Position numbers and translations under genes: made by a program. From NCBI GenBank assembly GCA_035041965.1, contig JAPYMA010003064.1:1-64000 (forward strand): a DNA stretch of 64,000 bases. The letters are read 5' to 3'. Positions 1 through 64,000 of the stretch are shown one piece after another (position 1 is the stretch's first letter; every line of letters starts with the position of its first letter). The notes under the pieces are model-generated. The model was not told the DNA's origin, did not search any database, and was given only the letters and a program-made list of their open reading frames with translations. The DNA is from Anisakis pegreffii (taxonomy: Eukaryota; Nematoda; Chromadorea; Rhabditida; Anisakidae).

Positions 1-1429
1 GATTATGATCGTAATTTCACAATGCTGAACACGACAATCAATGGTGGTGGGCCGATGGCATCCGATGGAATAAGAAACAAAATATGTTATCAGTTCAAGA
101 TATATTAGCAACAAGTTACAACAAGATACATCGCAGCAATTCCTGTGGTAATATCAGTATCAAACCAACAACAATCTTACAGTCAGCAAATATGACACTA
201 TGGCGCGAGAAGGCGCCAGGTTAGTACTTCCAGACTTGAACTTAGGGACCGAGAATAAAATTCAGTTGTGGTCAGTGACCACTTTTTGCATAATTAATTC
301 TTTCATTCTTTATGTTATGTCATAAATGTTATGAATTATGTTCGTGTTTGTTATGAATTAATTGTAAATCATACTTTGTTTGTAAACGAATCGTTGAGCA
401 TACATGACAATACAGTGGTAGATGTTGTGTTGTGTTGTTGAGTGAGTGATATGAAAGTTATCATTGTCGATTGGAATATATGATAAATTTTTGAAGATGT
501 TTCGTACGCTTTAACTGGGGAGGAGGATTTTTTTAGGTTTTTAATTCTGTCCTTAATGTTATTCGCGCAATGTTATTATCATTGCTTTGTGTTATTGTTA
601 TTAATGTTCAATGTGATGTATTCCTATCACTGTATTGTCATATGCTGAGAAGTTTAGGGGACAGTAAACTATCATTATCAATCATTTTCGAAGACATCCA
701 CAAATTTCTGTTATCCTTTAGGATGAAATCTGGACGGGGCAATAGTCCCTTGATACATATACGTTAATAACGTTTCAATGAAAATTCTCTAAACGTTTCA
801 TTCAGTCCAGAAATAAAAAATCTTATTTACAGTGGTTCGATACCAAGGGAAAAATGTAATAAATTCTGAGTCATCTCCTCTCCATCCTCCCCCCTCTCCC
901 CCCTCCCCCCATCTCCCACAATGTGGACTCTATTACATGAACCGTGTTGGACTCTAGCATAGATATTAGACTAGCACACTTGCTGATATGTGCTGAGGTA
1001 GCTGTGGAAGCTTTCACCTAATTTGATTTAACTTATTTCTAATTGGCACAAGACTGACTTGGCTTAGCTTAAATATTGAAGCTCACTGATTGTGAGTCAA
1101 AAGTTTGAAGCGACATTAATGCAAATTTACTATGATTGGCGTACCGCTTAGCGGATTTGGCATTATTTGAGATTGACTGGCATCGATTTGAATTTTGACG
1201 TTGAGCTTTCTCAAATTAATTCAACTTGACATGGTCTTAAACTGACCTGAGCAGACCCCAGGCATGTGATTCAGAGAAATGTCTAGTCGTCTATGCACAG
1301 CTCGAAGACAGTAACCTAATAAACTCATAGTTGAGAAACGAGCTCTCGGAATTGATAGCTCTTCAGAGGTAAACATATCGCATAGGAGAATATTTATTTA
1401 GTTTGTTGTGGCAGGAACTGTAGCAGGTG
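1..1429. other. No gene recognised
   Basis: AT-rich sequence with short unconvincing reading frames on both strands. The only distinct content is a C-rich simple tract near 875-917. It could be intergenic or intronic sequence of a gene lying to the left. Confidence 0.5.
875..917. repeat. C-rich polypyrimidine tract
   Basis: Almost pure C/T on the + strand with several runs of five or six C. Simple sequence with no coding signal. Confidence 0.8.
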
Positions 1430-1613
1430 TTGAAAATAGCTACACTGGCATACGAAAAGAAGAAAACTGTCCCTGTAAAAATGAGTTTTATGAACGTAGG
1501 GTATGAATCGCCTTATGAAGTTAGCGGTAGGTCTGGAAAGTTCGCCTGGACCACTCACCTGTAGAGTCGAGTCGCTGATTGGTGACTCGAAGAATGTCTT
1601 CCTTGTAGTACTG

Positions 1614-1651
1614 TTTGATAACAGCTGGAATAAAGTTCCAATGTTATCAAA
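1614..1651 (+). other. Long stem-loop in repeat copy 1
   Basis: TTTGATAACA (1614-1623) pairs perfectly with TGTTATCAAA (1642-1651), and TGGAA pairs with TTCCA inside it. Two smaller stems lie just upstream: TCGAGTC/GACTCGA (1567-1573 with 1584-1590) and GGTC/GACC (1530-1533 with 1549-1552). It may be part of a non-coding RNA or a transposon remnant; no family is recognised. On DNA level the stem is strand-symmetric, so the strand given is arbitrary. Confidence 0.6.
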
Positions 1652-2049
1652 TGTGTTATGAGGAGGAATCTCTCAGGTGTTTGTGGTTACTCGCCGAAGC
1701 TTATCTATTAGCTAGTGTCATGATGGCATTCATACACTTCTATGATGCAATCCTTATTTCCCTTGCCAGTGCAGTTATTGCCTGTTATTAGTGTTAATAA
1801 GGTACTTGATAACTTTGAGAAATCCATTCAAATGAGAGGAGAGACATTATGGGTTCTTAAGTTTTGTTTTGATAGCTACACTGGCATATCAAAGGATGAA
1901 AAGTGTCCCTATAAAACTGAGTTTTACGAACGTAGGGTATGAATAGCCTTATGAAGTTAGCGGTAGGTCTGGAAAGTTCGCCTGGACCACTCACCTGTAG
2001 AGTCGAGTCGCTGATTGGTGACTCGAAGAATGTCTTCCTTGTAGTACTG

Positions 2050-2087
2050 TTTGATAACAGCTGGAATAAAGTTCCAATGTTATCAAA
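2050..2087 (+). other. Same stem-loop in repeat copy 2
   Basis: Sequence identical to the hairpin of copy 1. Copy 3 lacks this hairpin but keeps a GAGTC/GACTC pairing at the preceding stem despite base changes. Confidence 0.6.
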
Positions 2088-2610
2088 TGTGCTATGAGGA
2101 GGAATCTCTCAGGTGTTTGTGGTTACTCGCCGAAGCTTATCTATTAGCTAGTGTCATGACGGCATTCATACACTTCTATGATGCATTCCTTTTTTCCCTT
2201 GCCAGTGCAGTTATTGTTTGTAATTAGTGCTAATAAGATAGATGACAACTTTAAGAAATCCATTCGAATGGGAGGAGAAGTATTCTGGGTTCTTCAGTTT
2301 GTTAACGGCGAATATTCAGTTACCATCGAATTTCAAAGTCAACTCCTCTGTTGTGGATAGCTGCGCTGGCATATGAAGAGAAGAAAATTGTCCCTATGAA
2401 AATGAGTTTGACGAACGTAGGGTATGAATAGCCTTATGAAGTTAGTGGTAGGTCTGGAAAGTTCGCCTGGACCACTCATTCTGTAGAGTCGAGATGCTGT
2501 ATGGGTGACTCGAAGACTTCTCCCTCGTGGTGTTATTTATTGACAGTTAGACTGATGTTGCAATGATAGATTGCATGTAGCCAGTGGTCATTCTTAAAAA
2601 GCATATTTTG

Positions 2611-2960
2611 GTTGCGTGGGTGATCCCAACCCGTCGAGCTGTCAACAAGAGGGGCTAGGAATAGGTAAACGCGACAGGCGTTCCCCGCCTACCGGCAGTC
2701 TCGGCGAATCGGGGAGAAATAACTCAAAATATGCTAGCGATATTTACCCGAGTGTCGCTAGCATTCATTCTTGGGAACATATTACGGGCGTTCCCGGCCC
2801 GGGAAAGGCGCCGATTTGACCGGGGATAGGTCTTGCGCGTAAGTTGGCCTGAGTAGTGTCTTCGGACATTTGCTCAGGTAGCGGGGGTTTCCGGACCCAC
2901 CGTGCGCTCTTTCCCTTAACAGGGGAGAACTGTCATCGGGTTGACCATTGGCTGCACACA
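2611..2960. other. GC-rich hairpin-dense insert in repeat copy 3
   Basis: About 350 bp of much higher G+C than its surroundings, sitting where copies 1 and 2 carry about 95 bp. Several strong stems are visible: ATGCTAGCGA/TCGCTAGCAT (2731-2740 with 2755-2764); CCTGAG/CTCAGG (2848-2853 with 2873-2878) closed by a TTCG tetraloop at 2861-2864; and the near-palindrome TTCCCGGCCCGGGAA (2791-2805). A 67-codon frame on + (2616-2819) resembles nothing known to me. I compared it by eye with 5S rRNA, SRP RNA, RNase P and MRP RNA, 7SK and spliced-leader RNA and saw no match. It could be a structured RNA gene or a mobile element. Confidence 0.5.
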
Positions 2961-5900
2961 TGAAATCATTTCACTCAGTTTGAATGTTGCTAAATGCATT
3001 TTGAGGGGAAATCTCTCAGGTGTTTGTGGTTACTCGCCGAAGCTTATCTATTAGCTAGTGTCATAATGGCATTCATACAATTCTATGATGACATCCTTAT
3101 TTCCCTTGCCAGTGCAGTTATTATCTGACATAAATGCTGATAAGGTATACTTGATAAGTCATCGTTTCTGTTTTCAATAACTAACCAGTTTCGAGAGCTT
3201 GTATCACGAGCTAGGATTGAATTGGATGACTATGGTTTGATCTGTGCATAGATGTTAGAATTTTCTGTTGGCTGCTAACACGGTATCTTCTCAGGGTTGG
3301 AATGGGTGGATGTGTAAATTCTAAAGATAGTGTTTTCGTTTTCGGGGTAACATCATGAAATTTTTTCAAACTTTATCATTCGAACATCCAATTGATAACT
3401 TGAGCAACTGAAAGCCATGTAGCATTCCTCAAATTGTTCTCATACCTTGTAGAGGACCCATGACCTGAATCAAGCTTCACTTAGCATTATCTTGGCTTGA
3501 CCTGAAATTACTTTTAAGTTGAACCGAAATGATAGTAGCTGACTTCATTCGATTTCCTTTTCAAGATATTCTTTTAGAATTTGTTCGTTTTATCCTCTTT
3601 CGGATTGTGCGATTGGATATGGGCATTGAAATCTTGTGTTTATGTGAATATTTGATTGATTGTCTCCTTGCTGTTGTTGTTGTTTATGTAATTATTTCGC
3701 GTTGTTGTTTATGTGACTGTTTCGTGCGATCATCACCGTGTTCATCCTTTCATTGATCGTTATCGTGTTTATGATGCTGTCACGCCAGGCATAATGAAGG
3801 GAAACGTTGCTAGGCATGGCTTGGTGACGTTCCATGAACCAGGTACAATCGTAAAGTGCGTAGGAACCCCGAACAAAACACCCGCGTACAATTCGAGGTC
3901 ACATGCTAGGGTCAGGCTCAAGTTTAATGCTCTTGCCTGAAAGTGAGCTCAGAACTTTGCTGAGATTAGGATATTTTTGAAATTACCAATGTGCGTGGCG
4001 TGACAGCTGTATAAATATTTTTCCACGTGTTACCACACATAATACCGAAAATCTACAAGTTATCAGCATCTTCAGATTCAGTGAGTTTAGGATTGTCATG
4101 ACGGCAGCTACTGTAGTTTTGTACGAGTCAGTTTGGAGGAATTCAACTGCTGTATAGGTTGTGGTCACACCACGATTGTTTGCATTGCAGTTAAGAAAGA
4201 AGAAACTGAAGGACTTTTCGAATTATCAATTTGAGAAGGAATTTTGAAAATGTGCTAATACAAAAAACACTTCTAGAGGTAGAGCAAAGCATGATGAAAA
4301 TTAGCGATCATGAATCGAAGAAAATTCCATAGGAAGGTCGTCACACACATCTTAAGCACAGTAAAACAAATTCTGAGGGATGAATTAGGTTTATTCGGAA
4401 AATATGACGATATGACAAAGAAAAACAAATGGAAAGTCTCGAGTAGGATGATGGATTCTCTTGAAATAACAGAGCTCTTCAAATTCCTCATTTAGTCCAG
4501 AATAGAGTTCTTAGCACAGAATAGGACAGAACACGATAGAATAGCGCAGAAAGACTACTTCAAATGTCAACTGGCACAAAACGGTAATGCGGAAGCAACG
4601 ACGAATAGAGTGTTCATAATATGACGTTTAATGCATAAGAGAGTAAATGTTGCATTGAGGTCAATAAGCTTGCATGAGCATCAATGCTTGAAAATTAGAT
4701 TTGTACGGAAAAAGCTGCCGTCACTGACTTATGCTCAGTTTTTTCTTTGGTGTAGAATATGTAATTCGAGGAAACCTCCGCCATTTCCCCTCAGACAACA
4801 TCGACGAGGTTTCATGTCAAACTTTCGGACAGTATTTGGACAGCGTTTCTGAATTTACACGGTCGTCTTTCTGGAATGGTAAATTGCTGAAGCTGAACGT
4901 CACTTCATCCTCTTCTTTAGTGAGAGCCTTTGAAACGTCAGTTTACTCCACCCAGCAGCTAGTAGGAAAACTATGCATAACATTTAATTGCTTAATTATG
5001 TTCGATGCTTACAATTAGTAACCACTGATTTGTACGTTCACGTTCTCCAGTAATTTACAAACTGCATTTAATTTCATAAACCAACGACCGTCCTACTGAT
5101 TTGTGCCGCTAGCTTCAGAACGAACGATGTTGATTTGAGTTGGTAAGTGCAATCCTCATAAACTCCTCAGTATTAAAAACCAAGAGTTAGCTTCTTACTC
5201 GTTTTACACCAGTATACTGCCATAGCCAAGCAATAATAAATGCTTGTTGACATAAATAATTTGATTGATTAAATACAGCCGATTACCAATCCCTTAAATA
5301 ATCGCAACATCGAGAAATACAACACCGATAAACATTCCGCCGATCGCCCAGAGCGTTCAGCAAGCTATAATCTTAGCCTATCTGTCATCTTGTTACTTCA
5401 AAAGTTTGCGATGCAATTAAAAACAGTACAGTAATCCAGTACAGTCGATTTCTATGAGATTACCTCAGCCAAAATTTCTCCGCTCTAACATGAGTTGTGT
5501 ACATTTGCTGAACGAAGTCAGTATGCATTTTATCGAGAAAAATACAATTTTTTGAATGTTTTCAAGCAAAATTGCTGTCATCATATTCACAGTTTTCCAA
5601 AATTCACTTAAATGTTGCAACAGTTCGTTAAATATTCATATATGAATATTTCCGCAATTAATCAAACGAAATTTGCAATTTCAAATACTTCCATACACAA
5701 CCTTTAATTAGTAGCTCATAAAACTACACATTTAGAGGACATTTCTCAAATGTTTGCTCATGATAATAATATTCAAAATTGCATCTTATCTCATCGTAAT
5801 CCTCACTCTCGTCATTAGTGAACAAACATATGTGATGAGTCCGTAGTGCGATAACGATATGATATGATGACCATACGCTATAGTCATCTCTTTCTTTCGT

Positions 5901-6580
5901 CTCTTGTGAACGCAATAACTTTCTCAGCAAAACGTTTTTCGATGGTACGTTAAACAAAACTTCCTCAATCATTCCACGCTTCTCATTATCATTGCTCATC
6001 AGTTTCTAAATTTATCCACTAAAGAAAACAAAGCTCCGCAATAACTTCAAATGTCGAATTAACTAGTAAAAGTGTGAGATAAACACCTGAATGCAAATGT
6101 TTGAGAATTTTTGAAAAATGAAAAACTTGTTTTGAAAATTACTATCGCTGATTGCTCAAAATTTATTATTAGTGGTTGATTTTTCAAAAATATTTCACTT
6201 CTGTTTAAGATTGTTGAGAGGCGTTATCATTCAGTCATCATCAATGAGTAATGAGTGCATTGATCGATGCAAAACGTTTTTTTGAAATAGTGTAATACAA
6301 TTTTATGGCCTCTTTTGAATTTAAAATTAAGAGGACTTAGCAAATTTGTTGCTTTGTAATGAATCGAGAAATTGATTAATTGTTACCGAATTTTCTAATT
6401 GACTAATTGATTGACATTTGCTAAAAATGCTTTTTTCTCCTTTTGCTCGTATAACACGTGTCAACGAAAAGCACTCTCAATGATGGCTCGATTTTGCATG
6501 TTTGAATTGATGTTCTTAAGACGTGTCAAGCCGAGGACGGTGCCTATCTCCTTTAGGGTGACTCCACTTTCATTGTTTCT

Positions 6581-6639
6581 GACGGCAGCTGCAAATGGTT
6601 GTTTGAAAATTAGAGATATGTACAGAAAAAGCTGCCGTC
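6581..6639. repeat. Inverted repeat, MITE-like
   Basis: GACGGCAGCT (6581-6590) is the exact reverse complement of AGCTGCCGTC (6630-6639), 39 bp apart. The right arm and its flank recur at 4713-4722 and the left arm recurs at 4100-4109, so this is a dispersed element. Its true ends and target-site duplication were not identified. Confidence 0.45.
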
Positions 6640-6890
6640 ACTGTCACTTGAAGTCATTTGCTATCTAGAAACTCCAACGGCTACAACGGCTAGTAAGCTG
6701 TTCGCGAATTGCAACAAAATTCTTCTCTGATAGATGTATAATAATATTCCGTACAGTTCAGCATTGATTCTTATGCAATTGATGAAACAAACTTTACCAC
6801 AATTCACTTAAAATCAATGTGAAAGTTAACAGACTGGTTTGATTAAGGTTTTTGATGTGAGAGTTACTGATTTGAACGAACATCGATACT

Positions 6891-6903
6891 AATTAAATTT
6901 CAG
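6891..6903 (+). promoter_or_regulatory. Probable trans-splice acceptor of PEPD
   Basis: A TTTCAG acceptor lies immediately before the PEPD ATG at 6904. In nematodes this arrangement is typical of spliced-leader addition, but it could also be the acceptor of an ordinary 5' UTR intron. Confidence 0.45.
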
Positions 6904-9900
6904 ATGGATAGTATAACAACCTTAGTACGCGAGCCGTTCACCATAAAACCAGCTTTATTCGCTGAGAATCGAAAACGTTTGGTGGATGAGCTGAGGAAGA
7001 AGTTGGGTGGTACAAAAGGAAATGTTGTCGTTTTAGAAGGTGGTACTGAACAGAACCGTTACAATACTGATGCAATGGATTTACCGTTTCGACAGGCTCG
7101 GATTTATTTCTTAATGGGGTTTATTGATGAATGAAGTTTGATATTCTTTAGCAACCGGAAGGTATGTGCTTGTGATGAGATGTAACTGCTGACTGAGAGG
7201 TTATACAGAAATCGAGGTTATCTGTTAAACAGAAAAATCACTTTATTGATTTATTTGGTCTAGTGAAATATATCCGTAAGCTGAAGTTGATATCGCAAGT
7301 TATATTCATGATGAATCTTTGAGCTAGCACATCTGAATTAATTCTGGCTGGTATATTGCGAATTCGGAAAGTTATTCAAAAATTTTCCTCTTCTATTTTT
7401 CAGGAATCATATTTCTTTTGGACGTTCGGTGCTCACGAGAGTGAGTCTTTCGGTGCAATTGATGTAGATTCCGGGAAATCGATCTTATTCCCGCCTAAGT
7501 TGCATCCGGATTATGCAATTTGGGATGGAAAGTAAGCAGTTATCGACATACACTAGAAAATCGAATCTTTCACTGATTGAACATCTTTTCGGTTTAGTAA
7601 AACAGAAAGCGTCACGAATGACATCAAGTTGTTTGTGATAAACCTTAGGCAATAAAAATTTGCGAGCAGGAAATAGTAAATAGTTTTATAAAGGTGTTGA
7701 ATCGAAGTGTTATCAGTTCTTATCACTTCAACGACACATGAACTGTTCACATGCTTGACTGCATTCCATTCTTTTGCGAATGCTCATCACATCAATCGAC
7801 TCTGGCAGTTTTCGGTTAATATTCAAAAAAATCAACCAGTTGTTGAAGTTCTCAACATTGATGGTAAAATGTTTGTAGAATTGAACCAGAAAGTTGGTTC
7901 AAAAAAACCTACGAAGTGGATGAGGTGCACTTCAACGATGAGAACACAATCAGTGAAATGCTAAAGAATCTGGGCGCAAAGCAGTTACTTTTACTGGTTC
8001 GTACTCAGAAATTCATTACAGTTTAGAGAAGATTCGTTGATATATCATAGCATTTACAATAACTGCAATTGAATTTAGCTATATGATTAGGTGCCGTTAA
8101 ATTACTACGGTGTAAAATTTTTGCTCACGAATGCAGTCATTATAGCGCCTAAGAAGCATGAAAGGGAACAATATCAAAAATATGTGATTACGTGTAATTC
8201 ATTGAGATGATCACAGTAGTGGATTAACGGTTTCAGCAAGCGTAACTTTCAGATGGCTGAAAATACGGACAGTGGTAATACGTTGAAACCAGCCAATTTT
8301 AAAGGAAGAAATGAGTAAGGTTTTCTTCGAAGTTCAGTGATTGATCATATCATCAAGATTCTATTAACATTTTATTGGAACATCCCATTGTCAATGACGA
8401 AATTATATAATCCCGTGACGTGTTAAATGTTCACTTCGTCCGTAATCAGTTATATCGCAAAAAAAGTGAACTATTTATAGTTTCGCTTGTAATACAGAGT
8501 TGCTCTATCCAATCATGGCTAATTTACGAGTGTTCAAAACCGATAAAGAACTTGAAGTTATGCGATATTCGTGTAAGGTTGGTCCACTTTTCGTTGTTTC
8601 ACGTCTTCACTGAACATAAGTCAACGGTTGAAGACTATGTTCAGTTAAATGGTCGGGCTTATGCTGATTTCAAGTTCAGCTAGTTTCGGGTTTGTTGAAT
8701 TCGAATAATTTTTGCACTGAACTGAACATCACGCTTTGATAGGTAGCATCGGAAGCGCATAAGGCAGTGATGAAACATGCTAAACCAGGACAATACGAAT
8801 ACCAACTTGAAAGGTTGTTTTAATCGCTGTTTCTCTCGATCAGATCTTCCATTCGAATATATTTGATATTCCAGTTGTTTATCGGAAACTTGAAACAATT
8901 AATTGAAAAGAATGCATTTATCGCTCATTGCATATGTTATTACATTAAGAACAATATATTCTCATTGTAAATTTGAATTCATTCATATTTCCTTATCCTT
9001 TATACGATTGCAATACAATACCGTTCTGTTCATAAATAATAGCTATTTTCAGTGTATTTCGACATGTTAGTTACTACTGCGGCAGTTGTCGACATTTAGC
9101 GTATACCTGTATCGCAGCTAGGTAATGATCCTTATTATTCTTTTGAGGGAAAGCGTGTGATTCGCATTACGTGAACTTTTGAGGAAAAACATTATTCAGT
9201 GTAATAATTTATGGCAGATATCAATAAGTTCATGATATTAAGAAGTTTAGTGGAATGAACGGAGCCGTACTGCATTATGGACATGCAAATGCACCAAACC
9301 GCAAGAAAATCCTCGACGGTGATTTGTGCCTATTCGATATGGGACCGGAATGTGAATGTTACGGTACGATGAAGTCATCTTCTCGTTTTCTATTCATCAG
9401 TTATATAATGAATTATTCTAACACTTTAATCGGCCTCGTTGAAAAAGAAGTCTTACTTATATGAAGTTTTAGATTTTGATGAGTGATTGTTTCCATGTGT
9501 TTGGTAATTTTTCCTCCGTTTCAGCATCTGATGTAACAGTAACTTTTCCGGTTAACGGAAAGTTCACTGAAAACCAAAAATTGATCTACAATGCTGTTCT
9601 GCGAGCAAATCGAGAAGTATTCAAAGCAGCAAAGCCCGGTTAATAGATTTTCAAGTGTTGCCTTGGATCGTTATAGACTCTTGAAGAAATGAATTCATTA
9701 CAATCATCAGCCTTCAGAACTTCATTATTCTATATTCAGAAATCTGCTATCATATTCATATAATGAATTCATCATAATAATCCAGCTCAGATATATCCAC
9801 TTCAGTCCGATGGATCAGAATAAAACGGGAAATGACCCACTTCAAATCTATTCCTTAACATGATAGCTTCTATGCAAACGGTTAAATATTTCCAGGAGTT

Positions 9901-10928
9901 CGATGGGTTGATATGCATTTGCTGGCTGAACGAGTCATGTTAACTGATCTGAAAGCAGGAGGTCTTCTGAAGGGGGACGTAGATGAAATGCTATCGGCAC
10001 GTCTCGGTGCTGTATTCATGCCACACGGTTTGGGACATTTACTCGGACTGGATGTGCACGATTGTGGAGGTTATCTCGGGGTTAGTCCCATTTCTGGATT
10101 AGTTAGTACTCATTTGAATATTGAAATTCAACTGATATCCTCTCATTATTTCATATCGATGCGTGACATTTGAAATGTTTAGAACTTTGAACAGTTGAGA
10201 TTTTAATTCTGCAAATGCATTCAGTCTGTTTTTCGTATTCAAAGATTCGTCTTTTGTATTCGATATTGGTGATTTGTATGGATTTCAGGATGCAACGCCA
10301 CGTTCAAAAGAACCAGGATTGAAGTCACTTCGGCTGACACGTACACTTCAAGAACGAATGGTGGTTACGATTGAGCCTGGCTGCTATTTCATCGATACGG
10401 TTCATCATTGATTGTTGCTCTTATTCCTTCTCACATTCTTATTGGAACGAAAGATTGGTTCTGAAAAAAGCATCTTTCAAACTAACATTTCTGAGTCTGT
10501 CAAATATTGTTTGAGGTTGTGAAACTAACAAAATGTTATTTCACGATTTCATGGTCACAATTTGTCACCAACAATGAATAATCTTTTCTATGAAAGTTGA
10601 AATTCACAAATGAAAATATCTCAGCAATTGGAAAAGGCGCTAGCTGATCCGGCAATGAAGAAATACATCAACGAAGATAGACTGAATGAATTCAAAGGAT
10701 TTGGAGGGGTTCGTTACAATTTTACTGTTTCAATTATAGCTTTTGCTTCAATCTGTACGAGTGTTTATCGTGGTATAGTCATCATTTCTCTAGTTAATCG
10801 AGGAATTTAATCATCCTTTTTTTTAGGTTCGTATCGAAGATGATATAGTGATTTGGGCGAACGGTAACGAAATGCTGAACGATGTGCCGAGAACAATTGA
10901 AGAAATTGAAGCTTTTATGAGAAAGTGA
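6904..10928 (+). CDS. PEPD: Xaa-Pro dipeptidase (prolidase), peptidase family M24
   Basis: Cytosolic metallopeptidase that splits Xaa-Pro dipeptides. Exons: 6904-7095, 7404-7531, 7894-7996, 8253-8314, 8481-8577, 8743-8813, 9053-9121, 9251-9363, 9525-9638, 9896-10080, 10289-10399, 10625-10708, 10827-10928; all phases agree and give 476 aa, slightly shorter than the human enzyme. The N-terminal domain is followed by the M24 'pita-bread' domain. The five metal ligands are present at predicted D270 (CLFDMG), D281 (ASDVT), H364 (PHGLGH), E407 (TIEPG) and E447 (RIEDD). Introns are 118-362 bp. Oddity: joining exon 1 to exon 2 at the conserved FRQ-ES position needs a GC donor (CAG/GCTCGG); the other 11 introns are GT-AG, although intron 2 ends in an unusual AAAG acceptor. 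Start chosen as the first ATG after an acceptor and from homology. It converges with MCM6. Confidence 0.93.
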
Positions 10929-11681
10929 TGAACATTTACCTACATATCACTTATTCTATGTATTAGTATTTGTTCCTGCATAATTGAATTTTGCAATTAT
11001 AATCGTATATTTGAACTGAATCGAAAAACATGCAGTTCATTTCCGTAAGAACTGATCTATTTCAACGGAACTCTCTCAATGTTTGTTGATTATGAATGTA
11101 CTTTCAATTCAGTCGTCTCTTAATTTCATTGTTGACATTCCGTGAGTATTAAGTTTCAGTGATTAATTACGTTCATTTTGAACATTCGAGCTGAAAGATG
11201 TTCATTTTTGAACATTTGAACACCGTTATTATGACATGATGTTCTCATAACAAAATGTGATCATTGAATATCACTCAAAAGTGTCCTGTTCACATTTCTA
11301 TTTTTATCATTGATAACACAAACAAGCAGCGATATTATGTGTGGTGATAATGCAGCATTTTTGTTGATGTTGTCTAAAGATAATCTTTTTATGTGTGATG
11401 TGCTCGGAAATTTGATAAGATACGAATATTTCCATCACACAGCCCTATCAGTATCATCACTGAGACGGTGTCAATAGCTAGATGAGTTTCACGAAAATTT
11501 TGATATCTGTTGAGAATTGATGAAAATCTTGAACTTCTTGATGAAATCTTGACGAAAGTCTTCATATAAATGATATTCACCATAGTGCACGCATCGTTCA
11601 CATCGTTTTATATTCGGAACCTATCCAAACTACCTTTGGCTGAGACAAGCCAAGGTTCATATTGATAATCAGCAAACGGAA

Positions 11682-11713
11682 GGGTAATCCCCGCAATGGA
11701 GACTCGATTACCC
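11682..11713. other. Small perfect hairpin
   Basis: GGGTAATC (11682-11689) pairs with GATTACCC (11706-11713) around a 16-nt loop. It could be chance, a structured RNA fragment or a 3' UTR element. Confidence 0.3.
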
Positions 11714-14022
11714 GATTTTATACTTATGATACAGTTACAAGGTGGACGGTTCAGAAAGCTACGTTTATTGAGTTTGAATAAGTGCGATTGATATTCAGAA
11801 AAAAATCTGTTAATTGTAAGGAGTACGATTTTACAAGAAAAAAGCATAAAATTAAATGTAGAAAAAATTACACAAGCAAAGAAATATGAAAGCGTTGAGA
11901 AGATAACTATGGAAATGACGAGCGATGAACGGTAGATGGGACATTTAGAATGTAATTGCATGCACAATTACACGCAATGAATTTATCAGCAGACAAATTT
12001 TATGAGGAGACAACGAAATCAAAAGATCGGTGGCGGAATCAAGGTATAATATTGTTGACATCCTCAAACGTCTGGAAGAAACTCGACAGAAATCTAAACA
12101 ATGCTTCCGTTTCACAAAACAACTTCTCACTGTCCAAGTTATTTCCCGAAGCTATTTCACGAAATCTTTTTCGGAAACAGCAACTCAATTCAAGTTCAAT
12201 GAAAGAAATGAAAGTAAAATAAAAACGAGAAAGAAACCAACGAAACGAGTTAAAACAGATTAACACGCGACCATACGATTAAAAGACACTCATCGAAGGC
12301 AAATGAATTCGAAAAAATAGCAAAAACAAGAAAATTCTCTGATGAAATTACAAGATAAAGAAAAAATAACAGACGCAATCAAAATACTATCTGTCAAGAT
12401 CATTGAATTCCTCCATCATTAAAATATTTCAGTGATATTCAGATTAGCTAAACACCCACTCATTGCTCATTCACTAATGCATTTTTTGCTGAGAAAACAG
12501 AGGATAAAAGAAGAAAATCGCACGCGAAAAACATTTCATTCGAATGCAGCAAAAATGAATTCCAATCATTGACGAACAACGAACACATAAAACATTTCAT
12601 ACAAATGAAAATGGAAAGTCCGTATATCATGAAAAAACAATTGAATGTACGACTCCAGCAATTTGAATTTGCAAAAAAAGAAAACGACGGTGAAAGGCAG
12701 CATTCCACGATGAAAAGGCACAATCACCAAGTGAACGATCACCATTAAGTTGAAAATAGTGAAGAAACCTTTTCAAAAAAGTGAAAATAAAGTGAAAATG
12801 AATGAAAAAGAAAAACAAGTCAACGAATGAAATGTTATGAGGTCATGAGAGTAGTCCATACGTCTCGATTCTAAACAGTGGAATGAAACTTTAAGAAAAA
12901 AAGAATGGATACACGAAAAAACGAGTCAACTGAAAATAAAAATCGTGATGGAATAAAAAATAAAACTGCATAATATTTACACGGATTGTAACATTTAGTA
13001 GTAAAGGGATTGCAGTAAATTATTATGCGTAATCGCGCATGCACTTCATCAAAAACAAACGGAACTATCGCTATCATAAGTCAAATATCAGCTTCAACCA
13101 ATTTCGATAAATTTCTCCCCATATATCAAAAAAGTCTTTGATTTTCATTCAAAACGGTTGAATTCTTGATCTCAAATGACAGACTGAAATCTCAAATCGT
13201 CTGATTTAACAACGCTCACTGGATGCAAATAATTCGATGCGTTTGACCTAGTTGTTAGAACATTCTAATCGACCGCACATAACAAGCCTCACTGATATTT
13301 CTACGACAACTAAATTTGCATACCACAATAACAGCATTTCCCCAATACACGATTAAATTGAAACAAATCCCAAATTGAAATAAAACGGTGACAACGCATA
13401 AAATAGAACATAACATCAATACTGCGGATAATATCTAATCATCAATTGAAGTCAGTATACTTCAACAAATCTTAAACAATCGCTAATACCTCAATTTCCT
13501 TTCTTCCAACTAAAAAATGAAACAAGCGAGAATAAATTTGAAGGGAGTAGATTGAACACATTACTACTTCTTACAGAAACCCTCCTAAAATTGTAACTGC
13601 AGATTCAGTAACTGTAGATTTCACTTCATCAGCGTCATAAACACGCTATGAACAAATAGAAGTAATCCAGATTTACCTACTCTACTTATGAAAAAGGGTA
13701 TAATACCTATAAATATTAAAGCTTGTCCTAAGAAAATACTTGTTACAATATCATCAACACTGAAAAATTGAGATATAACCAGTATTAATAGAGAAATAAC
13801 CAGTTTAGAAGTTTAAGATCAATTCCTAAATTTAACGTTTCCCAGTTCAAATCTACAGACATTCAATCCTTTTGCCTTATCGCTATACATACATTGCCCT
13901 CAACAAAAATCTCGCTTACTTCGATCGCAGTACTACCTACTGACAACATACAACAAGCACAACAATATCATGAATTACAGTAAAATTAAATGAGACAAAA
14001 CAAGTCGGATAATATCAAATAC

Positions 14023-14052
14023 AATAATAATAATAATAATAATAATAATAAT
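14023..14052. repeat. (AAT)10 microsatellite
   Basis: Ten uninterrupted AAT triplets in the intergenic region just downstream of the MCM6 stop codon. Confidence 0.9.
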
Positions 14053-14241
14053 CATAAAGATAAACATAAACGCATTCAAACACATTGCTAACAAACTGCG
14101 AAATTGTGCTAAAAATAACCAAAAAAATGACAAAAATCATTCAATAAAAATATAACCGTCAAACGAACGATAAAACCACATCATCATTCACAATTACGAA
14201 TACCTTTCAAAAACTAAATCAAAATAATGCGCAACAGTTAA

Positions 14242-19889
<5,648 letters not shown>

Positions 19890-19922
19890 GATGTCGGATT
19901 ATTTCCTCACCAACAGTTATTA

Positions 19923-19932
19923 CCTGAAAACC
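19923..19932 (-). promoter_or_regulatory. Acceptor site in MCM6 5' UTR
   Basis: On the minus strand GGTTTTCAG/GT ends 33 nt before the MCM6 ATG. It is a plausible spliced-leader acceptor or the end of a 5' UTR intron. Confidence 0.35.
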
Positions 19933-20206
19933 AGACTTAATCACCATCCAATTCTTTAAAACTTATCTCAGCCAATTTAACCAAAATTATTGTCCGTACA
20001 ATTTTAAGAAGCCATGAAAATGATATTTCTGAAGCCATGAAAAATACTATTGCATGAGATTATACACTTGAGATAATCGAAAGTGATCTAGTAAAAGATT
20101 CAAGAGTTCAAAAATTGTACGAGAAAAAATTTTAGCGCTCTGATCAGAGAGAAAGAAGAAAACGCGCACAGAGCGGTAACGAAGAGAGCAAATCGATTCG
20201 CAACGA

Positions 20207-20214
20207 TTTCGCGC
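20207..20214. promoter_or_regulatory. Candidate E2F site upstream of MCM6
   Basis: TTTCGCGC matches the E2F consensus TTTSSCGC and lies about 320 bp upstream of the MCM6 start, in a locally CpG-rich patch (20160-20215). MCM genes are classic E2F targets in animals; function here is inferred. Confidence 0.4.
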
Positions 20215-21093
20215 GTAAACTTTTAAAACTAGTTGATCAAATCAACTCTCCACACGATAGCGAATGTGTTTAAGAGCACCACATACCCAACATCGAAAAT
20301 GAATAGTATCACGTACAAAGGTTTTGCGCCACTTGACAATTGTATTTCCTCGAGTGAGTGGATGACGTGAAATTGACACGGTCAATCATTTCAATTGTAC
20401 AATAATACACACCAATTCATAAAGAGTTTTCCATACTGAGCAAATGAATGAACCGACTCAAGCAGTTCCACGAAACCAAGAAACGCTTATACACGGATAT
20501 AGATATATTTGAACAAAGCGAAATTCCGCATTAAAATTGAATCGGGAACTGAATGAATCTGTCGCTAAGAAAACAAACACTCCTCACGCGCAAACGATAG
20601 CCTATGAATTCTTGGTTATTTTGCTGATCCCATACGGATATCTGATGTAACAGAGGCAAATAGTGGAAGAGTTTAAGTCAGGTTGAAATTGTGCAACGTG
20701 ACCCCACCACTACACCAACCCACCACGTTAACAACAGATGTGTCCCAGACAGCATTAATTCTAAAAGCACCACCGAAACGGTCATTCTGCGATCCATGCG
20801 GCAACAAATGCAAACCTACCGATACGAAAATCTGCATGTACCACAAACTTAGAAATCCTTACAGATGTAACGACACCAAGAAATTACTGTGGTGTTGTTC
20901 AAACTCGCACCTATGAATGCGGAGCACCTAAAACACCCTTTTCAATGACTCCACGTCATCCATCATCCCAGAACACCAACAGAGCAGCACTAGTTGATCA
21001 GGCGTCTCACAAAACTGCACCACACCGGGCATTCACACGAACCTGACCGAAAAAAACCATATTACCCTAAACCTCGCTCCTGCATAAAACAGA
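20215..21093. other. Region between MCM6 and the tRNA array
   Basis: No gene firmly recognised. From about 20683 the + strand becomes C/A-rich and contains one Cys-rich frame (20683-20916). Confidence 0.4.
20683..20916 (+). CDS. Unrecognised 77-codon Cys-rich ORF, doubtful
   Basis: Frame with eight Cys in 77 residues, including FCDPCGNKC and WCC, starting at a TTG. I recognise no family and see no signal peptide or flanking splice logic. Composition differs from the surroundings (C/A-rich), so it may be an exon, a small secreted-type protein fragment or repeat-derived chance sequence. Confidence 0.15.
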   Translation: MKLCNVTPPLHQPTTLTTDVSQTALILKAPPKRSFCDPCGNKCKPTDTKICMYHKLRNPYRCNDTKKLLWCCSNSHL

Positions 21094-21155
21094 CTGCTTT
21101 CTCGCAGGAAGGTTGATTCTTGAGTCTGGGCGTTAGACCACTCGGCCATCCGTGC
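21094..21155 (-). pseudogene. tRNA-Leu(CAA) 5'-half fragment at array edge
   Basis: Matches the 5' exon and most of the intron of the CAA gene but lacks the 3' half and has substitutions and a deletion in the D-arm/anticodon-stem part. It marks the left boundary of the array and is followed by a full spacer B. Confidence 0.8.
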
Positions 21156-21251
21156 ATGTATATCTGTTCATTTAGGGGAACAATTGCTGAAAAATATCAT
21201 CAATTCCTCCTAAATGAATCCCAGGAAGAAAGAATCCAACACCAAAATGTT

Positions 21252-21368
21252 TGCACGGAGTGGGATTCGAACCCACGCATCGATAACGATACCAGAACGC
21301 CCATCCTGCTTTCTCGCAGGAAGATTGATTCTTGAGTCTGGCGCCTTAGACCACTCGGCCATCCGTGC
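21252..21368 (-). tRNA. tRNA-Leu(CAA) C1
   Basis: Reference copy. Acceptor GCACGGA/TCCGTGC pairs fully, anticodon stem is CCAGA/TCTGG, the loop reads CT-CAA-G and then a 33-nt intron follows; long variable arm typical of leucine tRNA; discriminator A. Confidence 0.95.
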
Positions 21369-21451
21369 TCCTGAAAACTATTGTCAATCATTCGATTTTC
21401 GGATCCACGATAAAAATTGCAAAGAGAAATATTCCAGAAGAAAAAGATTAT

Positions 21452-21567
21452 TGCACGGAGTGGGGTTCGAACCCACGCATCGATTACGATACCAGAACAC
21501 TCAGTTTCTGACGAACGCAGAAGCATTTTCTTAAGTCTGGCGCCTTAGACCACTCGGCCATCCGTGC
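21452..21567 (-). tRNA. tRNA-Leu(UAA) U1
   Basis: Reference copy. Same body as the CAA gene but the loop reads CT-TAA-G, with a different 32-nt intron. Its 5' flank is spacer A, so it is the first of a UAA-UAA pair. Confidence 0.95.
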
Positions 21568-21650
21568 TCCTGAAAACTATTGTCAATCATTCGATTTTCG
21601 GATCCACGATAAAAATTGCAAAGAGAAATATTCCAGAAGAAAAAGATTAT

Positions 21651-21766
21651 TGCACGGAGTGGGGTTCGAACCCACGCATCGATTACGATACCAGAACACT
21701 CAGTTTCTGACGAACGCAGAAGCATTTTCTTAAGTCTGGCGCCTTAGACCACTCGGCCATCCGTGC
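21651..21766 (-). tRNA. tRNA-Leu(UAA) U2
   Basis: Consensus; second of a UAA pair, 5' flank spacer B. Confidence 0.95.
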
Positions 21767-21862
21767 ATGTATATCTGTTCATTTAGGGGAACAATTGCTG
21801 AAAAATATCATCAATTCCTCCTAAAAGAATCCCAGGAAGATTGAATCCAACACCAAAATGTT

Positions 21863-21979
21863 TGCACGGAGTGGGATTCGAACCCACGCATCGATAACGA
21901 TACCAGAACGCCCATCCTGCTTTCTCGCAGGAAGATTGATTCTTGAGTCTGGCGCCTTAGACCACTCGGCCATCCGTGC
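21863..21979 (-). tRNA. tRNA-Leu(CAA) C2
   Basis: Consensus; 3' flank has the GATTGAATCC variant of spacer B. Confidence 0.95.
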
Positions 21980-22062
21980 TCCTGAAAACTATTGTCAATC
22001 ATTCGATTTTCGGATCCACGATAAAAATTGCAAAGAGAAATATTCCAGAAGAAAAAGATTAT

Positions 22063-22178
22063 TGCACGGAGTGGGGTTCGAACCCACGCATCGATTACGA
22101 TACCAGAACACTCAGTTTCTGACGAACGCAGAAGCATTTTCTTAAGTCTGGCGCCTTAGACCACTCGGCCATCCGTGC
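22063..22178 (-). tRNA. tRNA-Leu(UAA) U3
   Basis: Consensus copy. Confidence 0.95.
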
Positions 22179-22274
22179 ATGTATATCTGTTCATTTAGGG
22201 GAACAATTGCTGAAAAATATCATCAATTCCTCCTAAAAGAATCCCAGGAAGAAAGAATCCAACACCAAAATGTT

Positions 22275-22391
22275 TGCACGGAGTGGGATTCGAACCCACG
22301 CATCGATAACGATACCAGAACGCCCATCCTGCTTTCTCGCAGGAAGATTGATTCTTGAGTCTGGCGCCTTAGACCACTCGGCCATCCGTGC
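22275..22391 (-). tRNA. tRNA-Leu(CAA) C3
   Basis: Consensus copy. Confidence 0.95.
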
Positions 22392-22474
22392 TCCTGAAAA
22401 CTATTGTCAATCATTCGATTTTCGGATCCACGATAAAAATTGCAAAGAGAAATATTCCAGAAGAAAAAGATTAT

Positions 22475-22590
22475 TGCACGGAGTGGGGTTCGAACCCACG
22501 CATCGATTACGATACCAGAACACTCAGTTTCTGACGAACGCAGAAGCATTTTCTTAAGTCTGGCGCCTTAGACCACTCGGCCATCCGTGC
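22475..22590 (-). tRNA. tRNA-Leu(UAA) U4
   Basis: Consensus copy. Confidence 0.95.
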
Positions 22591-22686
22591 ATGTATATCT
22601 GTTCATTTAGGGGAACAATTGCTGAAAAATATCATCAATTCCTCCTAAAAGAATCCCAGGAAGAAAGAATCCAACACCAAAATGTT

Positions 22687-22803
22687 TGCACGGAGTGGGA
22701 TTCGAACCCACGCATCGATAACGATACCAGAACGCCCATCCTGCTTTCTCGCAGGAAGATTGATTCTTGAGTCTGGCGCCTTAGACCACTCGGCCATCCG
22801 TGC
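22687..22803 (-). tRNA. tRNA-Leu(CAA) C4
   Basis: Consensus copy. Confidence 0.95.
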
Positions 22804-22886
22804 TCCTGAAAACTATTGTCAATCATTCGATTTTCGGATCCACGATAAAAATTGCAAAGAGAAATATTCCAGAAGAAAAAGATTAT

Positions 22887-23002
22887 TGCACGGAGTGGGG
22901 TTCGAACCCACGCATCGATTACGATACCAGAACACTCAGTTTCTGACGAACGCAGAAGCATTTTCTTAAGTCTGGCGCCTTAGACCACTCGGCCATCCGT
23001 GC
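22887..23002 (-). tRNA. tRNA-Leu(UAA) U5
   Basis: Consensus copy. Confidence 0.95.
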
Positions 23003-23098
23003 ATGTATATCTGTTCATTTAGGGGAACAATTGCTGAAAAATATCATCAATTCCTCCTAAAAGAATCCCAGGAAGAAAGAATCCAACACCAAAATGTT

Positions 23099-23217
23099 TG
23101 CACGGAGTGGGATTCGAACCCACGCATCGATAACGATACCAGAACGCCCATCCTGCTTTCTCGCAGGAAGATTGATTCTTGAGTCTGGCGCCTTAGGACC
23201 ACTTCGGCCATCCGGGC
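23099..23217 (-). pseudogene. tRNA-Leu(CAA) C5, damaged
   Basis: Two single-base insertions in the D arm and a change to GCCCGGA in the acceptor 5' strand, which mispairs base pair 3. It shares the acceptor change and a spacer-A variant (AAAGTGAAAT) with C18, so both descend from one variant unit. Confidence 0.65.
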
Positions 23218-23300
23218 TCCTGAAAACTATTGTCAATCATTCGATTTTCGGATCCACGATAAAAATTGCAAAGTGAAATATTCCAGAAGAAAAAGATTAT

Positions 23301-23416
23301 TGCACGGAGTGGGGTTCGAACCCACGCATCGATTACGATACCAGAACACTCAGTTTCTGACGAACGCAGAAGCATTTTCTTAAGTCTGGCGCCTTAGACC
23401 ACTCGGCCATCCGTGC
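23301..23416 (-). tRNA. tRNA-Leu(UAA) U6
   Basis: Consensus copy. Confidence 0.95.
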
Positions 23417-23512
23417 ATGTATATCTGTTCATTTAGGGGAACAATTGCTGAAAAATATCATCAATTCCTCCTAAAAGAATCCCAGGAAGAAAGAATCCAA
23501 CACCAAAATGTT

Positions 23513-23629
23513 TGCACGGAGTGGGATTCGAACCCACGCATCGATAACGATACCAGAACGCCCATCCTGCTTTCTCGCAGGAAGATTGATTCTTGAGTCT
23601 GGCGCCTTAGACCACTCGGCCATCCGTGC
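23513..23629 (-). tRNA. tRNA-Leu(CAA) C6
   Basis: Consensus copy. Confidence 0.95.
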
Positions 23630-23712
23630 TCCTGAAAACTATTGTCAATCATTCGATTTTCGGATCCACGATAAAAATTGCAAAGAGAAATATTCCAGAA
23701 GAAAAAGATTAT

Positions 23713-23828
23713 TGCACGGAGTGGGGTTCGAACCCACGCATCGATTACGATACCAGAACACTCAGTTTCTGACGAACGCAGAAGCATTTTCTTAAGTCTG
23801 GCGCCTTAGACCACTCGGCCATCCGTGC
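23713..23828 (-). tRNA. tRNA-Leu(UAA) U7
   Basis: Consensus copy. Confidence 0.95.
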
Positions 23829-23924
23829 ATGTATATCTGTTCATTTAGGGGAACAATTGCTGAAAAATATCATCAATTCCTCCTAAAAGAATCCCAGGAA
23901 GAAAGAATCCAACACCAAAATGTT

Positions 23925-24041
23925 TGCACGGAGTGGGATTCGAACCCACGCATCGATAACGATACCAGAACGCCCATCCTGCTTTCTCGCAGGAAGATTG
24001 ATTCTTGAGTCTGGCGCCTTAGACCACTCGGCCATCCGTGC
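23925..24041 (-). tRNA. tRNA-Leu(CAA) C7
   Basis: Consensus copy. Confidence 0.95.
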
Positions 24042-24124
24042 TCCTGAAAACTATTGTCAATCATTCGATTTTCGGATCCACGATAAAAATTGCAAAGAGA
24101 AATATTCCAGAAGAAAAAGATTAT

Positions 24125-24240
24125 TGCACGGAGTGGGGTTCGAACCCACGCATCGATTACGATACCAGAACACTCAGTTTCTGACGAACGCAGAAGCATT
24201 TTCTTAAGTCTGGCGCCTTAGACCACTCGGCCATCCGTGC
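24125..24240 (-). tRNA. tRNA-Leu(UAA) U8
   Basis: Consensus; 5' flank spacer B has TTTCGGGG in place of TTTAGGGG. Confidence 0.95.
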
Positions 24241-24336
24241 ATGTATATCTGTTCATTTCGGGGAACAATTGCTGAAAAATATCATCAATTCCCCCTAAAA
24301 GAATCCCAGGAAGATTGAATCCAACACCAAAATGTT

Positions 24337-24453
24337 TGCACGGAGTGGGATTCGAACCCACGCATCGATAACGATACCAGAACGCCCATCCTGCTTTCTC
24401 GCAGGAAGATTGATTCTTGAGTCTGGCGCCTTAGACCACTCGGCCATCCGTGC
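24337..24453 (-). tRNA. tRNA-Leu(CAA) C8
   Basis: Consensus gene; both flanking spacers carry point variants. Confidence 0.95.
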
Positions 24454-24536
24454 TCCTGAAAACTATTGTCAATCATTCCATTTTCGGATCCACGATAAAA
24501 ATTGCAAAGAGAAATATTCCAGAAGAAAAAGATTAT

Positions 24537-24652
24537 TGCACGGAGTGGGGTTCGAACCCACGCATCGATTACGATACCAGAACACTCAGTTTCTGACGAA
24601 CGCAGAAGCATTTTCTTAAGTCTGGCGCCTTAGACCACTCGGCCATCCGTGC
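24537..24652 (-). tRNA. tRNA-Leu(UAA) U9
   Basis: Consensus copy. Confidence 0.95.
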
Positions 24653-24748
24653 ATGTATATCTGTTCATTTCGGGGAACAATTGCTGAAAAATATCATCAA
24701 TTCCTCCTAAAAGAATCCCAGGAAGAAAGAATCCAACACCAAAATGTT

Positions 24749-24865
24749 TGCACGGAGTGGGATTCGAACCCACGCATCGATAACGATACCAGAACGCCCA
24801 TCCTGCTTTCTCGCAGGAAGATTGATTCTTGAGTCTGGCGCCTTAGACCACTCGGCCATCCGTGC
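24749..24865 (-). tRNA. tRNA-Leu(CAA) C9
   Basis: Consensus copy. Confidence 0.95.
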
Positions 24866-24948
24866 TCCTGAAAACTATTGTCAATCATTCGATTTTCGGA
24901 TCCACGATAAAAATTGCAAAGAGAAATATTCCAGAAGAAAAAGATTAT

Positions 24949-25064
24949 TGCACGGAGTGGGGTTCGAACCCACGCATCGATTACGATACCAGAACACTCA
25001 GTTTCTGACGAACGCAGAAGCATTTTCTTAAGTCTGGCGCCTTAGACCACTCGGCCATCCGTGC
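24949..25064 (-). tRNA. tRNA-Leu(UAA) U10
   Basis: Consensus copy. Confidence 0.95.
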
Positions 25065-25160
25065 ATGTATATCTGTTCATTTAGGGGAACAATTGCTGAA
25101 AAATATCATCAATTCCTCCTAAAAGAATCCCAGGAAGAAAGAATCCAACACCAAAATGTT

Positions 25161-25277
25161 TGCACGGAGTGGGATTCGAACCCACGCATCGATAACGATA
25201 CCAGAACGCCCATCCTGCTTTCTCGCAGGAAGATTGATTCTTGAGTCTGGCGCCTTAGACCACTCGGCCATCCGTGC
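25161..25277 (-). tRNA. tRNA-Leu(CAA) C10
   Basis: Consensus gene beside a damaged spacer A. Confidence 0.95.
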
Positions 25278-25358
25278 TCCTGAAAACTATTGTCAATCAT
25301 TCCGATTTTCGGATCCCGATAAAAATTGCAAGAAATATTCCAGAAGAGAACAGATTAT

Positions 25359-25476
25359 TGCACGGAGTGGGGTTCAGACCCACGCACGCATCGATTACGA
25401 TACCAGAACACTCAGTTTCTGACGAACGCAGAAGCATTTTCAAGTCTGGCGCCTTAGACCACTCGGCCATCCGTGC
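25359..25476 (-). pseudogene. tRNA-Leu(UAA) U11, damaged
   Basis: The T loop is changed and a 4-base duplication lies next to the T stem. A deletion at the anticodon removes part of TAAG, so the loop no longer reads UAA. Confidence 0.8.
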
Positions 25477-25572
25477 ATGTATATCTGTTCATTTCGGGGA
25501 ACAATTGCTGAAAAATATCATCAATTCCTCCTAAATGAATCCCAGGAAGATTGAATCCAACACCAAAATGTT

Positions 25573-25689
25573 TGCACGGAGTGGGATTCGAACCCACGCA
25601 TCGATAACGATACCAGAACGCCCATCCTGCTTTCTCGCAGGAAGATTGATTCTTGAGTCTGGCGCCTTAGACCACTCGGCCATCCGTGC
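25573..25689 (-). tRNA. tRNA-Leu(CAA) C11
   Basis: Consensus copy. Confidence 0.95.
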
Positions 25690-25772
25690 TCCTGAAAACT
25701 ATTGTCAATCATTCGATTTTCGGATCCACGATAAAAATTGCAAAGAGAAATATTCCAGAAGAAAAAGATTAT

Positions 25773-25888
25773 TGCACGGAGTGGGGTTCGAACCCACGCA
25801 TCGATTACGATACCAGAACACTCAGTTTCTGACGAACGCAGAAGCATTTTCTTAAGTCTGGCGCCTTAGACCACTCGGCCATCCGTGC
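25773..25888 (-). tRNA. tRNA-Leu(UAA) U12
   Basis: Consensus copy. Confidence 0.95.
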
Positions 25889-25984
25889 ATGTATATCTGT
25901 TCATTTAGGGGAACAATTGCTGAAAAATATCATCAATTCCTCCTAAAAGAATCCCAGGAAGAAAGAATCCAACACCAAAATGTT

Positions 25985-26101
25985 TGCACGGAGTGGGATT
26001 CGAACCCACGCATCGATAACGATACCAGAACGCCCATCCTGCTTTCTCGCAGGAAGATTGATTCTTGAGTCTGGCGCCTTAGACCACTCGGCCATCCGTG
26101 C
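25985..26101 (-). tRNA. tRNA-Leu(CAA) C12
   Basis: Consensus copy. Confidence 0.95.
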
Positions 26102-26184
26102 TCCTGAAAACTATTGTCAATCATTCCATTTTCGGATCCACGATAAAAATTGCAAAGAGAAATATTCCAGAAGATAAAGATTAT

Positions 26185-26300
26185 TGCACGGAGTGGGGTT
26201 CGAACCCACGCATCGATTACGATACCGGAACACTCAGTTTCTGACGAACGCAGAAGCATTTTCCTAAGTCTGGCGCCTTAGACCACTCGGCCATCCGTGC
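26185..26300 (-). tRNA. tRNA-Leu with UAG anticodon (UAA-type copy U13)
   Basis: One A-to-G change turns the loop CT-TAA-G into CT-TAG-G, predicting a reader of CUA/CUG codons that is still leucine. A second change creates one mismatch (A29-C41) in the anticodon stem. Rest of the gene, intron and terminator are intact. Either a new isoacceptor or an early pseudogene. Confidence 0.7.
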
Positions 26301-26396
26301 ATGTATATCTGTTCATTTAGGGGAACAATTGCTGAAAAATATCATCAATTCCCCCTAAAAGAATCCCAGGAAGATTGAATCCAACACCAAAATGTT

Positions 26397-26513
26397 TGCA
26401 CGGAGTGGGATTCGAACCCACGCATCGATAACGATACCAGAACGCCCATCCTGCTTTCTCGCAGGAAGATTGATTCTTGAGTCTGGCGCCTTAGACCACT
26501 CGGCCATCCGTGC
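26397..26513 (-). tRNA. tRNA-Leu(CAA) C13
   Basis: Consensus copy. Confidence 0.95.
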
Positions 26514-26596
26514 TCCTGAAAACTATTGTCAATCATTCGATTTTCGGATCCACGATAAAAATTGCAAAGAGAAATATTCCAGAAGAAAAAGATTAT

Positions 26597-26712
26597 TGCA
26601 CGGAGTGGGGTTCGAACCCACGCATCGATTACGATACCAGAACACTCAGTTTCTGACGAACGCAGAAGCATTTTCTTAAGTCTGGCGCCTTAGACCACTC
26701 GGCCATCCGTGC
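26597..26712 (-). tRNA. tRNA-Leu(UAA) U14
   Basis: Consensus copy. Confidence 0.95.
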
Positions 26713-26808
26713 ATGTATATCTGTTCATTTAGGGGAACAATTGCTGAAAAATATCATCAATTCCTCCTAAAAGAATCCCAGGAAGAAAGAATCCAACACC
26801 AAAATGTT

Positions 26809-26925
26809 TGCACGGAGTGGGATTCGAACCCACGCATCGATAACGATACCAGAACGCCCATCCTGCTTTCTCGCAGGAAGATTGATTCTTGAGTCTGGCG
26901 CCTTAGACCACTCGGCCATCCGTGC
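26809..26925 (-). tRNA. tRNA-Leu(CAA) C14
   Basis: Consensus copy. Confidence 0.95.
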
Positions 26926-27008
26926 TCCTGAAAACTATTGTCAATCATTCGATTTTCGGATCCACGATAAAAATTGCAAAGAGAAATATTCCAGAAGAAA
27001 AAGATTAT

Positions 27009-27124
27009 TGCACGGAGTGGGGTTCGAACCCACGCATCGATTACGATACCAGAACACTCAGTTTCTGACGAACGCAGAAGCATTTTCTTAAGTCTGGCGC
27101 CTTAGACCACTCGGCCATCCGTGC
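27009..27124 (-). tRNA. tRNA-Leu(UAA) U15
   Basis: Consensus; first of a UAA pair. Confidence 0.95.
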
Positions 27125-27207
27125 TCCTGAAAACTATTGTCAATCATTCGATTTTCGGATCCACGATAAAAATTGCAAAGAGAAATATTCCAGAAGAAAA
27201 AGATTAT

Positions 27208-27323
27208 TGCACGGAGTGGGGTTCGAACCCACGCATCGATTACGATACCAGAACACTCAGTTTCTGACGAACGCAGAAGCATTTTCTTAAGTCTGGCGCC
27301 TTAGACCACTCGGCCATCCGTGC
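27208..27323 (-). tRNA. tRNA-Leu(UAA) U16
   Basis: Consensus; second of a UAA pair. Confidence 0.95.
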
Positions 27324-27419
27324 ATGTATATCTGTTCATTTAGGGGAACAATTGCTGAAAAATATCATCAATTCCTCCTAAAAGAATCCCAGGAAGAAAG
27401 AATCCAACACCAAAATGTT

Positions 27420-27536
27420 TGCACGGAGTGGGATTCGAACCCACGCATCGATAACGATACCAGAACGCCCATCCTGCTTTCTCGCAGGAAGATTGATTCT
27501 TGAGTCTGGCGCCTTAGACCACTCGGCCATCCGTGC
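27420..27536 (-). tRNA. tRNA-Leu(CAA) C15
   Basis: Consensus copy. Confidence 0.95.
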
Positions 27537-27619
27537 TCCTGAAAACTATTGTCAATCATTCGATTTTCGGATCCACGATAAAAATTGCAAAGAGAAATAT
27601 TCCAGAAGAAAAAGATTAT

Positions 27620-27735
27620 TGCACGGAGTGGGGTTCGAACCCACGCATCGATTACGATACCAGAACACTCAGTTTCTGACGAACGCAGAAGCATTTTCTT
27701 AAGTCTGGCGCCTTAGACCACTCGGCCATCCGTGC
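27620..27735 (-). tRNA. tRNA-Leu(UAA) U17
   Basis: Consensus copy. Confidence 0.95.
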
Positions 27736-27831
27736 ATGTATATCTGTTCATTTAGGGGAACAATTGCTGAAAAATATCATCAATTCCTCCTAAAAGAATC
27801 CCAGGAAGAAAGAATCCAACACCAAAATGTT

Positions 27832-27948
27832 TGCACGGAGTGGGATTCGAACCCACGCATCGATAACGATACCAGAACGCCCATCCTGCTTTCTCGCAGG
27901 AAGATTGATTCTTGAGTCTGGCGCCTTAGACCACTCGGCCATCCGTGC
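27832..27948 (-). tRNA. tRNA-Leu(CAA) C16
   Basis: Consensus gene; spacer A carries TTGTGAATC, a variant shared with C27. Confidence 0.95.
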
Positions 27949-28031
27949 TCCTGAAAACTATTGTGAATCATTCGATTTTCGGATCCACGATAAAAATTGC
28001 AAAGAGAAATATTCCAGAAGAAAAAGATTAT

Positions 28032-28147
28032 TGCACGGAGTGGGGTTCGAACCCACGCATCGATTACGATACCAGAACACTCAGTTTCTGACGAACGCAG
28101 AAGCATTTTCTTAAGTCTGGCGCCTTAGACCACTCGGCCATCCGTGC
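28032..28147 (-). tRNA. tRNA-Leu(UAA) U18
   Basis: Consensus; first of a UAA pair. Confidence 0.95.
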
Positions 28148-28230
28148 TCCTGAAAACTATTGTCAATCATTCGATTTTCGGATCCACGATAAAAATTGCA
28201 AAGAGAAATATTCCAGAAGAAAAAGATTAT

Positions 28231-28346
28231 TGCACGGAGTGGGGTTCGAACCCACGCATCGATTACGATACCAGAACACTCAGTTTCTGACGAACGCAGA
28301 AGCATTTTCTTAAGTCTGGCGCCTTAGACCACTCGGCCATCCGTGC
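28231..28346 (-). tRNA. tRNA-Leu(UAA) U19
   Basis: Consensus; second of a UAA pair. Confidence 0.95.
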
Positions 28347-28442
28347 ATGTATATCTGTTCATTTAGGGGAACAATTGCTGAAAAATATCATCAATTCCTC
28401 CTAAAAGAATCCCAGGAAGAAAGAATCCAACACCAAAATGTT

Positions 28443-28559
28443 TGCACGGAGTGGGATTCGAACCCACGCATCGATAACGATACCAGAACGCCCATCCTGC
28501 TTTCTCGCAGGAAGATTGATTCTTGAGTCTGGCGCCTTAGACCACTCGGCCATCCGTGC
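28443..28559 (-). tRNA. tRNA-Leu(CAA) C17
   Basis: Consensus copy. Confidence 0.95.
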
Positions 28560-28642
28560 TCCTGAAAACTATTGTCAATCATTCGATTTTCGGATCCACG
28601 ATAAAAATTGCAAAGAGAAATATTCCAGAAGAAAAAGATTAT

Positions 28643-28758
28643 TGCACGGAGTGGGGTTCGAACCCACGCATCGATTACGATACCAGAACACTCAGTTTCT
28701 GACGAACGCAGAAGCATTTTCTTAAGTCTGGCGCCTTAGACCACTCGGCCATCCGTGC
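28643..28758 (-). tRNA. tRNA-Leu(UAA) U20
   Basis: Consensus copy. Confidence 0.95.
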
Positions 28759-28854
28759 ATGTATATCTGTTCATTTAGGGGAACAATTGCTGAAAAATAT
28801 CATCAATTCCTCCTAAAAGAATCCCAGGAAGAAAGAATCCAACACCAAAATGTT

Positions 28855-28971
28855 TGCACGGAGTGGGATTCGAACCCACGCATCGATAACGATACCAGAA
28901 CGCCCATCCTGCTTTCTCGCAGGAAGATTGATTCTTGAGTCTGGCGCCTTAGACCACTCGGCCATCCGGGC
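28855..28971 (-). tRNA. tRNA-Leu(CAA) C18, acceptor-stem mismatch
   Basis: Full length with an intact anticodon, but the 5' strand reads GCCCGGA, mispairing the third acceptor base pair. Function doubtful. Confidence 0.65.
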
Positions 28972-29054
28972 TCCTGAAAACTATTGTCAATCATTCGATT
29001 TTCGGATCCACGATAAAAATTGCAAAGTGAAATATTCCAGAAGAAAAGGATTAT

Positions 29055-29123
29055 TGCACGGAGTGGGGTTCGAACCCACGCATCGATCACGTCTGGCGCC
29101 TTAGACAACTCGGCCATCCGTGC
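29055..29123 (-). pseudogene. tRNA-Leu(UAA) U21, internal deletion
   Basis: Only 69 bp remain: acceptor, T arm and D arm are kept, but the anticodon loop, intron and variable-arm side are deleted. Confidence 0.85.
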
Positions 29124-29206
29124 TCCTGAAAACTATTGTCAGTCATTCCATTTTCGGATCCACGATAAAAGTTGCAAAGAGAAATATTCCAGAAGATAAA
29201 GGTTGT

Positions 29207-29323
29207 TGCACGGAGTGGAGGTTCGAACCACGCATCGATTGACGATACCAGAACACTCAGTTTCCGGCGAACGCAGAAGCATTTGCTTAAGTCTGGCGCC
29301 TTAGACCACTCGGCCATCCGTGC
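29207..29323 (-). pseudogene. tRNA-Leu(UAA) U22, damaged T arm
   Basis: Insertions and deletions in the T stem and next to the variable arm, plus several substitutions in the intron. The anticodon is still UAA. Confidence 0.65.
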
Positions 29324-29419
29324 ATGTATATCTGTTCATTTCGGTTAACAATTGCTGAAAAATATCATCAATTCCTCCTAAAAGAATCCCAGGAAGAAAG
29401 AATCCAACACCAAAATGTT

Positions 29420-29536
29420 TGCACGGAGTGGGATTCGAACCCACGCATCGATAACGATACCAGAACGCCCATCCTGCTTTCTCGCAGGAAGATTGATTCT
29501 TGAGTCTGGCGCCTTAGACCACTCGGCCATCCGTGC
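29420..29536 (-). tRNA. tRNA-Leu(CAA) C19
   Basis: Consensus copy. Confidence 0.95.
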
Positions 29537-29619
29537 TCCTGAAAACTATTGTCAATCATTCGATTTTCGGATCCACGATAAAAATTGCAAAGAGAAATAT
29601 TCCAGAAGAAAAAGATTAT

Positions 29620-29735
29620 TGCACGGAGTGGGGTTCGAACCCACGCATCGATTACGATACCAGAACACTCAGTTTCTGACGAACGCAGAAGCATTTTCTT
29701 AAGTCTGGCGCCTTAGACCACTCGGCCATCCGTGC
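29620..29735 (-). tRNA. tRNA-Leu(UAA) U23
   Basis: Consensus; first of a UAA pair. Confidence 0.95.
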
Positions 29736-29818
29736 TCCTGAAAACTATTGTCAATCATTCGATTTTCGGATCCACGATAAAAATTGCAAAGAGAAATATT
29801 CCAGAAGAAAAAGATTAT

Positions 29819-29934
29819 TGCACGGAGTGGGGTTCGAACCCACGCATCGATTACGATACCAGAACACTCAGTTTCTGACGAACGCAGAAGCATTTTCTTA
29901 AGTCTGGCGCCTTAGACCACTCGGCCATCCGTGC
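29819..29934 (-). tRNA. tRNA-Leu(UAA) U24
   Basis: Consensus; second of a UAA pair. Confidence 0.95.
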
Positions 29935-30030
29935 ATGTATATCTGTTCATTTAGGGGAACAATTGCTGAAAAATATCATCAATTCCTCCTAAAAGAATCC
30001 CAGGAAGAAAGAATCCAACACCAAAATGTT

Positions 30031-30147
30031 TGCACGGAGTGGGATTCGAACCCACGCATCGATAACGATACCAGAACGCCCATCCTGCTTTCTCGCAGGA
30101 AGATTGATTCTTGAGTCTGGCGCCTTAGACCACTCGGCCATCCGTGC
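30031..30147 (-). tRNA. tRNA-Leu(CAA) C20
   Basis: Consensus copy. Confidence 0.95.
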
Positions 30148-30230
30148 TCCTGAAAACTATTGTCAATCATTCGATTTTCGGATCCACGATAAAAATTGCA
30201 AAGAGAAATATTCCAGAAGAAAAAGATTAT

Positions 30231-30346
30231 TGCACGGAGTGGGGTTCGAACCCACGCATCGATTACGATACCAGAACACTCAGTTTCTGACGAACGCAGA
30301 AGCATTTTCTTAAGTCTGGCGCCTTAGACCACTCGGCCATCCGTGC
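30231..30346 (-). tRNA. tRNA-Leu(UAA) U25
   Basis: Consensus copy. Confidence 0.95.
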
Positions 30347-30442
30347 ATGTATATCTGTTCATTTAGGGGAACAATTGCTGAAAAATATCATCAATTCCTC
30401 CTAAAAGAATCCCAGGAAGAAAGAATCCAACACCAAAATGTT

Positions 30443-30559
30443 TGCACGGAGTGGGATTCGAACCCACGCATCGATAACGATACCAGAACGCCCATCCTGC
30501 TTTCTCGCAGGAAGATTGATTCTTGAGTCTGGCGCCTTAGACCACTCGGCCATCCGTGC
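30443..30559 (-). tRNA. tRNA-Leu(CAA) C21
   Basis: Consensus copy. Confidence 0.95.
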
Positions 30560-30642
30560 TCCTGAAAACTATTGTCAATCATTCGATTTTCGGATCCACG
30601 ATAAAAATTGCAAAGAGAAATATTCCAGAAGAAAAAGATTAT

Positions 30643-30758
30643 TGCACGGAGTGGGGTTCGAACCCACGCATCGATTACGATACCAGAACACTCAGTTTCT
30701 GACGAACGCAGAAGCATTTTCTTAAGTCTGGCGCCTTAGACCACTCGGCCATCCGTGC
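30643..30758 (-). tRNA. tRNA-Leu(UAA) U26
   Basis: Consensus copy. Confidence 0.95.
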
Positions 30759-30854
30759 ATGTATATCTGTTCATTTAGGGGAACAATTGCTGAAAAATAT
30801 CATCAATTCCTCCTAAAAGAATCCCAGGAAGAAAGAATCCAACACCAAAATGTT

Positions 30855-30971
30855 TGCACGGAGTGGGATTCGAACCCACGCATCGATAACGATACCAGAA
30901 CGCCCATCCTGCTTTCTCGCAGGAAGATTGATTCTTGAGTCTGGCGCCTTAGACCACTCGGCCATCCGTGC
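30855..30971 (-). tRNA. tRNA-Leu(CAA) C22, recombinant flank
   Basis: Gene is consensus, but its 5' flank is spacer B instead of spacer A and the expected UAA partner is missing. This is the product of a crossover in the shared 5' half of the two gene types. Confidence 0.95.
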
Positions 30972-31067
30972 ATGTATATCTGTTCATTTAGGGGAACAAT
31001 TGCTGAAAAATATCATCAATTCCTCCTAAAAGAATCCCAGGAAGAAAGAATCCAACACCAAAATGTT

Positions 31068-31184
31068 TGCACGGAGTGGGATTCGAACCCACGCATCGAT
31101 AACGATACCAGAACGCCCATCCTGCTTTCTCGCAGGAAGATTGATTCTTGAGTCTGGCGCCTTAGACCACTCGGCCATCCGTGC
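31068..31184 (-). tRNA. tRNA-Leu(CAA) C23
   Basis: Consensus copy. Confidence 0.95.
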
Positions 31185-31267
31185 TCCTGAAAACTATTGT
31201 CAATCATTCGATTTTCGGATCCACGATAAAAATTGCAAAGAGAAATATTCCAGAAGAAAAAGATTAT

Positions 31268-31383
31268 TGCACGGAGTGGGGTTCGAACCCACGCATCGAT
31301 TACGATACCAGAACACTCAGTTTCTGACGAACGCAGAAGCATTTTCTTAAGTCTGGCGCCTTAGACCACTCGGCCATCCGTGC
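31268..31383 (-). tRNA. tRNA-Leu(UAA) U27
   Basis: Consensus copy. Confidence 0.95.
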
Positions 31384-31479
31384 ATGTATATCTGTTCATT
31401 TAGGGGAACAATTGCTGAAAAATATCATCAATTCCTCCTAAAAGAATCCCAGGAAGAAAGAATCCAACACCAAAATGTT

Positions 31480-31596
31480 TGCACGGAGTGGGATTCGAAC
31501 CCACGCATCGATAACGATACCAGAACGCCCATCCTGCTTTCTCGCAGGAAGATTGATTCTTGAGTCTGGCGCCTTAGACCACTCGGCCATCCGTGC
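31480..31596 (-). tRNA. tRNA-Leu(CAA) C24
   Basis: Consensus copy. Confidence 0.95.
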
Positions 31597-31679
31597 TCCT
31601 GAAAACTATTGTCAATCATTCGATTTTCGGATCCACGATAAAAATTGCAAAGAGAAATATTCCAGAAGAAAAAGATTAT

Positions 31680-31795
31680 TGCACGGAGTGGGGTTCGAAC
31701 CCACGCATCGATTACGATACCAGAACACTCAGTTTCTGACGAACGCAGAAGCATTTTCTTAAGTCTGGCGCCTTAGACCACTCGGCCATCCGTGC
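31680..31795 (-). tRNA. tRNA-Leu(UAA) U28
   Basis: Consensus; first of a UAA pair. Confidence 0.95.
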
Positions 31796-31878
31796 TCCTG
31801 AAAACTATTGTCAATCATTCGATTTTCGGATCCACGATAAAAATTGCAAAGAGAAATATTCCAGAAGAAAAAGATTAT

Positions 31879-31994
31879 TGCACGGAGTGGGGTTCGAACC
31901 CACGCATCGATTACGATACCAGAACACTCAGTTTCTGACGAACGCAGAAGCATTTTCTTAAGTCTGGCGCCTTAGACCACTCGGCCATCCGTGC
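31879..31994 (-). tRNA. tRNA-Leu(UAA) U29
   Basis: Consensus; second of a UAA pair. Confidence 0.95.
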
Positions 31995-32091
31995 ATGTAT
32001 ATCTGTTCATTTAGGGGAACAATTGCTGAAAAATATCATCAATTCCTCCTAAAAGAATCCCAGGAAGAAACGAATCCAACACCAAAATGTT

Positions 32092-32137
32092 TGCACGGAG
32101 TGGGATTCGAAGCCACGCATCGATAACGATACCAAGA
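32092..32137 (-). pseudogene. tRNA-Leu(CAA) C25, 3'-half fragment
   Basis: Only the T-arm and variable-arm side remains, with a substitution in the T stem. The 5' half and nearly all of spacer A are deleted. Confidence 0.8.
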
Positions 32138-32153
32138 ACGAAGAAAAAGATTA

Positions 32154-32271
32154 TCGCCACGGACGGGGTTCGGAACCCACGCATCGATTACGATACCAGA
32201 ACACTCAGTTTCTGACGAACGCAGAAGCATTTTCTTAAGTCTGGCGCCTTAGACCACTCGGCCATCCGTGC
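32154..32271 (-). pseudogene. tRNA-Leu(UAA) U30, damaged 3' end
   Basis: 5' half and UAA anticodon intact, but the acceptor 3' strand and T arm carry several small insertions and substitutions. Confidence 0.7.
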
Positions 32272-32367
32272 ATGTATATCTGTTCATTTAGGGGAACAAT
32301 TGCTGAAAAATATCATCAATTCCTCCTAAATGAATCCCAGGAAGAAAGAATCCAACACCAAAATGTT

Positions 32368-32484
32368 TGCACGGAGTGGGATTCGAACCCACGCATCGAT
32401 AACGATACCAGAACGCCCATCCTGCTTTCTCGCAGGAAGATTGATTCTTGAGTCTGGCGCCTTAGACCACTCGGCCATCCGTGC
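32368..32484 (-). tRNA. tRNA-Leu(CAA) C26
   Basis: Consensus copy. Confidence 0.95.
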
Positions 32485-32567
32485 TCCTGAAAACTATTGT
32501 CAATCATTCGATTTTCGGATCCACGATAAAAATTGCAAAGAGAAATATTCCAGAAGAAAAAGATTAT

Positions 32568-32683
32568 TGCACGGAGTGGGGTTCGAACCCACGCATCGAT
32601 TACGATACCAGAACACTCAGTTTCTGACGAACGCAGAAGCATTTTCTTAAGTCTGGCGCCTTAGACCACTCGGCCATCCGTGC
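32568..32683 (-). tRNA. tRNA-Leu(UAA) U31
   Basis: Consensus copy. Confidence 0.95.
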
Positions 32684-32779
32684 ATGTATATCTGTTCATT
32701 TAGGGGAACAATTGCTGAAAAATATCATCAATTCCTCCTAAAAGAATCCCAGGAAGAAGGAATCCAACACCAAAATGTT

Positions 32780-32896
32780 TGCACGGAGTGGGATTCGAAC
32801 CCACGCATCGATAACGATACCAGAACGCCCATCCTGCTTTCTCGCAGGAAGATTGATTCTTGAGTCTGGCGCCTTAGACCACTCGGCCATCCGTGC
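32780..32896 (-). tRNA. tRNA-Leu(CAA) C27
   Basis: Consensus gene with the TTGTGAATC spacer-A variant. Confidence 0.95.
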
Positions 32897-32980
32897 TCCT
32901 GAAAACTATTGTGAATCATTCGATTTTCGGATCCACGATAAAAATTGCAAAAGAGAAATATTCCAGAAGAAAAAGATTAT

Positions 32981-33088
32981 TGCTCGTGAGTGGGTTCTGA
33001 ACCCGCGCATCGATTACGACAGCCATGAACACCCAGTTTCTGACGAACGCAGTAAGTCTGGCGCCTTAGACCACTCGGCCATCCGTGC
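32981..33088 (-). pseudogene. tRNA-Leu(UAA) U32, decayed
   Basis: Acceptor, T arm and variable arm carry many changes, and a deletion removes part of the intron at the anticodon side. Confidence 0.8.
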
Positions 33089-33184
33089 ATGTATATCTGT
33101 TCATTTAGGGGAACAATTGCTGAAAAATATCATCAATTCCTCCTAAAAGAATCCCAGGAAGAAAGAATCCAACACCAAAATGTT

Positions 33185-33301
33185 TGCACGGAGTGGGATT
33201 CGAACCCACGCATCGATAACGATACCAGAACGCCCATCCTGCTTTCTCGCAGGAAGATTGATTCTTGAGTCTGGCGCCTTAGACCACTCGGCCATCCGTG
33301 C
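33185..33301 (-). tRNA. tRNA-Leu(CAA) C28
   Basis: Consensus copy. Confidence 0.95.
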
Positions 33302-33384
33302 TCCTGAAAACTATTGTCAATCATTCGATTTTCGGATCCACGATAAAAATTGCAAAGAGAAATATTCCAGAAGAAAAAGATTAT

Positions 33385-33500
33385 TGCACGGAGTGGGGTT
33401 CGAACCCACGCATCGATTACGATACCAGAACACTCAGTTTCTGACGAACGCAGAAGCATTTTCTTAAGTCTGGCGCCTTAGACCACTCGGCCATCCGTGC
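33385..33500 (-). tRNA. tRNA-Leu(UAA) U33
   Basis: Consensus copy. Confidence 0.95.
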
Positions 33501-33596
33501 ATGTATATCTGTTCATTTAGGGGAACAATTGCTGAAAAATATCATCAATTCCTCCTAAAAGAATCCCAGGAAGAAAGAATCCAACACCAAAATGTT

Positions 33597-33713
33597 TGCA
33601 CGGAGTGGGATTCGAACCCACGCATCGATAACGATACCAGAACGCCCATCCTGCTTTCTCGCAGGAAGATTGATTCTTGAGTCTGGCGCCTTAGACCACT
33701 CGGCCATCCGTGC
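33597..33713 (-). tRNA. tRNA-Leu(CAA) C29
   Basis: Consensus copy. Confidence 0.95.
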
Positions 33714-33796
33714 TCCTGAAAACTATTGTCAATCATTCGATTTTCGGATCCACGATAAAAATTGCAAAGAGAAATATTCCAGAAGAAAAAGATTAT

Positions 33797-33912
33797 TGCA
33801 CGGAGTGGGGTTCGAACCCACGCATCGATTACGATACCAGAACACTCAGTTTCTGACGAACGCAGAAGCATTTTCTTAAGTCTGGCGCCTTAGACCACTC
33901 GGCCATCCGTGC
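33797..33912 (-). tRNA. tRNA-Leu(UAA) U34
   Basis: Consensus; first of a UAA pair. Confidence 0.95.
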
Positions 33913-33995
33913 TCCTGAAAACTATTGTCAATCATTCGATTTTCGGATCCACGATAAAAATTGCAAAGAGAAATATTCCAGAAGAAAAAGATTAT

Positions 33996-34111
33996 TGCAC
34001 GGAGTGGGGTTCGAACCCACGCATCGATTACGATACCAGAACACTCAGTTTCTGACGAACGCAGAAGCATTTTCTTAAGTCTGGCGCCTTAGACCACTCG
34101 GCCATCCGTGC
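33996..34111 (-). tRNA. tRNA-Leu(UAA) U35
   Basis: Consensus; second of a UAA pair. Confidence 0.95.
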
Positions 34112-34207
34112 ATGTATATCTGTTCATTTAGGGGAACAATTGCTGAAAAATATCATCAATTCCTCCTAAATGAATCCCAGGAAGAAAGAATCCAACACCA
34201 AAATGTT

Positions 34208-34331
34208 TGCACGGAGTGGGATTCGAACCCACGCCATCGATGACGATACCAGAACGCCCATCCTGCTACTCTCGCAGGAGAGATCGATTCTGCGGAAGGT
34301 CTGGCGCCTCAGACCACTCGGCCATCCGTGC
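34208..34331 (-). pseudogene. tRNA-Leu(CAA) C30, decayed
   Basis: Insertions in the variable arm and intron and substitutions across the anticodon loop, so the CAA anticodon is lost. Confidence 0.8.
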
Positions 34332-34408
34332 TCTGAAAACTATTGTCAATCACGTTCGTTTTCGGATCCACGATAAAATTGCAAAGAGAAATATTCAGAA
34401 AAAGATTG

Positions 34409-34525
34409 TGCACTGGAGTGGGGTTCGAACCCACGCATCGATTACGATACCAGAACACTCAGTTTCTGACGAACGCAGAAGCATTTTCTTAAGTCTGGCG
34501 CCTTAGACCACTCGGCCATCCGTGC
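34409..34525 (-). pseudogene. tRNA-Leu(UAA) U36, acceptor insertion
   Basis: One extra base inside the acceptor 3' strand; the rest, including the UAA anticodon and intron, is consensus. May retain partial function. Confidence 0.5.
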
Positions 34526-34621
34526 ATGTATATCTGTTCATTTAGGGGAACAATTGCTGAAAAATATCATCAATTCCTCCTAAATGAATCCCAGGAAGAA
34601 AGAATCCAACACCAAAATGTT

Positions 34622-34745
34622 TGCACGGAGTGGGATTCGAACCCACGCATCGATAACGATACCAGAACGCCCATCCTGCTTTCTCGCAGGAAGCAGGAAG
34701 ATTGATTCTTGAGTCTGGCGCCTTAGACCACTCGGCCATCCGTGC
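34622..34745 (-). tRNA. tRNA-Leu(CAA) C31, longer intron
   Basis: Exons are consensus; a 7-bp tandem duplication (CAGGAAG type) lengthens the intron. Confidence 0.85.
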
Positions 34746-34827
34746 TCCTGAAAACTATTGTCAATCATTCGATTTTCGGATCCACGATAAAAATTGCAAG
34801 AGAAATATTCCAGAAGAAAAAGATTAT

Positions 34828-34943
34828 TGCACGGAGTGGGGTTCGAACCCACGCATCGATTACGATACCAGAACACTCAGTTTCTGACGAACGCAGAAGC
34901 ATTTTCTTAAGTCTGGCGCCTTAGACCACTCGGCCATCCGTGC
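34828..34943 (-). tRNA. tRNA-Leu(UAA) U37
   Basis: Consensus copy. Confidence 0.95.
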
Positions 34944-35039
34944 ATGTATATCTGTTCATTTAGGGGAACAATTGCTGAAAAATATCATCAATTCCTCCTA
35001 AAAGAATCCCAGGAAGAAAGAATCCAACACCAAAATGTT

Positions 35040-35156
35040 TGCACGGAGTGGGATTCGAACCCACGCATCGATAACGATACCAGAACGCCCATCCTGCTTT
35101 CTCGCAGGAAGATTGATTCTTGAGTCTGGCGCCTTAGACCACTCGGCCATCCGTGC
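35040..35156 (-). tRNA. tRNA-Leu(CAA) C32
   Basis: Consensus copy. Confidence 0.95.
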
Positions 35157-35239
35157 TCCTGAAAACTATTGTCAATCATTCGATTTTCGGATCCACGATA
35201 AAAATTGCAAAGAGAAATATTCCAGAAGAAAAAGATTAT

Positions 35240-35355
35240 TGCACGGAGTGGGGTTCGAACCCACGCATCGATTACGATACCAGAACACTCAGTTTCTGAC
35301 GAACGCAGAAGCATTTTCTTAAGTCTGGCGCCTTAGACCACTCGGCCATCCGTGC
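35240..35355 (-). tRNA. tRNA-Leu(UAA) U38
   Basis: Consensus copy. Confidence 0.95.
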
Positions 35356-35451
35356 ATGTATATCTGTTCATTTCGGTTAACAATTGCTGAAAAATATCAT
35401 CAATTCCTCCTAAAAGAATCCCAGGAAGAAAGAATCCAACACCAAAATGTT

Positions 35452-35568
35452 TGCACGGAGTGGGATTCGAACCCACGCATCGATAACGATACCAGAACGC
35501 CCATCCTGCTTTCTCGCAGGAAGATTGATTCTTGAGTCTGGCGCCTTAGACCACTCGGCCATCCGTGC
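35452..35568 (-). tRNA. tRNA-Leu(CAA) C33
   Basis: Consensus copy. Confidence 0.95.
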
Positions 35569-35651
35569 TCCTGAAAACTATTGTCAATCATTCGATTTTC
35601 GGATCCACGATAAAAATTGCAAAGAGAAATATTCCAGAAGAAAAAGATTAT

Positions 35652-35765
35652 TGCACGGAGTGGGTTCGAACCCACGCATCGATTACGATACCAGAACACT
35701 CAGTTTTGCCGAACGCAGAAGCATTTTTCTAAGTCTGGCGCCTTAGACCACTCGGCCATCCGTGC
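35652..35765 (-). pseudogene. UAA-type copy U39 with UAG anticodon and short T loop
   Basis: The loop reads CT-TAG-A after small indels, one base is missing from the T loop, and the intron is altered. First of a UAA pair. Probably non-functional. Confidence 0.6.
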
Positions 35766-35848
35766 TCCTGAAAACTATTGTCAATCATTCGATTTTCGGA
35801 TCCACGATAAAAATTGCAAAGAGAAATATTCCAGAAGAAAAAGATTAT

Positions 35849-35964
35849 TGCACGGAGTGGGGTTCGAACCCACGCATCGATTACGATACCAGAACACTCA
35901 GTTTCTGACGAACGCAGAAGCATTTTCTTAAGTCTGGCGCCTTAGACCACTCGGCCATCCGTGC
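35849..35964 (-). tRNA. tRNA-Leu(UAA) U40
   Basis: Consensus; second of a UAA pair. Confidence 0.95.
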
Positions 35965-36060
35965 ATGTATATCTGTTCATTTCGGGGAACAATTGCTGAA
36001 AAATATCATCAATTCCTCCTAAAAGAATCCCAGGAAGAAAGAATCCAACACCAAAATGTT

Positions 36061-36177
36061 TGCACGGAGTGGGATTCGAACCCACGCATCGATAACGATA
36101 CCAGAACGCCCATCCTGCTTTCTCGCAGGAAGATTGATTCTTGAGTCTGGCGCCTTAGACCACTCGGCCATCCGTGC
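36061..36177 (-). tRNA. tRNA-Leu(CAA) C34
   Basis: Consensus copy. Confidence 0.95.
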
Positions 36178-36260
36178 TCCTGAAAACTATTGTCAATCAT
36201 TCGATTTTCGGATCCACGATAAAAATTGCAAAGAGAAATATTCCAGAAGAAAAAGATTAT

Positions 36261-36376
36261 TGCACGGAGTGGGGTTCGAACCCACGCATCGATTACGATA
36301 CCAGAACACTCAGTTTCTGACGAACGCAGAAGCATTTTCTTAAGTCTGGCGCCTTAGACCACTCGGCCATCCGTGC
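36261..36376 (-). tRNA. tRNA-Leu(UAA) U41
   Basis: Consensus copy. Confidence 0.95.
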
Positions 36377-36472
36377 ATGTATATCTGTTCATTTAGGGGA
36401 ACAATTGCTGAAAAATATCATCAATTCCTCCTAAAAGAATCCCAGGAAGAAAGAATCCAACACCAAAATGTT

Positions 36473-36589
36473 TGCACGGAGTGGGATTCGAACCCACGCA
36501 TCGATAACGATACCAGAACGCCCATCCTGCTTTCTCGCAGGAAGATTGATTCTTGAGTCTGGCGCCTTAGACCACTCGGCCATCCGTGC
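36473..36589 (-). tRNA. tRNA-Leu(CAA) C35
   Basis: Consensus copy. Confidence 0.95.
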
Positions 36590-36672
36590 TCCTGAAAACT
36601 ATTGTCAATCATTCGATTTTCGGATCCACGATAAAAATTGCAAAGAGAAATATTCCAGAAGAAAAAGATTAT

Positions 36673-36788
36673 TGCACGGAGTGGGGTTCGAACCCACGCA
36701 TCGATTACGATACCAGAACACTCAGTTTCTGACGAACGCAGAAGCATTTTCTTAAGTCTGGCGCCTTAGACCACTCGGCCATCCGTGC
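36673..36788 (-). tRNA. tRNA-Leu(UAA) U42
   Basis: Consensus copy. Confidence 0.95.
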
Positions 36789-36884
36789 ATGTATATCTGT
36801 TCATTTAGGGGAACAATTGCTGAAAAATATCATCAATTCCTCCTAAAAGAATCCCAGGAAGAAAGAATCCAACACCAAAATGTT

Positions 36885-37001
36885 TGCACGGAGTGGGATT
36901 CGAACCCACGCATCGATAACGATACCAGAACGCCCATCCTGCTTTCTCGCAGGAAGATTGATTCTTGAGTCTGGCGCCTTAGACCACTCGGCCATCCGTG
37001 C
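36885..37001 (-). tRNA. tRNA-Leu(CAA) C36
   Basis: Consensus copy. Confidence 0.95.
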
Positions 37002-37084
37002 TCCTGAAAACTATTGTCAATCATTCGATTTTCGGATCCACGATAAAAATTGCAAAGAGAAATATTCCAGAAGAAAAAGATTAT

Positions 37085-37200
37085 TGCACGGAGTGGGGTT
37101 CGAACCCACGCATCGATTACGATACCAGAACACTCAGTTTCTGACGAACGCAGAAGCATTTTCTTAAGTCTGGCGCCTTAGACCACTCGGCCATCCGTGC
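37085..37200 (-). tRNA. tRNA-Leu(UAA) U43
   Basis: Consensus; last gene before the assembly gap. Confidence 0.95.
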
Positions 37201-37234
37201 ATGTATATCTGTTCATTTAGGGGAACAATTGCTG

Positions 37235-37334
37235 NNNNNNNNNNNNNNNNNNNNNNNNNNNNNNNNNNNNNNNNNNNNNNNNNNNNNNNNNNNNNNNNNN
37301 NNNNNNNNNNNNNNNNNNNNNNNNNNNNNNNNNN
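37235..37334. other. Assembly gap, 100 N
   Basis: Exactly 100 N inside spacer B. About 40 bp would suffice to complete the spacer, so this is a placeholder of unknown true length and may hide further units. Confidence 0.95.
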
Positions 37335-37356
37335 AAGAATCCAACACCAAAATGTT

Positions 37357-37473
37357 TGCACGGAGTGGGATTCGAACCCACGCATCGATAACGATACCAG
37401 AACGCCCATCCTGCTTTCTCGCAGGAAGATTGATTCTTGAGTCTGGCGCCTTAGACCACTCGGCCATCCGTGC
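37357..37473 (-). tRNA. tRNA-Leu(CAA) C37
   Basis: Consensus; first gene after the gap. Confidence 0.95.
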
Positions 37474-37556
37474 TCCTGAAAACTATTGTCAATCATTCGA
37501 TTTTCGGATCCACGATAAAAATTGCAAAGAGAAATATTCCAGAAGAAAAAGATTAT

Positions 37557-37672
37557 TGCACGGAGTGGGGTTCGAACCCACGCATCGATTACGATACCAG
37601 AACACTCAGTTTCTGACGAACGCAGAAGCATTTTCTTAAGTCTGGCGCCTTAGACCACTCGGCCATCCGTGC
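37557..37672 (-). tRNA. tRNA-Leu(UAA) U44
   Basis: Consensus; right-most gene, whose 5' flank is a diverged spacer B. Confidence 0.95.
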
Positions 37673-37720
37673 ATGTTTATCCGTTCATTTAGGGAAGCAA
37701 TTGCTAAAAAATATCAAAAT

Positions 37721-39259
37721 TTGTTGAATTAATGGTGATATTCTGTTGTTTTCCGAAAGCCTGGTGTTGCAATGTCGCGTGTTTTTTACTCGTAGTGCCA
37801 TCTGATCTCTCATGAATCTTGAATTTCAAATGTGACGCCGAAGAATTCTTTGAATGGTGGGGTATGATTATTGCCGTTGTGTAACAAGTTGTCATATACT
37901 TCAAAGAAGCGGAGATTCCCTCAGGCTAGCATTGATTCTCCAGAACTTGGGTGAGGCGCTGATCTCGAGGTTACTAAAAAGCTGTTTTTACTGTTCAACT
38001 GTACGTTGCACTTTTCTATATGCTGTGATCTTTAGTTCTAATATACTTGTTTATCGTACCTGGAGGTGGTCAATTTCATCATTTTCTTCCGTGATGATGT
38101 AGTAGATCTAGCAACAGTGCTGAAGTCATTTAATGAATCTTATTCTGATGGTGGAGAGCATTTATGAGCAGGATAGAAGTTTTTCTAGTTTCTCAGATGT
38201 TTGCAATTTACGCTATTGCTGGAACCACTACTGGCGATTCAGGATACATAAACTCACAAATATTCAGGTTCATAAGTGATGAGAAGTTGTGTCAGTTTAA
38301 GATGATCACTGATATCTTTATGCGATGCATTGTATTGCCGAGCCTAGTTCCTGAGAACCGAGATCGAACTCGGTGTTTGCTGCATCCCTGAATTTGTTAC
38401 TTGTAATGTAATCGCTGTTGTTTAAAATAACGATTCGACAATGCATCATTGCTTTATCATAAACAATCAAATGGGCAATACAATTCAATTGGCTTATGAA
38501 TGTTATGTGCAATGGAGTTGAAGACACAAAACCAGCATCGCTATGATCAGCCTCAACCCTGAATCAAGAGCACTTGAAATGAATTTGATTACCGTATGTG
38601 GATTATAGAAGAGGCAATTTCCTTTCGATACAATGATTAGTACCTAAGAAACATCATTTGGCAATAAAAGACACAATCACTGATCATGCAATTCCTTGCT
38701 GCCTGTGTCTTGATGTAGATCACTCTCCGTAATTCCACCAAGCAATAAAATCGCCTCATTCAATCTCTGCCAATTTCAAAATCTTTTCTTCACATGCGAA
38801 ACTAATTGTTTATTTTGTTCGCTTCTTGATGGCTATCTAAGAACAAAAGGATCTTTGAAAGCAAACTGCATATTGTTTATCGAACGAACCACAAATGAAA
38901 ATATCCAAATTAGTTTCCAACTAAGTCAAGCTATCTCAAATGAACATCCACTGGATGTCAACAATTTTTCTATCGAATCATGAAATCTTGCAGATCAGGT
39001 AATGAAATTGAATCTGTTCATGAGCAAAATAAAAAATCCATCTCCTTCAATGTTTCTTTATTGCAGTCAATGTCATCAGCTACACTAAGCGATCATAACA
39101 ATAAGTATGAAATGAAATCATGTAATGAGTACGGATGCTTTCAAACAGAACAAGAATTATTACTTTATAATACAATGCAATCAAACACTATCAAATGAAA
39201 TATAACAATATGATTAGAACGAAATGTTAATATAATGAAAGCATTCTGAGGTTTTCGAA
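37721..39259. other. Region between the tRNA array and the PEBP-like gene
   Basis: AT-rich with no recognised gene; holds the presumed 3' UTR of the PEBP-like gene. The palindrome ACCGAG/CTCGGT near 38355-38372 resembles a T arm but no tRNA can be folded around it. Confidence 0.45.
39057..39062 (-). terminator. Candidate AATAAA polyadenylation signal
   Basis: AATAAA on the minus strand about 200 nt downstream of the PEBP-like stop codon. Chance occurrence is possible in AT-rich DNA. Confidence 0.3.
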
Positions 39260-42200
39260 TCAGTACCGAAGTAGCAACACAATAATTATGGATAATAGTG
39301 ATACAAACAAATTCTGATCCCTTGAAAACGACGACGCTTTGTCACACTGCAACTCATCGACTGATTTCACTAGTGGACAGATGATCGCCTCAGGTGACAG
39401 TCGCCTTTCCCAGTTATGTTCTTGCCTGGAACTGGACATCATTCACCACCACAATAGATACTTTTTGATTGTTTTTAGCAGTAGAAATGAAGAAAACATT
39501 TTAGAACTGCGATCATAATGGATATCCGCTTATTGAAAGTGTAGTGTTGGAGATTTATGAAACATGCGTTTCGAAATGGGCTCATAATAAATCTTCACAA
39601 ATCTATTCCAGTTCTTAGATCTAATCGCATTATAATTAAAACTGATGGAAAAATGATCACGCTATGAGGATATTGACCGACTACATTTCAATCTCCTCGT
39701 TTCCACTCATAATCGATGGAAAATCTAATTACATTAGCTAACTTCATCAAGGTGACGTTTTATGTGCATGAATGTTCAATTTTCAATTGAAAAATATCTG
39801 AACCCGTTAAAACAATAAATTTTAGGTAGTATTTACTCGTGACTGTTTCTTGCAAAGGTTGAATCATCCAACGTTGTTGTTTTACGAAGTTCCTCTTTAC
39901 TTCGGTTCTGAACCAATAAATCAATTTGACGTTTTGCCTCATGAATATCGTAGCAAACACTCATCCAATTGATTGCCGATATCCGTAGCTGATGAAAAGC
40001 TTTGAATTGTTCAATATCAAAATTCAACCTAAAAATAGTACCGATGATTTGTAAGGAAATATTTTGCTGCATTTAATGGGGTAGCCAGGATTTTTTTCCG
40101 GGAGGGGGGATTACAAATAGCTGATTATTTGGGTAGATTATTCTGGTTTAGTTTTTGTTCCTTCACCCTTCCTCTATCTTTTCCTTCTTTTTCCCTTTTC
40201 TTTATCCTCCAGAAGGGTGAGCGCGGCCATTACGCTCTCCTTCCCCCTGACTATGCAACTGCCCACACTAAAAAAATCAGCATTCCAAAGAATGAAGAAT
40301 ATGTCAATTGGTTATAACAAAGAGGCACAAACTCTTAATGAGTTGCTGATTAAATACACAAATAAAACAAATGAATCTTAAGTAATAAATATTTCAAATA
40401 ATAAAACCTTTGTGAACAATTATTTTTGCATTCATTGAAAAGTGATGAATACTCATTATCGAAATATTGCGATAATGGTGATATTGAACTGTATCTGGGC
40501 TGCCTGAACAGCATAAACACCAGCATTGAGCAGCTCTTCGGTGTGTTTGGTACTGGAGCAAGATAAGACACAATCTGAAAATACCCCATTGATAATCACG
40601 GATCTGCAACCGCTGCGATCCTTACATAAACATGAGTACCTGGTTATGAAGGAAGCAAGATATATCATATTTTTCTCCAAAAAGATGATATCTTTATGTG
40701 TTATGTTGCTACCTAAGTTAACTCAAATCAAATCAACAATTTTAATGGAAGAATTTCCAAAAGACCTTGAAAACGTCTTTGTCTGTTAGTCAAATTATAA
40801 TTGGCCATTTGGTTTGGCTGAAACAACGTCATAGTCGTTCAGCACATTCAATTCACAGTTTATTGCCGACGCGATATGCTTGTTTTGTGAGATTAATGCC
40901 ATCAATGGTACTTATCGTGATTTGAAGTTGTCGTCAGAGGTCAATTGCATCATCACATAACCATCCCCATCATTCACTGAGAAGCTCTTCTGTCTAATTA
41001 CAAGTACAACTTCATCTAATCATCTAATCCGTTCATATCGAACGCCAATAATAGCATCATCACATCTAACCATCTCAACATAATCAGTCAATCTTAATTG
41101 CTAACGATGATCGCATCTCATCGTCCTTCCTTGATTAATATTTATTTATAATAGCATTTGATGCAATAAACGTTCTTACATCACTATTCAAATGGATTCA
41201 TGAGCATTTGATCTTATATCTATCCACATATAGCACTAATCAATCATAATAAATAATTTTTCATTAATAAGCCACATTTCAGCAACCATTTATACTATCT
41301 TAATCGCTGATTTAATGAATCTCTGCAATGACAATAACAACAGCAACAATACTGCTAATCAATATGCTAAGATTGCTTTTGCGCTGGGTTATATCGTTGG
41401 GATAATTATCGAAATCTCTTTAAAGCCTGAAACCATCGAAGCAATTTTGTGCAAACCATAGTGGCAGTAATACAATCCCTCAATCACAAGTTTTCTCCTA
41501 CGACAATCCTAACAAGATTATTGTCGATGAAGTGTATCATTTAGATATGGTGGTGAATGAAGATTCATTTCGAGAAGATTTCCCTCAAAAATCCCTCGCT
41601 CAAACCTATCGGAAATGTTTGACCATATTTGTGCAATGCTTAATGTGCAGGAAAAGGTAGTACGTTTAGTCCCAATGCAATTGTTCATAAGACGTATATT
41701 AAGGCGATATCAAAGAGTGTTTTTGGTTGTGCCGTTGTCGAACGCATGCTGCTGCAACAATATGGAGCGTAGGTCAACCGGATCTTCGCTACACATATCT
41801 CATAACAACAGCAATGATAATTACCTGGGAATTGGGATAATAATAACACGATTATAACGTTGTAGTAGGTTATTTTCAATAATACAATAAACATTCATCT
41901 GTTACGCTTCATATCAAACATAAATTTTGATCGTTCATCACTGTGATCAAACATCACAGTGAAAGGCTCTGTTTTCAATCGTTCGAAGGCAATCGCTCTT
42001 AGAGCCAACATAAATATCAAATTCGTTTTTATAAATCACTGAACTGGTTTTCTTAAAAGTTATTTAAATTCACAGTGATAATACGGTAGCTTTATGGCCG
42101 AAATAATCAACAGAGACAGTAACAACAGTACACAGCTACAGCAACATACAGCAGTGGTGATGCTTCTGATTCAATCGAAATTAACCAATCTACGACTGAA

Positions 42201-45200
42201 TTCTGCAGAATCCTGATTCGATCACCGAATCATCTTTAGGAAAGACAAAAACTCTGAGACAATAACCCAATTTTTTTGGAAGAAAACAAATCAGGCTAGG
42301 GTTTGGAAGATGCGGCATGAGATATCACCTCAAAGAAAGACTCAAAACACAACCAACCGTTTTCCCGTCATTGATACTAGACGCGGCTAGCGATGCTGAC
42401 GGAATGTCGATTATTAACCAATGAAGAAAAGCCCTGTCTGGATCGAATAGCACCAGTGAATAGGAATAATCGAATAATACTAAAAATTCATCGTTTCCAT
42501 TGTGTTTTACGGAAAGTTAACTTGGAAAATACGTGATTTTTGAATCGGCTTCATTTCAAAAAGCTCATTTTAAAAAACAAAAATAGTCCCCTTATCTCAT
42601 TAATGATAGTCTGCGAGGAATTAGTCAAAATTTTTTGCCCCAATGCATAGTTTCCTTCGATATGAATTTAGTTTTTTATACTCAGGACTCTTATTAAAGT
42701 GATACTACGTTGTAATTATTCATGAATGCTAATAGCTTTCGAGAAAGGATAATGCTTGTTTGAGGTATTCATTGAGACATGCGATGGAATCTTACGTATA
42801 ATCATCATATAATCGATACAAAGATACGAAAGGATTCAATAGGAGTCCTAAAAAGGTTCACCTAAAGTCTCATCTCGTGAATTATCTAGCTTCAATATTA
42901 TTGAATCGTTAATTTGTAATGCAATTAAATGTCTTGATATCAACACAAACAGACTTCCACTATCGAGTATCTTCGCATACTACAATTTGTGAATAAAACA
43001 GATCCAAAAGAATTTCAGTGGCGTTTCAATGCATCTTGTTTTCTGCTGAAATGTTGATGGAAACCATACAATAGAATCAAATTGAAATGAAATTCAGAGT
43101 GAATTTCATCAAATCAAAGCAACTAACCAACTCCGACGAAGTCCCTTGCACTGCGTTGATAGTTGGCGTTGTTTTGTGGAATACGTATCGCAGACACTCG
43201 TGGTTCATTATGCACTACCAACGATGGTAAATTACCATCCCCGAGGGGATCCAGTGGCAACCACATATCCCTTAAACGATGAGAAAACAAAGTTTATTAA
43301 TGATCTGACACGTTTCCGCTTGACTTGCAGATGTAGAAGAAAGTAAAAGGGCAGAAAAAGCATTTTTCATTTGAGTGAAGTCGAATGTGTCTTGGCTACT
43401 TGCATTAGAAAGAAATGTGTGTTTGTTGTTCTGTTGCAAACGAATGGTGCAACAAATTAGTGTTATCGTCTACAAGTACATTGTCTTGAGGTAGATGAAT
43501 TTCCTCGAACGCAACCCTATTCTCATATGTGGATTTCATTTTGGGGCAGGAGCCTACTCGTTGAGGGCTGTGAAAAGTCGAAGAACGATGATTTGCCTAT
43601 AGTCAACGAAAGATGATTTGTTTGATCAGCAATTATTTTTGATCTACAGCTGTTGCACTTGGAAAATTTTTAGTGAAGCGAATATCAAGTATCAAAATTT
43701 CTAAATTCTCAATTTTTTTGCAGTATAAAGCGTCAACAAGTTTGAAGTGACAATTACGGTTACACTTCCTCTCAACGAATCCGATTCTTATAAATTTGAT
43801 AAACGTTCATAATTTCCGAGCAGTGAATGCGAATACCGCTGTGCGAGTATTGTTGTGACGACACGGTTGCTTTGATTTGAGCTTATAATTGCTGGTTTAC
43901 GGTAAAGGCAGTCAAGGAACCGAGACATATTCAATGTATTCAATGCCACATTATCTCATTAGTAAACATAATTGAAGGGATATTTTTAGCGAATGGATGA
44001 TTATTATTTGATTGAAAAGATTGGATTGAATCAATAAATTGCATCAGTTGACACAGACTCTGTGATTTCGAAAAGTTTTGTTCGGAATTCGTTGATGTCG
44101 AAAATTTATAGCTAATGATAGCCTATCATGACTCAACAATAAATCAATTTGGGCGATCAATTGATTGACACTGTGGGATATCAATAAAACTGCCACAAGT
44201 GAAAAATAACAATAAATTTTATTAGAGTATTTTTGAGCGAAGAGTTTTGCAATTGAGAACCGAAAGACATTTTAATGAGTTTTTTCCCATATGATTTCGC
44301 CTCATTCCATCATCAATAATTGGATGATGCAATATTCAGTGTTTTGAAGGTACAAAATTATCGGAATCATCCTCTTTATCAAAACACTCACGCATACTCT
44401 TCTCAGGTTCATCAGCAATCTGGATTAATCTTTAAAACGATAAAAAGAATCTATGCTAGCGATTTCAAGATGTTTTCTGATCTTTTAGCACTGGTTTAAG
44501 CAGAATGAAATGAAAAAAAGAATGAAAGTAATTACCATAAATCAATTTGTTCACAGCAAACTTCATATGAAACAGCAGGTTGTTGGTAATCCACCGAGAG
44601 CGATGTGTCCATTTCGGATAAAGGAAATGCGTTCACAAAGGACCAGCGATTATCCTTTCTTAATTCTATAATCAAATACGATAGTGAGGCGATTTGATTA
44701 GAATCTTTTGTTTACGGCTATTGAGGAATGTTAAACTCTCGACAGTATTAGTTGATAGTGTATTGCTACTATCTTTGGTGCTAGTATATTATTATTACTA
44801 TTTTTAGAATAAATTATTATTGGTTCTGATACAGTACTATTAACATTATCGATGCTGATTGTCTTGTTATTGTTGTTATGGGGCTCACGATGATTACAAT
44901 CAATATTATGATTATTACCATTATCAGTAGTATGATTAGCATCATTAGTACTTGAATCATTACCGACGTGGTAATCACGTTATTGAAGAGTCTTTCATAA
45001 ACAGTTAATATCAGCAGAGATTAATACAATTTTCATCAATACATGATCAACAATACCTCAATCCCTCTTTTTACCAATTCATTCTCATGAACGGATCCCA
45101 CAATAAATTGTCATCTTCATCTAATTAAAACATATTCCTCACAGATTATGATCAATAAAGAACGAATCGATGCAAATCAATCTCACTTTGCTGAATCAAT

Positions 45201-47806
45201 GAATGACAATTATCAACAATGGCTCGTATCCGTTGCTTCTCAATTGAATAAGCATCTGCTGATACCATCACGATGTTCATACCCACCAAATCTGAAAGGA
45301 TCGAGTTCTTATGTTCTGAGGCAGATGAGCATTCAAAACACCGCAATATTTTGAAGCAACTCTGATCTTTGAATTCAAAATATGAGTTTCATGAAGCGTT
45401 CTGACTGGAATCTTTTGTTTGCCATAACGCCTCTTTCAAATTTCCTATCATGCACCTCTACAATTAAGTCAGATCTGAAAAATTATCAAACATTTTTAAT
45501 CCTTCCGATAACTGCAGAAAATTGTTCGTTTCTTCACTGACTGTTGATGCTAGGTGTTCTCGTATAAGAATGGCTTGTGTTTCATAGACTGATCGTCGCA
45601 ATACTTTGATTGAACGCTTCTGTTCACCTTTAGACCAGTAGGACACTAATTCCTTTCACGCTGTTGAGAAATTTCCGGACCGGTTTTCCGTTTCATAGAC
45701 AACGTTATATGTAAAGTAATAAGTTCTTGTATCAAGGGGGTAACGGCGGCCTGCCAGATCAAAAAAAAAGGGATAATGGAGCACCTTAGCGTTAGGACCA
45801 TTGATTTAGACTTTCATATACTTTGCTTCCAACGTATTATAGGATATGTTAACTCAATAAAAAAAAAACTAATCACCGCTCTCGAGTGCATTATCGATCA
45901 TAAATTTTGGTAAACTGAATAATTCTGAGCCATCGGTGATCTTCAAATTTCCATAATCACGTTTCGGTGCTTGTTGGAAAACGATTACGACAAGTGGATT
46001 GACAAGAGGTCGAAAATTCTCTGACGGTTTATAGTGCTGCAGTACCTGAAACTGACGTTTTCCTATTAACAACAAATCCACATCTCATTTGCAATCCAAT
46101 CTCAACAGTCCCCTTCCGTCTTAAAAACTTTGAAAAAAAGCATGAAAACTACTTCACCCTGAGCACTCTGAATTCAAGTCTCATAAGGAGCAGAAACGCT
46201 CGTAGCAATATTCCATGCTCTCCATTTTCTGAGCATTCATGAAATTCCATTCCTCAAATTTACCACTCAACTTGCAATGAATTCTGATTTGGTTCAGCAT
46301 TTTCATGAATGCTTCAACTCAAGTCTCATACGTTCATTCTTTACGGTATCACTGATTAATTTGACTATGAGATGAAATGAGAAATGGATGGAATTTTGCA
46401 CAGAAATAAGTCGAATCCGGGTGAGACTCTTCGCAGTTTTCGTCTTGAAGAAATGTGAAAAACAATTTGCGGTAAGCTGATTTGATCAGAATAAAGGCAG
46501 GCACGTATCAATTTCGTGCAATCGTCCTTCAAGATGCAGCCGAATCGTTTATTTATCTTTTGCGTACGCAGTTGCTGAGCGGCTCTCGTGAACCCTTCTC
46601 ATTCGCCAGTTTTTGTGCGTAAATTGATATCGTAATGAAAGGTTGACCAAAGGTGTCAAATATCATTTACAAATGCTTCTACAAAACTAAATCCTAAATT
46701 CCTAACTCATTCAGTCATCTCCTTCAACTACTTTCTTGTTTTAAAGTCTACTTTCGTTCCTTTCGATCATCTCATCTTTCTAAGCTGATTTTGTTTAAAG
46801 TGGCTTCTTGAATTTTTCGCTTACTGCTCTCAAGTGTGTTGTTCTTAATTTTTTTCCATTTGCTCCCAAATAACATTACTAATTTTCAAAACCATGCACT
46901 TAAACGATACTCAAGTTACATCCTTAACTTTTAAATTACATCTAACAATGATTACAAATTCGCATATTGCTGATGTAGAAGCTTAAGAAACGTAAAGGCC
47001 GAATCATATCGAAAAATAACAGTGCAAATTAAACGGTTTTCGATCATTTTTCAGAGAAAAAAGCGATCGAAATTAGAAGTGAATGAAAATTATTTGTAAA
47101 CTTTAAATGCGAAGAATTTTCACCAATAAATTGTTGTTTCTACGCATTGAGTGAACTTTCAGGAGTGGAAAAAAAGTTTTTAACGATGACTTTAACAACA
47201 TGCAACAACTAATTGCCTCATATTGAATGCATTAATGGAATTTCTAAAAAACGAACGAAACAACATTAATTTTTTCCATTCAATTCGAACAAACTAAATG
47301 CTATACACACACGCACTCTAATGAGCAAACCCATCATTCTTGACGATGAGCACTAATGCTATTGTTTTGTTTTTCTTTTCTTTTCAATATTCATGGAAAA
47401 AGGCATTCTTGATGAGTTGGTAGGCGGCATGAGTTGGTACAGAATCGATGATATGTCGACGGAGCACAATAATTGCATAGGATGCTCGAACAGAACTGAA
47501 TGATCGAACAGAATTCGCACTGATATTCAATAAGATTATCGTAAAGTCAATGATCACTACGAATCGAAGGAATATAAGCAACCTTTGAGTTTTTTGGATA
47601 ATCGTAAGCGACGAAGTTCAGTGTGCCGAAGCCAGCGTCCGTAATCAAGATTATAAACGTGTCATTACGACTGATTCCCGGCCATCGAATATCCGGTAGA
47701 TAACGAATGTTGAACGGCTCAACTGGCTCCATATCTGGATCCACTTCAATAATGCTCCTTCCTGGTTTATCGACCACAAAATCATGATCACACGCTCGAT
47801 AAGTAC
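39260..47806 (-). CDS. Divergent PEBP-like protein with hydrophobic C-terminus (5' end uncertain)
   Basis: Exons in transcript order: 47806-47583, 46045-45877 (or from 46051), tentative 45645-45513, 40028-39837, and 39431- or 39425-39260. Phases agree throughout; the tentative exon is needed to pass from phase 1 to phase 2. The phosphatidylethanolamine-binding fold is suggested by DIRWPGISRNDTFIILITD (strand before the ligand site), by NPLVVIVFQQAP (the usual H-R-Y-x-F/V-L-x-x-Q strand) and by LNFDIEQFKAFHQL with a later W and D (the C-terminal F-K-x-x-x-L...A-x-x-W helix). The canonical DPDxP and GxHR ligand motifs are not seen, so binding may be lost. The last exon ends in LFVSLLSIIIVLLLRY, a membrane or GPI-anchor tail. 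Introns are about 1.5 to 5.5 kb. Family call is by eye. Confidence 0.5.
40078..40264. mobile_element. Degenerate short element with G/C-run ends
   Basis: Begins GGGGTAGCCAGG followed by a T-run and a G-run, and ends CCCCCTGACTATGCAACTGCCC, an imperfect inverted copy. Such '...TAGCCAGG' termini are typical of old transposon remnants in invertebrates. It lies in an intron, 49 bp upstream of a PEBP-like exon. Confidence 0.45.
45733..45769 (+). mobile_element. Possible retroelement 3' end with A-tail
   Basis: A short GC-rich stretch (GGTAACGGCGGCCTGCC) is followed by A9 inside AT-rich intron sequence, like the 3' end of a SINE or LINE fragment. Too short for family assignment. Confidence 0.2.
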
Positions 47807-49076
47807 CTGAATGGATTGCGGTGTTCAAATTTACGGATTATGCGGATTAGTGTTCATTTCATGGTGATATCTATTGAAAAGTAAGTTTCCATAAAAATCA
47901 CGCTAACTTGCATGAAACCAAAACTTTTTATAGACGTTTTCACTATCTTTACAGAACAACCCATACGTTCTCAAAACATAAATATAATCTATGAAAAGCC
48001 TAATGAATCAGTTGAAAAGCTTCTCCGCAGTATCTGTGGATTTATCGCCTGAATTATACTGTCTAAAGGACTGGAGATTATCTGGGAATGTTAATTGTCA
48101 ACCTTTCATTATCCCTCTCGAATGCCTCTGGTGTTCCCACTCACAGATCGAGTCCCTATTGTGCTCGTTATTGTCAGTTATTGACGAGATGGATTGATGG
48201 CCCATTGCTCAATTAAGTCAGCGGGAAGCCCCTTATTGTATCGTTCATTTGCTATTCACTGAGCGATACTGAAGCACTCTTTGCAGAGGTCACTCACATC
48301 GATTACTTTCGTCTAACCTTATATCATTCTATCAAAATCCAATTGGTAGTTTCGAATTGCATTCGTGATTGTTCCTTAATTGAAATTCCTTAAGGAAACT
48401 GCACTCATAAACATTACTTCGGAATATTATCATGCAAAGGATCAAAGACGATAATGACGGAATGAACATATCTAATAAGTGCAACACCCACAGAACAATA
48501 ATAGTTCCGGTGTGTTCCGAAAGTTACAATAACAAAGACTGTCTTCTTCAGTTTCAAACATCGCATCTGACACAGAACTCCGCATCAGTTGGATAGGATT
48601 GCTAAAGAATTCACCAACAAAATTGCGATCGATCAAAATTTTCGAATTGCTAGTTTGCTCATCGATGATATTCGATAGTTATTAATAATTGCACTCATTG
48701 CCAGCTACGATTAAGTCGAGTTAGCCTTAGGCATAGTACTCTTGGAGAGTTCAATCCGTAATTGAGACTAGAAATTAAATCCGTCATGTGTTAGACAGGT
48801 GTGTGCATCTTCGTGGTTAGTTTATGATATATCCAATTTCTTATCACAGAAAATCTTATCTTTCTCTTCATATTCATTCCTTTATGAGTGATGCATTGTT
48901 TGAATTAATTGATGACAGATATCAATCAAAATAACACGAATCTAACATTTTCGAGCTGCCGTTTTATCGATTTTACCCTCTCACTCTCCTCACAACTCTC
49001 TTTCATATGTTCATCGTATACGTCATTTTGATCAACAAACTTTTTGGAATCTTCAATTATTTTTCATAATCTTAAT

Positions 49077-49097
49077 CCTCCCCCCCCTCCCCTCCCC
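49077..49097. repeat. C-rich simple tract
   Basis: Nearly pure C with interspersed T, similar in kind to the tract near 0.9 kb. Confidence 0.8.
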
Positions 49098-50829
49098 AAT
49101 TGTTTTATTCAACTCATCTTGGAGTGTTAGACAACTGCATCTTCCAGTTCAGTTTAATAAAAAGTGGTCTAGTTCAGGAAACTATACAAAGGGAAATAAT
49201 CAATGGGTATAGCAAAGATTGACTGGCCTTTGAGGTGATGATTTGATGAGTTAACAAAGAAAGAAACAAATTCTAAGGAAACTGAATTCACAAATTAAAC
49301 GTTGAAGTGTTTATTTGTTCAGCGGTTGATCACACGGAAGTGAAGTGAGATGGTTTGAGGATGGCGTGAATTAAGTAATAAAGCGTGATTTATGTTTGAT
49401 CACAAACGAAATGAAATAAATTGATTGTCGGTTGAATTGAGAATGATGCTTAAGCACGATTATTTATCCACTCATTAACAACAATAAATCATCGCGCTTT
49501 ACTCAACACCTCGAACAACCATCATCGTGTTTTCAACTGTCAAAGAGAATTCAATTCGTTCAAATTCCCCAATCGAATCATCGGAAATACTTCAAAATTT
49601 TTTGATTGGGAATTTACCCGTGGTCATAAAGAAACAGTTTACAATGTTGGTCGCTACGAGATGAATTTTGGGCTTCTCCTGGTATTCAAACAAGCTATAC
49701 GAATACTATATGAAGACACTTAATCTGTCAAACTCTGCAATTAGGATATCTGGAGCAGGAATTTCAAAAGTTTCCTAGGCATGCTTTCCGATGACTTCTA
49801 CCTAAAATCCTCGAGCACGCTACAACTTCTTATGCTTATGATGGTGAGCTCGAATAGGACTGGTTTCATAAACAGAGAAAGGAAAAAAAAGAGAAAACAA
49901 AACATTAATTTGTAGATGGAATAAATTTTCGAATAAGATTCGCAGAATGTGCCTTTTGAGAAAATATAAAACCAAATGCTCAACTGCTATCACTTTGTAA
50001 GAAGACATTTTGCACGAAATTTTGTTTGTTATCGCTAAAAATGAGAGCACTTTCATACTGAACTAACATGGAAGTTTCCATTTGTCATTTGGACACTGAT
50101 ATTTTCAGAGATTTGAGCTAACAAATTTATGGGTACTTTACGATGGTATTTATGGGTTTTCTGCTTTATTCATGAGTTATTATTCATGAGTTTTGCTTTA
50201 GAATCGTTAGCTTCTAATTTGGTTGAGATTTTTCATATGTTTGCTCTAATTTGGAAAATCTGAGATCATATGCAGATCATGGTCTCATCAATACTTCAGT
50301 ATCGTAATCATGAGCATTTGATATCATTCAGTTATATCACAATACCATAATAGTAATGAGCATTCACACCGTTATCATATCATTATGGCACGTTAATTGG
50401 AACATATCAGCGATAACTTTCCCTGACTCATAGACAGTTACTTGAAATAATGCAGTCGTTGTGCTACGTTGTTAGAGGTAATAATGAAAAGTTTTCGGGT
50501 CCCTAAAGACTCGTGAATGGCATAATAAATCATGCAAGAACGCGGACTGATTACAAATTGTGAATGCATCAGTAAACGTCTTTGGACGTTATTATTTAGT
50601 GTTATCATTATTATTTTTATAATTAATTCTTTGAACATTATTAAGAACAAGTTATGTTTTTTTTGTACAGTCATGATTCGTCATAAAACCTTTCAGATTT
50701 GTTCTCAAAAAACAGTCGATTCAAATTGCAAATGAGATACTCTCCCAAACAGACTCACTACACTTCATTACATCCGTAGAATTTTATTGGTTCCAGCAAT
50801 ATAAATTGAGTCTCATGAAATCAAGTTAT

Positions 50830-51032
50830 AACTTTGCAGCTACTCGGAAATCTTTTCTTGTTGCTTGTCGATTGACGGAAACCAATAAAATCACCATCAT
50901 ATAATTCTCATCGCAATATTCAGGTGATATTCTAGTTGAGGCTTCCATAAGGTCCAAATTAAGCAATGCGTCATCAAATATCATACAAAAAGCATGTTCT
51001 CTTGTGAAGTCGAATGAATTAAAATTGTGCAA
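50830..51032 (-). other. Candidate exon, unrecognised
   Basis: Open frame with protein-like texture (for example EYCDENYMMVILLVSVNRQ) ending at a TAA, or at a possible GTTATA donor two codons earlier. An AAG acceptor at its 5' side would join it in frame to the candidate exon at 51252-51346. No family recognised; could be chance. Confidence 0.2.
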
Positions 51033-51251
51033 TTTTATTTCTTTCTATGACCTAAAGATATGACATAACGTGAGAGCTGAGTGTATCGAAAGAACGCCTA
51101 AAAAATCGTTGCTCATTTCATAAACCTACCTCGTGCTACCCGAGAGAATTAGAAAAACATCCCTGAAATTGTCGATTACTTTCGATAAAAGTAGCAATAA
51201 TCGTCAACAAATTAATGTGAACAACTAAATAACAAACGAAAATCAAGTCAC

Positions 51252-51346
51252 CTGGTTGTGCTCTGAAAGTTACTCGAGGATACAAGCGAAGATTTTGTAG
51301 GAATGCGGCTTGATATGTTTTCACTCGGAATAGTCTACCACCTAGA
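51252..51346 (-). other. Candidate upstream exon (PEBP-like or nested gene)
   Basis: TTTCACAG acceptor and CCAG/GTGACT donor enclose 95 nt reading LGGRLFRV...RAQPG. The donor phase (1, last base G) fits the 47806 exon, giving ...QPG-TYRACD. It needs an upstream exon in phase 2 that I did not find. Confidence 0.3.
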
Positions 51347-54300
51347 CTGTGAAATGGTTGAAGTGCGTGTGGATTATAGCAATCAATCGCATTACGATTT
51401 CGACCACTGCATATCTCCCTTCAAGTTTTTCTTTTTGGATTACATTTGAGACTTCCCTTTAATTTTCCGCTAATCAGATAAGATTTCTTTGCTTCTTTCT
51501 GCATTTCAGATATTGCCAGAAAAAAAAGTAAAACACGATCCAAAAATTCCAATTTAAATGAGATCCAACTCATTCCTATTGATGGCAGGAATTGCTTCTC
51601 ATTTAATCCGAAAAAAAATGAAAATTCTGAAATTTCGGAACCCATACGAAACTCACTTCCATTGTTCACCGAACCAAAATCGCCTTGGTTCAGCCACTAG
51701 GCGACGAATACGTTCAATACATAGCGATGTTTCGGAGCACAGCGGATGTGCAAATCGAATTAATACGAAAATTAACAAAAATGAAACATTCATATCAATT
51801 TTCGAATCATCCTCTCATAAAACGCATCTGAAAGTAGAACTTCATTACTGCCTTCGCAATCAACCCAAATCTCTGCCATATTCATCGCAGTATGTTCACA
51901 TTGCAATCAAACAAGAAAACGCATGAAAATTTATATGATTCGGTTCTCATATCCGCACAATAAAATAGAATGACACACCTCAGAGCTTGTTGAATGTAAA
52001 ATGGAATACGTTCAACAGAACTGACACATCTCAGAAAAATTGGATGATGCCTGGAAGAATTCCCTTTAATTTTACAGAAATCATTTCATCAGTTCGACAA
52101 CGTCAGCACGAAAAAAAAAGGAATTGCTTGAAGCGAAAATATTTGCCACCATTTAAAGGTATTATGAATGAGTGAAATATGATATTAGTTAGCATCTTGA
52201 GCAAATGAACGCAAAATTGGCATTTGTTATGGTGTGGTGATGGAGATGGCGGAAAAAAAAGATTGTTGCAAAAGTGCTGAATTATGATGGGGTGAGTGAC
52301 GAACGTCTGACAAATTCATCGATAAGTTGTCATAAGGAGTAAATCAGCGATCGAATCACTGCGTTTGAGTGATAGGGTAGCAGATGAGTGTCGCTGGTTC
52401 AATAAGCAGAAGACTAAATGAATGGCTTCGAGTTGCTTCGAGAAGAGTGAAAATTTATGAATATACGTTCATGCTAAAGTGTTACTTTATTTTTAGAACA
52501 CGCTTGTTTTGGCTTCGATTCGTTTCATTGCTTATCTTATAATATACTATGGAATTCATATTTCATGACTAAAGAATATGAAAGTCATATTTCATAATTA
52601 AAACTTTTTTCATGACACTCTGTATGGTAACGTTGAAGAATTTCGAATGAAGCTTCTCAAAAAGCTAGAATTTTTAAATGAAGATCTTTTCACGCTATAC
52701 TATTCACTCTGCAACAACTCCAATCTTTCTATCACCTTCTTCATTTTGTTATGTTGAGCATTACACATCGCAAAAAATTAGCCGCAATTCATTTGCAGCG
52801 GCTAGCCCAGAAAAGAATGAAAATGAGCATAATAAATGTGACGTCTTGTCTTGCTTCAAAATTTCATCTGCTTGAAAATTCTTACTGAACTCGATTCTAA
52901 ATTCATTTGAAGCCTTGCTCAATTCATTAGGTGATAATTCGAATGAACCACGAATTGATCAGAGATTTAGACCAAACGGCACTCAAGCGGTATCACTTAG
53001 CACAATAGCAGCAGCAGCAATTATATGTGTGCATTACTGATGATATACAGCTTGAAACAACACCGCTTACGAAAATGACATCTTTGTACTTGGTAACCAA
53101 TAAATAATATGCGTTTACGTAAGATATCTTACACACGTTGAGGCTATACATTAGAATATTATGAATATACATATATGTGAATAGCTACATATAATAAATA
53201 TATGTGTGTGTGTTCATAAATAAGATCCTTCTTCAAATGAAATCTATTTTTACTTTCAGGCAGAGAGGCGATGCTATCGAAAGGTGGATAGAAAACATCA
53301 ACGTTATCTAGCTGTTGTCTGCAGCACGCAACACGATTCAAGAGAGTCTCCGTAGAAATATATTTGAATAATCATTTGATATTGCAAGAAAAGCTATTGA
53401 AAACTTTTAATGAAGAAGTTGTATTATACGTTACTCGCTTACTCTGAAATAAATTTCTGATACGCGTTTTCGAAGTTGTTTCCGAACGAACATTTCATAG
53501 GTGTCATTGCTCTGTTAAAGATCATAAAAATTTGTCTTTAACCTAATCATAAAACACCAACTCTCACTTCATTAATGCTCTCAAAGCAATGACATATATT
53601 TAAGGTTTGGTATTTCGAGTAAAAAAGTACTACAGCGGTACTTCTATTGAGTAAAAGTTTAGCACAATTTACTACTGAATTCCTTATTGTGTATGGCAGA
53701 TCAAATCCAATGCACATCTATCGATGCACACTGAAAATGAGGTGTTCACTACGAACAAATATCATTTTATACGTTATGCAGATAAATTCCTCAACTCCAT
53801 TCAGTTCCACCATAGAATTCCTGCTAGGAAACATAAGTTTTTTTGCAATCGCTACTTTACATAGACTACTACACTCGCAAACAGATGTTCAACTAATAAG
53901 AAATATCAATATTGAGATGAATTGCTGAAAAAAAACGTGTAGGTTGAAAATTGTAAACGTTATTCAAAACGAAAAGTTTCTATGATTAATTAATTAAAAA
54001 ATTCATTGATTTGGTTGATTAAAAAAGATAAATTGTAAAGGTTATTCAAAATGAAAAGTTTCTACGATTAACTGATTAAAAGTGAAAAAACAAAATTAAT
54101 TGATCGGCTAAAAAAGTTTCATCAAAATAGTACACATACGATGCGATAATCGCCTTGGCTACTTTAGTTCTTTTTGTTGAAAATTTCTTAAGGTCTAGTA
54201 AATATTCATTGGACATACAAACGAACTGAAGCGGAAAGGGAACTGAGCACGCTGACAAAACAGATATCAGCTATAAGAATTCTCTAGTTCGTATAATAGA

Positions 54301-55873
54301 AAAATCGGAACTGTACATTAACATTAGTGAAGAAATGTTGCACTAATTGTGAAGTAAAACGAATCGAGCGTATTGCTCACATCATTTGCACGATGAGGAA
54401 AGTGAATGAAACTAGTGAAACGGCAAAAAGATAGCGTAAAATCTGAAGGAAAATTCAATTGATTGAGCGACACCTTTCTCACGAAATTTTACGGAACACA
54501 TTTTGACCAGTGAATTGTTAGCCTCAAAAATGGAGCAATTCGTTGATCAAATGTCTCATCGCATAGATGAATGATGTACCCAGCGAAATGACGGAGATTA
54601 ATCCCTCAGAGAGGAGGAGGAGATTTGCTGGTGAACATAAATATTGTGAAGAATAAACAACATCCTCAAGTAAACGAAAGTAAACGCCCCAAATTCGAAT
54701 AAATGACACATAGCACAAATGTTGTGATTTCATAATTGTTTTTGAGACGTCTCTTAGTATTAGTAACACATAATCAAATTGATAATGCTAATAATGTCAC
54801 AAGCATTCATTCATTTATCATGATTTAATTGTTATTTTGTTTGCTGTTCCCAGCAATTCGTTTCAAGTTAGCCGAGAATGATTCAATTCTATAATCCGTC
54901 ATATTGAGGCCAGAAATGTTTGGGCAATATCTTGCGGGCTGCAACAAATCGCTCTATTTGTAATAAGTTACATTGTATGGATATCATTAAACATTTACGA
55001 ACTAAAATTCTACGAGCAAAACTAATAATTGGATGTGCTGAGAGAACAAACCATCCGTATACTTTAAAGCACTCGTTCGTTTATATAACTACTAATAAGT
55101 TATTGATGATGGAAGAAAGAAATCGAATTAGTGAACTTCAGCACTTGGAATAGCTCGATGGCAATTCACTGAAATGCTCTTCTCTTCGACGGAAATAACA
55201 GTCGTCAAGAACGAGAAATATTCATCATCCAGTAATGAAGCTAGTTTCGTTTATAAACTTATTTTAGTCGATTGATCCAATCTATTGAACGAACGTAAGA
55301 AAAATGCCCAACAAAAAGCTAATGATAGGTCGTATTGAACTAATAGATTCATTACAGGTTTTGTTTTGAGGCTGAAGACTAGAATTGATTTCAAGCAAAG
55401 TCCTAAACTTCAGCACTGAGAGACTGATTGATTAATTCAGGATCTGTTTGCGAACAAAAAACAATTCCATTTGCAAATGTGCACTTCATGGAGACAAAAA
55501 ACGTGAATACAGATCAAAAAGCGTGCCTAATTTGATTGAAAAACACAAATGTACCTTCGTGCACTTTAATGGATCGCTGAAAGGACTCGTGCAGTTCAGC
55601 GAATTTAATGAATTTATTTTCGATGGAATTTACGAAAAAAAACCAGCAATACCATTGCTTGAAAACTGCATTGTTCTCGTCGAAATTGTGGCTCTAAAAG
55701 TATCTTACACTCGTTAGTAATATATGAGTACATCATAAATACGTCTAAATTATATGCATGAGCATTCACTAATGATTGAACTAATGCAGTTTACACAAAA
55801 TCCCAAAGTCACGAATCTTTATGGGATAATCACATAATCATTTGCTTTCGAGTCGTTTCAGTTGTTTCCCATT

Positions 55874-56445
55874 TCAGAATACAGTCCACTTGAAGCTGCA
55901 GGCAGCAAGAAGGAAATCATAGCAAAAGCAACGATCAAACACAGTCAGCAGTTGTAAATCTGCTTGTAAACTAAACTTTTTTTGCACAGATGGCTTGTCT
56001 TTAATCAGCATTGTAATGTGATACGAAAATTCTGACTGGCAGTGAGATGAGTGGATATTTTCAGCGAAAAATTTAACTGCCAGATTTAAAATAGTTGCTT
56101 GCCACTTCTTCAACGTGTCATTATCGACTCAATATGTTGAATTTCTTTTTCTGTTCGTTGGTTGCATAACAGATGATTTTTAAAATGTATTGCAATTATT
56201 TCAGTGATTAATTGCCCTTTTCTCTGGAAAGTTGGTAACACTTCGACTTTAAGTTCATCGTTTTTGTAATGAAGATTAATGAGGCACCTCGAAGGAAACG
56301 ATAAATAAACAACTGTAATTAGACTTTTGAGATTTGACCGAGCAATCGTTTTTGTGACACATAGCAACTCAACTTCAAGAAACAACTGAACAGTGTTTTC
56401 AAGCGAATGTTTCAAATCGAGAACTGACATGAGGTTCAACGAGAT
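55874..56445 (-). pseudogene. Broken ORF pair, possible retrocopy or pseudogene
   Basis: A frame of about 110 codons (56445-56110) ends near ...EIQHIES, and a second frame (about 80 codons, to a stop at 55874) continues straight after a one-base shift. The two read as one plausible globular protein without introns. I recognise no family; chance remains possible in AT-rich DNA. Confidence 0.25.
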
Positions 56446-59400
56446 TTAATATTTCAAATAATGTTGAAGAAATTGACATTACATAGAATAATATGGATTA
56501 CCGAAATGGTTCATCAAAAGGTTGTTTAAGGCGTTTAATAGACATATTTCGATTGCTTAATAACGCTTCACTAATGTATTTCGTTGGAAATCTTTTCGGT
56601 TGTTTATCTGATATCGTTGCAACAATCTAAGACCTATGACGCCAAAATACACCACATTCGAAAGCGTTCATCAACTTATTATGTGAACGTTTGAATAGAA
56701 ACGGCTCTTTTTTTTGTGAGATTCAAGGATTAGTTAAACGTGAATTATAGCTGAATGATGAGCGGCGTTGTTTAGCATGAACATGATCAATTCATATAGA
56801 CAGAGGTTTATTATTGGTGGATAACATACTCAATGATCATCGGATAGTTATATATTGACACATGCGTATGCTTTTTGTTGCTTATATGGCGCAAGCCACT
56901 GAGGCTCGCTTTCACGAATGGTTAATTATTTTATTATGAAAATTAACATCCACATTTTCAGTTGTTCCGTTTTTGAAGCATGACTAAATGTAAGCAGAAA
57001 TAATGAAGAAATGAGTAGATCGATTGAGTAGAACTAAATTCTTCAATTTTCGAGGAGTTTAGCACCTGAAAAGCAAATAATGTATGAACGATTACAGTTG
57101 AAAGGGTAAGAACATGTACTCGAAAAACTTCCGAGGCAATCGTGAATTGATTAGTTAAGCAGTCGCAAAGTGAGTGACACTCATTCACAATGAAAAGAAA
57201 ATTCAGTGAAGTGTAAGTAAATTCCATGAAATCAAATCCACTGAATACTTCATTAGAGTGAGAGCACTCTCGAAGTCACCATTCGTCAAGACAAGTCTCA
57301 TTACTCACTTTTCATTGGACAGCAATTGACCTGTCAGAGAATGTTAATAAAATCCGAATGAATCAAACAAACACTTCAACTAGCCAACAAAATTCGTTGT
57401 TAGAAAAGTGTTGTTGAGTTCAAAAATCAAACGAATAAGACGTGTAAGTGCATATGGATCTATGATATATGCATCCTGACATCAATTCACATTCAATGAA
57501 GCGACAAAAATTGATGCTTTCGTCTCTCGGAAACAAAAATCGCTCGTCAAATTCATGACTTATTAGTCGGCTAAGCAGCGATTTTGAGGATTTATTTCTA
57601 GTGCGCTATTGTTGTGGATTCAAAGTTTAGTCGTTGTTTCGCTACATCAGCCATCATTAATTCAATGTAGATGCTGGTCAATCCACTGAAGTGAAATGAA
57701 TCATAGCGAGTTTGTATGTGACCAAGACAGTGATCGAGTCGTTTCAAAACAGCAACTCGCGAAAACGATGAAACCCAAGATGATTGATGAGCGGACGTGT
57801 TCGCATAAATCCCACCAATATCACATTAAAAGCATTCATTTACAATTATAGCCAATAAGGGGTAATAATACAAGCCACCCATCAAAATTCCGTGTTTGTT
57901 TGTTTTGAGCGGAAACCTTTTCCACGAAAAATACATATTGACAACTAATTTTGCGCTTCACTGATAATTTGCGTCAATGAAAGTATATAGCAGAATTTCA
58001 ATGGAATTCTTTAAAATGTTCTGAACAAAAAAAAGCGAATTCATCATCACATTCAATGTTTTTCTCAAATCAATTCAATTGATTCACTTTCTCACAATGA
58101 ATCATCATTTCGTTGCGGCGAATTACCCAACTTCAAAATGGCATAATTTTCCGCCAAAACACTCATAAACAACGAGCAACAAAAAAAGAGAAGATGTGTA
58201 AACAGATTCGTCCACGCTGAGCAGCAGAAATTTGCATCAATCAAAACTGTCGACGACGACAACGACGGGTGTTTGAGCGGCGATGTGAAAAAGCAAGCAA
58301 TCGCTGATGAGTTAGTTGTGTGCTCAACTCAGAACACCACCACCTACTCGAATGAGAATACGTTTTGAGTGAAAATAGCTGCAGAGTTAATGGACAGAAT
58401 TTGTAATTTGTAATTTGCAATTTAAATAGTTGGTTTGGATGAATTTTTGAACAAAAAGAATGCATTAGAAGAATGAGCAAAATCATGTGGATGTTCGAAG
58501 ATTGATGAAACAGGAGGAAATTCGCCAATGAGTGAGTGCATTCGAAATGGATTAAAATTGGATAAAACGACAAAACTGATGAGTGTAGTATCCGATAAAT
58601 TATGAGTAGTGTTTTTGAAGAGGATGAACGCTTTTAGCGCCATCATATCCGCAAGCATCACTGTGTAAAAGCAATAGTGTGATTCGCGTGCATGCGAAGT
58701 GGACGATCGGAAATGTGTGTGTGTTTGTGAAGAATTGTTGTGTAAAGAATTCACAAAGTTGAGGCTAAACTCAAAGTAATTTAGTGCAAGAAGAATCCTC
58801 TAATCAAAGTATAAGTGGAAAGCGTCGTAAGTTGAGCGATGTGAGAAGTAAGTGAGAATATGATTTGTTTACGATGACAATTTGTGAGGATTCATATTTT
58901 TTGTAAATGATTTCAAGTGAAGCTGTTGTGTAATGTGCAACGGAGTGCTGCTGCTGCTGATGTAGGAGGATCGATGAAAGTGACACGTCTGAGAAAACAC
59001 TGCGTAAATCAACTTATACGAACTTCATTTCTGCTGTTTTTTTATGGCTCTCAAGAAAACGTTGCAGTTTGACGAGATACTTTCAAAATTCGCACACAAC
59101 ATTGATTGAGTATCTTCCACGAAAAAATGGAAACATCTTTTTGATGGCATCCTCTCATGAAAACATTTGTTAAAGAACAAGAAAATTGTTGTTATCGTAA
59201 CCAACAACGACGATAAACAGCGTTAATTGCTTTTTGATAGCATCACGGAAACAGCTGCTGATGTTCTCGTCTTGCTCGATTTTGGTTCTGATTGTTCATG
59301 TTCACTGATCGAAGCGGTGTAAAACGTACTCATAGCAATACTTCATGTCAAACTTTTCATACTGACAAATTTTCGAAACGACAAGTTTAATCAAGAAAAT

Positions 59401-62400
59401 TCTTTAGGATATATAAACATTTAAATAAAGTTTACTGACAACGAGAGAGATTCTGATCTAGAAAGAAGCCTCAAATGGACGTTTGATAACGAGTGGAATG
59501 AAAATACACGTGATACATATTCAGCGTGAGTTCGAAATCTTTTTTTCTTTACTGGATATATGAATGATTCTGTGAAATGAATGAACTGCTGGATGCAATT
59601 CGATAAATGAATAACTCGAAAAGTCTTTATCCACGAAACTTCTTCTACCCAAAATGACGTTCAAATCGTTACAAACTATGTGACGAATTCGAAGTCCTCA
59701 AATTGCTCTTCTTTTCATCCAAAAAACGATGAGAATATACCGAAATCCTTTCAGTTAAAACTCAGCGCAATGTACCGTACCGGAATATGTCGAAATGTTA
59801 AATTCTTGAAATGGTATATCGCACAACGCGAGAGCTAGATATATTGAAGGTGAAGAAAATTGTTTGAGCGAATCGTTATGTACTTGTAACTGGACGAAAG
59901 AAAGCTTAAAGAATTGATGCGCTCAAAAAATCAATTATGCAAATTTTTCAGTAAATTAACACCAAACGCAAACCTATGAATACATGAATGCATTACTGAA
60001 GTCATTAAACGTGCAATGCAACAGCTTAGTGGCACCGAATTCCTCAGAATCGTGTTTTGCCGACTGAGAACTGCGATGATTACGAATCATATGGTGAAAA
60101 GGACACCAATTGGGGATTTCGAAAAATATTCGATTCACTTTCGATTAATGAAATCAAACTCCAAACTGATGGACAACAGAACAACGAAGAAGTTAGCAAG
60201 AAACAAAGCAAATGAAAAATGATCATTCTCAGCGATGTAATTGATCGTTCGTTAGATGCAAATGATAGCGCAGAAACTTTTTTCAGTGTTGAGCCAATTT
60301 ATATGCATCCATATAATATGCATCAAAGCAGTATTGTCTCATCCGAACAAACAAATAAAAAGTGGTTAATGTGCAAGGGTAAAATGATGAAGCGACTTTG
60401 AAGTTTTTACAAAGCCAGCCACCACTACCATATGGTACCAAACATATCATTAATTTTCGATTGCTCTGTTGATGAGCTGTGAAACAATACTCGTTCTTTT
60501 GATGAAACAATGCTCGCCGAGGCCAACTTTTTTTCTGGTCAACCGGCAATCGACTGAATTTTTTGGTTGAATGGGTTTGAGGTCAGTTACGGTTGGAAAT
60601 AAGCGCTCATTGGTTGTTCTTTTGCATTTGTTTTGCAGTTATTCAAACTCGTAGTCACAGATTCGAAAGGCTATTCACTGCAAATAATCATATGAATATT
60701 GCAGTAATAGCGACGGATGATTCTGTTGATAATTACAGCTGTAATGATAACAACAATAGCAACAGTAATGACAGGAATGATATTAGTGTTGACGACAGCA
60801 TTGATACCAACATTAAGCGTGTAAAAACAACAAGAATACCAGTAAACAGTAACATTAACACTGTAACATTAATTCAGATACTGGAACTAATAATGAAAAT
60901 GATAATAGCTTCAACAAATAGATGGATTGAGTTATAGATAACTTCCAGTAAAGAGGTTATAATAACTGGAAGAAAAGCGTGGCATCGTGGTCGTGTAATG
61001 ATCATTAACGAGCCATTAAATATGTGCAATAATATCACTCCGAAAGACCATAATTCAAATTAGAAGTAATTATATTCGATTGCTTGAGTGGCACATTGCT
61101 TGATGCCGAATGTTTCATTTCATTGCAATCACACAAAATTTTCCTCTGATGATTGATGGATCGAGATCGATTTGTGGTCGCTCTCATATATCGGTCACAA
61201 TTCTCTAGTGTCAGCACCGTCATACATCATTTCAGGACCTCGACTACGAGTTTGCCTTATACGAGTTATGCTCTTTGCACGAAGTGGATTGTAATGGAAT
61301 TGTATTTTATAGCATTAATTAAAAGTGTAGTTATAATAATAAGAGTATTAACTAAAATAATGCAGTAATAAAGTTGATAATGAAAATAATAATAAAATAA
61401 CAGTAATGATTAATCAAATAATGAGTTTGAGGCACATCGCAGTGCTAAATGATCATAACTGACATGATCGGAAACATTTGAGGATTTTTTTTAATCGTTT
61501 GTTTACCCGAACAATCTTAATGGATGCTCATTGCTTCACGCACGAGCGACTTTTGTGAATTCTCTCATGGTCAGAAAACTTGTCAGAATCAGCTGATATG
61601 AGCAACAGAGAATGATCGAATAAATGGAGTAGAACAGATAGGGTAAACATTCATTACATGATGAAAATGTCATCGCCCACAATTGTCATACAAATATGAC
61701 GATTGGGTTGGCTCAATATTAGAGATTTGACAAATGCGAAGAATTCACATTACGTAATCATCTTCGATGTTGACAAACGTTTAACACTTTAAAATATAAG
61801 CTAACTAAACAAATTTTCATGGGAAATTCAGCATTTGGCTTTCGGTTTTACACAGACAACACTAACCAGCGATCCACTCGTACTCAGTTCTTATATTACG
61901 TTAATAATTGTCGATCGTTAGCGAGCACATAAATAAATGAATGACGACTATATGTAAATGAAGACGAAACTTCGATATGAATACAATTTGAAATATTGCT
62001 TGATATTGCTATTGTTAAAGTGATATTTGATTAGAATTTAAGGAACTCAATTCGTGAGAAGACATTAATTCTTGTTTCGAATTTTCTCGTCAAAAACAGA
62101 ACCAAATAATATTCGCAAAATGATTCAGATACTTCAAAATCATCATGCTTTCATCGAGTAAACGAACAACAATCGGGAGAGGTGATATTGCATGCTATCG
62201 CTTAATTTCGTATGACCCAAATATAGACTGGATATGAATTGAAATCATTCCAATTATTTTAATTTTTTAAAGTCATTTTCAGCTTTTCTCTAAAATCGTT
62301 ACTTGCACTAATTTTCTCAACGGCCAATCATTGAATGGGACGAAGTAATTGATGAAACGAAAAGCATTAAGAAAGCATTAAGAAAAAGGAAGAAGAAATC

Positions 62401-63969
62401 TTATAAAAGTGATCATAAGCGAGTAGAACAAGAAATGAACACTGTTCACAGATATATTCGCAATCTTAACAAGAAATTAAGAGGATGCCCACTCAAACCA
62501 CACCCCGTCGTTAACGAACCTTACTGCTCTAAACAACAACAATAATAATCTATCCCTATCTGTCTCAATTCCAATCCCAATCCCAATAGAGTCCGCCCCG
62601 ATCCTAGAGGCACAGTCAACTAATTGTGTCAGTTCAGTTTCTTCATCGGAACGGGAAAAAGAAGAAGTGAAGATCTGCAAGTAAACGTCTTATGAACAAA
62701 ATCAAGCATGTTTACATTATTTATCAACTTTCTCCATTTTCACACATTCATTTTTTGAAATTATATCGAACAATTGAGAAAATTGATTCTGAAAGTGAAT
62801 TCTAAATGGAAATTTGAGCTATTCGAGATGGTGAATTTGTGAATATGATAGTGAAATCTATCAGGATTCATGCCTTTCTCTTCATGAGTGTATGCTCGAA
62901 TTCATTATGTGGACAAGTATCGCAATGATGAAAATTTGTTTTCAATCAAACGAAACTGAGTCTGCTGAAGAAAGTTCCATAGACATTCTGCGATGATGTA
63001 AATTATTTATCAGTCACGATAATCGTGATCCTTCAAATCCTTGCAGATGAAATTCATCTGAAAAAATCATTGATAGAAGTTCCGAGAATGCACGTTGTCC
63101 ACGAAAAATTCAATAAGAAGTTGACTGTTTACAGAATATGTGTGAAACACAGTAATTCATTTTTAGACGGGAATGCCAGAAAATTCCTCATTGTTTGTTT
63201 TTCAGACTTTTTCCTTATAATGTCAATGAATAGGTATTAGGAGCTTCTCACCGAAAAAGCATTAATTTCATGCCCTGACGTATAAGGTTTCAGCACTTTC
63301 ACCGATTGATTTTGCTTGTCATAAGAAGAAACCTTGAAACACTGTCAAACACAATAGTTGCCATACACTAAAAATCGATCTGAAATCACCAAATATCCAC
63401 TCTAAAATTTGTACTTTCATTAACGAGCAGCAACACAGCGTTAATTGAATTCTTTATATTCACTTTTAATAATAAGTTCAGATATCAAAAGCGCATGAAA
63501 CGAACTGCAATAGCGCATTCTTCATCAAATGAAAATTGTTACTTAAATTTCACATGAATCCGATCAATCTATTCAGCAAATCAATGATACGGAGGGGAAA
63601 GGAGAGAGAGGTGATGGATTCGAAGAGGAAGTGAATGCAAATTTTAGTGTGGACATAATATCTCACCGTATGAGAAATCCTGGATTCACACTTATTTTTT
63701 CTATTTTTCTGATATTATTTTTATTAGTTTTTCTGAACCGCTAAATCTTTCCGTCGGTCAAATTGTGCTTTTCATCTGCTTTTGTCATTGTCAAGATGAT
63801 TGATAATATTACATCTTTGCGGCACAACCAAACGAATACTAATGTATTCGTGATAGTTGCTTGCATGAATAACCGAGAATTATGGTTATGAGTTATAAGT
63901 ATGGATGTGAGTTGAAGACGACGATTAATGGAGTGTAAAAACGAGTTGTGTCCTTAAAAGCACACTTAC

Positions 63970-64000
63970 CTAATACGCCATCTTGAGCCAGCACCCATTC
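63970..64000 (-). CDS. Candidate exon, partial at window edge (PEBP-like gene?)
   Basis: Reads EWVLAQDGVL and ends at a strong donor TTAG/GTAAGTG in phase 1 with G. Joined to the 47806 exon it gives ...DGVLG-TYRACDHDF, in frame. This implies an intron of about 16.2 kb. Only 31 nt are visible. Confidence 0.4.
   Translation of the reverse strand, partial: NGCWLKMAY

Follow-up and report, generated by a model that had tools for sequence, protein, structure and literature searches.

A mixed tandem array of tRNA-Leu genes in Anisakis pegreffii and the wobble base in related tRNA arrays

The window analysed here, a 64,000-nucleotide stretch of an Anisakis pegreffii contig, raises the question of why scores of tRNA-Leu genes should stand side by side in a nematode genome, and of what keeps them alike. 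The sequence evidence makes it probable that unequal crossing-over and gene conversion have kept this array of two kinds of tRNA-Leu gene uniform, with selection keeping both wobble variants.

Architecture of the tRNA-Leu array

The array comprises 81 tRNA-Leu units arranged head-to-tail on the minus strand between 21,094 and 37,672, a tally that combines 80 units from an A-box scan with one that the scan overlooked (23,099-23,217). Infernal returned 74 matches that exceed the gathering score of the Rfam tRNA model, every one of them on the minus strand and the best at 52.3 bits, while 77 B-box sites were found with one mismatch permitted. ARAGORN predicted 76 tRNA genes in the array with introns permitted and none in its bacterial setting, because the tRNA-Leu genes carry introns. 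The first-pass annotation had described at least 81 tRNA-Leu loci of two isoacceptor types, about 69 of them consensus-like, head-to-tail on one strand and decoding UUA/UUG. All of this is confirmed: the A-box scan and the added unit give 81, Infernal and ARAGORN agree on tRNA, the anticodons are UAA and CAA, and 69 units (36 UAA and 33 CAA) have exact consensus bodies when base 34 is restricted to C or T in the search pattern. Its extent of 21,094-37,720 holds in that the array is real, but 37,672 marks the end of the last full gene. Because 100 N interrupt the array, the number of copies reflects an assembly that is still unfinished. The array, its gap and one representative gene and spacer of each kind are as follows.

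21094..37672, minus strand: tandem array of 81 tRNA-Leu units (44 UAA and 37 CAA by best fit)
37235..37334, no strand: 100-N assembly gap within the array
21863..21979, minus strand: consensus tRNA-Leu(CAA) gene, 117 bp (Infernal, ARAGORN), with 5′ exon 21942-21979, intron 21909-21941 (33 nt) and 3′ exon 21863-21908
21767..21862, minus strand: spacer following the CAA gene, 96 bp, T4 terminator
22063..22178, minus strand: consensus tRNA-Leu(UAA) gene, 116 bp (Infernal, ARAGORN), with 5′ exon 22141-22178, intron 22109-22140 (32 nt) and 3′ exon 22063-22108
21980..22062, minus strand: spacer following the UAA gene, 83 bp, T5 terminator

Both kinds combine a covariance match, a leucine anticodon, a long variable arm (a hairpin in both predicted folds) and an intron, its limits set after base 37, as expected of eukaryotic tRNA-Leu genes. 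Their 5′ exons differ at base 34 alone, and another anticodon occurs in 3 of 77 Leu genes. All 69 exact genes contain internal A and B boxes and a run of at least four T within 30 nt downstream; each is therefore predicted to form its own Pol III unit. The array CAA gene may be a mosaic, although the signs, drawn from few differing sites, are suggestive only: its intron is nearest to dispersed CAA genes (best two 25/34 and 28/39, versus 20/36 for the array UAA intron), while its 3′ exon is nearest to UAA genes (44/46 versus 41-42 of 46-47).

The 412-bp period proposed earlier corresponds to one CAA unit of 213 bp plus one UAA unit of 199 bp, which together form a dimer. Alternation is interrupted by nine UAA-UAA and two CAA-CAA neighbour pairs, and the order nevertheless comprises 70 runs versus a shuffle mean of 41.2, with none of 20,000 shuffles as high. 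Whole units match one of the two consensus sequences exactly in 52 of 81 cases. This likeness exceeds that to dispersed copies, as concerted evolution would predict: among the matches listed, by a search that bypasses very common words, dispersed copies of the Leu unit share 73-88% identity, except for one short 97% piece. A tRNA-derived SINE was also considered and rejected, as the nine listed matches to the dimer unit cover gene parts or reach just past their edges and none spans a spacer.

Intact A and B boxes with oligo-T terminators had been ascribed to the array as a whole; this is true of the 69 exact genes, but some ten units show indels or clusters of changes, which may reflect either decay or unpolished sequence, and one unit is truncated. 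The genes beside the array encode proteins, the MCM exons presumably belonging to MCM6 and the M24 peptidase exons to what we take to be prolidase.

6871..10173, plus strand: M24 peptidase exons beside the array (Pfam AMP_N, Peptidase_M24)
16257..18837, minus strand: MCM exons beside the array (Pfam MCM, MCM_OB)
21094..21155, minus strand: last unit, truncated to the 5′ part of a CAA gene
23003..23217, minus strand: degenerate CAA unit with small insertions
25278..25476, minus strand: degenerate UAA unit
28972..29123, minus strand: UAA unit with a 47-bp deletion across anticodon and intron
29124..29323, minus strand: degenerate UAA unit
31995..32271, minus strand: degenerate unit of 277 bp (the unit at 32,271 is counted as UAA in the best-fit typing)
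32897..33088, minus strand: degenerate UAA unit
34112..34331, minus strand: degenerate CAA unit
34332..34525, minus strand: degenerate UAA unit
35569..35765, minus strand: degenerate UAA unit

Arrays for other amino acids and the wobble base

The first reading treated a cluster of UUA/UUG decoders as exceptional, which does not hold within this genome. In the assembly, tandem tRNA arrays number at least 17 and cover 12 amino acids, that is, 16 arrays for 11 other amino acids besides the Leu array, with tens of head-to-tail units of 150-215 bp, as in a massive nematode tRNA array. A total of 2,022 B boxes were found across the assembly, and 1,161 same-strand pairs are spaced 151-212 bp apart, versus one pair in the reversed control; chance pairing is excluded because reversed controls for the pair patterns give 0 to 1 matches. 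With 11 other amino acids served by arrays as well, demand for UUA/UUG decoders in particular is not the general cause, and a leucine-specific explanation was set aside. The suggested comparison with codon use, which could be made on the small sample of window exons, points to no extreme demand (UUR in 28 of 63 Leu codons among 592 codons). Nor does every tRNA need an array, because the one tRNA-Trp arm tried matches the assembly once.

In the pieces examined, all 17 arrays are devoted to a single amino acid, and no Entamoeba-type units mixing several amino acids were found there. Odd His and Tyr labels within arrays proved to be a truncated Tyr gene and two fused Thr genes. Two other sequences in the assembly indicate a nematode: the SL1 core, which lies in 5S repeats on contig C14, and COX1, whose copies on C496 and C446 are interrupted and of which C1735 carries a short piece.

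Isoacceptors are mixed in six arrays or families (Leu, Val, Thr, Ser, Ala and Gln). In the latter five, the commonest gene bodies vary at wobble base 34 alone, apart from base 16 in Val. Among gene sites, variation peaks at base 34 in Val (heterozygosity 0.579 versus a site mean of 0.024; 60 genes), Thr (0.628 versus 0.011; 29 standard-length genes of 31 ARAGORN matches), Ser (0.495 versus 0.008; 67 genes) and Gln (0.473 versus 0.009; 13 genes). G34 is absent from all 267 genes counted (Val 60, Thr 32, Ala 18, Leu 77 with the anticodon left free in the pattern, Ser 67 and Gln 13). Bases 35-36 show no change in 190 Val, Thr, Ala, Ser and Gln genes, nor in the Arg (48 genes), Glu (48) and Ile (13) arrays, all gene counts omitting badly decayed copies.

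In Val, Thr, Ser and Ala, a single spacer sequence accompanies several anticodons, a pattern for which recurrent mutation at base 34 could be an alternative source. In Ser, the anticodon is strongly linked to the spacer (24 A and 2 C on one, 12 C and 1 A on another). Anticodon order alternates in Leu and Ser, is somewhat clumped in Val, and is random in Thr on contig C801.

Probable homogenisation and selection, and competing explanations

Taken with the variation in genes and spacers, these patterns are best read as working tRNA families under concerted evolution, with probable selection on the genes and on a mixed wobble set. Of five unit sets compared, three show less variation in genes than in spacers: Arg (1/56 variable gene sites versus 36/141 spacer sites, P = 3e-5), Ala (0/61 versus 9/90, P = 0.01) and Leu-CAA (0/99 versus 7/96, P = 0.006). 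The difference is not significant in Val (4/57 versus 17/99, P = 0.09), and Leu-UAA is silent (0/98 versus 0/83). Within Leu, recency and selection on the mature tRNA are not told apart, because introns are as invariant as exons.

The 5′ exons, alike except at base 34, would offer homology for unequal exchange through which units are gained and lost, and the UAA-UAA and CAA-CAA neighbours may be its products. Homogenisation probably reaches all members of an isoacceptor family together, because bodies differ at base 34 and spacers are shared among anticodons, while selection likely holds bases 35-36 together with a mixed set at base 34. Matched isoacceptor tRNAs are predicted to be supplied in large amounts as a result.

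Expansion that is selfish or neutral, yet produces working genes, is a live rival to this reading. A stricter version, which we regard as unlikely, holds that the arrays are satellite-like: replication stalls at tRNA genes, arrays grow by unequal exchange without benefit, most copies are silent, and identity reflects recency. The near-identity of introns and Leu-UAA spacers is in keeping with it, as are the Trp and Ser arrays of Nippostrongylus (PMC5765664), which beside the single Trp-arm match here suggest, as far as that account describes them, a lineage-specific choice of arrayed tRNAs. The Entamoeba authors likewise see array size as unlinked to codon use in the available part of their text (PMC2652664). 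However, the lower variability of genes than spacers in those three unit sets, the constancy of bases 35-36, the absence of G34 and the spread of arrays over 12 amino acids all speak against satellite-like expansion.

An assembly effect, with copy number inflated or deflated and degenerate units representing unpolished reads, is very improbable. It would fit the gap, the clustered indels that adjoin perfect units, and the 11 of 17 arrays that stop about 165 bp or less from the end of a contig; yet spacer variants are distinct, unit order is irregular, the same kind of array recurs on 16 contigs, and the contig ends suggest arrays that were broken rather than invented. Least probable of all is a structural role for Pol III-dense DNA as a chromatin boundary, as proposed for a human tRNA repeat (PMC4041453), or as a chromosome-end substitute, as proposed in the Entamoeba account (PMC2652664), since long flanks surround several arrays within their contigs (that of the window, those on C405 and C1704, and two on C1733) and the wobble mix is left unexplained.

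We tentatively suggest "codon-box arrays", a possibility that falls somewhat short of an even chance: many tRNA families would be arrayed, each array combining several or all isoacceptors of its amino acid in near-identical genes whose main variable site is the wobble base, making the wobble ratio a copy-number trait. If so, unequal crossing-over would shift that ratio in one step, and decoding could be tuned without touching synthetase recognition. Discussions of concerted evolution usually concern genes meant to be identical; in six amino-acid families here, the arrays are uniform at nearly every gene base and mixed at the base of codon choice. Whether isoacceptor sets keep their identity elements while the anticodon ratio shifts, and whether codon bias tracks array composition, thus become testable. 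Because arrays break even the present assembly, nematode assemblies built from short reads may undercount tRNA genes.

Comparison with known systems

A close parallel comes from another nematode, Nippostrongylus brasiliensis, whose massive tRNA tandem repeats ("VeCTRs") were found by long reads and described alongside 5S-SL repeats; they comprise a tRNA-Trp unit of about 200 bp in close to 150 copies and a tRNA-Ser unit with an 80-bp spacer in 90 copies (PMC5765664). The available text of that account presents two tRNA arrays and does not mention mixed anticodons, whereas here six of the at least 17 arrays or families interleave isoacceptors; Trp, arrayed there, is the tRNA whose arm matched once here. 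In Entamoeba, as here, a large share of tRNA genes lies in uniform tandem arrays, for which its authors proposed concerted evolution, but, as described in the part available, units there hold up to five tRNA genes, some with 5S RNA, and short tandem repeats occur in the arrays of two species (PMC2652664), while each Anisakis array serves one amino acid. Animal clusters of fifty or more tRNA genes are also reported in Nematostella and teleost fish, where neighbouring pairs in Nematostella and zebrafish mostly differ in amino acid according to the excerpted account, in contrast to the near-identical, single-amino-acid arrays here; the same source gives 820-1,587 tRNA loci per Caenorhabditis species (PMC2888827). 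The Arabidopsis Ser/Tyr cluster is likewise a tandem repeat of tRNA genes, but it combines two amino acids and is described, in the text available, as silenced in most tissues (PMC12308677). Massive tRNA arrays are thus already known from Nippostrongylus and Entamoeba, and what the present assembly adds is the wobble-mixed pattern across families.

The tRNA-Leu array of the window

Infernal and ARAGORN searches bore out the massive tandem tRNA-Leu array proposed in the first-pass annotation, with predicted genes lying head-to-tail on the minus strand of the window (bases 1-64,000 of contig C1736, 75,647 bp, in an assembly of 122.7 Mb and 1,740 contigs). Infernal returned 74 tRNA matches above the Rfam gathering score in the window, and ARAGORN, with introns allowed, predicted 76 genes. 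The array comprises 81 units of gene plus spacer, 80 delimited by cutting at gene starts and one, at 23,099-23,217, that the gene-start scan missed and that was added to the count. Exact consensus gene sequences occur in 69 genes (36 UAA and 33 CAA), matching the approximate number of consensus-like loci first claimed, and all 69 are followed within 30 nt by a run of four or more T. Identity to one of two consensus units extends to 52 of the 81 units.

Consensus units of the tRNA-Leu array
CAA unit: 213 bp; 117-bp gene (33-nt intron) and 96-bp spacer
UAA unit: 199 bp; 116-bp gene (32-nt intron) and 83-bp spacer

The 412-bp period is thus a CAA+UAA dimer, interrupted by nine UAA-UAA and two CAA-CAA neighbours. 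The mature CAA and UAA sequences differ at 3 of 83 bases, whereas the two introns match at just 20 of 36 positions. Approximately ten units carry indels or clustered changes and adjoin perfect units; these could reflect either decay or unpolished sequence. An assembly gap of 100 N at 37,235-37,334 lies within the array, so the copy number there is not final.

MCM exons neighbour the array, and exons of an M24 peptidase lie farther to the left; in 592 codons of these exons, UUR accounts for 28 of 63 leucine codons. Outside the array, a 436-bp unit is present at 1436-2300 as two tandem copies, 93% matching. Dispersed Leu-UAA genes on two other contigs (L015 on C1060 and L016 on C266) have the same mature sequence as the array genes, with an intron that is much shorter (~17 nt) or absent.

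Tandem tRNA arrays across the assembly

At least 17 tandem tRNA arrays, on 16 contigs and for 12 amino acids, were identified in a sample that gives a lower bound. This count takes the Thr arrays of C794 and C801 separately, though these could be opposite ends of a single array. A contig end lies within ~165 bp of 11 of the 17 arrays, and all 55 Rfam matches at five sampled array loci are tRNA.

Arrays identified (anticodons, contig, period, genes)
Leu UAA/CAA: window (C1736)
Val AAC/CAC/UAC: C13, 172 bp, 60 genes read, one of them 3 kb away
Glu CUC: C41, mostly 163 bp, 48 genes
Tyr GUA: C28, 164-165 bp, 7 genes and one truncated
Arg UCG: C309, 205-215 bp, 47 UCG and one CCG
Arg ACG: C44, 185 bp, ~70 among the matches listed
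Arg UCU: C491, 175 bp, 14 in piece read
Thr AGU/CGU/UGU: C794 and C801, 152 and 203 bp
Ser AGA/CGA: C1733, 67 in two pieces
Ser UGA: C190, 173 bp, 12 in piece read
Ala CGC/UGC: C1634, 162 bp
Ala AGC: C1733, 160 bp
Gln UUG/CUG: C1680, 154-163 bp
Ile AAU: C76, 161 bp
Lys CUU: C405, 172 bp
Gly UCC: C1704, ~172 bp

Two separate arrays share contig C1733: Ala(AGC) genes occupy the plus strand at 89.5-96.1 kb, and Ser(AGA/CGA) genes the minus strand at 145.3-158.7 kb. Genes for tRNA-Lys(UUU) on C936, C1023, and C535 form pairs 171-172 bp apart, some mutually inverted, rather than one long array. The exact tRNA-Trp anticodon arm used as query (other arm sequences are possible) occurs once in the assembly, and by this single match some tRNAs need not have an array. 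Among other repeats, 5S rRNA units on C14, C181, and C1485 have a period of ~552 or 560 bp, and each on C14 (L018-L021) contains, on the same strand, the SL1 core motif. COX1 copies on C496 (L057) and C446 (L058) contain interruptions when read in the mitochondrial code and may be of nuclear origin or result from poor sequence. Of four COX1 matches listed under a species name, that of the nematode Toxocara canis ranks nearest, at 70%, which makes the host very likely a nematode.

The assembly contains the B-box motif GGTTCGANYCC 2,022 times, against 74 for the reversed control, and the gene number is somewhat lower than this count because each Leu-UAA B box, being palindromic, is counted once per strand (the window has 40 plus-strand sites of this kind). 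On the same strand, 830 B-box pairs are spaced 151-181 bp apart and a further 331 are spaced 182-212 bp apart, against 0 and 1, respectively, in the control. Another 117 pairs are of the GTTCAA type (control 0); among 100 of these matches listed, 9 are isolated cases on scattered contigs and could be due to chance. For scale, one study gives 820 (older scan) and 721 (newer scan) tRNA predictions for C. elegans (PMC8450103).

Mixing at the wobble base

Six of the at least 17 arrays contain mixed anticodons, counted here without copies too decayed for a flank match or gene call.

Base 34 (wobble base) in the mixed arrays
Val: A 32, C 21, U 7
Thr: A 10, C 7, U 15
Ala: C 9, U 9
Leu: U 42, C 35
Ser: A 30, C 37
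Gln: U 8, C 5

The commonest gene sequences of each anticodon class differ solely at base 34 in Val, Thr, Ser, Ala, and Gln, apart from an additional C/T at base 16 in Val. Base 34 is also the site of highest heterozygosity in Val (0.579; mean over sites 0.024), Thr (0.628; 0.011), Ser (0.495; 0.008), and Gln (0.473; 0.009). G34 was found in none of the 267 genes of the six families, and none of the 190 Val, Thr, Ala, Ser, and Gln genes is changed at base 35 or 36; three of 77 Leu genes have another anticodon reading. The Arg-UCG array has CCG in one of 48 genes, and the remaining arrays show a single anticodon in the pieces read.

Proposed spacer exchange and selection, and known arrays

A given 3′ spacer can accompany two or three different anticodons in Thr, Val, and Ser, and does so once in Ala, indicating that anticodons and spacers have been reshuffled, whether by exchange, by conversion, or by recurrent mutation; in Ser, nevertheless, the spacer-anticodon tie is strong. 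Among units of modal length (33 Arg, 57 Val, 10 Ala, and 66 Leu; anchor bases excluded), variable sites were more frequent in spacers than in genes for Arg (36/141 vs. 1/56; P = 3e-5), Ala (9/90 vs. 0/61; P = 0.01), and Leu-CAA (7/96 vs. 0/99; P = 0.006), but not significantly for Val (17/99 vs. 4/57; P = 0.09), and Leu-UAA showed no spacer excess (0/83 vs. 0/98). Given the excess in Arg, Ala, and Leu-CAA, purifying selection probably acts on the array genes, a caveat being that the Leu introns are equally invariant. From these sequence patterns, we infer concerted evolution, in which unequal exchange and conversion would keep the units of an array alike, while selection would preserve both bases 35-36 and the mixture at the wobble position; the predicted genes would be transcribed by Pol III, spliced, and charged.

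A study of Nippostrongylus brasiliensis describes massive tandem tRNA repeats, with close to 150 copies of tRNA-Trp and 90 of tRNA-Ser with an 80-bp spacer, and notes that repetition on this scale is never seen among the tRNA genes of C. elegans (PMC5765664). Other reports describe large arrays in Entamoeba (PMC2652664) and in Nematostella and fish (PMC2888827), and tRNA concerted evolution and isoacceptor remolding through anticodon mutation (PMC4981973). No report of arrays mixed at the wobble base was found in the accessible portions of the open-licence PMC literature. The massive tRNA array is a known kind of structure; the new part is the mixing at the wobble base in several families.
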